Assembly (NCBI RefSeq): GCF_030812255.1
Contig: NZ_JAUSSH010000001.1
Location: 248,001-312,000, forward strand
Length of the DNA: 64,000 nt
Source: Paeniglutamicibacter psychrophenolicus
GTDB lineage: Bacteria; Actinomycetota; Actinomycetes; Actinomycetales; Micrococcaceae
Direction: 5' to 3'
Made by a program: the position numbers and the translations under genes. Position 1 is the first letter of the stretch. Each line of letters begins with the position of its first letter. Positions 1 through 64,000 of the stretch are shown piece by piece. Under the pieces are notes generated by a model. That model ran no database searches. It was not told the DNA's origin and was given only the letters and a program-made list of their open reading frames with translations.

Positions 1-1189
1 CCAGCTGGTGGATCATCTGCACCGCGATCCGGTCGATCTCATCGACCCGGCGCAGATCCAGGATCACCAGCTCCACGGTCGGGGCAAGCCCGCTGACCTC
101 GCGCACCATGGACTCGGTGCCGGCGAAGAGCAGGTCCCCGGCCAGCTCCACCACGTGTGCGCGCTCGCCGTACTCGGCCAGCAGCCGGTTGGCCGCATCG
201 CTGTACCGGGTGTAGGACGGGGCCTCGGTGATGTCGTAGTTTTCGCGGATCGTCGAGCGGCCCAGTCTCGCGGCGCGCACGAAGTGCAGGCCCATGTCGG
301 CGCTGATGCGCTCGCTGGCCGCGACCCCGCGGACCGAGGAGCCGTGCGCGTCCAGCGCCGGGGAGTAGATGGCCAGGCCCAGCTGGCCCGGCAGCACCGC
401 GATCAGTCCGCCGCCGACCCCGGATTTCGCCGGCAGCCCGACCGCCGAAATCCAGGCCCCGGCGTCGTCGTACATTCCGCAGGTGGTCATGACCGACAGG
501 GTGCGCTGGACCGCTTCCTTGCCCATGACCTGCACCCCGGTGGCCGGCTGGGTGCCGCCGTTGGCCAGGGTCGCGGCCATCAGGGCCAGGTCCCGGGTGT
601 TGACCATGACCGAGCAGGCGCGAAAGTAGTCCTCGAGCACCGGGGTCGGGTCGGTCTCGATGATGTCGAAGGAGCGCAGGAGGTAGGCCAGTGCGCGGTT
701 GCGGTGCCCGGTCAGTGCCTCGGAGGCGTAGATCGAATCGCTCAGTTCCAGCTGCCGCCCGGCGGCCGCCGAGAAGTGCTGCAGGATGCGGCCGAAGCGC
801 GGGGCCTCGGTGTCCCGGATCAGTGAGATCGTCGCGATGGCCCCGGCGTTGATCATGGCGTTGGCCGGACGACCGGAGTCCCTGGCCAGCGAGATCTCGT
901 TGAACGCATCCCCGCTGGGTTCCACGTCGATCTTCGTATCCACCGCGTCCAGCCCGATGTCGTCCAGTGCCAGCGCGTAGGAGAAGGGCTTGGAGATGGA
1001 TTGGATGGAGAATTCCAGCTCGGCGTCCCCGACTTGGTAGACGTGCCCGTCGACGGTGGCGATGGCGATGGCGAATTTCGTGTTGTCCGCATCCTTCATC
1101 GCCGGGATGCCCTGGTAGGGGGTGCCGGAGGAACGGCCAAGCAGGTCGGCGTGCAGGTCGGCGAGGTAGCTGTCGATGGGGGAGCGCAT
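1..1189 (-). CDS. glsA: Glutaminase with C-terminal STAS domain (3' end outside window)
   Basis: Hydrolyses L-glutamine to glutamate and ammonia in the cytoplasm. Translation from the ATG at 1189 gives the beta-lactamase-like glutaminase fold. The Ser-x-x-Lys catalytic pair lies at residues 64-67 (S-I-S-K), with typical family segments such as NAMINAGAI and KSGVGGGL. After about residue 310 the sequence becomes STAS-like (VELVILDLRRVDEIDRIAV), a known extension in actinobacterial glutaminases. The frame is still open at base 1, so the C-terminus is missing here. The gene starts 5 nt after the SGNH hydrolase stop and is probably co-transcribed with it. Identity is confident from the S-x-x-K motif and overall sequence. 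Confidence 0.92.
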   Translation of the reverse strand, partial: MRSPIDSYLADLHADLLGRSSGTPYQGIPAMKDADNTKFAIAIATVDGHVYQVGDAELEFSIQSISKPFSYALALDDIGLDAVDTKIDVEPSGDAFNEISLARDSGRPANAMINAGAIATISLIRDTEAPRFGRILQHFSAAAGRQLELSDSIYASEALTGHRNRALAYLLRSFDIIETDPTPVLEDYFRACSVMVNTRDLALMAATLANGGTQPATGVQVMGKEAVQRTLSVMTTCGMYDDAGAWISAVGLPAKSGVGGGLIAVLPGQLGLAIYSPALDAHGSSVRGVAASERISADMGLHFVRAARLGRSTIRENYDITEAPSYTRYSDAANRLLAEYGERAHVVELAGDLLFAGTESMVREVSGLAPTVELVILDLRRVDEIDRIAVQMIHQL

Positions 1190-1194
1190 GGCTC

Positions 1195-1914
1195 CTAGCC
1201 TAGGGGCTGGGGCGCCTCGGTGTCGGCGATTGCGACGACGGGTTTCGTGCCCAGCGCCTGGCCGATGGCCGCTCCCAGGATCTTCGCGCCTTCCACGTTG
1301 GGGTGCACCCCGTCGTCGCTGAGTCCGGCGGCGAAGGTGTTGGCGTCGCTGCGCAGCCCGGCGGCGGCGTCCACGAAGATCCATCCGCGCTCGGCGGCCA
1401 GGGATTGCAGGAAGACGTTGTACTCCACGGTGGCCTGAACCGCGTCGTCGCGCGGGGGGACGCTGGAGAGCAGGACCCTCGGGGCCTGGACGATCTGTGA
1501 GATCCGGATGAGGTTTGCCGCGGTCCGCTCACGTTTGGTGTGCCGGGCCAGGTCGTTGGTTCCGGCCAGGATCACCAGCGCGTCGGCGCTGCCGTGGCGC
1601 AGGGCGGCTGCCATGTCCCCGGTCTGGGCCCCGCCCAGGGCCCACCCGCCGGTCCAGGCCAGGGCCGGGGGTGCCCCGGGCGTGTTCACGTAGTTGATCC
1701 AGGAGGCCTCCCCGACATGCCCGTCGGCCACCGTGTGGCTGCCGGCGGCGGTGATCGAGTCCCCGGCGACCATGAATCCCACCTGGACCCCGCCGGCGGG
1801 CAGGGCGAAGGCCTGCGGGACCGGTTGATCGGCGCGCGGGCCTCCGGAGAGGCCGAGCAGGCCGGCAAAGACGGACACGATTGCGAGTATGAGCAAGGGT
1901 TTGCGGGTTCCCAA
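1195..1914 (-). CDS. Secreted SGNH/GDSL-family hydrolase
   Basis: A 239-residue protein with an N-terminal hydrophobic segment (about residues 7-27) that acts as a signal peptide or membrane anchor. SGNH blocks follow in order: block I V-A-G-D-S-I-T near residue 50 (nucleophile Ser), block III G-T-N-D near residue 118, and block V D-G-V-H-P near the C-terminus with the catalytic Asp and His. The family contains extracytoplasmic esterases and lipases; the substrate cannot be read from sequence. It sits directly upstream of the glutaminase gene on the same strand. Length is normal for single-domain SGNH enzymes. Confidence 0.85.
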   Translation of the reverse strand: MGTRKPLLILAIVSVFAGLLGLSGGPRADQPVPQAFALPAGGVQVGFMVAGDSITAAGSHTVADGHVGEASWINYVNTPGAPPALAWTGGWALGGAQTGDMAAALRHGSADALVILAGTNDLARHTKRERTAANLIRISQIVQAPRVLLSSVPPRDDAVQATVEYNVFLQSLAAERGWIFVDAAAGLRSDANTFAAGLSDDGVHPNVEGAKILGAAIGQALGTKPVVAIADTEAPQPLG

Positions 1915-1980
1915 GGTATTGCCCCCTTCCTGGCCTTTAAGCCTAAGGGTGCACCGTGCCCGGGAACGTGCGGGACGGAC

Positions 1981-3552
1981 TCAATCCTGCAACGATTCGC
2001 GTTCGCGCAGGATGAATCGCTGCAACTTCCCCGAGGGGGTCTTGGGCAGCTCGGCGGCGTAGGTGATCTTCCGCGGGTAGGCGTGGGCCGCATAGCGGGT
2101 CTTGACCAGGGCCTGCAGCTCGGCGGTGAGCTGGTCGCTGCCGGTTGCCCCGTCCTTGAGCACCACGTGGGCGACCAGGACCTCGCCGCGCAGCTCGTCG
2201 GGGATCCCGATGACCGCGGATTCGAGCACCAGCGGGTGTTCGGCCAGCACGGACTCGACCTCGAACGGGCCGATCCGGTAGCCGGCCATGATGATCACGT
2301 CGTCGTCGCGCGAGGAGAAGAAGATGTAGCCGTCTTCGTCCATGGTCCCTGCGTCCCCGGTGAGGTACCAGCGGCCGTCGGCGGAATAGCGTTCGGCGGT
2401 GCGTGCCGGGTCCCCGGTGTATCCGTTGAACCAGAGCATCGGGGAGCCGGCGACGTTCAGCGCGACCCGTCCGCGGGTTCCGGCCGGTGCGCATTCGTCG
2501 GTGTCGGGCTGCAGCACGCAGGCCGAGTACCCGGGCATGGGCCGGCCCATGGATCCGGCCTTGACGGTGTCGATGACCTCCGGTGCCCAGCCGTTGACAA
2601 TGCACATGCCCATCTCGGTCTGTCCGTAGTGGTCGCGCACCGGGACCCCGAGCACCCCCTGGGCCCAGGCGATGGTGGTGGCGTCCAGCGGTTCGCCGGC
2701 CGAGGAGGCCTTGGCGAGCGTGAGCCCGGGAACCCCCTCGGGCTTGGCGGCGCGCAGGGAGCGCACGATGGTGGGGGCGGCGGCGAAGTTGGTGACGTTG
2801 AATTTTTCCAGCACGGCCCAGCAGGTCTCGGCGCCGAACCCGGTGGACAGCAGCAGGTTCCGCTTCCCGGCGTAGAGCGGGGCGAGGATCCCGTAGTACA
2901 GGCCGTAGGCCCAGCCGGGGTCGGCCACGTTCCAAAACGTGTCATCGGCCGTGACGTCCAGGCCGTAGCGGAAGTACGTGTCGAAGGCTTCCAGCGCGCG
3001 CACCGGAACGGCAACCCCCTTGGGGGTTCCGGTGGTGCCGGAGGTGAAGATCTCCACCAGCGGGTCATCCAGCGACCGGGTTGCCGGTGCGAAGCCGGCC
3101 GGCTGCGTCTCAAGCAGGGCCGCCAGCTCCCCGGTGTCCAGCACCGGGTGGGGCAGGGATGCGAGCTTGGGGGCCTGGGCGGTGTCGGCGACGATGAGCT
3201 TGGCATCGGCCCCGGCAACCCGGACCTCGATGGCGGGCGTGGCGAATGCGGTGAACAGCGGCACGTGCACCGCACCCAGCCGCCACAGCCCCAGCAGCGT
3301 GTAGAGCAGCTCGGCGCTCTTGCCCATCAGCGTGGCCACGCGGTCCCCGGGCTTGATGCCGCGGGAGGCAAAGAGCGCCGCGGCCTGCTCGGAGCGCAGC
3401 TTCAGCGTCGCATAGTCAAGGTCCACCGAGCCCAGGTCCGCATCGATGACGGTGAAGGCGACCGCGTCGCCGGGGTGCCTGTCGCACAGGAGCACCGCCG
3501 GTTGCACGTCCCGCGGCAGGGTGGAGATGACCGGGATATTGAATGAATGCAT
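1981..3552 (-). CDS. AMP-binding acyl-CoA synthetase (acetyl/medium-chain type)
   Basis: ATP-dependent acyl-adenylate and acyl-CoA forming enzyme. It carries the P-loop-like motif TSGTTGTPKG in the first half, YGQTEMGM (adenylation motif), YLTGDAG, and a C-terminal PKTPSGKLQRFILRE containing the catalytic Lys. The translated frame extends upstream to 3603, but the first residues are not family-like. I chose the ATG at 3552 (MHSFNIPVIS), giving 523 residues, typical of short or medium-chain acyl-CoA synthetases. YGQTE with an Acs-like C-terminus suggests acetate, propionate or another short acid. It is monocistronic, followed after about 65 bp by the downstream SGNH gene. Confidence 0.88.
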   Translation of the reverse strand: MHSFNIPVISTLPRDVQPAVLLCDRHPGDAVAFTVIDADLGSVDLDYATLKLRSEQAAALFASRGIKPGDRVATLMGKSAELLYTLLGLWRLGAVHVPLFTAFATPAIEVRVAGADAKLIVADTAQAPKLASLPHPVLDTGELAALLETQPAGFAPATRSLDDPLVEIFTSGTTGTPKGVAVPVRALEAFDTYFRYGLDVTADDTFWNVADPGWAYGLYYGILAPLYAGKRNLLLSTGFGAETCWAVLEKFNVTNFAAAPTIVRSLRAAKPEGVPGLTLAKASSAGEPLDATTIAWAQGVLGVPVRDHYGQTEMGMCIVNGWAPEVIDTVKAGSMGRPMPGYSACVLQPDTDECAPAGTRGRVALNVAGSPMLWFNGYTGDPARTAERYSADGRWYLTGDAGTMDEDGYIFFSSRDDDVIIMAGYRIGPFEVESVLAEHPLVLESAVIGIPDELRGEVLVAHVVLKDGATGSDQLTAELQALVKTRYAAHAYPRKITYAAELPKTPSGKLQRFILRERESLQD

Positions 3553-3642
3553 GCCTGTTGCCTGCCTTGGGTCGTGAGGCGGGGATTGCTTCCCCGCCGC
3601 CAAAGCTACCAGCGCGGGGAGGCAAAACCACTCTTTGTGAAC

Positions 3643-3939
3643 CTATTTGCGGCGCCCCGCCACCAGGGAAGCGAGCACCACCGCCGCGGTGACGGCGTTG
3701 ACCGCCGGCCACGCACCGATCTTCCTGGCCAGCGGGTGCGAGGCGCCGAATGCGGCCAGGTAGAGCCCGGTCAGCGCCGCGGCCCTGGGGGCCCCGACGT
3801 TGGCCTTCCAGGCCAGGAAGGCGCCGGTTCCCGCGACGGCGAGCACGGCTCCGCCGGCGGGGCGGTTCTTGGTGGTGCGGGCGGTGGCGAAGCCGCCGAT
3901 GAGTCCGGTTCCGGCAAGTATGGAGGGAAGCAGTGACAT
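3643..3939 (-). CDS. Small hypothetical membrane protein
   Basis: A 98-residue protein with three or four hydrophobic stretches (about residues 5-20, 27-45, 50-66, 76-93) and a basic C-terminus (AGRRK). No catalytic motif is visible. It lies downstream of the DUF3105 gene on the same strand with a 35-bp gap, so it may share its transcript. It resembles uncharacterised small actinobacterial membrane proteins; no function is assigned. Confidence 0.6.
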   Translation of the reverse strand: MSLLPSILAGTGLIGGFATARTTKNRPAGGAVLAVAGTGAFLAWKANVGAPRAAALTGLYLAAFGASHPLARKIGAWPAVNAVTAAVVLASLVAGRRK

Positions 3940-3974
3940 GGTTTGGTGTTCTCCTTATTCCTTGTCCTTCAAGC

Positions 3975-4583
3975 TTAGAGGCCGATGCCGCCGGTGCACG
4001 GTGCACCGGGCTCCGGGGTCTGGGGGCCCTGGCGGTACTTCTTGACGAACGCGGCGATGCGCGGGTCGTCGGCGGAATCCACGCTGAGCTGCTCGCCCCA
4101 GGCGGTGAGCTTGATCTTGGCGCCCTGGTCCGGATACGGGCTCAGGAGCATGTAGGTCTTTTCGCCCACGTCCTGCTTCAGCGTGGCCAGTTCGGCGTCG
4201 GACACCCCGTCGTAGCTGATCCACACCGCACCGTGTTCCAGGGAGTGCACGGCGTTGTTTTCCGGCACCGGCTTTTCATAGATGCCGCAGTTGAGCCAGA
4301 CGGGGTTGTGGTCCCCGCCGACACCGGGCTTCTGCGCGTAGGCCACCTTGGCATCGACGTGGTTGGCCGAGGCGACCTTGTAGTCCTTCACGCCCTCGAT
4401 GGGGCTCGCGGCGGCCGCGGCGACCGCGGATTTCTCCTGGGCGGCACCGGTGAGCACCACCGTGGTGGGAACGATGATGGCCAAGGCGGCGGCGGCGACC
4501 AGCGCAACGGTGAGGAGCTTGGTGCGTTTTTCCTTGGCCTGGGCCTTGGCAAGGACTTCTTGGGCTTCTTGGCGCTTGTTCAT
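3975..4583 (-). CDS. DUF3105 domain protein, membrane-anchored
   Basis: A 202-residue protein with a charged cytoplasmic N-terminus, one transmembrane helix (about residues 23-45) and an extracytoplasmic DUF3105 domain. The domain is recognised from the NPVWLNCGIYEKPVPENNAV stretch, the E-H-G-A-V-W-I motif and the P-Y-P-D region. The domain has no established biochemical role. It is often found next to DUF305 proteins, as here, where the DUF305 gene ends 14 nt upstream. The ATG at 4583 fits the family N-terminus; the frame runs open further upstream but is not protein-like there. Confidence 0.82.
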   Translation of the reverse strand: MNKRQEAQEVLAKAQAKEKRTKLLTVALVAAAALAIIVPTTVVLTGAAQEKSAVAAAAASPIEGVKDYKVASANHVDAKVAYAQKPGVGGDHNPVWLNCGIYEKPVPENNAVHSLEHGAVWISYDGVSDAELATLKQDVGEKTYMLLSPYPDQGAKIKLTAWGEQLSVDSADDPRIAAFVKKYRQGPQTPEPGAPCTGGIGL

Positions 4584-4597
4584 GGAAGGGGGATCCT

Positions 4598-5242
4598 TTA
4601 GCTCAGCTGCGCGAGCAGCTGGGTCAGGGCCGAGATCTCGGCCTGTTGGGTCATGACGATTTTGTTGACGAATGCGGTGACCATCGGGTCGTTTCCGCGT
4701 TGCAGGTAGGCCTGTGCCATCTCGACCCCGCCCTTGTGGTGGGCGATCATCAGGGTCAGGAACTGGCGGTCGGCAGTGCTCCCGCGCGCGGCGCTGAGCC
4801 TGTCGATGTCTGCCGCACTGGCCATGCCCATTGAGGCCATGGTGTGGGCCTTGCCGGGGGCGGCTGTCCCGTGCGCGGCATGGGTGCCGTTGTCGGTGAG
4901 CAGATCGCTCATCCAGGTCATCGATTCGCCGGTCTGGGGCAGGCCCCAGATTTCGAGCCAGGCGTACATCTGCCCGGACTGCTGTTGCTGGGTCAGTGCG
5001 ATGTCGTAGGCCATGGAGCGCACCGCCTCGTTGGCGGAGTGCTCGCGGATGATCATGGACAGCTGCACGGCCTGGTGGTGGTGCGTCTGCATGTCGCGGG
5101 CAAAGCCGGCCTCCGGGGAGGCCTCGGAGGGGAAGGCGCTGCGTGGGTTGGCGGAGCCCAGGATCCAGCCGCCGGTGGCCATGGCTAGCATGAGCACCAC
5201 CACGGCGATGAGCAGGGCACGGGAAGTCTTGGGTTCGGACAT
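4598..5242 (-). CDS. DUF305 domain protein, membrane-anchored
   Basis: A 214-residue protein with an N-terminal transmembrane or signal segment (about residues 8-27) and a ferritin-like DUF305 domain. The two diagnostic His clusters are present: Q-T-H-H-H-Q-A-V-Q near residue 52 and A-H-H-K-G-G-V-E near residue 170. DUF305 proteins are extracytoplasmic and frequently linked to copper or other metal handling; that link is family knowledge, not shown here. It is followed by DUF3105 and preceded by a small secreted Cys/His-containing protein, likely one transcription unit. The start ATG at 5242 begins MSEPKTSRALL. Confidence 0.87.
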   Translation of the reverse strand: MSEPKTSRALLIAVVVLMLAMATGGWILGSANPRSAFPSEASPEAGFARDMQTHHHQAVQLSMIIREHSANEAVRSMAYDIALTQQQQSGQMYAWLEIWGLPQTGESMTWMSDLLTDNGTHAAHGTAAPGKAHTMASMGMASAADIDRLSAARGSTADRQFLTLMIAHHKGGVEMAQAYLQRGNDPMVTAFVNKIVMTQQAEISALTQLLAQLS

Positions 5243-5316
5243 GGGCGGTCCTTGGAGAAACGGAGGCGGTGCACCGCAAGGCGGCGCGCTGGCGGCAGGG
5301 GGAAGGAAGCCGCGTT

Positions 5317-5658
5317 CTACGTGCGTGAAATGGACAGCGCGTGCAAGTCCGGGGCCCGTGCCTGTTGCGCCCGCGGAGTCCCGGACGATGGCGCAAGGGT
5401 TGCCGGTGGCGCGCCGAAGGCCCCGGAGGTGTCCGGGCGCGGGGCGATCTGGGCGATGTTCAATTGCGGATCCGCGCTCGGGGCGCAGTGCTGCTTGTCC
5501 GGGGCATCCGTTGGGCAATGGGTGGCCCCGGTCGCCGCGGAGGCGCTCGCCGAGATGCCGGCGTGGGCGGCCGAATCGGCCACCGATGCCGGTGCCAGGG
5601 TGTGGCACAGCGGAAGCAGGACGCAGAGGGCAAGCAGCAGCCCCAGCAGTCGCTTCAC
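5317..5658 (-). CDS. Small secreted protein, unrecognised
   Basis: A 113-residue protein with a clear signal peptide (KRLLGLLLALCVLLPLCHTL). The mature part contains two further Cys and several His residues (T-H-C-P, K-Q-H-C-A), reminiscent of small exported metal-responsive proteins. It heads the DUF305/DUF3105 group, 74 bp upstream of the DUF305 start. A role in metal stress would be a guess from context only. An inverted-repeat promoter region lies just upstream. Confidence 0.5.
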   Translation of the reverse strand: MKRLLGLLLALCVLLPLCHTLAPASVADSAAHAGISASASAATGATHCPTDAPDKQHCAPSADPQLNIAQIAPRPDTSGAFGAPPATLAPSSGTPRAQQARAPDLHALSISRT

Positions 5659-5688
5659 GTGTGCCGCCCTTCGGATCGCGGATCAGAT

Positions 5689-5730
5689 GTTGGTTGAGGA
5701 GCCAACGATATAAATGCGAGATGTGCATTT
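5689..5730. promoter_or_regulatory. Two inverted repeats between divergent genes
   Basis: The 152-bp divergent region holds GTTGG-N8-CCAAC (5689-5706) and AAATGC-N7-GCATTT (5712-5730). They are adjacent, locally AT-rich and located about 30-70 bp upstream of the small secreted protein gene. This is the layout of operator sites for a metal- or stress-responsive repressor. No regulator gene is adjacent. The repeats are seen directly; the operator role is inferred. Confidence 0.35.
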
Positions 5731-5810
5731 GCTGTGAGCCAGGTGCGGAGACCCGGGCGCGGGCGGCCCGGATGCAAACGGCATGCAGGACCGCGGCATA
5801 GGGTTGGGGG

Positions 5811-6542
5811 ATGGAAATCATTGACCGCTGGTGGCAGGCGGTGCTGGCCGGGTTCGGCGGCACCGAACCGTTGGTGCTGGCGACGTGGCCGGTGCTCGGC
5901 CTGCTGGCGTTGTGCGTGCTGCTGACCGTGCCGCGGGCCACCTGGCGGATCTTCGGGCTGTATGTGACCTTCGTGCACGAATTGGGCCACGCCTTTGCCG
6001 CGCTGGCCACCGGGCGCTTTGTCCATGGACTGAAGATCCGGCTGGATCATTCCGGGGAACTGGTCAGCAGCGGAAAGCCCGGTTTCTCCGCGGTTTTCAG
6101 CGGCTTCTGGGGCTACCCCGCACCCGCCGTGGTCGGCCTGGGCCTGGTTGCCTCGACGTACTTCGGCCATGCCTCCGCGGCCCTGTCCATCGGGGCGCTG
6201 GTGCTGTTGGGGTCGCTGGTGTTCCTGCGCAACTGGGCCGGCATTGCGGTGGCCTTGTGTTCCGCGCTGGCTGCCCAGCTGCTGGTGCTCTACACCCCGG
6301 CCCAGGCCATGGGCTGGGTGGTCCTCGGCCTGGGGCTGATGCTGCTGGTCGGCTCGGTGCGCGATCTGTTCAAGGTGATCGGGGTCCACACCCGCCGGCG
6401 CGAGCTGGTTTCTTCCTCCGACGCGTACATCCTGGCCACGCGCAGCTGGCTGCCGGCTTGGTTCTGGCTCCTGGGCTTCACCGTGGTGGTGGGCGGCTCG
6501 GTCGTGCTCTCCGGCTGGATGCTCGCGGGGATGCTGGCCTGA
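5811..6542 (+). CDS. M50-like integral membrane zinc metallopeptidase
   Basis: A 243-residue multi-spanning membrane protein. The zinc motif H-E-L-G-H is at residues 56-60, inside a hydrophobic stretch, as in M50-like (S2P-related) peptidases. Five or six further hydrophobic segments follow. Typical site-2 proteases also have a downstream D-G motif, which I do not see clearly, so this fits the compact M50-family group of actinobacteria rather than RseP. It stands alone on the plus strand, divergent from the DUF305 group. Its substrate is unknown. Confidence 0.75.
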   Translation: MEIIDRWWQAVLAGFGGTEPLVLATWPVLGLLALCVLLTVPRATWRIFGLYVTFVHELGHAFAALATGRFVHGLKIRLDHSGELVSSGKPGFSAVFSGFWGYPAPAVVGLGLVASTYFGHASAALSIGALVLLGSLVFLRNWAGIAVALCSALAAQLLVLYTPAQAMGWVVLGLGLMLLVGSVRDLFKVIGVHTRRRELVSSSDAYILATRSWLPAWFWLLGFTVVVGGSVVLSGWMLAGMLA

Positions 6543-6634
6543 GACAACCCAGGCCCATCCATCCGGCGCGTCGCTCCGGTAGGTTTGGAAACACACGGGA
6601 AAGGTGCCGGGCGAAGCCAGGGAGGTGAAACCGG

Positions 6635-8383
6635 ATGGGAGTCCACCGCTGGACGCGCTCCGGGGAAGACCTCGCCCTGCACCTCATGCAACCGCGACGC
6701 CTGCATTCGGTCGTCATCACCCTCAGCGCACGGGCGGAAGCGGCCGGGTTCGATGCCCAGGCGATCTACGAGGAAGTCAAGGACTGGGCCGAGGTCATCG
6801 TGGTTCCCACGGGCCGGCTGACCTACGAGCTGCGCGACCACCTGCCCTACGGGTGGGAGGTGTTCGGCACCGCTGCCCGCGTCTATCCCACCGGGCCCGG
6901 CAGCCAAGGGATCGCGCCCGGGAGGCCGCACGTGGTGCGCGCCGGGGACTCGATCGAGCGGATCAGCAACGAGCTGATCGACGAGGTGCTCTTCCTGCCC
7001 GACCCCCGCACACTGGTGGTTTCCGCGTCCCCGACCCCCGGACCCGGGCGGCACGCCGCGGACCCGGTGCGCACCGTGGGCTCCCCGGGGCCGGTGTCGA
7101 CGGGCACCGGAAGCCACTCGGTGCTGGTGGCCGGTGCGGTCGCCGGATTCCGGAACCACGGCTTCACCGCAGTCATTGCCCTGGACAACGGCGCAAGCGC
7201 GCAGATCCACAGCGAGGACATCTATCCGCACGCCCCGTTGACCTGGATGCTGGAAACCGGAAGCCGTCTCACCGGTGCCCGCGAACCGGGCAGCGGGCGC
7301 CTGCTGATCCGCGAATCCCTGCTGCACCCGCGCCTGCTGCAGCATTACTCCTGGAACCAGGTCGTCCCGTGCCTGGTGCTCGAGGCCGGGAAAGAGGCAG
7401 CGGTGCTGGTCCCGGTGCCGGGGGAGAACATCACGGTGCACCGCGCAGATGTCTCCTCCAACGAACTGGACGACGTCGACTCGCTGCTGGCACCGGGGCA
7501 GGTCGTTGCGGCGCGGCTGGTCAACGCCGCCGGGGTGCGCAAGCTCGTGCTGGTCGATGTCGATGACAACGAACCGGTGGCCGTTGCCCCGGCCCTGGTG
7601 CGCGGCGGCACCCCCTGGCTGGTGGTCGACCGGGACCACGTCCCGGAACCCGGGGAACCGCCGGCCGCAGAATCCGCGACCGGAATGCCGGTGGTTCAGA
7701 CGCCGGAAAAGCAGCGCGAGGCCCTGCGCCAGGCGTTGCTTCAGATCGATGCGCTCAAGTCCGAGCTGAAGGCGTTGCGCCAACGGCAGGCCGGCAACGC
7801 GGAATCCGAGTTGGCCTCCGTGCTGCAACAGCTGGGCCGGTACCGTACCGAGGCGCTCAAGCTGAGGACCCTGCTGCGCAACAAGTCCGAAGCGTTGAAC
7901 CAGAACCACCGGGTGGCCCGGCGGAAGGCCCGCAGCACCGTGGAGCCGGCGCCGAGCGACGCCCGGGACCTGTTCACCACCGCGGAGGCGGCATTGCGCC
8001 ACGAGCTGTACCTGGAGTGGGCCCAACGCGTCCCGGCGAACGAGAAGGCCGTCTATCCCTGGGACCCGGGCTTCGTCATCGGCCCGAAGTTCGCCGCCTC
8101 GTTCTACGCTCACGGTGCCGCGCTGCGCGGCAAGACCCTCAAGGCCCTGACCCAGCTGCTGACCGGGAGGGCGGACCGAATGGCCGCGCGCGAGGTGCAC
8201 CCCAAGCGGACCGGACCCGGAGGGGACGACCCGCAGGAGATCCGGGAGACGGACGGGGCGACCTGTTGGCGGATGAGCGTGGAGATCGGGGTGGCCGCGG
8301 CCCGCCGCGTGCATTACTGGAAGCTGCCCGACGGGCGCATCGAACTCCACGAGCTCGTCTCCCACGACACCTTCGGCATCTGA
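6635..8383 (+). CDS. Unrecognised 582-residue protein with central coiled coil
   Basis: I do not recognise this family. The first half (about 1-330) is soluble, mixed alpha/beta and fairly hydrophobic-patterned. Residues about 350-440 are Glu/Lys/Arg/Leu-rich with heptad spacing (ALLQIDALKSELKALRQRQ and following), suggesting a coiled coil. The C-terminal 120 residues (about 460-582) form a second globular part with FTTAEAALRHELYLEWAQRV and a conserved-looking WRMSVEIG segment. No signal peptide or membrane helix is visible. Such coiled-coil proteins often occur in nuclease, helicase or defence contexts, but no catalytic motif supports that here. Codon use matches its neighbours. Confidence 0.6.
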   Translation: MGVHRWTRSGEDLALHLMQPRRLHSVVITLSARAEAAGFDAQAIYEEVKDWAEVIVVPTGRLTYELRDHLPYGWEVFGTAARVYPTGPGSQGIAPGRPHVVRAGDSIERISNELIDEVLFLPDPRTLVVSASPTPGPGRHAADPVRTVGSPGPVSTGTGSHSVLVAGAVAGFRNHGFTAVIALDNGASAQIHSEDIYPHAPLTWMLETGSRLTGAREPGSGRLLIRESLLHPRLLQHYSWNQVVPCLVLEAGKEAAVLVPVPGENITVHRADVSSNELDDVDSLLAPGQVVAARLVNAAGVRKLVLVDVDDNEPVAVAPALVRGGTPWLVVDRDHVPEPGEPPAAESATGMPVVQTPEKQREALRQALLQIDALKSELKALRQRQAGNAESELASVLQQLGRYRTEALKLRTLLRNKSEALNQNHRVARRKARSTVEPAPSDARDLFTTAEAALRHELYLEWAQRVPANEKAVYPWDPGFVIGPKFAASFYAHGAALRGKTLKALTQLLTGRADRMAAREVHPKRTGPGGDDPQEIRETDGATCWRMSVEIGVAAARRVHYWKLPDGRIELHELVSHDTFGI

Positions 8384-8404
8384 TACCGGGGCCCGGAAGC
8401 CTTG

Positions 8405-8578
8405 CTACGTTCCGGCGGGCGGAATCCTGCCGGCCGGGGCCCCATGGAGGAAATGCCAGGTGAGCACGTCCTGGATCGCAGGTTCCTCGACCCCGTAGGT
8501 GCTCGCTATTTGTTCCAGCGTCCACCCGGCGGTGCGCAACTCCATGAGGGTTGGATAGGCCGGCATGCCGATACCCAT
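8405..8578 (-). CDS. Small DUF433-like helix-turn-helix protein
   Basis: A 57-residue product. The segment ELRTAGWTLEQIASTYGVEE resembles the C-terminal helix-turn-helix of DUF433, a family linked to antitoxin-like small proteins. The start ATG at 8578 is well placed behind the strong ribosome binding site GGGGGAG. It converges with the preceding unrecognised gene and is divergent from the TIGR01777 gene. No toxin partner is adjacent, so an antitoxin role is not supported. Confidence 0.5.
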   Translation of the reverse strand: MGIGMPAYPTLMELRTAGWTLEQIASTYGVEEPAIQDVLTWHFLHGAPAGRIPPAGT

Positions 8579-8749
8579 TTTCGCTCCCCCTGACTTGATG
8601 ATGGATCGATGCCACCAGCAAACCACACGGCTAGGACAATTTGGTTCCGCCGGAGCCCCGCCGCCGCAGGGGCCCGACCGAAGAGACGAATTTCGCCTAG
8701 TGTGGGTGGAAAGGGGCAACGAACACGACACCTAGGGATGGGCACGGCC

Positions 8750-10240
8750 ATGGCAATCTTTGAGTACACCACGCATCTGCCCCACCCGCGCCAGTTGGTA
8801 TTCGACTGGTTTGCCCGCCCCGGGGCCCTGCCCCGGCTGGCCGCACCCTTTACCGGAACCATCAGGCAGGAACCCGACAAGGGCCTGGCCGTGGGCTCGC
8901 GCGCCGTCATGGACATTGCGGCCCCCGGAACCATGGGCACCTCGTTGGCCGCGGCCGTCGAGACCGGCGCCCGGACCCTCGGGCTTCCCGGGTGGGTGCG
9001 CGCACAAGTCCCGTGGCACGCCAAGCACATCGCCCTGAACCCCGGGCACGACTTCACCGACATCATGGAATCGGGCCCGCTGGCCCGCTGGGAACACCGG
9101 CACCTCTTTGCCGACGACGGCCCCCCGGCAACGCCCGGCACGGTGATGCGCGACGTGGTGGAGTACGAGCTGCCGGTGCTCAACCGGCTGCCGTGGCAGC
9201 AGGCGCAGCGGCTCACCGAGAGGGCCTTCAAGCACGAGCTGATCCAGGTCTTCCGCTACCGCGAACGGATGCTCCGGGCCGACTTGGCCTTCCACGCCGG
9301 CCACCGGGCCCGGCCCCTGGTGGTTGCCGTGGCCGGGGCCTCCGGAATGATCGGCACCCAGCTCTGCGCCCTGCTCGGCGGGGGAGGACACCGCGTGATC
9401 CGGTTGGTCCGGGACCGGGCCGCGGCCGACGGGAAGGAGCGGATCTTCTGGGACCCCGAGAACGCGGTGCTGGACCCGGAGGATTTGCGCGGGGTCGACG
9501 CGGTGGTGAACCTGGCCGGGCACACCATTGGAGGCCGGTTTACGCAGGGAACCAAGGAGTCGATCCGCTCCTCGCGCGTGCTGGGCACCGGTCTGCTTGC
9601 CCGCTCCCTGGCGTCGCTGGCCGGGGACGGGAAGCCGCGCAGCTTCATCGTTGCCTCCGCCATCGGCATCTACGGGGCGAACCCGCACGGCACGTCCCCG
9701 GCCGTGCCGCTGGCCGAGAACGCGAAACCCGGCACCGACTTCCTCGCAGGGGTCTGCACGGCCTGGGAGGAATCCTGCGCGCCGGCCGCCGCGGCGGGCG
9801 TCCGGGTGGTCAATGTGCGCACCGGGCTGGTGCAGTCCCCGGCCGGAGGCGTCCTGGCGCAAATGCTGCCGCTCTACGCCCTGGGCCTGGGCGGGCCCTT
9901 GGCCGCGGACGCCTGGCAGTCCTGGATCGGGCTCGATGACGTGGTGGGCATCTACGCGCACGCGCTGCTGACCGATTCACTGTCCGGGCCGGTCAATGCC
10001 GTGGCACCGAACCCGGTGCAGGGGGGCGAATACGCCAGGGTCCTGGGCAAGGTGGTGCGCCGCCCGGCACGGGTCCCGGTCCCGGCCTTCGGGCCCCGGC
10101 TGCTGCTGGGCCGCGAGGGCGCTGCCGAGCTGGCATTTGCCAACCAGCTGGTGGACAGCGGAAAAATCGAGGCCAGCGGCTACGAATTCCGGCAGCCGGA
10201 CCTGGAATCGGCGTTGCGCCACGTGCTGGGCCGGTCCTGA
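8750..10240 (+). CDS. TIGR01777 family NAD(P)-dependent epimerase with SRPBCC domain
   Basis: About 496 residues in two parts. Residues 1-170 are a SRPBCC (START-like) ligand-binding domain. From about residue 185 an extended SDR-type Rossmann fold begins with V-A-G-A-S-G-M-I-G (NAD(P) binding), followed by NLAGHTIGGR and a C-terminal DUF1731-like end. The SDR portion matches the YfcH/TIGR01777 family; the substrate is unknown. ATGs at 8738 and 8750 are both possible; 8750 has better-spaced purines upstream (GGGATGGG). It converges on the YihY gene with a 13-bp gap. Confidence 0.85.
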   Translation: MAIFEYTTHLPHPRQLVFDWFARPGALPRLAAPFTGTIRQEPDKGLAVGSRAVMDIAAPGTMGTSLAAAVETGARTLGLPGWVRAQVPWHAKHIALNPGHDFTDIMESGPLARWEHRHLFADDGPPATPGTVMRDVVEYELPVLNRLPWQQAQRLTERAFKHELIQVFRYRERMLRADLAFHAGHRARPLVVAVAGASGMIGTQLCALLGGGGHRVIRLVRDRAAADGKERIFWDPENAVLDPEDLRGVDAVVNLAGHTIGGRFTQGTKESIRSSRVLGTGLLARSLASLAGDGKPRSFIVASAIGIYGANPHGTSPAVPLAENAKPGTDFLAGVCTAWEESCAPAAAAGVRVVNVRTGLVQSPAGGVLAQMLPLYALGLGGPLAADAWQSWIGLDDVVGIYAHALLTDSLSGPVNAVAPNPVQGGEYARVLGKVVRRPARVPVPAFGPRLLLGREGAAELAFANQLVDSGKIEASGYEFRQPDLESALRHVLGRS

Positions 10241-10253
10241 GCCAAGGGCTCTG

Positions 10254-11411
10254 CTAACGCCCCGCGCCGTGCCGCCGCCCGGCCAGGTACGCGCCCACGG
10301 CACCGAGGGTCCCGGCCAACAGTCCCCAGGGGATGCGCGGCCCGGGGAGATCCACGTCGGGGTGGGCCTCACCGCCTGCCCGCATCCGCAGCGTCCGGGC
10401 GTCCTGGTGGTCATCGAGCATCGACAGGCGCGCCTTGGCGATCCCGGTGTCGTCGCGGGCAGGCAACGCCAACTCGTCTTCCACGGCCAGGCCCTGGCGC
10501 AGTTCCCGGGCGCGCTCGAGTTCGGCGTCCAGTTCCGAGCCCAGCAGCAGGGAGATGTTCGCCAGCCAGATCCACAGCAGCAGGATGATCACCCCGGCCA
10601 GCGCCCCGTAGCCGCTCTGGTACGTCCCGAACGCCACATAGAAGAAGAACCCCGCGGTGGCCAGCGCCAGCACAAAAAGCGCACCCAGGGACCCGGCGCT
10701 GATCCAGCGGAACTTCGGTTGGCGGATGTTCGGGGTGAAGTGGTAGAGCAGGGCGACCATGAACACGGCGATCAGCACCAGCACGGGCCACTTGGCGATG
10801 TTCCAGGCCAGCAGCGTCGCCTCGCCCAGGCCCAGCACATCCCCGATGGCCCGGGCCACCGGCCCGGAGAGCACCAGCAGGGCCAGGGCGAGCACCGCCA
10901 GGACCACGATCACGAGGGTCAACAGGTACATCTGCGGCCGCAGCTTCCACAGCGGGCGCCCCTCCGTGGTGGCGTAGGTGCGGTTCAGCGCCCTCCCGAA
11001 GGCACCCACGTACGCGGAGGCCGACCACAGGGCACCGAGCAGGCCAACGAGCAAGGCCCATCCCGCTCCGGTCTGCTCGCCGAGTTGCTTCAGCAGCGCC
11101 TCGGCATTCGTTTGCATCTCGGGGGTGCTGACCGTGCCGATGGCCTGGACCATCCAGTCCCGGGCCTCGGCCCCGCCGCTGATCAGGGAGAGCAGCGAGA
11201 GCATCGCCAGCAGCCCGGGCACCAGGGACAGGACCGCGTAGTAGGTCAGTGCGGCGGCCAGGTCGGTGGCCCCGTCGCGGGAAAACTCGCGCACGGTGCG
11301 CTTCACGGCATAGAGCCATGAATCCCGGCGCAACGTCAGATCGTGGTGTTGTGGTTTCTCCACTGGGGAAATCACCGGCTTTCGGAGGGCTTGGCTTGGG
11401 CTTTTTCCCAC
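10254..11411 (-). CDS. YihY/BrkB family inner membrane protein
   Basis: A 385-residue protein with six or more transmembrane segments and family hallmarks: a cytoplasmic N-terminus with REFSRDGATDLAAALTYYAV, then SLVPGLLAMLSLLSLI, and PNIRQPKFRWISAGSLGAL in the middle. The C-terminal tail carries a short hydrophilic extension. The YihY/BrkB family was once called ribonuclease BN, which is not correct for this family; some members export virulence factors or act in envelope functions. The exact role is unknown. It lies 18 bp downstream of the EamA gene on the same strand. Confidence 0.87.
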   Translation of the reverse strand: MGKSPSQALRKPVISPVEKPQHHDLTLRRDSWLYAVKRTVREFSRDGATDLAAALTYYAVLSLVPGLLAMLSLLSLISGGAEARDWMVQAIGTVSTPEMQTNAEALLKQLGEQTGAGWALLVGLLGALWSASAYVGAFGRALNRTYATTEGRPLWKLRPQMYLLTLVIVVLAVLALALLVLSGPVARAIGDVLGLGEATLLAWNIAKWPVLVLIAVFMVALLYHFTPNIRQPKFRWISAGSLGALFVLALATAGFFFYVAFGTYQSGYGALAGVIILLLWIWLANISLLLGSELDAELERARELRQGLAVEDELALPARDDTGIAKARLSMLDDHQDARTLRMRAGGEAHPDVDLPGPRIPWGLLAGTLGAVGAYLAGRRHGAGR

Positions 11412-11429
11412 CCTACGGCCTTGGACGCC

Positions 11430-12308
11430 TCAGCGCAGGGAACGCGTGGCGCGAAATCCGTCGGCGGCCAGCAGGACCAGGGCCAGGATGATCGGTGCGT
11501 AGGTGAAGGCATCGCGGGCGACGAGCTGTTCGCCCATGGCCACCGCGGCCACCAGCAGCAGCACCGGTTCGACGTAGCTCAGCAGCCCGAACACCGACAG
11601 GGACAGCAGCGAGGCGGCGCCCAGGTAGAGGAACATGGCCACTGCCCCCAGCACTCCGATGGAGAACACCGGCAGCAGTTCGGCCCCGGTCCCGCGCGCC
11701 CCGGTGAGGATGAACCAGAGCGCCAGCGGGGTCAGCAGCAGGATCTCCAGGGTGAAGGCGGCATTGGATTCGAAGCGTGCCCGTCGCCTGGCGGCGAAGT
11801 AGATGGGGTAGCCCAGGCAGATCAGCAACGTGGGCCAGGCCAGCCCTCCGGCGAAGACCAATTGGTGTGCCACCCCGAGAGCCGCCAGCGCCACCGCGAT
11901 CTTCTGTCCCTGGGAGATCCGCTCGGCGAAGGCCGCCCGCCCCACCACGACCATGACCAGCGGCAGCAGGAAATAGCCCAGCGAGGTTGCCAGGGCATAC
12001 CCGTTCATGGGTGCGTACATGAACAGCCAGAGCTGGACGCCGACCAGGGCACTGGCGATGACCCCGAAGAACAGCAGCGAGGGCCGGGCCCTGATGCGTC
12101 CGAGCAGGGCCAGCATCTGGGCCCGGCGGGAGGGAACCAAGGCGTAGACCGGGGCGATGATCCCCAGGGTCAGCACGATCCGCCAGCCGTAGACCTCCGT
12201 GTGCCCGATGTCCTTGAGGGACCCGGAGACCAGGAAGATCGCGGCGAACAACGCCGAGGCAACAAGGGAGGCAAGAACGCCACGATTCAATATGACGCTC
12301 CAACACAA
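11430..12308 (-). CDS. EamA/RarD-type drug/metabolite transporter
   Basis: A 292-residue, ten-helix membrane protein. The RarD-like signature is VYGWRIVLTLGI near residue 40, with the paired EamA repeats and SLGYFLLPLVMV near residue 135. RarD-family proteins are predicted metabolite or drug exporters. The start is a TTG at 12308; a second TTG at about 12290 (MNRGVLASLV) is equally plausible since helix 1 starts just after it. It is co-oriented with the YihY gene downstream. Confidence 0.82.
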   Translation of the reverse strand: MCWSVILNRGVLASLVASALFAAIFLVSGSLKDIGHTEVYGWRIVLTLGIIAPVYALVPSRRAQMLALLGRIRARPSLLFFGVIASALVGVQLWLFMYAPMNGYALATSLGYFLLPLVMVVVGRAAFAERISQGQKIAVALAALGVAHQLVFAGGLAWPTLLICLGYPIYFAARRRARFESNAAFTLEILLLTPLALWFILTGARGTGAELLPVFSIGVLGAVAMFLYLGAASLLSLSVFGLLSYVEPVLLLVAAVAMGEQLVARDAFTYAPIILALVLLAADGFRATRSLR

Positions 12309-12560
12309 GACGGGAATCGACCAAGGCTTTCAGTCTAGCTTCGTTCCGCGGGGGAGGAATCCCGGCGTTAGGCCGCAGGTGCGCGGATTGGCCCCTTGGG
12401 GCAACACCGCCGCCTTGCGCCTCACCGGGCTTCCGGGGTTTCGGGAGGCGACTGGATTGCCCGTCGTTCCCGCGAGCCTGTGTCCTCGCGGACGCCAGCC
12501 TTCTTCCCTCCGCTTGGGGAAGCTGGCTGACTTGTATTGTGGGGCACCTTGATGCCTGCG

Positions 12561-12594
12561 GCGCCGCGCTCCGAAGCACCTTCGGCTGCGGCGC
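12561..12594. other. Strong two-tier hairpin in a 400-bp gene-free stretch
   Basis: The interval 12309-12705 has no believable gene. It contains a long near-perfect inverted repeat: GCGCCGC (12561-12567) pairs with GCGGCGC (12588-12594), and inside it CCGAAG-CAC-CTTCGG forms a second stem. There is no U-run, so it is not a standard intrinsic terminator for either strand. It may act as a transcription barrier or a repetitive-element remnant at the left edge of the stress island. Confidence 0.4.
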
Positions 12595-12705
12595 ATCGCT
12601 TTCACGGCGGCGCGGGCATGGGCGGGGAGAGTGACCGTGCGGGCCGCCTGGCCACCGGAGCAAGCGGAGTCCCTGGCCGGACCTTGGCGGCCGCAAACCT
12701 TCGGG

Positions 12706-13158
12706 TTAAACCTGGGCGCCGCGTCCACCGGTGTCCGGCGGCAGGTCACGGTTGGAGGTGCGGCCGGTCCCCGGTGCGATTTCGAGCATGAGGAACACGA
12801 AGACCAATTCGAGCGTGCCGAGGCCGAAGTAGATGGTTTGCAGGAACGAATACTCGAGGATGATCGCCAGTTCCACAAACACCCAAATGATCATCCCGAA
12901 TCCCGCAATGGCGGCCCATCGCATGGATGCGCGGCGGTGGGCCATCAGCGAGCCGGCCGCAACAACCTGGGTGCCGCCGACGACCACTCCCAAGATGATC
13001 CCGGGAACCAGGAAAGAGCCAAAGGGACTGCCCTGAAGGTATTCCAGGGGAACACCCGCGCCCTTGAAGACGATGGCCATTACAGCACCGGCAAAGGCGG
13101 ACACCGAGCCAAAGAGCAGGAGCACCAGGAGCGCGGTCCGTGTGGCGCCGCCGTTCAT
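12706..13158 (-). CDS. Four-helix membrane protein, unrecognised
   Basis: A 150-residue protein with four predicted transmembrane helices and a short polar C-terminal tail. No motif identifies a function. Its ATG (13158) overlaps the flavodoxin stop in an ATGA, so the two are translationally coupled. With the membrane protein at 13734-14225 it forms a three-gene unit (membrane protein, flavodoxin, membrane protein) under a DosR-like box. This suggests a role in a membrane redox or stress function, by context only. Confidence 0.65.
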   Translation of the reverse strand: MNGGATRTALLVLLLFGSVSAFAGAVMAIVFKGAGVPLEYLQGSPFGSFLVPGIILGVVVGGTQVVAAGSLMAHRRASMRWAAIAGFGMIIWVFVELAIILEYSFLQTIYFGLGTLELVFVFLMLEIAPGTGRTSNRDLPPDTGGRGAQV

Positions 13159-13697
13159 TCGCTGCCTCCCGGTGCGTCCGGAGGTGTCGTGCGCAAGCGC
13201 GCGCCCCATTCCTGCGCCCGTTGTTCTTCACCCGCGAGCAGATGCGTAGCCTTGTCAACAAGGAAGCTCTCGGGCGGGGCCGCCAGCTCGAATCCCGATT
13301 TCCGCAACAACCTCGATATGCCCTTGGACGCCCGGCCGGTCAGCAGGGGCGCCGCGTCGAAGCGTGTGTCGAAGGCTGCTGCCATGCCTCCCGCACGGGA
13401 AAAGGAAGCAAGCCATTCGCGGATTCCTTCCCCTGCCGCGTCCGGCTCCAGCAGCAAACCACCCGCGAGGTCGGATGCTGCAGTCCGGGCTGCGTTGCGG
13501 GTCGATTCCCGGCTCATGGCATGCACATGGGTGGGGCCACCCACGACGAGCAGATCGAGGTCCCCGGGGTCGATTGCTTCGGTGTTGGACACCGGTAGAA
13601 CGGGCACGTTTCCTGCCGGGTCGATGCCGCGCGCAATGGCTTCGGCGACATGCCGTGTGTTGCCGTACATGGACTCGTAAACAACGATTGCACGCAT
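13155..13697 (-). CDS. Flavodoxin-family protein
   Basis: A 180-residue protein starting RAIVVYESMYGNTRHVAEAI, the FMN phosphate-binding loop of flavodoxins (Y-E-S-x-Y-G-N-T). A second flavin-contact region, LVVGGPTHVHAMSR, is near residue 50. Flavodoxins bind FMN and carry low-potential electrons; this one also resembles protoporphyrinogen-oxidase/flavodoxin-like stress proteins. The ATG start at 13697 follows the ribosome binding site GGAGCGAAAG. It is coupled by a 4-bp overlap to the downstream membrane protein. Confidence 0.85.
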   Translation of the reverse strand: MRAIVVYESMYGNTRHVAEAIARGIDPAGNVPVLPVSNTEAIDPGDLDLLVVGGPTHVHAMSRESTRNAARTAASDLAGGLLLEPDAAGEGIREWLASFSRAGGMAAAFDTRFDAAPLLTGRASKGISRLLRKSGFELAAPPESFLVDKATHLLAGEEQRAQEWGARLRTTPPDAPGGSE

Positions 13698-13733
13698 CTT
13701 TCGCTCCTGATCGGTGTGTAAGGGATAAAGGGA

Positions 13734-14225
13734 CTATCTTTGGTTCCCGAGCCGTGGACCTGAGGCCACGGCGGTTCGCAGGAGAACAATGATCTCCACG
13801 ACCACACCGAGGACACATCCGGCGATGGCCACCACAATCAGCACCCGTGTCACCAGACCCCAGTCGATGCCGAGGCTGTCGAATTCGAATGGAAAGAGCC
13901 TCCACAACCGGGTTAGCACGGCCAACGCGAAGACGCTCGTGACGATGTCTCCCATGGCCTTGACCCAGGCGATGTCCAGGACCAGATTGATGAAGTTCAC
14001 CACTGCGCCGGCGATCAGTGCGGCCACCAACAAGCCGATGACCTGCTGGGTTTCCTCGGTGAGGAAACCCAATGCATGCCAGCCCGGCGAACCGGTGACA
14101 AGGAACACCAACACGACGTTCACCAGTACGGCGACAAGGTAGCCGCCCCTCCGGGCTCCACCGCGATTTCGATCCTTCGGCCCCCAGCTTGCCCGATTCC
14201 CCATGTCCTTGGCCATATGCACCAT
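13734..14225 (-). CDS. Four-helix membrane protein, first gene of flavodoxin operon
   Basis: A 163-residue protein with a basic, Gly/Arg-rich cytoplasmic N-terminus and about four transmembrane helices (residues about 29-45, 62-85, 90-108, 128-150). No enzymatic motif is seen. The start is the ATG at 14225, with ACGAGCACC just upstream; an in-frame ATG at 14216 is an alternative. A DosR-like box centred about 35 bp upstream suggests hypoxic control of this and the two following genes. Confidence 0.6.
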   Translation of the reverse strand: MVHMAKDMGNRASWGPKDRNRGGARRGGYLVAVLVNVVLVFLVTGSPGWHALGFLTEETQQVIGLLVAALIAGAVVNFINLVLDIAWVKAMGDIVTSVFALAVLTRLWRLFPFEFDSLGIDWGLVTRVLIVVAIAGCVLGVVVEIIVLLRTAVASGPRLGNQR

Positions 14226-14252
14226 GGTGCTCGTGAACCGCGGCCAACCATA

Positions 14253-14266
14253 GGGCCGAAGGTCAT
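14253..14266 (-). promoter_or_regulatory. DosR-like box
   Basis: On the minus strand it reads ATGACCTTCGGCCC. The right half GGCCC, with the CTTC centre, matches the mycobacterial DosR box variants well; the left half ATGAC differs at two positions from GGGAC. It is 28 bp upstream of the ATG of the flavodoxin operon, a position expected for an activator site. Function is inferred. Confidence 0.45.
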
Positions 14267-14342
14267 ATCAGGGCCCACTCATCGCGGGTACCAGCGGCGC
14301 AATCCCGGGTTGGCCTGACCCCGGTTGCCCCGGTAATGGTCC

Positions 14343-15890
14343 TCAGGACGCCGGGTTCTCCGTCCCGGGCGGGTGGGGCCGGGCAAGTGCCGGTTCGTCA
14401 GGTCCCTGGTCGAGCCGGAACGGCGGGTACTCGTCGCGGAACAGCGCGGCGTATGTCACCACACGGAAGATCCAGCGGTTGATGCCGACCACGAGGTTGA
14501 AGAGTCCCACGGGATATCGTGCCGTGAACAGCAACGCAAAGCCGGCAATGACGACCAACGCGACCACGAGTGAAATGCCGTTGCGTTCGGTGTCGGTGTC
14601 CCAGCCATAATTCCAGCCGTGCCTCCATCCGGAATTCCCAGTAGCGACCGGTGCGCTGATTGCACCAAGAATCAGATAGTGCGGAATCGCCAACAGCCAC
14701 CACTTGACGAGGACCAGCCCTCGGTTGAGCCGCTCAGGATAATCGATGTCGAAGTCGGCAGGGTAGTCGGTCCTGGCCAAGGTGAAGGGCGGGTATCGGT
14801 CTGTGCCGAGGGCCGAATACGAATAGAAACCCACGCGCCAGGTCCAGCGCAGCACCCCGACGTTGAAGCCAAACAGCGCATGTGGGTACCTGCCGGTGAA
14901 GAGAATCGCGAAGCCCGCAATCAATGTCGTGACGGCGAAGGCGAGCCAGAGGAACGCCAGCACCACGTAATGCGGGATGGCGAGTAGCCACTTCACCAGC
15001 CACAACCCCCGTGAGGGGTTCCCGTCAAGCCGACCGTAAAGGTGCGCGGGGAAGACCCCGCCCGTCGCGTGCACCTGGCCCCCTTGCGCGGCCGCCGGGG
15101 AAGGTATTGCGGGGAAGGACTCAGCACGCGCCGTGTTGCGGATGGCTGGGTTGCGGCGTCCCAAGACGACAGCGCCGATGATTAGCATCGGCACACCAAT
15201 GGCCAGCAGCACCGCGCCCACGATGATCAGGGTTGAGGCGATCGGAGCGAGCAGATCGCTGCGCACTCCGACAGCAAGGTCTGTCGTGACGCCGGGCGTA
15301 CCATCTGCATTCATCACCACAACGCCCCATTGCCCCGGAGAAAGGTTCCACTGGATCTCCTGCAAGCCCGGGCCCGTGGCCGACGCCGCCCAGAATTGCT
15401 GTTTCGCCGGTGGCGCAGGAGTCCGGGTGCCGGCGGAATCCAGGTACTCGACGGCGAAGGGGTGGTAGCTGACGCTGCCTATTTCGGCATGCTTGACTCC
15501 CGCGAGGTAGCGGTCGATGTCGGCCATGGGAGCAATTCCGATGAAGATATTGGAATCGGTCGATTTGGCACCCAATCGAAGGGTTGCAAGGTCGAAGGGC
15601 AAGTTCCGCGCTGCCGGATCAGTTCCGGACACCTCCCCGGGTGGGGAAGTCAATGCGTATCCCGGGGTGCTGAAGGTCTCCGTCGGCACCGAGAAGTACC
15701 CTTCGCTGTCACGGAACTGGTTGGCGCTGGCGGCGAAGATGCCCCCGGTCAGCACCGCGCCGCCCACAAGGGTAAAGAGGATTCCGAATGCAAGGAGCAG
15801 CGCACCCTGCGTTCCGTTGCCCCGGGGCGACGGCTGTCTGGACGCAGGCCCCGGGTTCCCTGCGGGTGGGTTTCCTGGTTCCTGTGTCAT
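14343..15890 (-). CDS. DUF4389 membrane protein (two tandem DUF4389 units)
   Basis: A 515-residue membrane protein. There is a Pro/Gly-rich N-terminus, then one helix (about 28-52) and an extracytoplasmic segment of about 170 residues ending in a second helix (about 215-240). Two DUF4389 repeats follow from about residue 275, each with R-G-L-x-L-V-K-W-x-L-A-I-P-H-Y, A-I-L-F-T-G-R-Y-P and an F-N-V-G-V-x-R-W motif. The family is common in actinobacterial stress islands but its function is not established. A DosR-like palindrome lies 37 bp upstream. Confidence 0.8.
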   Translation of the reverse strand: MTQEPGNPPAGNPGPASRQPSPRGNGTQGALLLAFGILFTLVGGAVLTGGIFAASANQFRDSEGYFSVPTETFSTPGYALTSPPGEVSGTDPAARNLPFDLATLRLGAKSTDSNIFIGIAPMADIDRYLAGVKHAEIGSVSYHPFAVEYLDSAGTRTPAPPAKQQFWAASATGPGLQEIQWNLSPGQWGVVVMNADGTPGVTTDLAVGVRSDLLAPIASTLIIVGAVLLAIGVPMLIIGAVVLGRRNPAIRNTARAESFPAIPSPAAAQGGQVHATGGVFPAHLYGRLDGNPSRGLWLVKWLLAIPHYVVLAFLWLAFAVTTLIAGFAILFTGRYPHALFGFNVGVLRWTWRVGFYSYSALGTDRYPPFTLARTDYPADFDIDYPERLNRGLVLVKWWLLAIPHYLILGAISAPVATGNSGWRHGWNYGWDTDTERNGISLVVALVVIAGFALLFTARYPVGLFNLVVGINRWIFRVVTYAALFRDEYPPFRLDQGPDEPALARPHPPGTENPAS

Positions 15891-15926
15891 GGGACCCAGC
15901 GTGCCGGGTGGCAGCCTTGGGCAGAA

Positions 15927-15940
15927 GGGACCAAGGTCCC
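15927..15940. promoter_or_regulatory. DosR-like box, perfect palindrome
   Basis: GGGACCAAGGTCCC has perfectly complementary six-base arms around a two-base centre and is the closest match in the window to the DosR consensus (GGGAC-N4-GTCCC). It lies 37 bp upstream of the DUF4389 start. The rest of the 478-bp gap 15891-16368 contains no gene that I can support. Confidence 0.6.
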
Positions 15941-16368
15941 AAAGGGCAAGGTGGGATTCTCCAGGCGGTTGCGGCCTTGGATTGGGAATATGTCCGGATG
16001 CCGGCGACGTAACGGAAATGCTTCAAGACGAGGTGAACTCTAGCGCCCGTCCCGCGCCGCCGCACAGGACTTGGGCCGTTGGGGGCAGCTACGGCGTGGA
16101 TCCGTCGAACCGCAGCAAGATCGCGGCACGGCTGGGTGCATCGTCCTTCGGGTGTGCCGTCGGTCGTGACCGGTGCAACCACTAACCCAGACCACAAGCG
16201 GCCTGTTGCCTCCCTCTCCGCAGGGCCGCGATTTCGTGGACTTCTGCATTCCCGTGACCGGAACCTCGGTGCCTGTGCCGGAAATAGGCCATTGCCTCTG
16301 GTCGCCCGGTGTGGGGAAGGAATCGGCCTTGGGAACCGGGCGGCAAAGTGTGGGGTGTTTCCCTGGCC

Positions 16369-17118
16369 TCAAGCCATATAGGAGACGGGTGTGCTGACCG
16401 CCGGCCCGACCTTTGCAAGACGATTCCGAAGGAACAGAATGTAGGGGATCATCACGACCGCGATGATCCCCACCGTGATTGAATCCCCGAGCACGGAGTG
16501 TGCGGTGATCGTGCCGCTGATGTTGAACAAGACGTGGAATGCAACGCCGGGCATGATGCTTCCGGTGAGCGCCACGCAGTATGCCAGGGCGATGCCGATG
16601 AGCACTGCCGCGACCACCTGCAGGGCCTGGTCGGTGAGCGAGTACCCGCGCAGGAGGTTGACGATGTGCCCGAGGCCGAAGGTGACTCCCGAAATAATGA
16701 TCGCGCGATTGAGGCTGCCGCGCATCCTGAGCGCCTGGAGCAGAAAGCCACGGAACAGGAGCTCCTCGATGAATCCGACGGCCGCCATCAGGAGAATCGC
16801 GTAGACAATGATTTGCAGGTCAAGATCGGCTGCCAATCCCTTGGCGTACTCCAGAAAAGCGATCGCCAAGAGCGGGAGGTAGAAAAGCACGGCTGGCAGC
16901 GTGCCGCTCTGCACGGATCGCACTCCGTAGAACGCGAGCCGACCGCCAACCCGCAGATAGACGACCAGCACGATCGACAGGGCGATGAGCACGAAGCTGG
17001 TAAACCCGGGGAAGCCGAGTTCCTCCCCGAGTAAGTCGCCGATGTTGACGGCTACGATGTAGATCGCAATCCAGATCAGTGCATGCCCGATGGGCTTGGT
17101 GTCCTGCAGCTTGCGCAT
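16369..17118 (-). CDS. CPBP family intramembrane (CAAX-type) glutamic endopeptidase
   Basis: A 249-residue membrane protein with about seven to eight helices. The ABI/CPBP motif 1, E-E-L-L-F-R-G-F (E-E-x-x-x-R), is near residue 120, and motif 2, F-G-L-G-H-I, near residue 157. These provide the catalytic Glu and metal- or proton-binding His of Rce1-like proteases. In bacteria such proteins act in peptide maturation or immunity, or are of unknown role. The start ATG at 17118 is preceded by GGAGGATTCTC, a good ribosome binding site. It is divergent from pta. Confidence 0.85.
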   Translation of the reverse strand: MRKLQDTKPIGHALIWIAIYIVAVNIGDLLGEELGFPGFTSFVLIALSIVLVVYLRVGGRLAFYGVRSVQSGTLPAVLFYLPLLAIAFLEYAKGLAADLDLQIIVYAILLMAAVGFIEELLFRGFLLQALRMRGSLNRAIIISGVTFGLGHIVNLLRGYSLTDQALQVVAAVLIGIALAYCVALTGSIMPGVAFHVLFNISGTITAHSVLGDSITVGIIAVVMIPYILFLRNRLAKVGPAVSTPVSYMA

Positions 17119-17239
17119 GAGAATCCTCCGAGGGATGACCGCGGGTGCGGGTGTTGGCCAGACTACGTCAGATTAAGTGATTTGAGGGTTCTCGCAGCTC
17201 TGGTTGGCGGTGAAGGGTTGAATGCCCGATGGTGGAACC

Positions 17240-17260
17240 GTCAACGATCAAACCGTTGAC
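17240..17260. promoter_or_regulatory. Inverted repeat upstream of pta
   Basis: GTCAACG-N7-CGTTGAC, a perfect 7-7-7 inverted repeat in the divergent region between the CPBP protease and pta. It has no U-run and sits where an operator would sit. The binding protein is unknown. Confidence 0.35.
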
Positions 17261-17332
17261 CTGGATGGAAGCGTTGCTCCAGCCCCGATGACGGCGCTCG
17301 CCGAACCTGCTCTTCCACCATGCCGCCGGCCC

Positions 17333-17346
17333 GTGACTTAGGGCAC
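17333..17346 (+). promoter_or_regulatory. DosR-like box upstream of pta
   Basis: GTGACTTAGGGCAC differs at two positions from GGGACTTAGGGCCC. A closely related site with the same TTAG centre occurs at 44377. It lies about 130 bp before the chosen pta start. Weaker than the other sites. Confidence 0.35.
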
Positions 17347-17473
17347 TGGCCGATGATCGGGTTTGCGGTCATCCTGAGAGGGAAGGACAGTTTCGGACAC
17401 GCAGCGATTGCCACTGCGTTCGGCACTGGCCCGCGAAATCCGGAATCAGCTTCTGAAGGCGAGAGTATTCATC

Positions 17474-19618
17474 TTGGGCAGGGGAATTTACGTTTGTGCT
17501 TCGGCTCCGGGATCAGGCAAGAACCTGGTGTCACTGGGCCTGGTTGATGCCCTGCACCGTCATGCCGACACGATCGGCTTTTTCAGGCCGATTGTTGGCG
17601 GCACGGATCCGAAGCTGGACCCGATGCTCCTGACGCTGCGAGAACTATACAACCTCGATCCATCGGTGTGCCGGGGCGGCATGACTCTCGGCAAGGCCAG
17701 GGGGTTGCTGGCGGCGGGGCGCAGCGAGGAAATCGAAGCCGAAACCATCGCCCACTACAGCGAAATGGCCAAGCAATGCGATGTCCTGGTGGTCGAGGGG
17801 TCCGACCTCCGCGGCCGCGATGCGGCGGTGGAGTTCGGCCTCAACGCGCGTCTGGCCAACAGCCTGGGGCTGCCGGTCCTGGCTGTTGTCGGTGCCGAGG
17901 GCCTGGGCCCGGAAGAGACCGCGGACGCCGTCGACGTGGCGCGCAAGGAGCTTGCGGCGGCGCACTGTTCGCTCCTGGCCGTGCTGGTCAATCGGGCCGA
18001 AGCCGACGGGGCAGCCCGGACGAAGGCGGCAATCCGGCCCGGAAGAAGCGGCTGGCCCGTGTATGTGATCCCCGAGATCCCGGAGATAGCCCGGCCGACG
18101 ATGGGCGACGTTGCCGCCGCCTTGGAGTTGCGGCACGTGGCAGGCAGCACCGAGCTGGACCGCGATGTCCACTCGGTGAAGGTGGCCGCCATGACGGTGG
18201 GAACCTTCCTGCAGGTCCTGGGCGCGGGCGATCTGGTGATCGTGCCAGGGGACCGGGTCGATGTGATGGTTGCCAGCTTGGCCTCGGCGTTCTCCCTCGA
18301 GTTCCCCGTCCCCAGCGGGATGATCCTGAGCGACGGGCTTGCTCCGGGACCCGAGGTGCTCAAGTTCCTGGCCCGGGCGCCGTTCCCCGTCCTTGCCAGC
18401 GAGCAGGACACGTATTCCGCTGCCCACCTGGTGGCGGCGGTCAGAAGCGAAATCCATGCCGGCCAAAAACGCAAGGTGGCCGCCGCACTCGGCGCATGGG
18501 CGCGCAACGTCGACGAGACCGAGATGCTTGCACGCCTGGCCCTTCCGCGCCCCGCCACCACCACGCCGCTGCGCTTCTTGCATGAACTCGTCGAACGCGC
18601 CAGAAGCCCGCGACGACGGATTGTCCTACCGGAGGGGCAAGAACTCCGGGTGCTTCGGGCCGCCGAGATCCTGCACCGCAGGGACGTCTGCGATCTGACG
18701 ATCCTGGGCAACGAGGCCGACATCCGGGTGCTGGCCGCCAGCGCCGGCATTGGCCTGGACGGACTGGCCCTGGTTGATCCGGCGACCTCGGAACTGGGGG
18801 AACGGTTCGCCCGTGAATACCAGCGTTTGCGTGCACACCGTGGGATGGTGCTGTCCCGTGCCCGGGAGATCATGTTGGAGGGGGCCTACTTCGGCACCAT
18901 GATGGTTCAGCTGGGTTTCGCGGACGGCATGGTCTCCGGTGCAGCGCACACCACCGCCGACACCATTCGTCCGGCCCTGGAATTCGTCAAGGCGCGGGAG
19001 GGTGCCGGGACGGTGTCATCGGTGTTCTTCATGCTTTTTCCCGACCGCGTCCTGGTATACGGGGATTGCGCCGTGAATCCCGAACCGGATGCCCGGCAGC
19101 TGGCCGACATCGCCTTGGCCTCAGCCGATACCGCAGCCGCATTCGGCGTGGAACCCCGGGTCGCGATGCTCTCCTATGCCACGGGGGCTTCAAGCACGGG
19201 AAGCTCCGTGGACAAGGTGCGCCGGGCCACCGAACTGGTCAGGGCCGCCCGTCCGGATCTGGCCGTCGAGGGGCCAATCCAGTACGACGCCGCCGTGGAT
19301 GCCTCCATTGCGGCGCTCAAGCTGCCTGCGTCGGCAGTGGCCGGACAGGCCACCGTATTCGTGTTCCCCGACCTGAACACCGGCAACAACACCTACAAGG
19401 CCGTCGAGCAGTCCTCCGGCGCCGTTGCGGTGGGTCCGATCCTGCAGGGCTTGCGCCGGCCCATCAACGACCTGTCCCGGGGCTCAACGGTCGAGGACAT
19501 CGTCAACACCGTTGCCATCACGGCGGTACAGGCCCAGTCCACGCCCAAGGAGGGCGACGTGCACGGCAGTGGAGCGGGTCCCCGCGGGAACCAACACCGG
19601 CAGCCACCTCCCCGGTGA
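17474..19618 (+). CDS. pta: Phosphate acetyltransferase, long form
   Basis: Interconverts acetyl-CoA and acetyl phosphate. There are three parts: an N-terminal BioD-like P-loop domain (ASAPGSGKN; the canonical GKT reads GKN), a central DRTGG-type domain (about 195-330), and the C-terminal PTA domain from about residue 370 (RIVLPEGQELRVLRAAEIL, then DGMVSGAAHTTADTIRPAL and FPDLNTGNNTYKAVEQSSGA). About 714 residues, normal for long Pta. The start is uncertain: the frame is open from TTG 17408, but family N-termini begin just before IYVCASAP, which favours TTG 17474. With acetate kinase (55491) and phosphoketolase (49574) it completes an acetyl-phosphate energy module. Confidence 0.9.
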   Translation: MGRGIYVCASAPGSGKNLVSLGLVDALHRHADTIGFFRPIVGGTDPKLDPMLLTLRELYNLDPSVCRGGMTLGKARGLLAAGRSEEIEAETIAHYSEMAKQCDVLVVEGSDLRGRDAAVEFGLNARLANSLGLPVLAVVGAEGLGPEETADAVDVARKELAAAHCSLLAVLVNRAEADGAARTKAAIRPGRSGWPVYVIPEIPEIARPTMGDVAAALELRHVAGSTELDRDVHSVKVAAMTVGTFLQVLGAGDLVIVPGDRVDVMVASLASAFSLEFPVPSGMILSDGLAPGPEVLKFLARAPFPVLASEQDTYSAAHLVAAVRSEIHAGQKRKVAAALGAWARNVDETEMLARLALPRPATTTPLRFLHELVERARSPRRRIVLPEGQELRVLRAAEILHRRDVCDLTILGNEADIRVLAASAGIGLDGLALVDPATSELGERFAREYQRLRAHRGMVLSRAREIMLEGAYFGTMMVQLGFADGMVSGAAHTTADTIRPALEFVKAREGAGTVSSVFFMLFPDRVLVYGDCAVNPEPDARQLADIALASADTAAAFGVEPRVAMLSYATGASSTGSSVDKVRRATELVRAARPDLAVEGPIQYDAAVDASIAALKLPASAVAGQATVFVFPDLNTGNNTYKAVEQSSGAVAVGPILQGLRRPINDLSRGSTVEDIVNTVAITAVQAQSTPKEGDVHGSGAGPRGNQHRQPPPR

Positions 19619-19781
19619 ACGTTTGGATCCTGTTCCAAGGTGGTGCCGCGTTCGATGTCCTCGGTGCGTTCTCGAGCCACCTCGTGTGGGGGAGGGGCAG
19701 AGGCCCCACCCGGGAGTTGCCTGACCTTTCGGGCATCGGGTTGCTGTCGCGGGCCTCAACCGGATCTCCGCATTGCCGTGG

Positions 19782-20231
19782 TCAATTGTCTTCTTCTTCC
19801 GGCGCATGGGCGACCATGACTGGGCACTTGGCGTGCGCAATGCACGAGGAACTGACCGACCCGATCAGCATGCCGCTGAGGCGTCCGTGGCCCCGCCGTC
19901 CGACAACGAGCAGGTCGGCATTCTCGCTGGCCTTGATGAGCAGGGACCGGGGGTCGCCCCGCAGCAGGCTGACCTTGAGATTGACGGGTGCATCGGATCC
20001 GAAGGCATTCTTGACAGCGTCGTTGAGTACCTTCTCGGCGCCCTCCTTGAACCCCTCGATTCCAGCCACCATGTAGCCGTCGTACATGCGCGGGTAATCC
20101 CAGCAACCGATCGCCTCGACCTGGGCGTTCAAGGCCCCGGCCAAGTCGTTGGCCCGCCGCAGTGCTTCGAGGGATGCTTCCGAGCCGTCGACGCCCACAA
20201 TGATCCTGTTTATGCTGGAACTTCGCCCCAT
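19782..20231 (-). CDS. Universal stress protein (UspA family), ATP-binding type
   Basis: A 149-residue single-domain Usp. It begins SSINRIIVGVDGSEASLEAL; the C-terminal G-x2-G-x9-G-S loop (GRRGHGRLSGMLIGS) that binds ATP is intact, placing it with the ATP-binding Usps. It is followed by S-S-C-I-A-H-A-K-C-P-V. The start at ATG 20231 is supported by GGAG six bases upstream; the frame extends further but without a ribosome binding site. It is convergent with pta. In actinobacteria several such proteins belong to the DosR dormancy regulon. Confidence 0.93.
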   Translation of the reverse strand: MGRSSSINRIIVGVDGSEASLEALRRANDLAGALNAQVEAIGCWDYPRMYDGYMVAGIEGFKEGAEKVLNDAVKNAFGSDAPVNLKVSLLRGDPRSLLIKASENADLLVVGRRGHGRLSGMLIGSVSSSCIAHAKCPVMVAHAPEEEDN

Positions 20232-20261
20232 GAGAGTCTCCAATGCTAACGAGATGTGCAT

Positions 20262-20569
20262 TCCAAGCTACTCCCCACGCCGCTGGAACACCATGGATGC
20301 ATTCGACGGATCTGGGCACCGGCAAGGGAAGAGGCCAGTGAAGGGACAACACGAGACGCCACCGGTCCCGAGGATTCCCGCCGTGGCTCCCGGCATGTCA
20401 ACGGGATTCGTGGCGGGCACCCTTGCGACGGCGGTCCCGGACCGGGTTTCCGGCGACCCGGTCGAATCCTCGCGGCAAGCGGGATGGAATCGGTTCGAGG
20501 TTCCCGGCCGATTCCGGCCGCGGGTTGGTGCACGGCAGCACCCTCATCGCGGGACTGTTGGATGGCCGC
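20262..20569. other. Gene-free stretch
   Basis: About 300 bp between the stress protein start and the ferredoxin stop. I see no credible gene, box or RNA; only short GC-rich open frames without a ribosome binding site. Confidence 0.4.
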
Positions 20570-20791
20570 TCAGGCCTGCAATACCAGGGCAAGCTTCGGA
20601 CACAGCTTGACCGCATCCCTGGCGGCCTGTGCCTCGTCGGGCCCGATAGTCGCGTTCGTACCATCACCGTTCCTGGGGTGCCTGACCACGGGGTATCCCC
20701 AGTCATCGCGCCCCAGCACCGCGGGCAACAGCTCGGTGCAAAGCCCCCGACCGTCACACCTTGTCCAGTCGATGTGGAGTTTCTTGTTCAT
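20570..20791 (-). CDS. Single-cluster ferredoxin ([3Fe-4S] type)
   Basis: A 73-residue ferredoxin. The Cys pattern is C-x5-C (C-D-G-R-G-L-C) near residue 12 and a C-terminal L-C-P-K. With three visible Cys in cluster positions it fits the monocluster [3Fe-4S]/[4Fe-4S] ferredoxins that pass single electrons. Its ATG overlaps the NuoF-like gene stop in an ATGA, so the two are coupled. It is the last gene of the ApbE, ferric-reductase-like, NuoF-like and ferredoxin operon. Confidence 0.9.
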   Translation of the reverse strand: MNKKLHIDWTRCDGRGLCTELLPAVLGRDDWGYPVVRHPRNGDGTNATIGPDEAQAARDAVKLCPKLALVLQA

Positions 20792-22041
20792 GCTGCCCTT
20801 CCGCCCATCCGTGTGCAGTTCCCGGTTAGATGTGCCCCGACATCCTCGGAGAATATTTCCAAGGCACTTTGGATCAATTGCAGGGTCCCGTCCGGGTGGT
20901 GGCAGGCCCCCCTGCGGGCGACGAGAGTGCCCAGCCGTTCCAGCTCGCCGACAAGTTTCGGATTGCGGTCACCGCCGGCAATCGCAGCCAGGACCTTGGC
21001 CATCGCCGGCAGGCCGAACACGCACGGACCGCATTGCCTGGCGGATTGCCCGGCCAGGTACTCGACGATCCAGGCAGTTGCCTCCAATCCGCACTGCCCG
21101 GTGGAAAGCACATGCAGCACACCGGCGCCGGGACGGACGGTTTGGCCTGCCGGGCCCGACGGCGTCAACCGGTAGTCCAGCGGCTTCACCCAGCGCCCGT
21201 GGTAGCCGCCAACCAACACCGCCTGCACACCCGAGAGGTCAATGCCGGCATGGGCCAGGACAAACCCGAGGCCCTCATCGCCTGCGACTTCCAGGACCTG
21301 GTCGGCACCCCGGCCGGATACGGAAACCAGCCGCGTGCCGGGGTCCCGGTCCGATCCCGCAGAACGAAACCATTGGGCACCGTAGCGGGCGATGAGCGCC
21401 ACATGTGAAAGGGTCTCCACGTTCAACACGAGTGTCGGCCGACCCTTGAGCCCCGAGTCGCTGAGCCGGCGGCGGTTGTCCAGCGGCAGTGCGTTGCCGC
21501 CGCCGATAGCGTTGACCACCGCGCTGGCCTGGCCGGAGATGAAGGTTTCAGGTGCCTCGATCACCTGGATGCGGCGGGCGTCGCGGCGCTCGGCGATGGC
21601 TGCTTCCACGGCGGGCATGGCCACGGCCGTGGTGTAGACGTAGAGCGACGAGGCGGACACGGACCGGGCAGCCACCAGAAGCCCGTCCAGCACCAGATGC
21701 GGCGCATGGAGCAGGAGCGTCTTGTCCTTGAAGCTCAGCGGTTCCCCCTCGGCGCCGTTGGCGATGACCACGGGCCTGCTCCGCAGCAACGCCCCGTCAC
21801 GGCCCTGCCCCGTTGCGGAGACCTTGCGCCACGAGGCGAAGGCAGCCCCGCCCCTACCGGTCAGGCCGGATTGTTCCAGTACGCCGATGAAGGTCGCGTC
21901 GATGCAGTGCTCCGGAAGCGGGCCGTAGGCCCGCTCGTGGTCGGCCAACGTTGCGTTGGACCCGGCGGCGAAAAGCCGGTTGTTCCCCGAGGGGCCGAGG
22001 TGCTGGGACGTCACGGGCATCTGCGAGGTCATGTGCGTCAT
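20788..22041 (-). CDS. NuoF-like NADH/FMN/iron-sulfur oxidoreductase subunit
   Basis: A 417-residue protein related to the 51-kDa NADH-binding subunit of complex I. It carries a Gly-rich NADH/FMN region (L-T-G-R-G-G-A-A-F, then NGAEGEPLSFKDKTLLL), a SLBB-like middle part, and a C-terminal [4Fe-4S] region with R-Q-C-G-P-C-V-F-G and A-C-H-H-P-D-G. It lacks other complex I subunits and is shorter than NuoF. It is coupled upstream to a heme-binding membrane protein and downstream to a ferredoxin (ATGA overlaps both sides), suggesting an NAD(P)H to ferredoxin/heme membrane electron path. The start ATG 22041 follows AAAGGAG. Confidence 0.85.
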   Translation of the reverse strand: MTHMTSQMPVTSQHLGPSGNNRLFAAGSNATLADHERAYGPLPEHCIDATFIGVLEQSGLTGRGGAAFASWRKVSATGQGRDGALLRSRPVVIANGAEGEPLSFKDKTLLLHAPHLVLDGLLVAARSVSASSLYVYTTAVAMPAVEAAIAERRDARRIQVIEAPETFISGQASAVVNAIGGGNALPLDNRRRLSDSGLKGRPTLVLNVETLSHVALIARYGAQWFRSAGSDRDPGTRLVSVSGRGADQVLEVAGDEGLGFVLAHAGIDLSGVQAVLVGGYHGRWVKPLDYRLTPSGPAGQTVRPGAGVLHVLSTGQCGLEATAWIVEYLAGQSARQCGPCVFGLPAMAKVLAAIAGGDRNPKLVGELERLGTLVARRGACHHPDGTLQLIQSALEIFSEDVGAHLTGNCTRMGGRAA

Positions 22042-22595
22042 GACAGGCTCCTTTGTCGGATTTTGGCATTTTCCAGGAAGTTCGAGGACAGGCGCCAGGC
22101 CAATGCGCCGCCCACCGCGACGACGGAGCCCGCGGCAAGGGCCAGGAACCACCTTTCGGTTCCGTTGGTGCCGTTGCCGATGGAGTGCGCCAGGGCGATC
22201 GGCCACATCGCGTAGGCGAACCAGTGGACGGCGCGAAACGTCCGCTGGCCCAGCCGGTGGCGCAGCAGCCCGGTGAGCACCACGGCCACCAGCAGGTCGA
22301 AGGCCACCGTCCCGAGTCCCTGCCAGAACGGCTTGAAGGATCCGAGGAAGGGAACGAACACGTCGACCAGGTTGAGCTTCGCATACGAGTCCAGCATCAG
22401 CGATCCAATGTGCATCAGCAGAAACAGCGTGGCCAGCAGGGAGATGTTGCGGTGGATCAATGCCACGGAGAACCTCGGGACGGCCGGCAACGGCCTGCCC
22501 GAGCGGTTCACGATGCCCAGCAGCACGGTAACGGTGAGCATCGCCAGGGAGACGATCCCGCTGACCCGGCCCAGGGCCCAGAGCGCGCTATCCAT
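22038..22595 (-). CDS. Ferric-reductase-like transmembrane protein
   Basis: A 185-residue protein with about five or six helices and the ferric reductase-like b-heme pattern. His residues are in helices 2 and 3 (V-A-L-I-H-R-N, L-M-H-I-G) and later (R-A-V-H-W-F, A-L-A-H-S-I), fitting paired b-type heme ligation. It has no FAD/NAD domain of its own, which the NuoF-like partner could supply. Its start overlaps the ApbE stop by 8 bp and its stop overlaps the NuoF-like start by 4 bp, a tight operon. Confidence 0.82.
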   Translation of the reverse strand: MDSALWALGRVSGIVSLAMLTVTVLLGIVNRSGRPLPAVPRFSVALIHRNISLLATLFLLMHIGSLMLDSYAKLNLVDVFVPFLGSFKPFWQGLGTVAFDLLVAVVLTGLLRHRLGQRTFRAVHWFAYAMWPIALAHSIGNGTNGTERWFLALAAGSVVAVGGALAWRLSSNFLENAKIRQRSLS

Positions 22596-23529
22596 GTGAA
22601 TCCACTCCGGTCAACACGTCGTCTTCCCTGGGCCAGCCGCCGGTGGTGACGATCCTGCCCTGCCGGTCGACAAGGCGCCCGGCGATTCCCCCGCGCTCAA
22701 ACCATGCCACGGCGGCAAAGCCGCGCACGATGCCCGCGGTGCTGTATGCGTTGGCCAGCAGGCAGGTCGATGCGGCCACGGTGACGGAGCGCCAGACGGG
22801 TTCCGCCGGAAGCCCGAACCTGGGGTCCAGGATGTGGTGCATGTCGTGGCCCTCGTGCTTCCAGCGGCGCTTCTGGGTGCTCGAGGTCGCCATGGCCTGC
22901 CCGGCACCCAGGGTGACTTGTTGCCACGGGTCCGTGGGCAGGTCCTGCACCAGAACCTGCCACCCGCCCTCCGGTTCGGGCCCGGCCGTGGCGATGTCCC
23001 CGCCGAGGGAGACCAGGATCCCGCAGCCCATCTCGTCGAAGACCAGGGATGCGGCGCGGTCGGCGGCGACGGCCTTGGCCGTGGCGCCAAGGTCGAGCCG
23101 CAGGTTCCGGGGAACAGTCAGTTTCTGTCCCTCTAGGTCCACCTGCCGCCAGCCCGGCGTCCGACGTCGTGGCCGGGACAGGGTGGTCACGGAGCCGGCG
23201 GAACCGAGCCGCACCCGGGAAATGTCACGGTCGTAACCCAGCGATTCCATGTCCTTGCCAAGCGTGGGATCCACGTCGCCGCCGGTCCAACGGGCGGCAT
23301 CCAGGGCGCTTCGAACCAATGCGGCCAGCAGGGGGCTGGCGTCCGCTCCGGAGTCAAGTTCCGGTTGCAGGCGCATCAACTCCGAATCCGGCCGGAAGCG
23401 GCTGCAGGCGTCGTCGATTTGCGCGATTACCCCGCGCACCAGGCGCTCGGCGTCGGAAGCCATGCCGGGATCTTCGACGGCGATGGAGGCCTCAAGCCCC
23501 CAGACCGGCCAGGAAGCGGTGCCGCCCAT
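22588..23529 (-). CDS. FAD:protein FMN transferase (ApbE family)
   Basis: Covalently attaches FMN from FAD to Thr/Ser of target proteins outside the membrane. A 313-residue protein with family motifs: DACSRFRPDSELMRLQ (ApbE N-terminal region), LDLGATAKAVAADRA, SLGGDIATAG, and HHILDPRFGLPAEP close to the H-x-I-x-D-P-R-x-G consensus. A signal peptide is not obvious in the chosen frame. The start is ATG 23529, one base after the stop of the small anchored protein. The usual flavinylated partner (D-G/A-x-S-G-A-T/S motif, FMN-bind domain) is not visible in this operon, which is odd. Confidence 0.87.
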   Translation of the reverse strand: MGGTASWPVWGLEASIAVEDPGMASDAERLVRGVIAQIDDACSRFRPDSELMRLQPELDSGADASPLLAALVRSALDAARWTGGDVDPTLGKDMESLGYDRDISRVRLGSAGSVTTLSRPRRRTPGWRQVDLEGQKLTVPRNLRLDLGATAKAVAADRAASLVFDEMGCGILVSLGGDIATAGPEPEGGWQVLVQDLPTDPWQQVTLGAGQAMATSSTQKRRWKHEGHDMHHILDPRFGLPAEPVWRSVTVAASTCLLANAYSTAGIVRGFAAVAWFERGGIAGRLVDRQGRIVTTGGWPREDDVLTGVDSHG

Positions 23530-23530
23530 G

Positions 23531-23878
23531 TCAGGATCCCGAGGACTTGCCGCTGGTGGAACCGCCGTTGCCCGGGCTGACGGGGCTCGCGGCCGACTTG
23601 GTCTGTTGGCGAACGATGGTCTTTTTGACGTGGGCGGTCGCCGGCGGCTCATCGTTCTTGGCGACGTCTGGAGTTTGCCACGCGTCGTCGTCCTGGCTTG
23701 AACCACGCACTTGCGGCGTCCCGGAATGCTGGCTGAGGCTCGAAACCGGGGTGGCGGCGGCACTCGTCGGAGCCTTCTGCAAGGCCACAAACCCGAGCCC
23801 CGCCGCCGCAATGCCACCTGCTGCAACGACTGCGGTGATGCGTGCTGCCGTCTGTTTTCCGCTGATTCGAGTGGCCAT
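23531..23878 (-). CDS. Small anchored protein with Ser/Thr-rich tail
   Basis: A 115-residue protein with a basic N-terminus, one transmembrane helix (about residues 12-32) and a low-complexity Ser/Thr/Gly/Pro-rich external part with no recognised domain. It is the first gene of the ApbE operon; the ATG 23878 is behind GGAGC. Its position is where many such operons encode an FMN-binding acceptor, but I see no acceptor motif, so it may be a shortened relative or an unrelated linker. Confidence 0.6.
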   Translation of the reverse strand: MATRISGKQTAARITAVVAAGGIAAAGLGFVALQKAPTSAAATPVSSLSQHSGTPQVRGSSQDDDAWQTPDVAKNDEPPATAHVKKTIVRQQTKSAASPVSPGNGGSTSGKSSGS

Positions 23879-23972
23879 GGCCTGCTCCTGTCCCTTAGCT
23901 GTTGGTGAAGTCCTTTCCACCATCATCTACACGGATTCTTTGCGGTTTCTTAGACGGGATGGGAATTTCCCG

Positions 23973-25196
23973 TTAGGTCCTGGCCAAGGGCAGGACCGCG
24001 ACAACTGTCGCGCCCCGGCCGCGCTCTGCCGACTCGATCAGGATCTTGCCGTGGTGGTGGGCTGCGATCTCGGCTGCCAAGGCCAGTCCGAGTCCGTAGT
24101 GGCGAGTGGCATCCGAATCGGAGGATCCGGGGCGTGCCGAAGAGAACCGCTCAAAGGCGCGTTTCTCGGTTCCCGGGGCGAAACCGGGTCCGTCGTCGGA
24201 AACGACAACGCGGGCTTCATTTCCCCGGATTTCGACAGCGACACCGACAACCGTCCTGGCATGGTCCAACGCGTTTGAAATCAGCGAGGTCAGCACACGC
24301 TGGAGTGCCACGGGCGAACCCTTCACGGTTACGGAACCGTCGGAACCCTCCAAGTGAATCCCGATATTGCGTTGCGATGCCTGCGGTGCCGCCAACTCCA
24401 CGGCGTCAGCCGCAATCTTGACAAGGTCAACTGCCGTTTGCGCGGTGTTCTCCCGGGGATCGGTCGAAATAAGCAAGTCGTCCAGGATGGCGGTGAGCAG
24501 TTTGGAGTCCTCGACAAGTCGGGACACCTCGGCGGAGACAGCATCACGGGACAAATCCGATTCAGGGCCTGAAAGTTTCCTGCGCAGCAGTTGGGCCCGG
24601 GTGCTCAGCAAGGTCAGTGGCGTCCGAAGCTCATGGCTGGCATCAGCCACAAAGCGCCTCTGCAGGGCCAGGCTTTCGGACAGGGGGAGCATGGCACGCC
24701 TGGCCATCCACGCCGATGCGGCGACGGCCAGCACCGTCGCCGCGGCAATGGCAAGCACCATTGCCCACGCCAAGCGGTCCAGCGACTCCCGGCCCTCGTG
24801 GGTGTCCACGGCCACCTGGACCACCCGGTCTCCGCGGAAGGTCGTAAGAACCTCGTACGTCCGCCCGCCGGCGGAAAAGCCCTCACGTTCTTCCACCCCG
24901 GTATCTGCCACCCGGTTCATCACAGCGGTGTCGGGGAGACCCCGCGGCATGACATGTGAGCTGACAACCCCCTGGTGCTCCAGGAACGAAACGAATACTC
25001 CCAAGGGGGCATCGCGGGGTGAATCGATCCGGCTCGCATCCTCCAGGGCCCTGGTCGTGGATTCGATTGTGCTCGCCGCAACGATCGAATACAGCAGGGC
25101 CCCCATGACGACCAACAAGACCACCGTCAGGGCTGTGAATTGCACGGACAAGCGGATGGCTGCGCGACGAAGTTCGGCCACATCGCGCGTATTCAT
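23973..25196 (-). CDS. Sensor histidine kinase (OmpR-partner type)
   Basis: A 407-residue membrane kinase with TM1 (about 17-42), an extracytoplasmic sensor of about 100 residues, TM2 (about 150-172), a short linker, and a HisKA domain with the phospho-acceptor in F-V-A-D-A-S-H-E-L-R-T-P. The HATPase_c domain has the N-box L-I-S-N-A-L-D-H-A and G-box D-D-G-P-G-F, ending G-L-G-L-A-L. Its start (ATG 25196) overlaps the response regulator stop by ATGA. It lies just upstream of the ApbE/electron-transfer operon, a likely target. The signal is unknown. Confidence 0.9.
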   Translation of the reverse strand: MNTRDVAELRRAAIRLSVQFTALTVVLLVVMGALLYSIVAASTIESTTRALEDASRIDSPRDAPLGVFVSFLEHQGVVSSHVMPRGLPDTAVMNRVADTGVEEREGFSAGGRTYEVLTTFRGDRVVQVAVDTHEGRESLDRLAWAMVLAIAAATVLAVAASAWMARRAMLPLSESLALQRRFVADASHELRTPLTLLSTRAQLLRRKLSGPESDLSRDAVSAEVSRLVEDSKLLTAILDDLLISTDPRENTAQTAVDLVKIAADAVELAAPQASQRNIGIHLEGSDGSVTVKGSPVALQRVLTSLISNALDHARTVVGVAVEIRGNEARVVVSDDGPGFAPGTEKRAFERFSSARPGSSDSDATRHYGLGLALAAEIAAHHHGKILIESAERGRGATVVAVLPLART

Positions 25197-25861
25197 GCCA
25201 GGGGGCCCAACACATAGCCCAGCCCGCGTACCGTCCGAATGCAGGTACGGCCCAGTTTCTTGCGCAGATAGTGCACATAGGTGTCGACCACGCCGCCCTC
25301 GTCCGCATCGGAGAAGATCGATTCCAAGAGCCCTGTCCTGGTGAAGACCTGATGGGGCCGGCGGGCCAGGTGCTCCAGGAAATCGCACTCCCTTTCGGAG
25401 AGAACCACGCGTCCGGTGCCGTCGACCGTCGCGGTCCTGCTGCCGACGTCAAGGACCCCGCCGGGTATTCGAAGCATGGCTGAGGTGTCTGCGTGGCGTC
25501 TGATGAGGGAGCGAATGCGGGCCAGCAACTCGTCGAGGTCGAACGGCTTGCCCATGTAGTCTTCGGCTCCCCGGTCCAAGCCCTCGACCCTGTCCGCGGG
25601 GTTGCCCAGCGCGGAGAGAACCAGCGCAGGAGTGGAGATCCCCTTCCGGCGCAATCGCTCCAACACGTCAAGCCCCTCGAGCCCCGGAAGGCCTCGATCC
25701 ATGACCATTACATCGAAGTCCCGGGTGAGTCCCTGGTGGAGGGCGCGTTGTCCGTCAGCTGCCACCACGACGTCGTAGCCTTCCCACTCAAGGAGTTCCT
25801 TTAGCATGGAGGCAAGTGCGGAGTCATCTTCCACCACCAGTACGCTGTGTTCTTCGGCCAT
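25193..25861 (-). CDS. OmpR/PhoB-type response regulator
   Basis: A 222-residue regulator. The receiver domain has the acidic pair E11/D12, phospho-acceptor D55 (V-M-V-M-D-R-G-L-P-G) and conserved Lys near residue 105 (M-G-K-P-F). The DNA-binding winged helix follows, with LSERECDFLEHLARRPHQVF and VDTYVHYLRKKLG. It is coupled to the kinase by a 4-bp overlap and co-oriented with the downstream redox operon, so that operon is the natural candidate target. Confidence 0.93.
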   Translation of the reverse strand: MAEEHSVLVVEDDSALASMLKELLEWEGYDVVVAADGQRALHQGLTRDFDVMVMDRGLPGLEGLDVLERLRRKGISTPALVLSALGNPADRVEGLDRGAEDYMGKPFDLDELLARIRSLIRRHADTSAMLRIPGGVLDVGSRTATVDGTGRVVLSERECDFLEHLARRPHQVFTRTGLLESIFSDADEGGVVDTYVHYLRKKLGRTCIRTVRGLGYVLGPLA

Positions 25862-26049
25862 GATCTGAAGTATATGGTCCGTGGCCGCCCTGGCTACCGT
25901 ACCGCGTTCCTTCGCGGCCGCTCGATGTGGCCAAACATGTCAGGCTGCCATTCCTGCCCCATGCACAAGCAGTGCCATGCCCAGGAAGCGCAATGCCGCC
26001 GCCGGGCCTGACGGTGTCCGTCCGTCCCTCGCCTTCGCGCAGACCATGC

Positions 26050-26063
26050 GCGACCTTCGGCAG
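26050..26063 (+). promoter_or_regulatory. Weak DosR-like box
   Basis: GCGACCTTCGGCAG: three mismatches to GGGACCTTCGGCCC, located in the 455-bp divergent gap between the response regulator and the VIT-family transporter. No other feature is evident in this gap apart from a leader ORF. Low confidence. Confidence 0.25.
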
Positions 26064-26253
26064 GTGGATTCCTTCGTGTGCAGGGAGCGTACCGCCCCGC
26101 TGCACCATCTCGGCAGTCCCCGTTTGGACATTGCAGTGTTCGCGATGCGGGGCACTGCACCGCGCCGGAGTTCCAGGCACTCCGCCCGAGGCGGTGCCTA
26201 GAACTGCGGCAGAATCGCCGACCCATCGACATGGCGTGTCGCGAAAGGAGGTG

Positions 26254-26313
26254 TTGCTGCGTCTTGGCTGTTCCGGCGGTGGTGGCTGCGCGGGCCCCCG
26301 CGTGGTTAGCTGA
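26254..26313 (+). CDS. Possible 19-residue leader peptide before VIT transporter
   Basis: The perfect anti-Shine-Dalgarno match AAAGGAGGTG (26244-26253) is followed at once by a TTG that opens a 19-codon frame (M-L-R-L-G-C-S-G-G-G-G-C then A-G-P-R-V-V-S). The frame stops four bases before the transporter ATG. Spacing from the ribosome binding site is unusually short, so the site may instead serve TTG 26264, which is in frame with the transporter. Confidence 0.25.
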   Translation: MLRLGCSGGGGCAGPRVVS

Positions 26314-26317
26314 TGGC

Positions 26318-27040
26318 ATGACCGATACGACCAGTACCCACCCCAACGAGCCACACGACGCGAATTTCGCTGAGCGCCTGAATTGGCTTCGCGCCGGGGT
26401 GCTCGGAGCCAACGACGGAATAGTTTCCGTGGCTGCGACGGTTGTCGGCGTCGCAGGAGTCACCAACGATCCAGCCCCGATCCTGGTGGCGGGCATGGCC
26501 GCTGTCGTCGGCGGTGCGATTTCCATGGCCCTGGGCGAATACGTTTCCGTAAGCAGCCAGCGCGATAGCCAACACGCATTGATCCAGAAGGAACGTCGGG
26601 AACTGGCCGAAGACCCCGAAGCCGAGCTGGCTGAACTGGCGGGAATATACGAAGCCAAGGGCCTGAGCCGGGGCACGGCCGCACTGGTAGCCGAGGAACT
26701 GACAGAACATGATGCCCTGGCCGCCCATCTCTCGGCGGAGCTGAACATAGACGAAACCGAAGTCGTCAATCCGTGGCATGCGGCATATGCCTCGGCGGCC
26801 GCCTTTGTGGTGGGTGCCGTGCTTCCGATGCTCGCCATCTTGTTGCCTCCTGCGGGGTTGCGCGTGCCGGTGACGTTTGTTGCCGTCTTGGTCGCCCTGG
26901 GCCTGGCGGGAATGCTCAGCGCCTACATCGGAGGAAGCTCCAAGCGTGTTGCGGCCGTTCGCCTGGTCGTGGGTGGGGCGCTCGCCCTTGCGGCCACATA
27001 TCTCGTCGGTACCTTTCTCGGAGCCAGTGGAATCGTCTAG
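26318..27040 (+). CDS. VIT1/CCC1 family iron/manganese transporter
   Basis: A 240-residue protein of the vacuolar iron transporter family. The first helix has W-L-R-A-G-V-L-G-A-N-D-G-I-V-S (diagnostic), followed by A-G-M-A-A-V-V-G-G-A-I-S-M-A-L-G-E-Y-V-S and an Asp/Glu-rich cytoplasmic region (ERRELAEDPEAELAELAGIY) that binds metal. Three further C-terminal helices follow. Likely exports or sequesters Fe(II)/Mn(II). The start is ATG 26318, with no clear ribosome binding site of its own; TTG 26264 adds 18 residues. It is the only plus-strand gene in this part of the island. Confidence 0.88.
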   Translation: MTDTTSTHPNEPHDANFAERLNWLRAGVLGANDGIVSVAATVVGVAGVTNDPAPILVAGMAAVVGGAISMALGEYVSVSSQRDSQHALIQKERRELAEDPEAELAELAGIYEAKGLSRGTAALVAEELTEHDALAAHLSAELNIDETEVVNPWHAAYASAAAFVVGAVLPMLAILLPPAGLRVPVTFVAVLVALGLAGMLSAYIGGSSKRVAAVRLVVGGALALAATYLVGTFLGASGIV

Positions 27041-27138
27041 AGGACCCACCGGCATCCCCATGCGCCTGCTCCGGGACGAGGCGTGCGGGCTGCCTTCGGA
27101 GGCACTTCTTCACAAGCCACCCATGCAAGGTGGTGCTT

Positions 27139-27154
27139 CCGTGAAACCTCACGG
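27139..27154. other. Hairpin in convergent gap
   Basis: CCGTGA-AACC-TCACGG, a perfect six-base stem with a four-base loop, in the 310-bp convergent space between the VIT gene and the membrane protein. No U-run follows, so a terminator role is possible but not typical. Nothing else seen in 27041-27350. Confidence 0.3.
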
Positions 27155-27350
27155 CTTCCAGCCCTCCAGAGCAGCCGTGTCTGAGATTGCGGAGGAATAT
27201 CCGAGGGCCCGGGTTCCCCCATCTCGATGTGTGGGTGTTTCGGCGGCAGTGGCGACCAAGCGCCGCCGGCGCCCTGAAATCCATCCCGGATTGCCAGATG
27301 CCTGTTCGTTCCCCGGAAGCTCCTCTCGGGCGCGGCTCCTTGCAATGCCA

Positions 27351-28190
27351 CTACGAGGGCACCACCTTGCCGTGGTACCCTCGCCAGTCGCGGCGTTCGT
27401 AAGGCAGTGGCCTCGGTCTGAAGAACGCGACAGCCAGCAACGCCCCGGAGACAACAAGCACCAAGTCCATAACCAGAAGGCCCAACACCTCAAAGCGATA
27501 CTCCAGCTGTTCTTGGTAGAGGAATCCAAGAAACACCAGTAGGCCCAAGGCCAAGACCCCGCCAAGGAAAAGGACCCTGCCGGCGGCCGGCGCCGCCTTC
27601 AGCGCGGTGTTGGCCAAAGGTACGCCAAGGAACATCGCGGCCAGGGCCAATGTCGCATATCCGAGGTTCTCGAGACCGATGAATATCCCGTGCGGGTTGT
27701 ACTGGGACAACAACGACAGATCGGAAGTTTCGCCGGCGAGCAGGCTGGGTTGCACCACCGATAGCTGCAAGCCGTAATCGATCACCAGCGCCCCCGCCGC
27801 GACCACCGCCAGGCATGTTCCGGCAAGAGTCCATCCTTTCCACCGACCCGACGCCGAGGAGTGGACGGATGCGGCCAACACGACAAATGCGATGGCGCCC
27901 AAAATGGCGGGGTACATCCACAGATAATCACGCGGGACGTATTCGGCGACGTCTGTATAAGGATATGAAATGCACCCTGACCTGCAATACGGACCCGAAC
28001 GGGGCGGGGTCGTGACTGCCACCGCGAGGGCCACCGCCGAGGAGGCAGCCGTCATCACCGCTGCCCAGAATCCCAGGCGGGTGCCCATCTGCCGCGCGTA
28101 ATCAACGTCCGTTTCTTCGGCCGAAGCCCCCGGTCGTTCCCTGCGCGGGACAGTATTGACGGGTTCGACATGTTTCGAGTGCTCCATCAT
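27351..28190 (-). CDS. Multi-spanning membrane protein, unrecognised
   Basis: A 279-residue protein with a hydrophilic N-terminus (about 1-38) and about seven transmembrane helices. An extracytoplasmic loop after helix 1 contains two Cys (Y-C-R-S-G-C) that could form a disulfide. No family motif is recognised. The start is the double ATG at 28190, preceded by AAAGGAACC. It sits 114 bp downstream of the alcohol dehydrogenase and could be co-transcribed with it. Confidence 0.6.
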   Translation of the reverse strand: MMEHSKHVEPVNTVPRRERPGASAEETDVDYARQMGTRLGFWAAVMTAASSAVALAVAVTTPPRSGPYCRSGCISYPYTDVAEYVPRDYLWMYPAILGAIAFVVLAASVHSSASGRWKGWTLAGTCLAVVAAGALVIDYGLQLSVVQPSLLAGETSDLSLLSQYNPHGIFIGLENLGYATLALAAMFLGVPLANTALKAAPAAGRVLFLGGVLALGLLVFLGFLYQEQLEYRFEVLGLLVMDLVLVVSGALLAVAFFRPRPLPYERRDWRGYHGKVVPS

Positions 28191-28304
28191 GAAGGTTCCT
28201 TTGAAAGGCCCGCAGATTCGCGGGGAAGAGGCGGCGGAAACTGGATCGAGTTACGCCGTGCGTGTGGGAATGCGGGCCACGAGCCGCCTTCGGCGGCTGG
28301 TGCA

Positions 28305-29330
28305 TCAAGTGGCGGGCGTGGCGGCGTTCCCACCGATGCGCAGTACCGCCGCCCCGTTGACCCGGTCCGCGGCCAAGTCCTCCAAGGCCACGTCGGCGGC
28401 CGAGAACGGATACATGGCGGTGGTCGGCTGCAATGGTATTTGGGCGGCCAGGGACAGGAACTCCTGGCCGTCCGCCCTGGTGTTGGCCGTGACGCTGCGC
28501 AGCTGGCGTTCCTGGAAAAGTTCGGATTGGTAATCCAGCGGCGGGATGTCGGAAAGATGGATGCCGGCCACCGCGAGGGTCCCCCCGCGGTCCAGCGCAC
28601 GCAGGGCCACCGGGACCAGGTCCCCGGCCGGGGCAAACAGGATGGCTGAATCCAGTGGCTCCGGAGGGATATCGGACGGTCCCCCGACAAAGTCCGCGCC
28701 GAGGCTTCGCGCGAGTGAGCGGGCGGCCTCCGACCGCGTCATGACGTATACGGATGCACCGGCATGGCGTGCCATCTGGGCGGTCAAGTGTGCGGAACCG
28801 CCAAACCCGTAGATCCCCAAGCGGCCCCCGGGTGGAAGCTCCGCACGCTTGAGCGCGCGGTACCCGATGATTCCGGAACACAGGAGCGGAGCTGCCTGCT
28901 CGTCGGTGAAGATCTCCGGGATCCGGTAGGCAAATGCCTCCGAAACGGTGACAAGCTCTGCATAGCCCCCATCCCTGTCCCAACCGGTGAATGTCGGGGA
29001 AAGACAGAGGTTCTCCCTCCCGCTTTTGCAGAACCGGCAGGAGCCGCAGGTCTTCCCCAGCCATGGAATGCCGACCCGGTCGCCAGGGCTGAACAACGTG
29101 CACCCGGGCCCCAATTCCCGGACCAAGCCCACCACTTCGTGCCCGGGCACCACCTGCCGATGCCGCGGGGCCAGATCCCCCTCGGCAAGGTGCAGGTCGG
29201 TGCGGCAGACGCCGCACACGCTGACCTCCAACAGCAATTCTCCCGGACCGGGTATCGGCTCTGGTCGTTCGCCCATGACCATCGGGCGCGAGGCCGCAAC
29301 TCCAGGCTCATCGACCCACCAAGCAAGCAC
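28305..29330 (-). CDS. Zinc-dependent alcohol dehydrogenase (MDR family)
   Basis: A 341-residue medium-chain dehydrogenase. Catalytic zinc ligands are in C-G-V-C-R-T-D-L-H and G-H-E-V-V-G; structural zinc Cys are in C-G-S-C-R-F-C-K-S-G-R-E-N-L-C; the NAD(P) fold is near I-Y-G-F-G-G-S-A. The start is GTG 29330 (M-L-A-W-W-V-D-E-P-G), supported by GGAAAGGAAG upstream. It is divergent from PEP synthase across a DosR-like box, so it probably oxidises or regenerates reductant under hypoxia. The substrate is unknown. Confidence 0.88.
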   Translation of the reverse strand: MLAWWVDEPGVAASRPMVMGERPEPIPGPGELLLEVSVCGVCRTDLHLAEGDLAPRHRQVVPGHEVVGLVRELGPGCTLFSPGDRVGIPWLGKTCGSCRFCKSGRENLCLSPTFTGWDRDGGYAELVTVSEAFAYRIPEIFTDEQAAPLLCSGIIGYRALKRAELPPGGRLGIYGFGGSAHLTAQMARHAGASVYVMTRSEAARSLARSLGADFVGGPSDIPPEPLDSAILFAPAGDLVPVALRALDRGGTLAVAGIHLSDIPPLDYQSELFQERQLRSVTANTRADGQEFLSLAAQIPLQPTTAMYPFSAADVALEDLAADRVNGAAVLRIGGNAATPAT

Positions 29331-29392
29331 GAGTTCTTCCTTTCCGCCCCCGGGATACCACCGAGCTTGGCGGTCCGGCGTCCCCGGGGCTA

Positions 29393-29406
29393 GGGCACAA
29401 GGTCCT
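29393..29406 (-). promoter_or_regulatory. DosR-like box between adh and PEP synthase
   Basis: On the minus strand it reads AGGACCTTGTGCCC, identical over all 14 bases to the site at 39299. It is 63 bp before the dehydrogenase GTG and 143 bp before the PEP synthase ATG, so it could serve either. Confidence 0.55.
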
Positions 29407-29548
29407 ACGCGGGGCCCGGGAAACCGGTGAGAGCCCGATCGCCACGCCCGGCAGGCGGTCCAGTGCCTTAATCCCCTAGCCGACACCCGCGTCCGCGGAG
29501 TTGACTGTGAAGAGGAATGTGGATTCGGGAGCCAACAAGGAAGAAATA

Positions 29549-31960
29549 ATGGACGCGATGAACGAGAACGTGCTGTGGCTGGGGGATGTGGGTCGGGCGG
29601 ATGTGTCCGTCGTGGGCGGAAAGAACGCCTCGTTGGGGGAGTTGATCGGCTCGCTTCTCACCGAGGGTGTGGGAGTTCCGGACGGCTTTGCGCTGACGGC
29701 GTCCGCCTACCGAAAGTACGTTGCAGCCAACGGCCTGGAACCGAGGATCGCCGGGATCCTGGCCAAGCGGGAATCCGGAAACCTCACCTGGCGCCAGGCG
29801 GGGTCCGCGATCCGGGAGTTGGTGCTTGCCGGTGAATTCCCCGCTGAAATCACGGACCGGATCCGTCGTTTCTACCGGGACCTTGCCGCGCGTACCGACG
29901 AAACCGACCCGGCCGTGGCGGTCCGCAGCAGTGCAACGGCCGAGGACCTCCCGGAAGCAAGCTTCGCAGGACAGCAGGAAAGCTTTCTCAACATCAGGGG
30001 CGAACCGGCTCTGCTTGACGCCTGCCGACGGGCCTATGCCTCCCTGTTCACCGACCGGGCGATCAGCTATCGGGACATCATGGGCTTTGGGCAGCTGGAC
30101 GTTGCCTTGTCCGTCGGAGTCCAGCTCATGGTCAGGTCGGATATGGGTTCTTCCGGCGTCATGTTCTCGCTGGACACCGAAACGGGGTTTCCCCGGGCCG
30201 CGGTCATCAGCGCCAATTGGGGGCTGGGTGAAACGGTGGTGCAGGGCACCGTGAACCCCGACAGGTACTGCGTTTTCAAGCCGTTGCTTGCCGAGCTCGA
30301 ATGTTCGCCGATCATCGAAAAGACCCGTGGCTCCAAGCTGCGCAAGCTGGTTTATGCCCCCGGTGGCGGCAGCGGAACGCTGATGGCGGACACCACGGAA
30401 GCAGAAAGGGGCTCCTTCGTCTTGGACGACGCGGACATCGTTCAACTGGGTCGGTGGGCCGTGCGGATCGAGAGTCACTATGGGGGGCCCATGGACATGG
30501 AGTGGGCCAAGGACGGGATCACTGGGGAACTGTTCATTGTCCAGGCCCGGCCGGAGACGGTGCAGGCGCGCAAGAGCGGCACTCTCATGCGGGTGCACCG
30601 GTTGACCGAGCAGGGAACCCTGCTGGCGACGGGGGCCGCGGTGGGCGAAGCCATTGCCTCGGGACGGGCTTGCATCATCAAGGACGCGGCGGACATCGGG
30701 GACTTCATCGACGGGGCGGTGCTGGTCACTGAGCAAACCGACCCGGACTGGGTGCCCGTGATGAAGCGGGCCAGCGCCATCGTGACGGACAAGGGAGGGG
30801 CCACCAGCCACGCAGCCATTGTGGGACGGGAGCTGGGAATCGTGGCTGTGGTGGGAACCTCCAACGGCACGCGCGTGATCACGGAGGGGGAGGCTGTGAC
30901 CGTTTCCTGCGCGGAGGGGGACAAGGGCAACGTCTACGAAGGCCTGCTTGCAAGCACTGCGGAAGATACCGATCTGGGCGAATTGCCAACCACACGCACC
31001 GCGCTCATGGTGAACATGGCAAACCCGTCGACGGCCTTTAAATGGTGGCGCCTGCCCGCCCGGGGAGTGGGGCTGGCACGGATGGAATTCGTCATCAACG
31101 ACATGGTCCGTGTCCACCCGATGGCGGTGGCCTTCCCCGAGCGGGTGGCCGACGCCGCGGCTCGGGGCGAGATCGAGGACATGGCCAAGGGCTATGCCGA
31201 CCCGGCCGACTACTTCGTGCAGACGCTCGCGCGCGGATTGGCCAAGCTCGCCGCACCGTTCCACCCGGCACCGGCCATCGTGCGCTTCAGCGACTTCAAG
31301 ACCAACGAATACGCCAACCTGGTCGGTGGCGCTTCGTTCGAGACAGAGGAAGCCAACCCCATGCTTGGTTTCCGCGGGGCATCCCGCTACTACGACGAAC
31401 GCTATCGCGCGGGCTTTGAGCTTGAGTGCAAGGCCATCGTCCGGTTGCGGGGGCATTGCGGATTCTCGAACGTCATCGTCATGGTCCCTTTTTGCCGGAC
31501 CCTGGACGAGGCCGATCGGGTGCTGGCCGTCATGGGTGAGAACGGGCTGGTCCGGGGCACGGACGGGCTCAAGGTCTACATGATGTGCGAGGTTCCATCG
31601 AATGTCGTTCTTGCCGGGCAATTCGCCTCCAGGTTCGACGGATTCTCGATCGGGTCCAACGACCTGACCCAGCTGGTGCTTGGCGTTGACCGGGATTCGG
31701 CGGAACTTTCGACCTTGTTCGACGAACGTGACGCCGCGGTCGAATCGATGATCGGCGAGGCCATCGACAAGGCACACGCCGCCGGAATCCGGATAGGGAT
31801 TTGCGGCCAGGGTCCGAGCAACCACCCGGACTTTGCGCAGTTCCTGGTGAATGAAGGGATCGACTCCATCTCGCTGAACCCGGACAGCTTCTTGCGCACG
31901 GTGCCCGTCATTGCGGCGGCCGAGGCCGCTGGCGGTGTTCGGCCAGAGGTCTCGCCCTGA
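29549..31960 (+). CDS. ppsA: Phosphoenolpyruvate synthase
   Basis: Converts pyruvate, ATP and water to PEP, AMP and Pi. An 803-residue protein with an N-terminal ATP-grasp-like nucleotide domain (GGKNASLGELIGSL), and a central phosphohistidine domain K-G-G-A-T-S-H-A-A-I-V-G-R-E-L-G-I with the active His at residue 421 by my count, the same number as in E. coli PpsA. The C-terminal PEP/pyruvate domain has MLGFRGASRYYDERYRAGF and FSIGSNDLTQLVLGVDRD. The ATG 29549 follows AAGGAAGAAAT; upstream in-frame codons lack a ribosome binding site. In a hypoxic island it would support gluconeogenesis from fermentative C3 pools. Confidence 0.95.
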   Translation: MDAMNENVLWLGDVGRADVSVVGGKNASLGELIGSLLTEGVGVPDGFALTASAYRKYVAANGLEPRIAGILAKRESGNLTWRQAGSAIRELVLAGEFPAEITDRIRRFYRDLAARTDETDPAVAVRSSATAEDLPEASFAGQQESFLNIRGEPALLDACRRAYASLFTDRAISYRDIMGFGQLDVALSVGVQLMVRSDMGSSGVMFSLDTETGFPRAAVISANWGLGETVVQGTVNPDRYCVFKPLLAELECSPIIEKTRGSKLRKLVYAPGGGSGTLMADTTEAERGSFVLDDADIVQLGRWAVRIESHYGGPMDMEWAKDGITGELFIVQARPETVQARKSGTLMRVHRLTEQGTLLATGAAVGEAIASGRACIIKDAADIGDFIDGAVLVTEQTDPDWVPVMKRASAIVTDKGGATSHAAIVGRELGIVAVVGTSNGTRVITEGEAVTVSCAEGDKGNVYEGLLASTAEDTDLGELPTTRTALMVNMANPSTAFKWWRLPARGVGLARMEFVINDMVRVHPMAVAFPERVADAAARGEIEDMAKGYADPADYFVQTLARGLAKLAAPFHPAPAIVRFSDFKTNEYANLVGGASFETEEANPMLGFRGASRYYDERYRAGFELECKAIVRLRGHCGFSNVIVMVPFCRTLDEADRVLAVMGENGLVRGTDGLKVYMMCEVPSNVVLAGQFASRFDGFSIGSNDLTQLVLGVDRDSAELSTLFDERDAAVESMIGEAIDKAHAAGIRIGICGQGPSNHPDFAQFLVNEGIDSISLNPDSFLRTVPVIAAAEAAGGVRPEVSP

Positions 31961-31963
31961 GGC

Positions 31964-34888
31964 CTACTTGCGAAGCGGGGTCTCGAACACCGCACCGGGA
32001 TGGAGGGTCTTGCGGATCCCCTCCACGTGGACGTGGATGGGCCGCGCCGAGCCTGGATGCAGGCGCAGGACCGCGCGGTCATGGTCCAGCTCGATGTCGA
32101 TGGGCTGTCCGCGGTAACTGATCTGGAACGCGATGCGTGGCAACTCCGCGGGCAGCCTGGGGTGAATCCGCAGTTCGTCTTGGCGTGTTTCCACGCCCCC
32201 GTAGCAGCGGATCGCCATGTCCACGGTTCCGGCCATCGCACCCAGATGCACCCCCTCGCGTGTCGTGCCTCCCTGGGCGTCGGACAGGTCGCATTCCAGC
32301 GCCTGGCTGAAGAGCGACCACGACTTCTCCCTGTCGCTGCGGGCCAGGACCCAACTGTGTGCCAGCCTGCTGAGCGTTGATCCGTGGCTGGTGCGTGCCA
32401 GGAAGTAGCCCACGGTGCGACGGACCAACTCGGGAGGCAGCGCGTAGCCGAGATGTTCGAACAGCGAGCGTAGCTCCTCGGCCGAAAACAGGTAGAACAG
32501 CATCAGGACATCCGCCTGCTTGGAGATCTGGTAGCGGTTGGTGGTGTCCGCCTCGGCTTGCAGAATCAGGTCCAGACGCCCGATGTTGCCGTACTTGGCC
32601 CGATAGGTGTCCCAGTCGAATTCGGAGAGATCCTCATAACCGTCGAACTGGCTGATGATGCCGTCGGCATGGAAATGCAGGCGCAAGCGTTGGCCCACGT
32701 GGCACCAGTGCCGCATTTCTTCCTGGCCGGGTAGCCAGGGTGCCGCCGCATCTTGGAGGTCCAGCGATTTGACGATCTTCAGTGCGTCCGCGGTCCGGGC
32801 AAGAACCCACGAAGCCAGGACGTTTGTGTAGGTGTTGTTCCTGATGCCCAACTCCACGCTGTCCGGGTAGGCGTCATGGAATTCGTCGGGGCCCATGACA
32901 CCGGCTATGTCGAACCGGTCCGAGCTCTGGTCGTAGCTTGCGCGCGAGACAAAGTACCGGGAGACCTCCGCCAGGATCTCCGCCCCGTACCTGGCCAGGA
33001 AACCGTCGTCGGCCGTCACCTGGTAATACTGCCAGACGCTGTATGCGACGGCGAGCCCCACATGGACCTGAAGGTGGGAATGGTCGGGCATCCACCTGCC
33101 GTCGAGGATATTGAACAGCTGGTTGGGGGTCTCCTCCCTGCCGCTGCTGCCGCTCTGCCACGGAAACATGGCACCCCCGTAGCCTGCTGCCGTGGCCGCT
33201 GCCCGAGCCTGGTCCAGCCTCCGGTAGCGGTACATCAGCAATTGGCGGGTGAGCTCCGGACGCCGAAGGGTGAGCATGGGATAGACGAACATTTCATCCC
33301 AGAAGATATGGCCCCGGTATCCCTCGCCATGCAATCCGCGGGCGGGAATCCCGGCATCGATTTCGGCATTGACCGGCACGGACTGGAGAACATGGAAGGT
33401 GTTCAGGTTCATGGCAAGGGCCGCAGGTGTCTCGGCAGGAAGCTTCACGCCAAAGCGGGACCACAGGGCACCCCAGGCGTGCGTGTGCCTGGCCAACAGG
33501 GCTGCAAAATCCGGAGCCCGCTCCAGTCGCGCGGCGGCGTCCAATGACGGCCTGGAGATGGCGCTGTCGCGCGACGTCGATGCCGCCACCGTCTTCTCGA
33601 TGATGATCGGTTCACCGGCCGTAAGCATGCAGGTTATTTCGATGCCGGACAATCCATCGACGGACACGAACCGCGAGCTGTGGACGACGGGTCCTCCGTT
33701 CTGGTCGAAAACCCGGGTGCGTGCGGCCATGGCGATCGCAAGCCCGGATTGATTCGTTTGGACGTCCACGATGACGGTGTCCGGGCCCGCCGGGACTGCT
33801 CTGGCCGGCTGCAGATGCGTCTTGGCGAGCATGGAGTCGACGGTTGCGTTGCCGTTGGTGACGGATGTGTTGATGGCCGAAAGGATGCTGATGCTTCCGG
33901 ACCAGTTCCCCGCCACGATTCTGGTTTCCATGGCGGCGAGCCGAGGGTCGGCTTGTGACTGGAGACGCCGCGACGAAACGGCCGTGGTCCTGCCCTCGCC
34001 ATCGGCGTAGTTGTCATCCACTTCGAAAAGTCCGCGACGAAGGTCCAACCGCTGGGAGTGCTCCTGCAAGAAGGCAGAACGCGCGCTGTAGGCGGGTGCT
34101 CCCGTTCGCGCAACCGTCAGGTACGTCCAGTCGGGGGCATTGACCAGGTGTTCGTCCTCCCTCGGAACGGAATCCACCACGGTCACAAGCCTGTTGTAGA
34201 TCCCTGCAAAGTAGGTTCCGGGATAGTGGACCCCGTCGTTCGTGGCCCCTGGCTGAGAACCACGTGTGGCCCAGTATCCGTTTCCGAGTGTGAACAAGGA
34301 CTCCCTTAATCCTTCATGCGCCGGGTCGAATCCGTGGCTGGCCAGGGTCCAGGCATCGGGGCCGGTCAGGAGGCGAGGCTGGGCAATTGCGGTTTCGGGG
34401 GCGCCGATGCCAGCCAAGTCGAGGCCGGAAAGCGTAGCGAGCTCGATATCGGCATCGATGGCGCGCGGGGGCTCGCCGTTGCCCGGGACCTCGATGCCGA
34501 TGACCAAGCCGAACCCTCCTGCCGTTGCTGCCCTGATTCCGGCAGGTGAACTGCCCAAGACCACGATGGCCGCCGGGTGGGTTCGCATCCGGCGAGCGGC
34601 CTCCAGGAACATGGCGGGGTCAGGTGCCGCGGGCAACGAGATCCGTGCGCCATCCGCTCCGTCCACCACCACCGTGACCAGTGGTTCGATTCCCGCGACC
34701 CGCAACCAGAGGCGGCCGTTCCGGCTTGTGGTGACCGCCGCAGTGTGTACACCGTCCGCATGCAGTTGCCGCAGCAGGGGACGCAGGGGAGAAGCCATGC
34801 GCAGGCCGTCCAGGTCGAGGAGCACTGCGTCGAACATTCCTCCCGGACCGGTTCTGCCACGCGCCGTGGGGAGATTCTCGAGTTTCAT
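31964..34888 (-). CDS. HAD-GH65 fusion: kojibiose/trehalose/maltose-phosphorylase-like glycoside hydrolase
   Basis: A 974-residue two-part enzyme. Residues about 20-165 are HAD-like (D-A-V-L-L-D-L-D-G nucleophile motif, then V-L-G-S-S-P-A-G-I near residue 112). From about residue 190 the GH65 N-terminal, catalytic (alpha/alpha)6 barrel and C-terminal domains follow. The catalytic general acid is Glu669 in M-G-P-D-E-F-H-D. HAD-GH65 fusions resemble mycobacterial Rv2006 (otsB1), a member of the DosR regulon, though that protein is longer and the first part here may lack full phosphatase activity. It is convergent with PEP synthase (3-bp gap). Likely mobilises alpha-glucoside stores such as trehalose or maltose. 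Confidence 0.88.
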   Translation of the reverse strand: MKLENLPTARGRTGPGGMFDAVLLDLDGLRMASPLRPLLRQLHADGVHTAAVTTSRNGRLWLRVAGIEPLVTVVVDGADGARISLPAAPDPAMFLEAARRMRTHPAAIVVLGSSPAGIRAATAGGFGLVIGIEVPGNGEPPRAIDADIELATLSGLDLAGIGAPETAIAQPRLLTGPDAWTLASHGFDPAHEGLRESLFTLGNGYWATRGSQPGATNDGVHYPGTYFAGIYNRLVTVVDSVPREDEHLVNAPDWTYLTVARTGAPAYSARSAFLQEHSQRLDLRRGLFEVDDNYADGEGRTTAVSSRRLQSQADPRLAAMETRIVAGNWSGSISILSAINTSVTNGNATVDSMLAKTHLQPARAVPAGPDTVIVDVQTNQSGLAIAMAARTRVFDQNGGPVVHSSRFVSVDGLSGIEITCMLTAGEPIIIEKTVAASTSRDSAISRPSLDAAARLERAPDFAALLARHTHAWGALWSRFGVKLPAETPAALAMNLNTFHVLQSVPVNAEIDAGIPARGLHGEGYRGHIFWDEMFVYPMLTLRRPELTRQLLMYRYRRLDQARAAATAAGYGGAMFPWQSGSSGREETPNQLFNILDGRWMPDHSHLQVHVGLAVAYSVWQYYQVTADDGFLARYGAEILAEVSRYFVSRASYDQSSDRFDIAGVMGPDEFHDAYPDSVELGIRNNTYTNVLASWVLARTADALKIVKSLDLQDAAAPWLPGQEEMRHWCHVGQRLRLHFHADGIISQFDGYEDLSEFDWDTYRAKYGNIGRLDLILQAEADTTNRYQISKQADVLMLFYLFSAEELRSLFEHLGYALPPELVRRTVGYFLARTSHGSTLSRLAHSWVLARSDREKSWSLFSQALECDLSDAQGGTTREGVHLGAMAGTVDMAIRCYGGVETRQDELRIHPRLPAELPRIAFQISYRGQPIDIELDHDRAVLRLHPGSARPIHVHVEGIRKTLHPGAVFETPLRK

Positions 34889-34942
34889 TGCGTCCTTGTC
34901 CCGGGCGTTGTTCGCTGCAGGGCCCGGCGGATCCAGATGCCC

Positions 34943-35413
34943 TTATTCAAGCCCCGCGCGCGTCGCCTCGTCCAAGGGAACTTTCCACGTCGTGGACGGT
35001 TCCAAGGTGAAGCGCCTTCCGGTCACTTTCTCCGGAAGGATCCGCACGAGGTGGTCCTTGCCGATGCCTTGCCACGGAAACAGTCCACGGCCGACGGTCT
35101 CCAGAATGGGATCCGGCGAGGTGGAGATTTCCACCCGGCCCCTGATGACCACGCTCCAGGCCCGTCCGGATTCACCGCTGACGGAATCGGCTTCAAGGGC
35201 GACGCGCGCGTCGTTCTTGATGTCAGTGAACTTGCTGCCGCCACCGGTCCTGAACAGGAGCGATTCCCCATCGACCTTGTAGTTCACGGGAAAGACGTCG
35301 GGAGCGCCGTCCGTGGACACGGCCAGCCGCCCGACTGACGTCTCGGAAAGCAGCTTCCAGCACTGCCCTGCGGTGAGGATTTCTGTCTTTGGAACCAAGG
35401 AGTTCTCTCTCAT
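34943..35413 (-). CDS. Pyridoxamine 5'-phosphate oxidase family (split-barrel flavin) protein
   Basis: A 156-residue split-barrel protein. The segment C-W-K-L-L-S-E-T-S-V-G-R-L-A-V-S, then P-V-N-Y and L-F-R-T-G-G-G-S-K are typical of the actinobacterial PNPOx-like group; some members bind F420 or FMN or heme rather than PNP. The start is ATG 35413, 37 bp after a DosR-like box. The frame extends upstream but without a ribosome binding site. Similar proteins occur in mycobacterial dormancy regulons. Confidence 0.85.
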   Translation of the reverse strand: MRENSLVPKTEILTAGQCWKLLSETSVGRLAVSTDGAPDVFPVNYKVDGESLLFRTGGGSKFTDIKNDARVALEADSVSGESGRAWSVVIRGRVEISTSPDPILETVGRGLFPWQGIGKDHLVRILPEKVTGRRFTLEPSTTWKVPLDEATRAGLE

Positions 35414-35449
35414 GGGAATGATCGTACGGGGATGCCTGCCGGGGGAACA

Positions 35450-35463
35450 GGGCACGAAGGCCC
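35450..35463 (-). promoter_or_regulatory. DosR-like box
   Basis: On the minus strand it reads GGGCCTTCGTGCCC, 37 bp upstream of the PNPOx-like ATG. Both half-sites fit (GGG-C and GCCC), with TTCG in the centre. Function inferred. Confidence 0.5.
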
Positions 35464-35632
35464 GGACATCTGCCGCTCCCGGGATATCGTGTTGGAGGCA
35501 CCGACCCCGGAGCGCGCCCTCGGCCCGGGGCCGAAGCACCAGAAACCAGCATCTTGGCCGATGCAAGGGAGGATCCCCAATCAAGAACGGTTGGGGATCC
35601 ACTCAAGGATGTTATGGGCGGGACGGGGATGG

Positions 35633-36100
35633 CTACTCCCGGGTGATCGCCACCTTTGCAGGGGCGGCAGGTGCTTGCTCTTCAGGAAGCGTTGCCTGGA
35701 TCTCCAGGATGCCGTCCTTGTAGCTGGCCTTGATGTCGTCCTCGGTGACTCCCCCGGGGAGAGCAATCCTCCTCTGCAACGAACCATAGTGGAACTCGGA
35801 ACGATAGCTGTTCTCCGTCTTGGATTCGGTCTTCTGCTCGCGCCTGGCGCTGATGTTCAGGACCCCGTCGGCAATGGACACATCGATGTCGCGGTCCGGA
35901 TCCACGCCAGGGAGTTCGGCACGGACCACCAACGTGTTGTCCTTGATGGTTTCTTCGACGCGGATGGAGGCGTTCTCGGTGCCACCGTCGAACAGCCGCT
36001 GAAAGGTGTCCAGGACACCGAAAGGCGACTTCGTGAACAGGTCGAAGGGAGCTGCCCAGCGTGCTGCATCCAGTGGGGACCAGCTCAAGATCTCAGTCAT
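35633..36100 (-). CDS. Hsp20/alpha-crystallin family small heat-shock protein
   Basis: A 155-residue ATP-independent chaperone holding unfolding proteins. It has the alpha-crystallin domain from about residue 48 (V-R-A-E-L-P-G-V-D-P-D-R-D-I-D-V), the S-F/Y-R-S-E-F-H-Y-G region near 98, and G-I-L-E-I-Q-A-T-L-P near 131 with a short C-terminal tail. The start ATG at 36100 has AGGAG at good distance. In mycobacteria the homologue HspX (Acr) is the best-known DosR target; a DosR-like box lies 90 bp upstream here. It is divergent from a P-type ATPase. Confidence 0.93.
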   Translation of the reverse strand: MTEILSWSPLDAARWAAPFDLFTKSPFGVLDTFQRLFDGGTENASIRVEETIKDNTLVVRAELPGVDPDRDIDVSIADGVLNISARREQKTESKTENSYRSEFHYGSLQRRIALPGGVTEDDIKASYKDGILEIQATLPEEQAPAAPAKVAITRE

Positions 36101-36189
36101 GTCATTTCTCCTGTGGGGGGGGGTGTGGCTCCGCATGCTAAGGCGGGGCGGGGCAGTTCCAGTAGATCCTGCACCGGCTGAGGGGAATA

Positions 36190-36203
36190 GAGCCGAAAGC
36201 CCC
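36190..36203 (-). promoter_or_regulatory. DosR-like box between hsp20 and P-type ATPase
   Basis: On the minus strand it reads GGGGCTTTCGGCTC, close to GGGACTTTCGGCCC. It is 90 bp before the hsp20 ATG and 123 bp before the ATPase start. Divergent genes could share it. Confidence 0.45.
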
Positions 36204-36325
36204 TTCCCTCCGTTCGGCGGCGCTGCAATCATGAAGAGGCTTGGGAACAATCCGCCTCGCTTGCCTGACAGCGCGATGTGCCGGCCCCGAGATGGTTCGC
36301 GACCTCCAGCGATGGACAAGATGAC

Positions 36326-39082
36326 ATGGACTTCTATAGCCCGGACGCAATCTCGAGCGCAACCTCGGAGGGCCTCAACCCCCAAGAGCCCCTTGAGCGG
36401 CTGTTGCGCGATCTGCGCGGGCGTCCGGAAGGCCTTTCGGCGAGGGAATCCGAACGGCGCCTGATCGTTTTCGGCCGCAACGAGCTGACCAAGCGGGGCC
36501 GGAGCCAGTGGCCGCGCGAGTTGGGCAGACAATTCATTCATCCTTTGGCCCTGTTGTTGTGGGTCGCCGCGGGGCTGGCGTTTGCAGCAGGAAGCGCCGC
36601 CTTGTCCGTGGCGATTGTTGCGGTAATCGTTTTGAATGCGCTCTTCGCCTTCTTCCAGGAACGGCATGCGGAGCATGCGGTTGAAGCATTGTCCGCATAC
36701 CTGCCCGCCCAGGCCAGGGTCAGGCGTGAAGGAAGCGAAGTGTTGGTTGACGCAACCAGTCTCGTTCCAGGAGACGTCATCGTCATCAGGGAAGGCGACC
36801 AGGTCTCGGCGGATTGCCGCCTGCTTTCCGGGTCCCTGGAAATGGATGTGTCCACGCTGACCGGCGAATCACTGCCGGTGGTCAGGAGCGCCGACCCGGT
36901 GGGAGTGCAGGGCGTGCCCCTGCTCCAGGCACAGGATGTAGTCTTCAGCGGCAGTTCCTGCACCGGGGGCGAAGCAACCGCGGTGGTCTATGCGACGGGA
37001 ATGCGCACCGAAATGGGGCGAATCGCTGCCCTCACCCAGAGCATGGGGCACGAGCCAAGCCCGTTGGAAAAGCAGGTAGCACACATGGCGCGGCTGATTG
37101 CAATTGTTGCCGTGGCGATGGGTCTCGCCTTCATTCCGCTGGGAACGCTTCTGGGTGGACTGTCGTTTGGAGACGCACTCAATTTCTCGATTGGTCTTCT
37201 GGTTGCCAATGTTCCGGAAGGACTGCTGCCGACCATCACCTTGGCGCTCGCCGTGGGCGTGCGGTCGCTGGCCCGGCGCGGAGCCCTGGTAAAACGGATC
37301 TCCGCCGTGGAGACGCTGGGGTCAACGAGCGTGATTTGTACGGACAAGACGGGCACCTTGACCATGAACCGCATGCAAGTCCTCAAGTTCTGGACCACCG
37401 GAGGCGAGCAGGAACTGGCCGCCGGAAACGTTCGGGCCCAACGCGCCCCCGTGCCACGGTTCGCGGCCTCGGCCGCGACGTGTACCAGCGCCCAGCTTGC
37501 GGGCCCCGACGGGCACGGGGAAGCGGGCGATCCCACGGAGCTGGCGCTTCTCCACCTGGCGGACGAACTGGGAACAACCGCTGAAAGCCTCGGCGCTGTG
37601 CAGCTGAGGCAATTCCATTTCGACCCCGCACTGCGGCGCATGTCCACGATCGACCGAATCGGCCCTGCAACCGAAGTGCATTCGAAGGGCGCCCCCGAAG
37701 ACATCCTCCCGCTATGCTCGCACCTTGCCGTCGAAGGACACGAGCGTGCCATGACCGACGAAGACCGCGAGCTGATCGGCAGCGTCGTCGACACCTGGGC
37801 GGCCGAGGGGCTGCGAATCCTGGCGCTGGCCGACAAGCCGCTGGCGTCGATGGAAGCTTCCGGCATGTCGCGGCAGCAGGCGGAAAAGAACATGACATTC
37901 CTGGGGCTTGCCGCCATGCTGGACCCGCCTCGTCCACAGGTCTTCGACGCCGTGGCGAGGTGCCACTCGGCCGGGATCCGGTTGATTGTCATCACCGGGG
38001 ACAATGGGCTGACGGCGGCCGGGATCGCCCGCAACGTCGGGATCGGAGGCGCCGGGCTCGACACCATCAGCGGCGCCGAGTTGGACGAATTGAGTGAGGC
38101 CGAGCTGGACCAGCTGCTGGAAACCGGTGGCGAACTGGTCTTCGCCCGAAGCTCGCCCGAGGCGAAACTTCGAATCACCGACGCGCTCCAGGACCTCGGC
38201 CATGTGGTTGCCATGACCGGGGACGGTGTGAATGACGCGCCGGCGCTGCGCCGGGCCGACATCGGTGTTGCCATGGGATGCTCCGGGACCGATGTTGCCC
38301 GCGAGGCAGCGACGATGGTGCTCACGGACGATGATTTCGCCTCCATCGTCAGCGCCGTCGAAGCCGGACGCCGGGTGTATGACAACGTGCGCAAGTTCAT
38401 CGTGTACATTTTCGCCCACGCCACCCCGGAAGTGATCCCATTTCTCATCTATGCCACCTCCGGCGGGAGCATTCCGCTGCCCCTGACCGTTATGCAGATC
38501 CTCGCCATCGACCTCTTCACCGAAACGTTGCCGGTCTTGGCGCTCGGGCGAGAAGCTCCCGAACCGGGCCTGATGCAACGCTCGCCCCGGCCGAGGACGG
38601 AAAAGGTCATTACCGGGCCCATGCTGGTACGGGCCTGGGCGGTACTGGGGGGAACATCGGCCATCCTGGTCACGGCGGGATTCCTGGTGACGCTCCGCGC
38701 CGGTGGATGGACGTTCGGCGCAGACGTTGGTAGCGGCCAAATGCATACCCTCTGGCAGCAGGCCACGACCATGACCTTTCTGGGAATTGTTGCCTGCCAG
38801 GTTGGCACGGCCATGGCGGCACGCACTCAGACCGTCTCCCTCTTCAAGATCGGGTTCTCCGGCAACCGCCTGCTGCTGGCAGGAATCTTCTTTGAGTTGG
38901 CTTTCAGCGCCGCGGTGGTGGTCATTGCCCCCTTGCGCCTGGTGTTCGGCACGGTGATGCCGGAATGGTGGCAACTTCTGATGTTGCTTCCTTTCCCGCT
39001 CCTGGTCTGGGGCAGCGATGAACTATTCAAGTCCGTGCGTCGACGCGTCGACGCAACACACACCTCACGACAAGCCGAGTGA
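36326..39082 (+). CDS. P-type cation ATPase, type II (P2C-like)
   Basis: A 918-residue ten-helix pump. It has an N-terminal cation_ATPase_N region, actuator domain T-G-E-S-L-P, phosphorylation motif C-T-D-K-T-G-T-L-T, nucleotide-binding K-G-A-P-E, and hinge [10 protein letters not shown]. Helix 4 reads [11 protein letters not shown], which is closer to the P2C (Na+/K+ or H+/K+) class than to bacterial Ca2+ pumps such as mycobacterial CtpF; the ion is therefore not certain. Upstream lies the hsp20/DosR-like box. In M. tuberculosis the DosR-controlled CtpF is the nearest analogue by context. Confidence 0.92.
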
Positions 39083-39298
39083 TTGCAGGGGCAAGATCCC
39101 CGCGGAAGGCCCTGCGCGGGAAGGCCCCTAATCCACGGGGTCCGGCCCTGCAAGTTCGACATCGGTGTGATCCCGATGATCAGGTCAATCCGGTTGGCGG
39201 GGGACGGCGCGGCGCATCTTCGCTGCCATTTGGGCCCTTGACCGGAAACACGGCGGGATCTGGTGGCCGGTGGTCTCGCCGAGACGCCCGGATGCCCG

Positions 39299-39312
39299 AG
39301 GACCTTGTGCCC
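39299..39312 (+). promoter_or_regulatory. DosR-like box upstream of universal stress protein
   Basis: AGGACCTTGTGCCC, the same 14 bases as the minus-strand site at 29393. It lies 140 bp before the chosen stress-protein start, in a 370-bp gap (39083-39452) with no other feature seen. Confidence 0.5.
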
Positions 39313-39452
39313 CATGCACCGCCATGGCAGGATGTCCAGCATTGGAACCGGGCAATCGCCGGATCGCATGGCTTCTCCCGCGGTCTGCGGTGCCCCGGCA
39401 GTCGCCCTTGTGGCGAAGACCGGCCAAAGACAATCGAGGAATGGTGGTTTCG

Positions 39453-39968
39453 ATGGACGAGACAACGGCAGGTGGAAACTTGCCCATCTTGGTTGGTGTG
39501 GATGGTTCGCCCGAATCGGTATTGGCCCTGCGCTGGGCGAAGAAGCTGGCGGGCCGGTTGGGAGTGGGCATCAAGGCCGTATCGGTGTGGCATCTCGACA
39601 TGTTCTTCGGCCCTTTTTCCATCTCCGCACACGATGGCGAGACAATCATGCGGGAGGTCCTGAAAGATGCCCTGGCGGAAGCCTTCGGCGATGATCCACC
39701 CGAAGGTCTCGTTGAGGAATGCCGCACGGGCCGTCCCTCGGAGATCCTGCTGGAGGAGAGCGAATCCGCGCAAATGCTCATAGTCGGTTCACGGGGCCAT
39801 GGAGGGTTCGCCGGCCTCCTGCTCGGATCGGTCAGCTCGTCGTGTGCGGCGCATGCATCATGTCCGGTGCTTGTGGTTCGCCCGGCGGCGAAGGCCCTTG
39901 AATCCCCGGGAGAAGACAACACTGATGCAGCGAAGAGATCGAGCGGCGAACCGGCGGACGGATCCTGA
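39453..39968 (+). CDS. Universal stress protein, ATP-binding type
   Basis: A 171-residue UspA-type protein: NLPILVGVDGSPESVLALRW at the start, and the G-S-R-G-H-G-G-F-A-G-L-L-L-G-S ATP loop. The tail is polar and longer than usual. The ATG 39453 is preceded by a purine-rich stretch; ATG 39441 directly abuts GAGGA, which is too near. It is close to the Usp at 52313 (same ATP loop, same A-E-H/A-A-H-A-x-C-P ending), a recent duplication. Both are near P-type ATPases. Confidence 0.92.
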   Translation: MDETTAGGNLPILVGVDGSPESVLALRWAKKLAGRLGVGIKAVSVWHLDMFFGPFSISAHDGETIMREVLKDALAEAFGDDPPEGLVEECRTGRPSEILLEESESAQMLIVGSRGHGGFAGLLLGSVSSSCAAHASCPVLVVRPAAKALESPGEDNTDAAKRSSGEPADGS

Positions 39969-40161
39969 GCCGTCGGTCGGGCCCTTGGAGGAGCAGCAGT
40001 CGTCCGGGAGACGGACCCGAGCGAAGCGTTGCCTTGCGCCGGCCAGGGGCTTGCCCCGCTCGAACGCATGCTGGCGGATTCCCTGCGTGCAGCGGATCCT
40101 GCACCGGATCTCGGGCAATGCTTCGGACCCCGGATCATGCCCTTGCTCCGTCCGGGAACAA

Positions 40162-42056
40162 CTAACTTGATTCCGGCATGTTCAGCGCGGTGGCCGCTCG
40201 AGGGGCTGCCGGTTGGCCGCCGATGGCTCGTTCATTGAACGTCAAGGCCCTGAGCGCGTTGGGACTGGTTGCCCGATCGACCGATTCCCGGCTCAGGGCG
40301 CCGACCACGGCGGGGACCTGACCCACCGCGGCAAGCACCATCAACACCAAGCTCAGACCGATGCCGATCCAGATGCTTTGCACCGCGATGCGGACCGTGT
40401 CCCTGCCGATGCGGACGGCATCGGCCACCTTGGACAGGTCATCGACCATGATCACCACATCGGCGGACTCGCTGGCGGCAGCGGATCCCCGGGCGCCCAT
40501 GGCCACGCCCACGTCGGCCACCGCCAGGACGGGCGCGTCGTTGATGCCGTCTCCGACCATCATGACCGGCCGGGGTTCCAAGGACCGAACCACGGTGACC
40601 TTCTGCTCCGGACGGCAGCCGGCGAGGACTTCGGGCATGCCCGCCAATGCCGCGATGTGTTTTGCCGTTGCCTGGGCATCGCCCGTCACCATCAGGGTCC
40701 GGCGGACGTCCAGGCCGGACAGCCTGGCCAGCATCGGCACGACGTTTCCCCGCAGCGGGTCGCTCATGATCGGTGCCCCGGCATAGACGTTGTCGCACCC
40801 GACTTACACGGCAAGCTCGCCGCTTGCCAGCGGTTCTTCGCCAATGGCGCCGGCGCTCGTCTCGACAAGTTCCCGCTTTCCCACGAGTACCCGGTGCCCG
40901 CGAACGCTGGCGGCAACGCCGTCGGTGGCGTGTTCGACCGCGTCGTCGGGGGCGGATATCTCCAGGGCGTGGTTTCGGGCTGATTCGACCACCGAGGCCG
41001 CGAGGACGTGGGAGGAGTGGAGCTCCGCCGCTGCCGCCAACGCAAGCAGCTCCGACTCGCCCGCGCGCGTGCCCGCTCCGCCCGCCAACCTGACCTCCAC
41101 GAGCGTGGGCCGGCCATGCGTCAACGTCCCGGTCTTGTCAAAGACGGCCGTCCGGATCCTTGCCAGCTGTTCGTGGGTTCCCCCGTGCTTGACGATGATC
41201 CCGTTCCTGGCCGCCCTGCTCATGCCGCCGAGTGATGCCACGGGGGCCGCGATAGGCAACGGGCAAGGGGTGGCAACGACCATCACCTCGGCAAAGCGCA
41301 GCGCCTCGCCGCTGGACAACCAGGCGGCACCCCCCCAATCGCCAGGGCAAGCAGCGTAAAGGGAATGGCATGGCGGTCTGCGAGGCGCACGACGGGGGCA
41401 CGGCTTTCGGCAGAGTCCCGGACCAAGGCGATGATCCGGCTGTACTGGGAATCGGCCGCAGCAGCGATCGCCCTCATTCGCACGGCTGCGGCACCATTGA
41501 CCGAACCGCTCAGGACCTCATCGCCCTTGGCCGCTTCGACCGGGAGGCTTTCACCGGCGATCGCAGACTCGTCGGAGGACCCTCCCGCGGAGAGCAGCCT
41601 CCCGTCGACCGGCACCACTTCTGCCGGGCGGATGAGCAGCACGTCCCCGGGCCTGGCCTCCGTGACGGACACGTCTTCGAGGAGCCCCCTTCTTCCCCGT
41701 GGGCGGTTTGTGGTACGCGGCTCAACAGCGCACCCGGTTCCGCCTTTGCCCTGCCTGAGGCATGGGTTTCCGGCTCCGACCCGCTGTAAAGCATCAACAC
41801 GACGATCAAGGCCGCGAGGTATTCACCCACGGCGATGGTGCTGGCGATGGCCGTGACGGCAAGAAAGTCCACGCCCCAGCGGCCGTGGGACATCTCGCGG
41901 ATCATTTCCGCACCCCGTTGTACGGCGGCGGCCGCGGCAAAGACGCCGGCCAGCAATTGCGCGTTGCCTCCGTGGCCGAACAGCAGGAGCAGGAGCACGA
42001 GGCACCCCCACCAGAAGGGTGGCCGTGATCATGAGGTGTTGGCGAATGGACCGCAT
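40162..42056 (-). pseudogene. Decayed heavy-metal P-type ATPase (P1B class)
   Basis: The remains of a P1B pump are spread over three frames: N-terminal helices, A-domain T/A-G-E-S-L-P, the T-P-C-P-L-P-I-A helix, phosphorylation D-K-T-G-T-L-T, and hinge G-D-G-I-N-D-A-P. The frame changes at about 42005-42009 (C5), 41685-41689 (C5) and 41330-41336 (C7). A stop (TAA, 40804-40806) splits the ATP-binding domain where a Tyr would be expected. All three shifts lie in C runs on the plus strand, which could be sequencing error; the stop is a plain base change. It is 22 bp downstream of a Usp in the adh operon, so it was probably the last gene of that unit. Confidence 0.82.
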
Positions 42057-42078
42057 CGGACCGTTCCGTGTTTGCCGG

Positions 42079-42555
42079 TTATGACCGGTTGAATCCGTCC
42101 TGATCCGGGTCATTGACGACGACCACCGGACAATGGGCATAGGCGGTGCATGCGGAAGCCACGGATCCGATCGGCAAGCCGTTGAATCCTCCGCGGCCGC
42201 GCCGGCCCACTACGAGCATTCGCGCATTGGCGATCTCCTCGATCAGGACCGCTGCCGGATGCCCGTACCTGATTCTGACGGTCAGTCCGGGTGGTCGGTT
42301 CGGGCCAAACGCGCGCTTGATGGTGTCATTCACCAGATGCGATGCTTCCCTTTCGACCAGATCCGGGTCTGGGAACCGGCCACCGGGAAACTGCGAGGCA
42401 AAGAGGAAATCCTGGCGGCTCCAGCAACTAATGACCTGCAGGTTCAGTTTCAAGGCCGCCGCAACCGCTGCTGCGGTCTGCAAGACCAACCTGGAGCATC
42501 CGGAGCCGTCGATTCCTACGACGATGCGGTCCGGCCTTTCCGACGGTGCTTTCAT
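42079..42555 (-). CDS. Universal stress protein, ATP-binding type
   Basis: A 158-residue UspA-type protein with I-V-V-G-I-D-G-S-G-C-S near the start and the G-R-R-G-R-G-G-F-N-G-L-P-I-G-S loop that binds ATP. It follows the NADP-oxidoreductase-like gene by 6 bp. Expected to be co-transcribed with the second alcohol dehydrogenase from the promoter near 44377. Confidence 0.92.
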   Translation of the reverse strand: MKAPSERPDRIVVGIDGSGCSRLVLQTAAAVAAALKLNLQVISCWSRQDFLFASQFPGGRFPDPDLVEREASHLVNDTIKRAFGPNRPPGLTVRIRYGHPAAVLIEEIANARMLVVGRRGRGGFNGLPIGSVASACTAYAHCPVVVVNDPDQDGFNRS

Positions 42556-42561
42556 GTCTTC

Positions 42562-43203
42562 CTAAGGAAGGAGCTTCAGGGACGTATCCCAATTGAAGTT
42601 GTCCTGGTCGGGGCTGACCTGCAGGCCCATGACCAGCAACATCATGGCCTCCAGCTCGCGGGCCCGGCGCAACGGCCCGACGTCAATCGGGCGCAGCCCC
42701 GAGGCCGCCACGACGGCGCTGACCTCGACCTTGGCCTGCTCGGAGTCGCCCGCGATGAAGACATCCAGCAGCAACCCGGCCACGGACCCCGCCTCCAGGG
42801 GCTTGGCCAGGCAGGTGTTGAACGCCTTGACAACATGGGCTTCCGGGCTGGCATGCACGGCGATCTCTTCGGCCGCGGACGTTCCGCTCGGGACCAGCAG
42901 CTTGTCAAAGGTTGCCAGGTCCACGGGATTGCTGATGTCTACGACGACTTTTCCGGCCAGGGCGTCGCCATAGACGAGCATGGCGTCCTTTCCTTCGTTG
43001 TAGGGCACTGCGAGGAACACGATACCTCCGTCGATGGGCGCGCCCTCGGCGCCGCCCCGGGCGCCGGCGCCGAGGAACTCCACCAGATCCCTGGTCTTTT
43101 CGCCGTTGCGGCCAAGGATTTGCACGGAGCGCCTGGCTTGGAGCATTCGGACGGCGATGGACCGGGCCATGTGCCCGTTGCCGATGATGGTGACCTGTTC
43201 CAT
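42562..43203 (-). CDS. NADP oxidoreductase, coenzyme F420-dependent-like family
   Basis: A 213-residue Rossmann protein: TIIGNGHMARSIAVRML nucleotide-binding start, then V-F-L-A-V-P-Y and V-V-D-I-S-N-P-V-D, and K-A-F-N-T. This matches the NADP_oxidored-coenz group that includes F420:NADP reductases (Fno) and ferric-reductase-like domains. The cofactor cannot be decided from sequence alone. The ATG 43203 follows GAAAGGCAGAATC. It sits between adh and usp genes in one operon, so it probably helps reroute reducing power. Confidence 0.82.
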   Translation of the reverse strand: MEQVTIIGNGHMARSIAVRMLQARRSVQILGRNGEKTRDLVEFLGAGARGGAEGAPIDGGIVFLAVPYNEGKDAMLVYGDALAGKVVVDISNPVDLATFDKLLVPSGTSAAEEIAVHASPEAHVVKAFNTCLAKPLEAGSVAGLLLDVFIAGDSEQAKVEVSAVVAASGLRPIDVGPLRRARELEAMMLLVMGLQVSPDQDNFNWDTSLKLLP

Positions 43204-43214
43204 GATTCTGCCTT

Positions 43215-44285
43215 TCAGGATTGTGAGTTGACGCGATTGATGATGACTTTCAGCGCCTTGGTCTCGGCAGCCCGGGAGAAGGTGTCGTAGGCGCCAATGA
43301 TCTGATCGAACGTGAACGTGTGGGTGGCGAACTTTGCGGCCGGGATCTTGTGCTGCGCCACGAGCTTCAGCAGCATCGGGGTGGTATTGGTGTTGACCAG
43401 TCCCATGGTGATGCTGATGTTCTGGATCCACAGCTCCTGCAAGGCCAGTTCAACGCTGGTGCCGTGGACCCCGACATTGGCAATTCGGCCGCCCGGACGG
43501 ACAAGCCCCGCCGCCATGGTGAAGGTTTCCGGCAGCCCAACGGCCTCGACGGACACATCCACCCCTGCGCCATCGGTGAGGGCCATGACCTGCTTGCGCC
43601 AATCCACAGCGGTGGAGTCAACGGTATCCGTCGCCCCGAATTCCCGGGCCTGCTCGAGTCTGTTGGCATCCCGGTCGATGGCCACGACGGTCCCGGCTCC
43701 GCAGAGCCCGGCGGTGGCGATGGCGGCAAGCCCAACCGGTCCGGCGCCGACGACTGCGACCACATCCCCGGGCTTGACCCCGCCGGCGAGGATCCCGATT
43801 TCGAAGCCCGTGGGCAAGATGTCCGAGAGCATGACTCCCTCGACATTGCTGACGCTTTCGGGCAGCTTGTACAGCGAGTTGTCTGCGTAGGGCACCCGGA
43901 CGAATTCGGCTTGGGTGCCATCGATGAGGTGGCCAAAAACCCAGCCGATGCCGGATTGTCCCTCCTGGCCGAGGCAATGGGAGTACAGCCCGATACGGCA
44001 ATTGGGGCAGTGTCCGCACGACTTGATGCAGGAGATCAGGACCCGGTCGCCCGCGGTCAGGTCGTGAACGCCCGGCCCCGTCTCCATCACGGTTCCAACG
44101 CCTTCGTGACCCAAGATCCGTCCGGGCAGGGCAGCCGGAACGTCACCCTTGAGAATGTGGAGGTCGGTTCCGCAGATCGTTGTGGTATCCACCCTGACGA
44201 TTGCGTCGCCGGCATGGAGGATTTGCGGGTCTGGAGCATCCGACCAGGACTTGTCACCCGGACCATGGTAGATCAATGCCTTCAT
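43215..44285 (-). CDS. Zinc-dependent alcohol dehydrogenase (second)
   Basis: A 356-residue MDR enzyme: T-I-C-G-T-D-L-H and G-H-E-G-V-G-T-V (catalytic zinc), S-C-G-H-C-P-N-C-R-I-G-L-Y-S-H-C (structural zinc), V-V-G-A-G-P-V-G-L-A-A-I (NAD). Some relatives oxidise butanediol, isopropanol or other secondary alcohols; substrate not fixed. The start is ATG 44285. It leads the operon adh, F420/NADP oxidoreductase-like, usp, and the decayed ATPase. A DosR-like box is 92 bp upstream. Confidence 0.9.
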   Translation of the reverse strand: MKALIYHGPGDKSWSDAPDPQILHAGDAIVRVDTTTICGTDLHILKGDVPAALPGRILGHEGVGTVMETGPGVHDLTAGDRVLISCIKSCGHCPNCRIGLYSHCLGQEGQSGIGWVFGHLIDGTQAEFVRVPYADNSLYKLPESVSNVEGVMLSDILPTGFEIGILAGGVKPGDVVAVVGAGPVGLAAIATAGLCGAGTVVAIDRDANRLEQAREFGATDTVDSTAVDWRKQVMALTDGAGVDVSVEAVGLPETFTMAAGLVRPGGRIANVGVHGTSVELALQELWIQNISITMGLVNTNTTPMLLKLVAQHKIPAAKFATHTFTFDQIIGAYDTFSRAAETKALKVIINRVNSQS

Positions 44286-44311
44286 GATGGATCCTTGGGA
44301 GCTAGGGATAG

Positions 44312-46564
<2,253 letters not shown>

Positions 46565-46610
46565 CGGGCAGAAGGCCATCCCAATCTTGATTGAGAGGCG
46601 CAGCGCATCA

Positions 46611-48257
46611 CTACGGCCCGGGGCGTCGCGCCTTCGGTCTGGAGGTCCACGCCAGGTAACCGCCCATGGCCCCCATGGCGCCGAGACCGCCGGCAAGCAA
46701 CCAGTTTTGCCACGAATTCAATCGATCACGGTCAGCAGTTGTTAGATCCCCGATTCCGCGGATGAACGCTGCGAGAATCATGCCTGCCACGAGCCGATTT
46801 CCGATGCGTTCCGCCCGGGCAAGCAACGGCAGGAGGTCGTCGGAACGGAGTCGCACCTCGGGGCCGTCGTCGAGGTTTCGAAGCACGCGCTCCAGGAGTT
46901 CGGGCAGGTCGGCGCCGAGGTCCGCAGCATCCAATCCCCACTGCTTGAGCATGCCAGGTAGTCTGCGCGGATTGAGCCGTTCGAGGGCCAGCCTGCCCGC
47001 ATAGGGCTTGAGCACCTCACCGAGATTGAACTCGGGATTGAGCCGAACGCCCATGCCTTCGGTCATCAGGATCATCTTTGCCAGCATCGCCATTTCGCTG
47101 GGCAATTGAAGCCGGTGGGTGCGCAGGATGGCGAGGAGCTCGGTGACGAGGGACGAGAGCTGGACTTCGCCAAGAAGCTTGCCCTGATATTGCCGCATGA
47201 AGTGTCCGATGTCCTGCACGAGTCGTTCCCGGTTTGTGGTGTTCGTGTTGATCGAGAGCTGAATCAGGCAGCGGGAAATCCGGTCGGCGTCGTTCCTGCT
47301 GAACGCAAGGAGTAGCTTGCCGAGTTGGTCTCGGAGACGCTCGCTCAGCTCGCCAACCATTCCAAAATCGATCAACCCAATACACCCGGTGGATTCAACG
47401 AACAGATTTCCGGGGTGTGGGTCTGCGTGGAAGAACCCATCATCGAAGATCATTTGCGCGATTGCTCGTGTGGCCTGCTCGGCCAATTGGTCCCGTGCGG
47501 CCACGGGCATGGCGCGGATCTTTGCATCATCGATCTTCAGTCCGTGGATCCTTTCGATCGTCAGGACCCGGGACGTCGTGGTTTCCCAGAAGACCTTTGG
47601 AATGTGGATACTTGCGTCTCCGGCAAAGTTGTTGGCAAATCTTTCTGCGTTCTGGCCTTCCTTGAGGTAGTCCAACTCGGCCCGAAGCGTTGCCGCAAAG
47701 GCAGCCGCTATCGACTCCACGTTGTAGTCCGCCACGGCGCTCCAATTGCGGCTTGCCTGGTGGGCCAGGTTTTGCAGGATCTCCAGGTCTTCCTGCACCT
47801 GTGAGACAACGCCGGGCCGCCGAACCTTGACGACCACAGCGGTGCCGTTGTGCAGGGTCGCGGCATGGGCTTGGCCGATGGACGCGCTGGCCAAGGGAGC
47901 ATCACTGAAGTCGGCAAACACTTCCTCGGGAGATGCGCCCAATTCCTGTGTGATCAAGGAACGAATGATGTTTGACGGAACGGGAAGTGTACCGTCTTGG
48001 AGCCTGGAAAGCGCCGCAAGGTAGTTTGGCGGAAGTAGATCCGGCCGCGTGGAAAGCACTTGCCCAAGTTTGATGAAGGCGGGCCCCAGCTCTTCCAAGG
48101 CCAGAACCAGGCGATCCGGATTACTCAACGGTCCGGACGCGCGTGGTATCGAACGCAACTGCAGCCGTTCCAGTCCTAGAACGTTCACCAACGATTCGAA
48201 ACCATGCCTGACGAGGATTTCCGCAACTTCAGCATAGCGTTCAAAGTGCGAGGTCAC
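46611..48257 (-). CDS. ABC1/AarF/UbiB family atypical kinase
   Basis: A 548-residue atypical protein-kinase-like protein. The KxGQ motif K-L-G-Q-V-L-S-T-R-P is near residue 62; the Ala-rich loop S-I-G-Q-A-H-A-A is near 127; catalytic H-A-D-P-H-P-G-N is near 280 and D-F-G-M near 300; a C-terminal TM segment is at about 520-540. UbiB-family members act in isoprenoid quinone metabolism and lipid homeostasis by ATPase activity. The start is GTG 48257, with AGGAG upstream. It is convergent with the DevS-like kinase (46-bp gap). Confidence 0.9.
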   Translation of the reverse strand: MTSHFERYAEVAEILVRHGFESLVNVLGLERLQLRSIPRASGPLSNPDRLVLALEELGPAFIKLGQVLSTRPDLLPPNYLAALSRLQDGTLPVPSNIIRSLITQELGASPEEVFADFSDAPLASASIGQAHAATLHNGTAVVVKVRRPGVVSQVQEDLEILQNLAHQASRNWSAVADYNVESIAAAFAATLRAELDYLKEGQNAERFANNFAGDASIHIPKVFWETTTSRVLTIERIHGLKIDDAKIRAMPVAARDQLAEQATRAIAQMIFDDGFFHADPHPGNLFVESTGCIGLIDFGMVGELSERLRDQLGKLLLAFSRNDADRISRCLIQLSINTNTTNRERLVQDIGHFMRQYQGKLLGEVQLSSLVTELLAILRTHRLQLPSEMAMLAKMILMTEGMGVRLNPEFNLGEVLKPYAGRLALERLNPRRLPGMLKQWGLDAADLGADLPELLERVLRNLDDGPEVRLRSDDLLPLLARAERIGNRLVAGMILAAFIRGIGDLTTADRDRLNSWQNWLLAGGLGAMGAMGGYLAWTSRPKARRPGP

Positions 48258-48594
48258 GGTTCACTCCTGGGCTTGGATGCTTCGGCCGGACGGAGGAAGC
48301 AACCGAGGACGGGAACCCCAGAACAGACCAGTAACATGATCGACAGCGTAGCCCTGATGGTGGCCCAGGGCATAGGGCGGCGGCGGGGCCGGACAAGCTA
48401 TTCGGCTCGTGATAGCTCTGGACATCTGTCGATCCCGGCATCAGAATCGAGAGTCAATGATCGCAGAGGAAAGGTGATCCTCGAATGAACGACGGTGCCG
48501 GGCTCGAGACCGTGGTTGGCCAGGGACCCGGATGCGGACGGCCTCCAAGCCAAGCTGTCGGTAACCCGAACCGTTGTGGAACCCGGGGCTCACC
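48258..48594. other. Gene-free divergent region
   Basis: 337 bp between ABC1 and the LigD-like gene. No convincing box, hairpin or small gene seen; GC content similar to its surroundings. Confidence 0.4.
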
Positions 48595-49464
48595 ATGAGC
48601 GCGCAGGAATTGCATGTGGACGGTGGAGCTGTCCGTTTCACGCACCCCGGGAAGGTTCTCTATCCGGAAACCGGTACCACCAAGCTGGATGTGGCCATGT
48701 ACTACATGCAAGTAGCCCCGGTAATGATCCCATGGGCCAGGGACCGGCCCGCAACCCGTAAACGATGGATTGACGGAGTGGGAACCGGCACAGATCCCGG
48801 CAAGAGCTTCTTCCAGAAGAATCTTGATGCCTCCACGCCCGAGTGGGTACTGCGCCAAAGAATGCAGCACAAGGATCATGTGAATATCTATCCGATGGTC
48901 AACGATGCCCGGACATTGGTTTGGCTTGCCCAGACTGCGACCCTCGAGATCCACGCGCCGCAATGGCGATTTTCCCCGGATGGCACTCCGCAGCACCCCG
49001 ACCGCATGGTGCTGGATCTGGACCCGGGAGAAGGTGCAGGCTTGCCCGAGTGCGCCGCCGTGGCCCTCCTTGTCAAGGAATCGCTTGCCCAAATGGGCGT
49101 CGTCTCCCTCCCTGTCACCAGCGGACGCAAGGGCTTGCACGTGTATGCCGAGCTTGACGGAAAGAGGACGTCGGACGAGGTCGCACGCCTGGCACATGAA
49201 CTGGCCATGTCCTTGGAAAGTGAATATCCGGAGATGGTGGTCAGCCGCATGGACAAGGAATTGCGTCGGGGAAAGGTGCTGGTCGACTGGAGCCAAAACT
49301 GGCCGGGAAAGACGACGGTTGTTCCATACTCCTTGCGAGGCTCGGCGCTCCCGACCGTGGCTGCACCGCGGCGTTGGGAGGAGATCGACGCGGTGGATCT
49401 GGCCCAGCTGGACTATCGTGAGGTGCTGGCACGGATCGAAGCAGGAATCGTGCCGGGACTATGA
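48595..49464 (+). CDS. Stand-alone LigD polymerase domain (NHEJ primase-polymerase)
   Basis: A 289-residue archaeo-eukaryotic-primase-type polymerase as found in LigD of bacterial non-homologous end joining. It has the catalytic metal pair D-L-D-P-G near residue 140, S-G-R-K-G-L-H-V-Y near 182, and V-L-V-D-W-S-Q-N near 228. Length fits the isolated PolDom with no ligase or nuclease part. The ATG 48595 is taken as start; TTG 48574 is an alternative. In mycobacteria similar PolDom proteins (PrimC/Prim-PolC) do gap repair in resting cells. No ku is visible in the window. Confidence 0.9.
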   Translation: MSAQELHVDGGAVRFTHPGKVLYPETGTTKLDVAMYYMQVAPVMIPWARDRPATRKRWIDGVGTGTDPGKSFFQKNLDASTPEWVLRQRMQHKDHVNIYPMVNDARTLVWLAQTATLEIHAPQWRFSPDGTPQHPDRMVLDLDPGEGAGLPECAAVALLVKESLAQMGVVSLPVTSGRKGLHVYAELDGKRTSDEVARLAHELAMSLESEYPEMVVSRMDKELRRGKVLVDWSQNWPGKTTVVPYSLRGSALPTVAAPRRWEEIDAVDLAQLDYREVLARIEAGIVPGL

Positions 49465-49573
49465 GCCGGCCGCAGATGCTTCCCGCCCGGGGGCGAACCC
49501 TTCGGCGGTAGCGGGAATCTGTCTTGAACGCCGCAGGACCAGGACAGTGATGGTCCTTTACCTGCGAGGGGTT

Positions 49574-52067
49574 TCAGCCCCGAGGCGGGGACCAGACCCA
49601 GTCGCGGATTTCGGGCATGTCTTCCAAATGCCGGCGAATGTAGGCTTCGTGTTTCACGAGCATGGCCCGGCAGTGCTCCACCAATTCGAGGGCGCCATCG
49701 AACTGGCCGTCGACCCGGTTCAACGCCTCGAGGGCAAGGTGGTAGCGGCTCATGCGGTTGAGGACCACCATGTCGAACGGCGTCGTCGTAGTTCCTTGTT
49801 CGTTGTAGCCGCGGACGTGGAAACGGCCCGGATTCGAGCGTCCGTGCAGCAGTTGGTGTATGGCTCGGGCGTACCCATGCCATGCCACGACAACATCGCG
49901 CTCAGCGGTGAACAGGCCTTCGAAACCGGCGTCGGTGAGCCCATGGGGATGGACGGCATGGGGCGGAAGCACGAACACATCCATCACATTGACCACCCGG
50001 ACCCGCAGCCCGGGTACATAGCGCTGCAACAACCATGCCGCGGCGAGCGTCTCCTCGGTAGGGACATCGCCGGCGCAGGCAAGGACGATGTCCGGCTCGG
50101 CCTGCGGCAACTGCCCGTCGGCAGCCGTGACGGATGATTCGGTGCCGGTCCTTGTGCTCCGGCCGCTGATCGTGTTTCCGGGCGAATCCTCGTTGCCCGC
50201 CCACCGCCAGATCGAGGCACCGGCTGCGGCGTGTCGGCGGGCCTCCTCCAGATCGAGGTATTGGGGGTGGGGTTGCTTGTCCACGACGACCAGGTTCAGG
50301 TGGCCATTGCTGCGTAGGACGTGTTCGGCCGTGGCCAACAAGGTGTTGGAGTCCGGGGGAAGATAGACCCGGACCACCGAGCCGGACAGGGACAGCACGG
50401 TGTCGATCAGGCCCGGTCCCTGGTGGCTGAAGCCATTGTGGTCGTTGCGCCAACACGTCGATGTGAGCAGGATGTTCAGGCTGGGCACGGGGTGCCGCCA
50501 GGGTAGTTCACGGGCGTGCTGGAGCCATTTGGCGTGTTGGACGGTCATGGAGGCGCTCACCATGGCAAACGCTTCATAGGTGGCAAAGAATCCATACCGT
50601 CCGGTGAGGACGTAGCCTTCGAGCCAGCCCTGACAGAGGTGCTCCGAAAGGACCTCCATGACGCGGCCGTTCCGGGACAAATGGTCATCGCCGTCCAACG
50701 ACGGAGTCATCAGGCACCTGTCGGTGACCTCGAAGACGGCACCAAGTCGATTGCTGTTGGTTTCATCCGGGCTGAACAGCCTGAACCGGGGATCCTGGGC
50801 CGTATCGGCATAGATGTCGCGAAACATCTCACCCAACGGCCTGGTGGTTTCGTGTTTGGTGGAACCCGGAGCACCCACCTTGAGGGCATAGTCTTCCAGC
50901 GGCCGCAGCGGCAGCGGGGCCGACGAACCGCCGTTGGCCCAGTGATTGGCGCCCATGCGCAAGTGCCCCTGGGGGGGCGAGTGCCGCAAGTTCCGGAACC
51001 AGCCGTCCGTCCTCATCAAAGAGCGTTTCCGGTTTGTAGGAGCGCAACCAGGATTCCAGCTGAGCCAAGTGGGCGGGATTCTCCCGGACCGAGCCCAACG
51101 GAACCTGGTGGGCACGGAACGTGCCCTCGATCGGGACTCCATCCACGAAGGCCGGGCCCGACCAGCCCTTTGGGGTGCGCATGACGATGGCAGGCCACGG
51201 GGCAGGCCCTGTGTTTCCATGACTGCGGGCCCGCTCCTGGATCTGGATGATCCGGGTGTGGGAGTCGGCGAGGGCCCGGGCAAGGCTCGTATGTACAAGG
51301 GCAGGGTCGTCACCGGTGACCATGACCGGTTCCCAGCCGTGAGCGCGCAACAGCGCCATGACCTGGCTGTCGGAACGCCGGCCCAGGATCGTGGGACCGG
51401 AAATCTTGTGACCGTTGAGGTGCAGAATCGGCAGGACGGCCCCATCCCGGTCAGGGTTCAGGAACGAAGGAGCCTTCCATGCTCCTTCCAATGGGCCCGT
51501 TTCGGCTTCCCCGTCGCCGACCACGCAGGCGACTATGAGGTCGGGGTTGTCCATTGCGGCACCGGTTGCATGTGCCAGCGAGTAGCCCAACTCCCCGCCT
51601 TCGTGGATGGAACCGGGTGTGGCCGGCCCTACATGGCTGGGGATGCCGCCCGGAGTGGAAAACTGACGGACCAGCCGTTGCAGCCCCGGAAGATCCCGGC
51701 CGACCTCGGGGTAGATCTCGGAATAGGTTCCTTCCAGATACAGGTTGGCTACCACTGCGGGTCCGCCGTGTCCGGGACCGGTCATGAACAGGACCTGGGC
51801 GCCGGTCATGCGGATGAGCCGATTGAGATTCACATAGATCATGGACAATCCGGGACTCGTTCCCCAATGCCCCAGCAGTCGCGGCTTGATGTGTCCAGCG
51901 GCCAATGGAACGCGCAGCAACGCATTGTCCTGGAGGTAGATCTGGGCAACGGTCAGGTAATTTGCCGCATTCCAGTACCGGTTCAGGAGGTCGAGCTCTC
52001 CTGCATCCATGGCCGGGACCGGAGCCTGCACTGCCGGGGGATCGACGGGATTGAACCGATTCTTCAA
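49574..52067 (-). pseudogene. xfp: Phosphoketolase, frameshifted in a seven-base homopolymer
   Basis: Cleaves xylulose-5-P or fructose-6-P to acetyl phosphate. The TPP-binding half is complete ([25 protein letters not shown]) and the rest follows in another frame (N-H-W-A-N-G-G, T-S-T-C-W-R-N-D-H-N-G-F, S-C-terminal W-V-W-S-P). Reading frame is lost at G7 (50971-50977). Removing or adding a base restores a protein of normal length, about 830 residues. The TTG at 52067 with GGAG six bases upstream is the likely start; GTG 52151 is an alternative. Either a sequencing error or a recently broken or phase-variable gene. Confidence 0.85.
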
Positions 52068-52178
52068 GGACTGCTCCAAGTGGCCGTTGCCTGATCCGGA
52101 TTCACCCGACCGGTGCTTCGAATCGAGTGGCGGATGCTGCGGTGCTTCCACTGTTGCACGGATCCGGTAGGACGGTTA

Positions 52179-52192
52179 GGGACGTTGTACCC
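52179..52192 (+). promoter_or_regulatory. DosR-like box between phosphoketolase and usp
   Basis: GGGACGTTGTACCC matches GGGAC-N4-NNCCC with only one non-consensus base in the right half. It lies 112 bp before the phosphoketolase start and 121 bp before the usp start, serving divergent genes. Confidence 0.55.
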
Positions 52193-52312
52193 TGTTCGGC
52201 AGCGTCGCACAGGGCCAATGATTGATATCCGGGGACGGAGGGTCTCGGCGGTGGCCCCTGGCTCATGACATGTCGTTTGCCCCGTGCCGCGTTGACGACG
52301 AACGGTAGAACG

Positions 52313-52783
52313 ATGGAAGACATGGCCAGCATTGATCGTGCACACATCCTGGTGGGAGTAGATGGATCTGCCGGTTCCGTGGAAGCCCTCAAATGGGCAG
52401 CCAAGCTGGCTCCTTCCCTCGGGGCGGTAGTCGTTGCCGTCAACGTGTGGCATTTTGAAAACGCCTGGGGTGCCTATGCATCCCCGACCTGGAATCCGGA
52501 GACAGACGCGCAACAGGTGATGGACGATTCCCTGGCCGAGGCCTTCGGAAACAATATGCCTGAGGGCCTGTTTGCGCAGTGCTGCCAGGGCATGCCCGCG
52601 CGCATCCTGATTGAGCGAAGCGCTTCAGCCTGCATGCTGGTCGTCGGTTCGCGCGGTCATGGAGGATTCGCCGGCTTGTTGCTCGGATCCGTCAGCTCGG
52701 CGTGTGCGGAGCATGCAAAGTGTCCGGTGCTCGTGGTCCATTCACCGTCGCAACCACCAACGGAAGAATCGATCGGAACATGA
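52313..52783 (+). CDS. Universal stress protein, ATP-binding type
   Basis: A 156-residue UspA-type protein: A-H-I-L-V-G-V-D-G-S-A-G-S at the start and G-S-R-G-H-G-G-F-A-G-L-L-L-G-S near the end. ATGs at 52313 and 52322 are both possible. Its TGA overlaps the ATPase ATG (ATGA), so the two are coupled. Closely related to the Usp at 39453, which also sits by a P-type ATPase. Confidence 0.93.
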   Translation: MEDMASIDRAHILVGVDGSAGSVEALKWAAKLAPSLGAVVVAVNVWHFENAWGAYASPTWNPETDAQQVMDDSLAEAFGNNMPEGLFAQCCQGMPARILIERSASACMLVVGSRGHGGFAGLLLGSVSSACAEHAKCPVLVVHSPSQPPTEESIGT

Positions 52784-55494
52784 AGCCGGCGGGGGTCCAA
52801 GTAGCCGGACTGGGAATGGCGGCGAGCCCGGCACTTTCGATCCAAGACGCCGCCCGCCGGCCAACGGAACGTGTCCTGCTTGACCTGGACACGACCAAGG
52901 TGGGGCTGGGCGAGCCGGAAGCGGCACGACGGCTAGCCGTGGTGGGCCCCAACGCATTGCGAACCCATAAGGCACAGCCTGGGGCTGTGCTGTGGAGGCA
53001 ACTGCGTAGTCCGATCCTCAGGCTCCTATTGGCCACTGCCGGTTTATCCGTCTTTCTGGGGGACATCACCAACTCGGTGGTTATTGCCGTGATCTTGGCG
53101 GTCAGTATCGGATTGGGTTTCAGCAGCGAATTCCGGGCTGAACGAGCAGCGGAGGCACTTCACAAACGCGTGACCCACACCGTTGTGGCCCTGCGGGATG
53201 GCAAGGAGCGCCAACTCGACGTTGTGAGGTTGGTTCCCGGCGATGTCGTCCGGCTATTCTTGGGCGCTATCGTGCCTGCCGATATCAGGCTCTTGGTTTG
53301 TGACGAGATGTCGTGCGACGAAAGCATCCTCACGGGGGAATCACTGCCGGTTCGAAAGGATCCTGCCCCCGTTGGCGGTGAGGTTTCCGTTGGGGACATG
53401 AGTTCGTGCGCCTTCATGGGAACCGTCATCCAATTCGGCAGTTGCACCGGCGTGGTTGTGGCCACGGGCGGCCGCGCCGAGTTTGGCCAAATCGCCTTGG
53501 GTTTGGGGGAAGGACAGCCGCAAACCGAATTCCAGCAAGGCCTCAAGCGTTTCTCGTACCTTCTTCTGCAGGTGGCGGTCGTCCTGACTACGCTCATCTT
53601 CATCGCGAACCTGCTACTTGGCCGTCCGTTCATCGAGTCATTGCTGTTCTCCCTGGCGATTGCGGTGGGCATAACGCCCCAGCTGTTGCCCGCAGTGGTA
53701 AGCACCTGCCTAGCCACCGGGACCAGGATGTTGGCCAGACGGAATGTCCTGGTCAAACGTCTGGTCTGCATCGAAGACCTGGGAGACATGGACGTGCTGG
53801 TCACCGACAAGACCGGGACCCTGACCGAGGGTCGCATCGGCTTCTCGAAGGCACTGCCGGTGCTTCCGGACCTCTCCGTTGCGGAACTGTTCCTCCTGGG
53901 ACTGGTCTCCACGGAAATGGACTTTTCCGGTGCAGTGGTCTCCACGGAAGGACACAATCCCTTGGACACCGCGTTATGGAATGCTCCGGCAGCCCGTGAA
54001 TTTGTGCCGGGCAGCTGGAAGCGGGTGGACATTGTTCCCTTTGACCACCAACGCAGGATGTCCAGTGTTCTGGTGTCGGACCCGGCCGGGAACCAACGCA
54101 TCATCAGCAAGGGTGCCCCGGAAGATCTCATGCGCTTGTGTGTCGACGTCCCTCCCGATGCGCATTCCCGACTTGATGAACTATACGATCAGGGCGCGAG
54201 AGTGGTCGCTGTGGCTACCCGTGCCACCGTCAACCTGCCCGGACTTGGAATCGCCGACGAACGGGGATTGCGCCTGGCCGGATTCCTTACCTTCCAGGAC
54301 AACCCGAAGCCGAATGCCAAGGAGTCGCTCGTGGAGCTGGCAGCGTTGGGCATCACGGTGAAGATCGCCACGGGGGACAACGCCAGGGTGGCCGAGAAGG
54401 TGTGTCGGGAGCTGGGCCTGGTATTGGGCGGAACCCTGACCGGAATCCAGATGGACGCGATGACGGATGAGCATTTGATCGTTGCTGCCCGGGACGCAAA
54501 CATCTTTGCCAGGGTTTCCCCCGAACAGAAGGCAAGACTTATCAGGCTTCTGCGGCAAGACGGAAGCGCCGTCGGATTCCTGGGGGACGGCGTCAACGAC
54601 GCCCTCGGACTTCACAAGGCAGACGTAGGAATCTCTGTTGACAGCGCTACGGACGTTGCGAAGGACGCGGCCGACATTGTCCTGATGGACAAGGACCTGG
54701 GCGTTCTGGCCGAAGGAGTCCGAGACGGACGGAGGATCTTTGCCAACACCATGAAATATGTGTTGATGGGAACCTCAAGCAATTTCGGGAACATGTTCAG
54801 TGCGGCTACAGCCTCCGTTGTCTTGAGTTTCCTGCCCATGCTGCCGGGGCAAATCCTGCTCAACAACCTGCTCTATGACACCGGACAGCTTGCCATCCCC
54901 GGGGACAACGTGGACAAGGAACAGATGTTCGCACCCTCGCATTGGGACATCTCCCTTATTCGGCGCTTCATGCTCCTGTTCGGACCGATCAGTTCGCTCT
55001 TTGATTTTGCGACCTTCAGCCTGATGATCTTCGCAGTCCATGCGGCTCAAGGCGAGTTTCGGGCCGGTTGGTTCATTGAATCCATCGCGACGCAAACTCT
55101 GATCATTTTTGCGATCAGGACCCGCCGTGTGCCGTTCCTTCGCAGCCGACCCTCGATGGGACTGCTTGGGTCCGCCTTGGGAGTGGTCGCGCTGGGCATT
55201 TTTATCCCCTTGTCACCGGTGGCTGGCCTGCTGGGTTTTGATCCGTTGCCTGCCCCGTTCTTCCTGTCGCTGCTTGGGCTGACGGTGGTGTACCTCGTCT
55301 TGGTCGAAATTGCCAAGAGCTGGTTCTTTTCAAGATCGGAGCGCAGGGCACCGACAAGCCGCAAACGCGAAGGGCCCCACCATGTGCATCGGCGCGCTTC
55401 TCGGTTCAGCGTTGCCGGGCCCCTGGGGCCGGGAGGTGCGCGTGTGGCCAGCAAGCAAGTTGTCCGGTCCAGCGCGGACCACCGGGCGACCTAG
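52780..55494 (+). CDS. P-type ATPase, magnesium-transporter-like (P3B)
   Basis: A 904-residue pump. The sequence A-V-G-I-T-P-Q-L-L-P-A-V-V then V-K-R-L-V-C-I-E-D-L-G-D-M-D-V-L and the phosphorylation site T-D-K-T-G-T-L-T resembles MgtA/MgtB-type P3B ATPases. The actuator T-G-E-S-L-P and hinge G-D-G-V-N-D-A are present. The hinge is followed by L-G-L in place of the usual P-A-L, as in the Mg class. Translationally coupled to the upstream usp. Its stop overlaps the acetate kinase stop (convergent, 4 bp). Confidence 0.9.
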   Translation: MKPAGVQVAGLGMAASPALSIQDAARRPTERVLLDLDTTKVGLGEPEAARRLAVVGPNALRTHKAQPGAVLWRQLRSPILRLLLATAGLSVFLGDITNSVVIAVILAVSIGLGFSSEFRAERAAEALHKRVTHTVVALRDGKERQLDVVRLVPGDVVRLFLGAIVPADIRLLVCDEMSCDESILTGESLPVRKDPAPVGGEVSVGDMSSCAFMGTVIQFGSCTGVVVATGGRAEFGQIALGLGEGQPQTEFQQGLKRFSYLLLQVAVVLTTLIFIANLLLGRPFIESLLFSLAIAVGITPQLLPAVVSTCLATGTRMLARRNVLVKRLVCIEDLGDMDVLVTDKTGTLTEGRIGFSKALPVLPDLSVAELFLLGLVSTEMDFSGAVVSTEGHNPLDTALWNAPAAREFVPGSWKRVDIVPFDHQRRMSSVLVSDPAGNQRIISKGAPEDLMRLCVDVPPDAHSRLDELYDQGARVVAVATRATVNLPGLGIADERGLRLAGFLTFQDNPKPNAKESLVELAALGITVKIATGDNARVAEKVCRELGLVLGGTLTGIQMDAMTDEHLIVAARDANIFARVSPEQKARLIRLLRQDGSAVGFLGDGVNDALGLHKADVGISVDSATDVAKDAADIVLMDKDLGVLAEGVRDGRRIFANTMKYVLMGTSSNFGNMFSAATASVVLSFLPMLPGQILLNNLLYDTGQLAIPGDNVDKEQMFAPSHWDISLIRRFMLLFGPISSLFDFATFSLMIFAVHAAQGEFRAGWFIESIATQTLIIFAIRTRRVPFLRSRPSMGLLGSALGVVALGIFIPLSPVAGLLGFDPLPAPFFLSLLGLTVVYLVLVEIAKSWFFSRSERRAPTSRKREGPHHVHRRASRFSVAGPLGPGGARVASKQVVRSSADHRAT

Positions 55495-56639
55495 GGAATC
55501 GGCAACAGCGAGGCAGCGGCTGCTGCAATGACGGATGCTTCATCGGTGGGAACAACGAGAACCGGGAACGAAGAACATGCGGAGCTAATCAACCGCGTCC
55601 CCGTGGCACCTCCCTCGTTGGCGGAGCCGTCCGGCACGATTCCCAGCGGGGCCAGCTTGCCAAGAACCAACGAACGAAAAGGGGCCGAATTTTCCCCGAT
55701 GCCACCGGTAAAGACCAGCACCTTGGCTCCGCCGACAGCCACATGGTAGCCGCCAATGTATTTCGCGAGTCGGTAGGCGGCGATCTCCATGGCGAGGACG
55801 GCCCTGGCCTGGCCGGCTTGGGCCGCTTCCTCGACCGATCGCATGTCACTGGTGCCGCAAAGGGCCCGCAGGCCGGACTTCCGGTTGAGAAGTTCCTCGA
55901 TCGCATCGGCGTCGAGTCCCCGGCGTTGCAGGAACAAGATCACCGAGGGATCGAGGTCCCCGCACCGGGTTCCCATGACCAGGCCGTCCACGGGAGTGAA
56001 GCCCATGGACGTATCGATGCTCCGTCCTCCGCGAATGGCGGTTACGGAGGCGCCATTGCCCAAATGGGCGACGATGCCGTCGAGTGCTTCGGAAGGGATC
56101 CCGAGGAAGCTGGACGCTTGGTCGGTTACAAAGGCAAGGGAGATACCGTGAAAGCCATAGCGTCGGATCCCGTGGTCGAGGTAGAGGTCGTCCGGGATGG
56201 CAAAGCGCCAGGCAGATTCGGGCAGGGTCCGGTGGAACGCAGTGTCGAAGACGGCAACCTGAGGGATTCCGGGCCAGATGGTGGCAGCAGCACGGATTCC
56301 GGCAACGTCCTGGGGTATGTGCAACGGCGCCAAATGAGTCAGCTGTTCCAGTGCACCGATGACCTCGTCGGTAAGCACGGTGGGTTCCGTGAAGAGTTCG
56401 CCTCCATGGACCACCCGATGTCCGATCACATCGATTTTCTGCCCAGACAAGACCCGAATCACCTGCTGGTTGACTTGGCTGAGGGTCTGCCCATACTCGC
56501 TCGGAGCTTCGACCCCGGCAAGCCTCTCGACCTGGCCGGCGACCAGCACCGTGGACCGGTTCGCGGTGCTCGGTTCTTGTAACCGGTGCAGCTGGAACTT
56601 GATTGACGATGAGCCGGAATTCAGCACCAATATGAGCAC
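55491..56639 (-). CDS. ackA: Acetate kinase
   Basis: Transfers phosphate between acetyl phosphate and ADP to give acetate and ATP. A 382-residue protein with L-N-S-G-S-S-S-I-K-F (P-loop-like), H-R-V-V-H-G-G-E, S-M-G-F-T-P-V-D-G-L-V-M-G-T-R-C-G-D and V-F-T-G-G-I-G-E-N-S. The start is GTG 56639 behind AGGAGGACAACAAC. A DosR-like box is 53 bp upstream. With phosphoketolase and Pta it forms an ATP-yielding acetyl-phosphate module. Confidence 0.95.
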   Translation of the reverse strand: MLILVLNSGSSSIKFQLHRLQEPSTANRSTVLVAGQVERLAGVEAPSEYGQTLSQVNQQVIRVLSGQKIDVIGHRVVHGGELFTEPTVLTDEVIGALEQLTHLAPLHIPQDVAGIRAAATIWPGIPQVAVFDTAFHRTLPESAWRFAIPDDLYLDHGIRRYGFHGISLAFVTDQASSFLGIPSEALDGIVAHLGNGASVTAIRGGRSIDTSMGFTPVDGLVMGTRCGDLDPSVILFLQRRGLDADAIEELLNRKSGLRALCGTSDMRSVEEAAQAGQARAVLAMEIAAYRLAKYIGGYHVAVGGAKVLVFTGGIGENSAPFRSLVLGKLAPLGIVPDGSANEGGATGTRLISSACSSFPVLVVPTDEASVIAAAAASLLPIP

Positions 56640-56691
56640 GTTGTTGTCCTCCTATGACGAGGTCTCGCGACCCCAGGTGGTAATCGCAGGA

Positions 56692-56705
56692 GGGTCGTCT
56701 TACCC
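56692..56705 (+). promoter_or_regulatory. DosR-like box upstream of ackA
   Basis: GGGTCGTCTTACCC; the arms GGGTC and TACCC differ from consensus by one or two bases. 53 bp upstream of the acetate kinase GTG. It is the last of the series, close to the right edge of the island. Confidence 0.45.
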
Positions 56706-57642
56706 TTATCCAGATTTTCATTTTCGGCGATACCTCGATCATGGCACCGATCGGAATCGGCCGCCAGCATGGAGCCGGACACGATTCCCAAGACGAAGGC
56801 AGCGCGAACCGCGCTGCCTTCCAGAAACCCAGGGCGATGTTGCTGCCGAGCTCGTTCGGAAGCGTATACGCGTTGTTCCTGTTGTCGGGATAGAGGAAAC
56901 CCAGGCCGGGCTTTCCAGGATTCTGCATGCCAAAGGACCGGATGGTGGGGATCCTGTGGCCCAACGATGACAATGTGCTGGCTCAACCGACGGTGTGCCG
57001 CCGCAATCGATGGAGCCCAGGTGCAAGCTGAAGTGGTTGATCCTGTTACCGGTGCCAAAGGTTGGAGGATCCGGTCCGCACCCTGGGGTGGTGCCCGCGC
57101 GTCCTGATTCACGCAGTGGCATACGCGTGGAAGGTATGTCGTTCGATGGTTCCAAGGGTTTTTGGCGCTGCGGAATCATCGTGTGCAGGCCTAGGCGTGG
57201 GCTCACTGGTGTGCCTTCTCGGCAGGGTTGCCCAGCTTCGGCAAGCGCCACCAATCTGCGTCGGAGGACAATGGAGGCTAAACACCGGAGGGGTCACGAC
57301 GAAGCTTCTTGCCACGTGCAAGGTGGTGTCGGCACCGAAATTTCAGCGGCGGGCCCGTTCACGGCAATTCCCGGCACCAGAGCAAGCCTCGGCAGCACCG
57401 GGGCACCCAAATCCGTTCTTCGTCGGAAGTCCCGGTGGGTTCAGCAGCCCCGCCCGCCATGGCATAACGGGCCAGCCACGCGCGGCAACCAGTGCATGGC
57501 GCGTATACCGTTCGGGAGCAAGGTTCGCTTGGTGCCTGCCATGCCCCTGTGGACGGCGGAGCCTGCTTCATATGGCCCGTTGGCCTTGGACAAGCTTGCG
57601 CTCCTCCACTCCTCCACGCAGCCCGAGGCCCGGAAAGTCCTG
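56706..57642. other. Gene-poor boundary region, about 0.9 kb
   Basis: No believable gene. Short overlapping frames of both strands have odd composition and no ribosome binding site. One minus-strand segment (around 56760-56940) gives a protein-like stretch of about 50 residues and may be a gene remnant. No tRNA or attachment repeat was found by eye. It separates the stress island from the phosphonate cluster. Confidence 0.4.
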
Positions 57643-58461
57643 CTAGACCTCGAGCTTGCGCCTGATGAACGAGGAGAGCTGGTCGACCAGGATGATCAGC
57701 ACCAGCACCACGATGATCTGCGTGGCCATCGCATCGAAGCGGAAGGACTTGATGGACTGGTTGATCAGCAGCCCGATGCCGCCGGCACCGACGAGTCCCA
57801 GCACCAGCGAGGAGCGCACGTTCACGTCGAAGCGGTAGAGCAGCAACCCGACGAATTGGCCCAGCACCATGGGCAGGGCCGCGTGGGTGACCTGCTGCAG
57901 GCGCGAGGCACCGGCGGTGGACAGTGCCTGTTGCGGACCGTTGTCGGTCTCCTCCATGGACTCGGCCCAGAGCTTGCCCATGACCCCGGTGTTGTGGCAG
58001 ATCAATGCGAGCACCCCGGCGAAGGGGCCAAGGCCCACCGCGGTGACGAAGATCAGCGCGAACACGATGTCGGGGACCGCGCGGAAGAAGGACAGGATCG
58101 CGCGGGAGAGCTGGTACACGGCCCGGTGCGGGGTGGTGGTGCGTGAAGCGAACACCGCCAGCAGCAGGGCACTGGGAATCGAGAGCGTGGTGCCCAACAG
58201 GCCGATCCACAGCGTCACCGTGGTGGCCTTCAAGGCCGGGGCCAGCACCCCTTCCCAGTCCAGGTCCGGCGGGAAGGCGTCGGCCAGGAAGGAGGCCATG
58301 CCCTCGGCGCCGGTGACCAGTGCCGCCACCTCGAAGTCGGTGCCGCGCAGCGCGAAGACGTGCAGCACGACGAACACCGCGATGGCGGTGAGGATCGAGG
58401 TGATCCGCCACCCGGCGTTGGGGAGCTTGGGAACCGAGAGCCGTGCGACCGGTGCGCTCAT
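57643..58461 (-). CDS. phnE: Phosphonate ABC transporter permease PhnE
   Basis: A 272-residue integral membrane permease with six helices. It has the phosphonate permease hallmark L-S-R-A-I-L-S-F-F-R-A-V-P-D-I-V and the cytoplasmic EAA-like loop (S-T-A-G-A-S-R-L-Q-Q-V). It partners with the ATPase, coupled by an ATGA overlap. Predicted to import phosphonates or organophosphates through the binding protein encoded upstream. Confidence 0.9.
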   Translation of the reverse strand: MSAPVARLSVPKLPNAGWRITSILTAIAVFVVLHVFALRGTDFEVAALVTGAEGMASFLADAFPPDLDWEGVLAPALKATTVTLWIGLLGTTLSIPSALLLAVFASRTTTPHRAVYQLSRAILSFFRAVPDIVFALIFVTAVGLGPFAGVLALICHNTGVMGKLWAESMEETDNGPQQALSTAGASRLQQVTHAALPMVLGQFVGLLLYRFDVNVRSSLVLGLVGAGGIGLLINQSIKSFRFDAMATQIIVVLVLIILVDQLSSFIRRKLEV

Positions 58462-59267
58462 GCCGCTGCCCGGTGCGGGGTGTAGAGGCGGGCCTGCATG
58501 GACGCATCCAGCCCGGAGATGTCCCCGGAGTATTCGATGCGGCCGTCTATCAGGCCGATAACGGTGTCGGCGTGGCGCAGGGCCAAATCCGGCTGATGCA
58601 GCACCGCGGCCACGGCCAGGTTTTCCTCGTGGGCCAGTTCGGCCAGCAGTGCCATGACTTCCTCGGCGGCGCGCGGGTCAAGGGCGGCGACCGGCTCGTC
58701 GGCCAGCACCACGGAAGCGCGCTGGCACAGGGCGCGGGCGACCGCCACACGCTGGGCCTGCCCGCCCGAAAGCCGGCCGGCCTTCTCATGGGCACGGTCG
58801 GCCATGCCGACGCGGGCCAGGGCAGCCATGGCCTCCTCCTTCAGCTCGCGGGGGAAGAACATCGGGCTGATGGAGGCCGGGCCGCCGAGCCTGCCCAGGG
58901 CGCCGGCGCATACGTTGTCCAGTGCGGTGCGGCGCGGGACCAGGTGGATCTTCTGGAAGACCATGGCCACCGCGGACCTGGCCTTGGCCAGTTCGGTTCC
59001 GCGCAGCGCGGACAGCTCGGTTCCGGCCAACTTGATGGAGCCGTCCTCGGGGGTCTCCAGGCCCATGATGCACTTGAGCGTGGTCGACTTGCCCGAGCCG
59101 TTGGCGCCCAGGAAGGCGACAACGGAGCCGCGGGACAGGGTGAAATCGACCCCGTCCAGCACGGTGCGTCCGCCAAAGGACTTGGTGAGGTTTTCCACCT
59201 CAAGGATGGGTTCGCCGGGCACTGCGGCTTGGGCCAGCCGGGGGATTGGAAGGTGCAGGGTGGTCAT
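58458..59267 (-). CDS. phnC: Phosphonate ABC transporter ATP-binding protein PhnC
   Basis: A 269-residue ABC ATPase: Walker A G-A-N-G-S-G-K-S-T-T, signature L-S-G-G-Q-A-Q-R-V, Walker B V-V-L-A-D-E-P, and switch H-Q near residue 226. It has a short N-terminal extension. The start overlaps the PhnD stop (TAATG). Energises import through PhnE. Confidence 0.92.
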   Translation of the reverse strand: MTTLHLPIPRLAQAAVPGEPILEVENLTKSFGGRTVLDGVDFTLSRGSVVAFLGANGSGKSTTLKCIMGLETPEDGSIKLAGTELSALRGTELAKARSAVAMVFQKIHLVPRRTALDNVCAGALGRLGGPASISPMFFPRELKEEAMAALARVGMADRAHEKAGRLSGGQAQRVAVARALCQRASVVLADEPVAALDPRAAEEVMALLAELAHEENLAVAAVLHQPDLALRHADTVIGLIDGRIEYSGDISGLDASMQARLYTPHRAAA

Positions 59268-60181
59268 TAGATGTCCTTCTCGGTCAGGCCCATGGTTTCG
59301 GCCAGGTCGAAGAGCGGGTTGTAGGTTTCCCTGGTGACCTCGATCAGGGGCCCGGCCGGGGTGACGTCCAGGAACTTGCCCACGGCCTCGATGTCGGCCG
59401 GGGCCAGGTTCAGCAGCGCGTCCTTCACCGCGGCCTTGAAGGCCGGGTCGGCGTCCGCCGAGACCGTGATCGGGTCGTTGGGGATGGCTTCGCTTTCCCA
59501 GACCTGGCGGAATCCGGCGGGGTCGAAGTCGCCCGATTCGGTGGCGCTGGCCAGGGTCTGCGAGTTGATCTGGGCCGCGTCCACGGTGCCCTTGGCCAGG
59601 GCCAGCAGGGCCTCGGGGTGCCCGCCGGCGTAGTTCATGTTCAGTTCGTCCTCGGCGATTCCGGCCTTTTTCAGGCCGAAGCGCGGAAGCACGTCCCCGC
59701 TGGTGGAACCGACCGAGCCCAGGGCCAGGTCCTTGCCTCGCAAGTCCTCGATGGACCGGATGTCCGAGTCCTCCGGTACCCAGATGCCGGCGGTGTAGGA
59801 GGAGAGCAAGCCATCGGAGGTGCCGAAGGACGCCAGCGGCTCGGCGTTGGCCTTGGTGGAGGCGAAGACGTAGCCCATGGGACCGAACTGGCCGATGTCC
59901 AGCTTGCCGTTGCGCATCGAGAGCACTTCGGCGGCGTAGTCCTCCACGACCTGGACTTCGACCATGCAGTCCAGTTCCTTGCCCAGTGCGGAGGCCAGGA
60001 CCTGGTAGGCGGGTTCGAGCTTGGTGGGGTCTTCGAACGGTTCTATGCCGAATTTCAGTTCCCCGGTGGGGCAGAAGGCGTTGGAATCGGCGTTGGCCGG
60101 GGCCTCGGTGGAGGAGCAACCCGCCAGCGTGAAGGCAGCGAGCGCTGCCAGGGACAGGGCGAGGGTGCGAGTGGTTTTCAT
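59267..60181 (-). CDS. phnD: Phosphonate-binding lipoprotein PhnD
   Basis: A 304-residue lipoprotein with a lipobox L-A-G-C (residues 19-22) and the SBP family core F-G-I-E-P-F-E-D-P-T-K-L, Y-A-A-E-V-L-S-M-R-N-G-K-L-D-I-G, G-S-V-G-S-T-S-G, and a central S-Y-T-A-G-I-W. Belongs to the PhnD/phosphate-phosphonate binding group. It is the gene nearest the promoter side among transporters, after the FAD oxidoreductase. Confidence 0.92.
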   Translation of the reverse strand: MKTTRTLALSLAALAAFTLAGCSSTEAPANADSNAFCPTGELKFGIEPFEDPTKLEPAYQVLASALGKELDCMVEVQVVEDYAAEVLSMRNGKLDIGQFGPMGYVFASTKANAEPLASFGTSDGLLSSYTAGIWVPEDSDIRSIEDLRGKDLALGSVGSTSGDVLPRFGLKKAGIAEDELNMNYAGGHPEALLALAKGTVDAAQINSQTLASATESGDFDPAGFRQVWESEAIPNDPITVSADADPAFKAAVKDALLNLAPADIEAVGKFLDVTPAGPLIEVTRETYNPLFDLAETMGLTEKDI

Positions 60182-60195
60182 GGAAAGCCTGGTCC

Positions 60196-61395
60196 TTAGC
60201 GGGTGGTGGTGGAGGCGGTGGGCCGGGAGACGGGACGGGAGTTGAGGTTTGCCTCGGCCAGGCCGAAGGAGAGCGTCATGCCGATGCCGCTGGTCACCGA
60301 GACCAGGGTGATGGCCTCGGTGATGTCGCGCACCAGGAGCGGGGAGACCTCGGAGGAGGCATAGATGCCCTGCCAGCGTTCGGAAGTGTCGAAGGACCGG
60401 ACATCGAGCACCTTCGCCGCGGCCTGCAGGAGCGTCTGGGTCGTGGATTCGTTCAGGAACGGGTCCTGGGCCAGGCCGTAGGAGTGCGAGTCCCCGAGCA
60501 GCAAGGTGCCGTCGGGACGCTGTGTGAACATCACGTTGGCGCCGATCTCCAGCAGGTCCGGGCGTGCGGCGGCGACCTGTGCGCGCAGTGCGCTCGCCGA
60601 GGGCAGCTGCGTGAAGGCGTCGTAGCGCAGCATGGAGGTCGCGGTGAGCACTGCCGGGATGATGGTGGTGCTTTCCGGGGCGGGGGCCGCGGCCATCTGC
60701 AGGGCGCAGCGGGTGATCCGGTGCTCGGCGGCGATCTGCGGGAACAGGTAATCCACGTCGTGGCCGACGCAGATGAATACCCGGTCCGCCTCGAAGGCGC
60801 CGCGGCCGGTGTCCACCCGGGCCCTGCGCGAGGTGCCGCTGCCGAAGCCCAGGGCGGCGGTGTTGAAGTGCACCGCTGCGTCGTCCTGGGCGTCGAGCCA
60901 TCCGGCCAGGGTGGCGACGGTGGTGCGCGGGTCGACACGCAGGTCATCGGCCAGGAAGGCGCCGCCGCGGATGCCGTCGGTGTTTTCGCGGCCGAGCCTG
61001 GCCCGCACGGCATCCGGGTCCAGGACGGTGACCTGGCCCTCGGGGCGCGAGGCGGAGAATTCGCGCAGCAGTTGCAGCTCGGTCTCCGTCGCGGCGACCA
61101 CCAGGGCGCCGGACTCGATGGCCCAGAACCCTGCCTTGTCGGCGAAGTCGAGCCAGTGCTTCCGGCCGGCCTGGGCCAGTTCGTAGAGCTCGCCGTGCTG
61201 GGCAGTGATGCAGGCATGGCCGAAGTTGCGCACCGAGGCGCCCACCGCACGGTGGTCGCGTTCGATGACGGTGACGCTCAGGCCCGCTTGCAGGGCCAGC
61301 GCGGCGTGGGCCAGGCCAATGATGCCTGCCCCGACGACCAGGACGTCGGTGCTTGCCACCGGTTCTGCGGTGGCCTCGGAATTCGTTTTGATCAT
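60196..61395 (-). CDS. TIGR03364 (HpnW-like) FAD-dependent oxidoreductase
   Basis: A 399-residue DAO-type flavoenzyme: V-L-V-V-G-A-G-I-I-G-L-A-H-A dinucleotide fold at residue about 18 and S-G-I-G-M-T near the C-terminus. The family is known to cluster with phosphonate genes and a phosphonatase-like hydrolase; it is proposed to oxidise an aminophosphonate. That pattern is exactly reproduced here. The ATG 61395 is the likely start (GTG 61428 also possible). First gene of the phn operon, divergent from the GntR regulator across two operator-like palindromes. Confidence 0.88.
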   Translation of the reverse strand: MIKTNSEATAEPVASTDVLVVGAGIIGLAHAALALQAGLSVTVIERDHRAVGASVRNFGHACITAQHGELYELAQAGRKHWLDFADKAGFWAIESGALVVAATETELQLLREFSASRPEGQVTVLDPDAVRARLGRENTDGIRGGAFLADDLRVDPRTTVATLAGWLDAQDDAAVHFNTAALGFGSGTSRRARVDTGRGAFEADRVFICVGHDVDYLFPQIAAEHRITRCALQMAAAPAPESTTIIPAVLTATSMLRYDAFTQLPSASALRAQVAAARPDLLEIGANVMFTQRPDGTLLLGDSHSYGLAQDPFLNESTTQTLLQAAAKVLDVRSFDTSERWQGIYASSEVSPLLVRDITEAITLVSVTSGIGMTLSFGLAEANLNSRPVSRPTASTTTR

Positions 61396-61449
61396 GTTCA
61401 CGGCATTGATGGTTGCCGCTCGGGGCACCCGGGATCAAGCCAGAACGGC

Positions 61450-61465
61450 ACTTGTCCAAACAAGT
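61450..61465. promoter_or_regulatory. Palindromic operator, copy 1
   Basis: ACTTGT-CCAA-ACAAGT, perfect 6-4-6 inverted repeat between the divergent oxidoreductase and GntR genes. This layout and the ACTTGT/ACAAGT arms resemble HutC-subfamily GntR operators (TGGTCTAGACCA-like). The regulator next door is the expected binder. Confidence 0.65.
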
Positions 61466-61549
61466 TCACCAACGGTTCATTTGGTCGATAATCCCTTCAT
61501 GACCTGTTCATTTACAGTTCACCCAGGCCCCCGGATTGCCGCGGATTCC

Positions 61550-61565
61550 ACTTGTATGCTCAAGT
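61550..61565. promoter_or_regulatory. Palindromic operator, copy 2, across the GntR start codon
   Basis: ACTTGT-ATGC-TCAAGT repeats the first operator with one mismatched arm base, starting exactly 100 bp downstream. It contains the GntR ATG (61556), so binding would block the gene's own start. This predicts autoregulation. Confidence 0.55.
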
Positions 61566-62326
61566 ACGTGCCGTCAATATCCGATGAACCCATCCACCAG
61601 CGACTCAGCGACCTCTTCCGCGAGAAGATCTCTTCCGGCGACTGGAAAGAGGGCAAGCCGTTGCCCAGCGAAGCGGAGCTTTGCACCCAGCACGGCGTTT
61701 CCCGTGGAACCGTCCGCCAGGCGTTGGCAAGCCTGCGCAGCGAGGGGATGGTCACCGGCGGCCGGGGAAAGCCCCCGGTGGTCGCCCGTCCGGTCCCGTC
61801 CCAGTCGTTTGCCACCTTCATGTCCTTTTCGGAGTGGGCCCATTCGCTGGGCCGGGAACCGGGCCAACGGACCCTGGAGATCGCCCGGCGCCCCGCCGAC
61901 GAGGACCTGGCGGGAAAGATGGGGCTCCGGCCCGGGGAGCCGGTCATCCAGGTGCTGCGGCTGCGGTCCCTTGACGGGAATCCGACCATGGTCGAACGCA
62001 GCAACTTCATCGTGGAGGTCGGCAACGCACTTTTTGGCTTCGACACCGACAGCGGCTCGATCTTCGGATACCTGACGAGCCGGGGCGTGGACCTGACCCG
62101 GGGCAGGCACGTGATTGATGCGGTCGGCGCGGACGCGACCGACGCCGAGCTGTTGGGCGTGGAGCCGGGCTCGGCACTGCTGCGCGAGCACCGGCTGACC
62201 TATGCGGCCGACGGACGCATCCTTGAATGCTCTGATGACCGGTACCTGCCGCACCTTGCGAACTTCGTCATCGAAAACACCAGGACAGCCAGGGCCGCGT
62301 TGGTGCGTGTCCCGCTGGTCGCCTGA
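61556..62326 (+). CDS. GntR family regulator, HutC subfamily
   Basis: A 256-residue regulator: winged helix D-W-K-E-G-K-P-L-P-S-E-A-E-L then H-G-V-S-R-G-T-V-R-Q-A-L near residue 50, and a C-terminal UTRA ligand domain (about 95-245). Related regulators control phosphonate, amino sugar or histidine genes. No ribosome binding site precedes the ATG, suggesting a leaderless transcript or start at GTG 61568. It is followed 31 bp later by the phosphonatase-like hydrolase. Confidence 0.92.
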   Translation: MLKYVPSISDEPIHQRLSDLFREKISSGDWKEGKPLPSEAELCTQHGVSRGTVRQALASLRSEGMVTGGRGKPPVVARPVPSQSFATFMSFSEWAHSLGREPGQRTLEIARRPADEDLAGKMGLRPGEPVIQVLRLRSLDGNPTMVERSNFIVEVGNALFGFDTDSGSIFGYLTSRGVDLTRGRHVIDAVGADATDAELLGVEPGSALLREHRLTYAADGRILECSDDRYLPHLANFVIENTRTARAALVRVPLVA

Positions 62327-62357
62327 AACCTGAACCAACAACATAAGGATGAAAACC

Positions 62358-63047
62358 ATGATTGAACTTGTCGTTTTGGACATGGCCGGCACCACCGTGA
62401 ACGAGCACGGGATCGTCTACCGCGCCCTAGAGGACGCGGTCACGGCCACGGGGGCCACCGTGGATGCGGCCGATCTGCAGACCTGGATGGGGGCGGACAA
62501 GACCGAGGCCATTGCCGCACTGATGGAACTCGGCGGAGTGAAGGCGGACGCCGACGTCGTTGCCGCGCAGTTCGACCACTTCCGGGCCCTGCTGGCCGAG
62601 CGTTACGCGGCGAGCCCGCCGGTGGCCCTGCCGGGCGTCGAGGACGCGCTGCGCGCACTCAAGGCCCGCGGAATCAAGGTAGGCCTGACCACCGGTTTTT
62701 CGCGCGATGTTGCCGCACCGATCCTGGAGACGCTGGGCTGGGGGATCGGCGAAGGCCAGCTGCTCGATGCCGTGGTCACCAGCGACGAGGTGGCCGCCGG
62801 CCGGCCGGCGCCGTACATGATCCACCGGGTCATGGAGGCCACCGGGGTGCATGATGTACGTGCGGTCGTGGCCGGCGGGGACACCGTGGTCGACCTCCTG
62901 GCGGCACACCATGCAGGCGTGCAGGGCCTGGGCGTGCTCACCGGGGCGCTGGGCCGCGAGGAACTCGAGCAGTATCCGCACAGCTGGGTGTTGGAGGGCG
63001 CCAAGAACCTTCCCAGCGTTCTCGGGTCTGCACTAGTCAGCCGCTAA
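62358..63047 (+). CDS. Phosphonatase-like HAD hydrolase (TIGR03351)
   Basis: A 229-residue HAD-superfamily hydrolase. The nucleophile motif D-M-A-G-T-T is near residue 8, with T-T-G-F-S in motif II and G-G-D-T-V-V-D in motif IV. It belongs to the phosphonatase-like group next to PhnX. The cap-domain M-G-A-D-K holds a Lys that lines up with the PhnX Schiff-base Lys in M-G-L-L-K; whether it acts likewise is unclear. Start ATG 62358 (AAGG nine bases upstream) or ATG 62349. It probably breaks the C-P bond made accessible by the FAD oxidoreductase. Confidence 0.87.
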   Translation: MIELVVLDMAGTTVNEHGIVYRALEDAVTATGATVDAADLQTWMGADKTEAIAALMELGGVKADADVVAAQFDHFRALLAERYAASPPVALPGVEDALRALKARGIKVGLTTGFSRDVAAPILETLGWGIGEGQLLDAVVTSDEVAAGRPAPYMIHRVMEATGVHDVRAVVAGGDTVVDLLAAHHAGVQGLGVLTGALGREELEQYPHSWVLEGAKNLPSVLGSALVSR

Positions 63048-63065
63048 TAATATCGTTTTGGTAAC

Positions 63066-63105
63066 AGCGCCTCGGAGGCCAGCGCGGCTCCCGGGGCGCT
63101 TTTTG
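63066..63105 (+). terminator. Intrinsic terminator after the hydrolase
   Basis: AGCGCC (63066-63071) pairs with GGCGCT (63095-63100), with inner GGAG/CTCC pairing, followed at once by a T5 run. Ends the GntR-hydrolase unit. Confidence 0.8.
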
Positions 63106-63168
63106 GCGTGTGATTAACTTTTTTCCATGTTTTGACTAGGTGTTATGCATGTCGATGGGGCTCCCGGC

Positions 63169-63199
63169 TTGACTCGGCCCCGGGGTGGTGTCGTACGGT
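63169..63199 (+). promoter_or_regulatory. Possible vegetative promoter for rpf
   Basis: TTGACT, 19-bp spacer, TACGGT (63194-63199). Spacer slightly long. It would give a 5' leader of about 160 nt before the rpf ATG. Confidence 0.35.
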
Positions 63200-63220
63200 C
63201 TTTGAGTAACGTTTCTATAA

Positions 63221-64000
<780 letters not shown>

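Follow-up and report, generated by a model that had tools for sequence, protein, structure and literature searches.

DosR has mainly been studied as the dormancy switch of mycobacteria. A 64,000-nucleotide stretch of the genome of Paeniglutamicibacter psychrophenolicus, a soil bacterium related to Arthrobacter, raises the question of whether soil bacteria can acquire oxygen-responsive dormancy through a single transfer. This stretch is referred to here as the window, and coordinates are positions in it unless a contig is named. The window probably holds a 45-kb accessory island in which a haem-type DosS and genes of dormancy, redox metabolism and acetate fermentation lie under DosR boxes and are wired to a resident core DosR.

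Extent and gene content of the island

The accessory island spans positions 12302-57641 and lies between an EamA transporter gene (11430-12290, minus strand) and an ABC permease gene (57643-58461, minus strand), both conserved neighbors in congeners. Its edges were set from the empty sites of congeners: homology to these stops at 12301 and restarts at 57642-57645. The region has both the defined edges and the empty site in close relatives that mark an integrative island. Judged by its sequence, the cluster is an accessory island without dosR, a point that is new relative to the initial annotation and to known clusters.

An 18-bp sequence over the 3' end of the permease gene (57642-57659, plus strand) is present as a single copy in the window; in congener G004 it forms a perfect direct repeat at both island ends, and P. 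psychrophenolicus has the right copy only. Within the host genome, the island ends show no notable repeats, and no tRNA gene that could be an insertion point is present in the 64-kb window. Pfam gave no match to an integrase or mobility gene among the island genes scanned (ORFs 23531-23878, 44351-44506, 50955-52094 on the plus strand and 56741-56893 lay outside the scan). With a GC content of 0.637, the island ranks at the 22nd percentile among 152 control pieces of 5 kb, so foreign base composition is a poor argument for an island.

The gene calls, on which the upstream regions depend, come from a home-made caller based on codon usage. Pfam recognized the gene types that the initial annotation had named: those that it called typical of a DosR regulon, namely hsp20, universal stress protein (Usp), HAD-GH65, P-type ATPase and pyridoxamine-oxidase-like (PNPOx-like) genes, and fermentative genes. 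There are four Usp genes and two P-type ATPases in open frames. From left to right, with the strand in parentheses, the Pfam assignments include phosphate acetyltransferase (pta), 17408-19618 (+); a zinc alcohol dehydrogenase (ADH), 28305-29330 (-); pyruvate phosphate dikinase (PPDK), 29507-31960 (+); the HAD-GH65 protein, 31964-34888 (-); the PNPOx-like protein, 34943-35413 (-); Hsp20, 35633-36100 (-); a cation P-type ATPase, 36278-39082 (+); Usp genes at 39453-39968 (+) and 42079-42555 (-); a second zinc ADH, 43215-44285 (-); phosphoketolase, split across two frames, 49574-52151 (-); a further Usp gene, 52265-52783 (+); a second cation P-type ATPase of uncertain start, 52720-55494 (+), matched on 52702-55494; and acetate kinase (ackA), 55491-56639 (-). 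For the per-region statistics given below, the Usp gene at 52265-52783 was added and the start of the ATPase gene next to it was shifted by hand.

DosR-type boxes

The initial annotation had described ten palindromes in upstream regions. All ten are present at the places given, and each precedes one or more genes by 26-139 bp, distances that rest on the gene starts set in this analysis. They are degenerate, and the perfect form GGGAC-N4-GTCCC is found only at 15927. A 16-bp palindromic matrix, AGGGNCCWWGGNCCCT, was derived de novo from 64 upstream regions at loci of relatives, with no sequence from the host genome. With this matrix the ten boxes score 8.3-15.9 bits and rank between 1 and 20 in the window.

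The leftmost box (14252-14267, 8.9 bits) is 26 bp before gene 13734-14225 (-), and the next (15926-15941, 14.8 bits) is 35 bp before a DUF4389 gene, 14343-15890 (-). Box 17332-17347 (11.2 bits) is 60 bp before pta. The box at 29392-29407 (12.3 bits) lies between ADH (-) and PPDK (+), and a second PPDK box, missed by the initial annotation, is found at 29462-29477 (13.3 bits), 29 bp before PPDK. Boxes 35449-35464 (8.3 bits) and 39298-39313 (12.0 bits) precede the PNPOx-like gene and a Usp gene, respectively, and box 36189-36204 (9.5 bits) lies between hsp20 (-) and the P-type ATPase gene (+). The best box in the window (44376-44391, 15.9 bits) lies between ADH (-, 90 bp) and dosS (+, 490 bp). 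Box 52178-52193 (15.6 bits) lies between phosphoketolase (-) and Usp (+), and box 56691-56706 (9.2 bits) precedes ackA. Several island boxes are weak (8-9.5 bits). At about the position of the ackA box, congener G008 has a different palindrome, as seen by eye; footprinting of the ackA promoter in 17 of 30 loci gave nothing beyond this and a near-identical sequence in G004.

DosR-type boxes are enriched upstream of genes of the DosR-regulon type. At 11 bits or more the matrix has nine matches in the 44-kb island (seven intergenic, two intragenic), where 1.3 are expected from the 21 in 700 kb of same-genome control. Upstream regions reaching 8 bits number 10 of 20 in the island and 20 of 349 in the control (Fisher p 2.9e-7). 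The control consisted of 38 stretches, from which L014-L016, around a second dosS locus, were removed before the matrix counts. Matches in it include probable true members of the regulon, the best of which, at 18.1 bits, precedes a Usp gene. The other 10 of the 20 island regions, which include those of ApbE-type genes and of an OmpR-type two-component pair, are below 8 bits.

GC-rich palindromes picked by eye might have arisen by chance and have no regulatory meaning. Several results lean that way: plain consensus counting (with L012 and L015 removed instead) hardly separates island from control and gives 48 matches with up to two mismatches in the window, the matrix of Streptomyces OsdR does not separate the two, and training on the 20 regions of G002 alone did not recover the motif. 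Independently trained matrices do separate island from control. The AUC of the real matrix is 0.733, a value reached by none of 100 column-permuted matrices (mean 0.55, largest 0.71), and retraining on Arthrobacter only (34 regions) gave the same motif, with the ten boxes at ranks 1-34 and 5 of 20 island upstream regions at 11 bits or more, versus 4 of 349 in the control. Because of the permutation test and the Arthrobacter-only retraining, chance is largely refuted and retains only a very slight probability. The exact pattern GGGNCNWWNGNCCC occurs at 41 places genome-wide (two in the window), and is thus rarer than the reversed control pattern, with 104.

The resident DosR

The DosR ortholog of the host is encoded outside the window, on contig C23 (12542-13267). 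Its best match among solved proteins is DevR (207 bits), followed by VraR (118 bits), and it shares with DevR an identical helix-turn-helix stretch, AEKTVKNYVS. The gene is core: all 15 genomes of the genus have it, and each carries a box of 9.6-14.8 bits at -84 to -150 relative to the aligned dosR start; these promoters were absent from the motif training set. Strong boxes outside the island are present beside dosR on C23, at the second dosS/hsp20 locus (C1:382-387 kb) and at a Usp gene (C1:602 kb), so the island is not the whole regulon.

The boxes could instead belong to another LuxR-type regulator or dyad-binding factor. The host genome has 32 matches to the GerE domain, and the mycobacterial DosR box differs from the island box at inner positions. 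The conserved box at the dosR promoter, the boxes that accompany dosS/hsp20 and Usp genes elsewhere in the genome, and the stretch identical to DevR all speak against another regulator, as does the box itself: the published OsdR box of S. coelicolor is a 16-bp palindrome, AGGGCCGATCGGCCCT, and AGGGNCCWWGGNCCCT is different although it resembles this consensus. We consider another regulator improbable. The reading as a DosR regulon, made by the initial annotation, is well supported at sequence level by the box enrichment, a DevS/DosT-like kinase and the DosR ortholog with its boxed promoter.

Sensor kinases

The island encodes a DosS/DosT-like sensor kinase (44882-46564, plus strand) that, on domain and alignment evidence, has a haem-type GAF-A domain (GFPKHHPPM) and a HisKA_3 domain. 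Its GAF-A matches that of DosT/DevS at E 5e-56. The next gene is 46 bp away, and the island has no dosR. The histidine of the GFPxxHP motif, kept in both copies of the host and in G002, G004 and G009, is presumably the counterpart of His149, as the alignment of DosS with the island kinase indicates. One study gives His149 as the haem ligand of M. tuberculosis DosS (PMC4082495). The island kinase is thus of the kind expected in a DosR regulon, and is predicted to bind haem.

The kinase linked to dosR differs: in all 15 genomes of the genus it is without the haem-binding GAF segment, the one with the histidine, and GFPxxHPP is found neither in the dosR-linked kinase loci of the 14 congeners nor in the dosR-linked kinase of the host. 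A structure model of the N-terminal 140 residues, for which 12 of the 15 kinases were used, has a GAF fold, and its best matches include the GAF-A domain of DosS. Haem-type DosS is present in 4 of 15 genomes of the genus, in the island and similar loci, and never adjoins dosR; elsewhere in actinobacteria the haem kinase adjoins dosR in 17 of 20 loci. The pairing of island DosS with DosR is a guess, because the kinase is encoded away from dosR.

Origin of the island

Phylogenetic reconstructions place the island DosS with Arthrobacter (100/100), apart from the DosS of G002 and G009, and genus DosR forms one clade. The DosS tree has 23 rows (L063 and L076, shorter than 400 residues, were dropped, and L079-L083 are not included); the DosR tree has 29, with 9 of the 15 members of the genus.

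Gain by transfer may be set against a vertically inherited DosR cluster of the Streptomyces kind, lost in congeners without it and with its dosS-dosR linkage broken by rearrangement. Clustering is known in Streptomyces, and in both Arthrobacter wenxiniae and A. silviterrae the dosS-dosR locus still runs Usp, F420-oxidoreductase, ADH, PNPOx, DosS, DosR, with gene order around DosS and boxes as in the island, although dosR adjoins dosS there and is lacking here. In G008 the site is occupied by a version of 13.4 kb, whose left edge aligns continuously with that of the host, so the insertion may be old. However, of the eight congeners in which both EamA and the permease are matched, five (G002, G003, G007, G010 and G014) have the two separated by 62-75 bp, and repeated clean loss is less simple than gain. 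Two of these, G003 and G007, are nearer the host (DosR identity 98%) than G008 is (92%). The Arthrobacter affinity of the island DosS and the direct repeat of G004 also argue against vertical descent, which we regard as unlikely.

Comparison with known systems

The likeness to M. tuberculosis DevR(DosR)-DevS/DosT lies in the DevR ortholog, the kinase with haem-type GAF-A and the shared histidine motif. DosR targets there resemble those of the island: hsp20, Usp, PNPOx-like and P-type ATPase genes. Unlike in M. tuberculosis, the island holds phosphoketolase, ackA and pta, and the dosR-linked kinase of the genus lacks the haem segment.

The initial annotation held a compact cluster of this regulon to be unusual. 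This is not supported, as the OsdR regulon of Streptomyces coelicolor is clustered, too, between SCO0167 and SCO0219, and is reported to be syntenic with the devR region of M. tuberculosis (PMC5069765). OsdR/OsdK is alike in its DosR-type regulator, its clustered regulon and its Usp, PPDK, ADH and PNPOx targets; osdR and osdK are within the S. coelicolor cluster, whereas here dosR is on another contig and the cluster is an accessory insertion. Moco-1 of M. tuberculosis (moaA1-D1, MoaR1) is described as a horizontally acquired hypoxia-response island (PMC5720804). It carries its own regulator, MoaR1, whereas the host island carries a sensor kinase and no DosR. Among the matches listed (titles and abstract starts), no publication dealing with a DosR regulon of either Arthrobacter or Paeniglutamicibacter was found, nor for DevR, DevS and Arthrobacter together.

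Proposed mechanism and significance

The island edges, the box enrichment, the DosR ortholog with its boxed promoter, the histidine motif of the island kinase and the linked kinase's lack of the haem segment are seen in the sequences themselves. These features suggest an acquired module that would bring an oxygen sensor and target genes to the resident DosR, whose own oxygen sensor had been lost. As oxygen falls, island DosS, as the oxygen/redox sensor, would phosphorylate core DosR, whose dimer would bind the 16-bp boxes and turn on the island genes for Usp, Hsp20, GH65, P-type ATPases and pta/ackA/phosphoketolase/PPDK/ADH under hypoxia, together with dosR itself and a few core sites. A broader and more tentative proposal, which may hold but which we would not yet favor, is a transferable unit of sensor plus regulon: the resident DosR system of the genus lost oxygen sensing because the linked kinase lost its haem segment, and islands restore a haem DosS with tens of kb of DosR-box genes, their own dosR having been dropped.

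The close relatives form a natural series with the same DosR, with or without a haem sensor and with or without a regulon island. This series lets one ask what role DosR has when no oxygen sensor is present, and it bears on how newly gained genes come under the control of a resident regulator. If the reading as a transferable unit is true, oxygen-responsive dormancy would be a trait of gain and loss, plugged into a fixed core regulator.

Island boundaries and distribution

The island (12302-57641) is flanked by genes for an EamA transporter and an ABC permease, the latter adjoined by a gene for a phosphonate-type binding protein. The window is C1:248001-312000 of a genome that comprises 4.57 Mb in 35 contigs and is one of the 15 genomes in our genus sample. 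Both flanking genes are present in 8 of the 14 congeners. In five of these (G002, G003, G007, G010 and G014) the flank matches are 62-75 bp apart, and 46-61 bp of this spacing cannot be aligned to the window. In G012, other genes fill 7.6 kb between the flanks, and the inserts in G008 and G004 measure 13.4 kb and 45.1 kb, respectively. The left limit of homology is 12301 in seven comparisons, 12289 in the one with G001 and 12284 in that with G012, which is divergent. On the right, homology resumes at 57642-57645 in all nine comparisons.

The G008 insert retains a GAF-less kinase, an ABC1 protein and ackA. The G004 island is a mosaic relative to that of the window, 87% identical at its left end and 99.6% at its right, and an 18-bp sequence over the end of its permease gene has an exact second copy at the opposite edge. 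The left copy is absent from the present genome, whose left edge is like that of G008. In G002 this site has no island, and a block at C1:1.90-1.95 Mb matches 21 called island genes in rearranged order. No mobility gene was found among the island genes scanned with Pfam.

DosR-like boxes

The ten DosR-like boxes of the initial annotation were each found where it had placed them (14253, 15927, 17333, 29393, 35450, 36190, 39299, 44377, 52179 and 56692), and they are weak if judged as exact DosR boxes. Counts of matches to simple consensus forms differed little or not at all between the island and control sequence from the same genome, and a matrix built from published Streptomyces sites did not help to separate the two. 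Because neither was informative, the motif was learned without the present genome, by a palindromic 16-column search of upstream regions, 64 in all, drawn from loci in G002, in G008 and in six Arthrobacter records. The resulting matrix, written AGGGNCCWWGGNCCCT, has a log-likelihood of 113, versus 55 for the best unrelated motif among those printed.

Under this matrix the ten sites rank 1, 2, 3, 6, 7, 9, 13, 15, 19 and 20 in the window. Rank 4 is an additional box at 29462, upstream of PPDK; ranks 5, 8, 10, 11, 12, 14, 16 and 17 are intragenic, and rank 18 is an intergenic match at 57572. Matches of at least 11 bits number nine in the island (two of them intragenic), none in the remaining 20 kb of the window and 21 in 700 kb of the control. 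With this matrix the boxes are enriched in island upstream regions: 10 of 20 reach at least 8 bits, versus 20 of 349 in the control (Fisher test, 2.9e-7). None of 100 column-permuted matrices equalled this separation. After training on Arthrobacter only, at least 11 bits was reached in 5/20 island and 4/349 control regions (p 3e-5), with the ten sites at ranks 1-34; training on G002 only failed to recover the motif. At the level of sequence, the reading of these boxes as putative DosR sites is well supported.

The highest-scoring box anywhere in the control (18.1 bits; L101:2256, C1:602257 of the present genome) precedes by about 50 bp a Usp gene that is not part of the island and is probably a core DosR target.

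The regulator and the sensor kinases

DosR is not encoded in the window. The genome has a single copy, at C23:12542-13267 (DosR search, E 1e-45). Among solved structures its first match is DevR (207 bits), followed by VraR (118 bits), and it is identical to DevR over the stretch AEKTVKNYVS. The nine sequences of the genus in the DosR tree form one clade (98/94). The dosR promoter contains AGGGGCCAAAGGCCCG (13.1 bits), and a box is found there in all 15 genomes, at -84 to -150 and with 9.6-14.8 bits under a matrix whose training excluded the dosR promoters of the genus and included those of Arthrobacter. This box ties the motif to DosR through predicted autoregulation, as in Streptomyces, where PMC5069765 gives a predicted site upstream of osdR.

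The GAF-A domain of the island kinase (44882-46564, + strand) matches DosT and DevS (E 5e-56). A 16-residue stretch of it aligns with the equivalent stretch of DosT and DosS, which we take to include the haem ligand. PMC4082495 places the ligand at His149 of DosS and at His147 of DosT. Haem-type GAF-A domains occur in 4 of the 15 genomes: the present one (two copies), G002, G004 and G009. The G008 kinase at the equivalent island site is without GAF-A. Within the genus, haem-type GAF-A and dosR are always on separate contigs, except in G002, where 0.8 Mb lies between them. Outside the genus, 17 of 20 named GAF-A loci also contain dosR, at a distance of up to about 3 kb; these loci are a non-random sample retrieved with the island kinase as query. 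In all eight order-level relatives with a DosR match, the haem kinase shares the contig with dosR and is no more than about 8 kb away.

The island DosS is 100% identical to a kinase of Arthrobacter sp. AQ5-05 and groups with Arthrobacter in the DosS tree (100/100); the second DosS of the genome groups with those of G002 and G009 (100/100). This second haem-type gene is located at C1:379-387 kb (L015:7283-15310) with a divergent hsp20 and genes for a Usp-like protein, a BON protein and an SDR. Boxes there reach 15 bits, and G002 has the hsp20/dosS box, CGGGACGTTCGGCCCT, in identical form.

The kinase gene convergent with dosR encodes a protein different from the island kinase. Its GAF-A falls below the Pfam cut-off (16.1 versus 28.6 bits), and it has no haem-GAF match in solved structures. 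Its structural model has a GAF fold (mean pLDDT 83.9) with DosS GAF-A among the best structural matches, and an internal gap in the alignment spans the entire histidine segment. GFPxxHPP is absent from the dosR-linked kinases of all 15 genomes (14 congeners and the present one). A remote GAF-A match (26-28%) is found in these loci in 4 of the 14 congeners.

Gene content

The gene order in A. wenxiniae is Usp, F420-oxidoreductase, ADH, PNPOx, DosS, DosR, ABC1 protein and LigD-like. The window has the order Usp, F420-oxidoreductase, ADH, DosS, ABC1 and LigD-like, as in A. wenxiniae but without DosR; 46 bp separate DosS from the next gene. The LigD-type primase-polymerase gene lies within the island (48595-49464, + strand); three Arthrobacter loci (L060, L061 and L062) likewise have such a gene close to the kinase. 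The phosphoketolase (49574-52151, - strand) is split over two frames, with XFP_N in one and XFP plus XFP_C in the other, which may reflect a sequencing error or a real break. A P-type ATPase spread over three short ORFs (40162-41672, - strand) looks degraded.

Genes for a ferredoxin, a NuoF-like protein, a ferric-reductase-like protein and ApbE stand in a row at 20570-23878 (- strand), are followed by an OmpR-type two-component pair and have no DosR box. They are possibly a separate electron-transfer unit within the island. A second block of the present genome, at C9:138-148 kb (L148:13760-17853, L148:17872-19998 and L149:2-3526), carries consecutive genes for a P-type ATPase, AckA, HAD-GH65 and an 807-residue phosphoketolase-like protein; it contains no box of at least 9 bits.

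Proposed mechanism and relation to known systems

In the mechanism that we propose, low oxygen, NO or CO would act on the island DosS, which would phosphorylate the core DosR. DosR dimers would then bind the 11 boxes, several of which lie between divergent genes (ADH/PPDK, hsp20/ATPase, ADH/dosS and phosphoketolase/Usp). The predicted outcome is activation of stress proteins, of energy metabolism leading to acetate through phosphoketolase, Pta and AckA, and of PPDK, ADH, GH65 and cation pumps.

A compact cluster of this regulon, which the initial annotation had considered unusual, is not novel as such: regulon clustering, like the box, is already known in Streptomyces (PMC5069765). M. tuberculosis has an acquired hypoxia island that, according to PMC5720804, brings its own regulator, whereas the present island is without dosR. 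The literature listings searched, which leave out most subscription journals, showed no published case of a DosR island that carries a haem sensor and is separate from dosR. What appears to be new here, and is worth testing, is an accessory sensor-plus-regulon island alongside a haem-less resident kinase.
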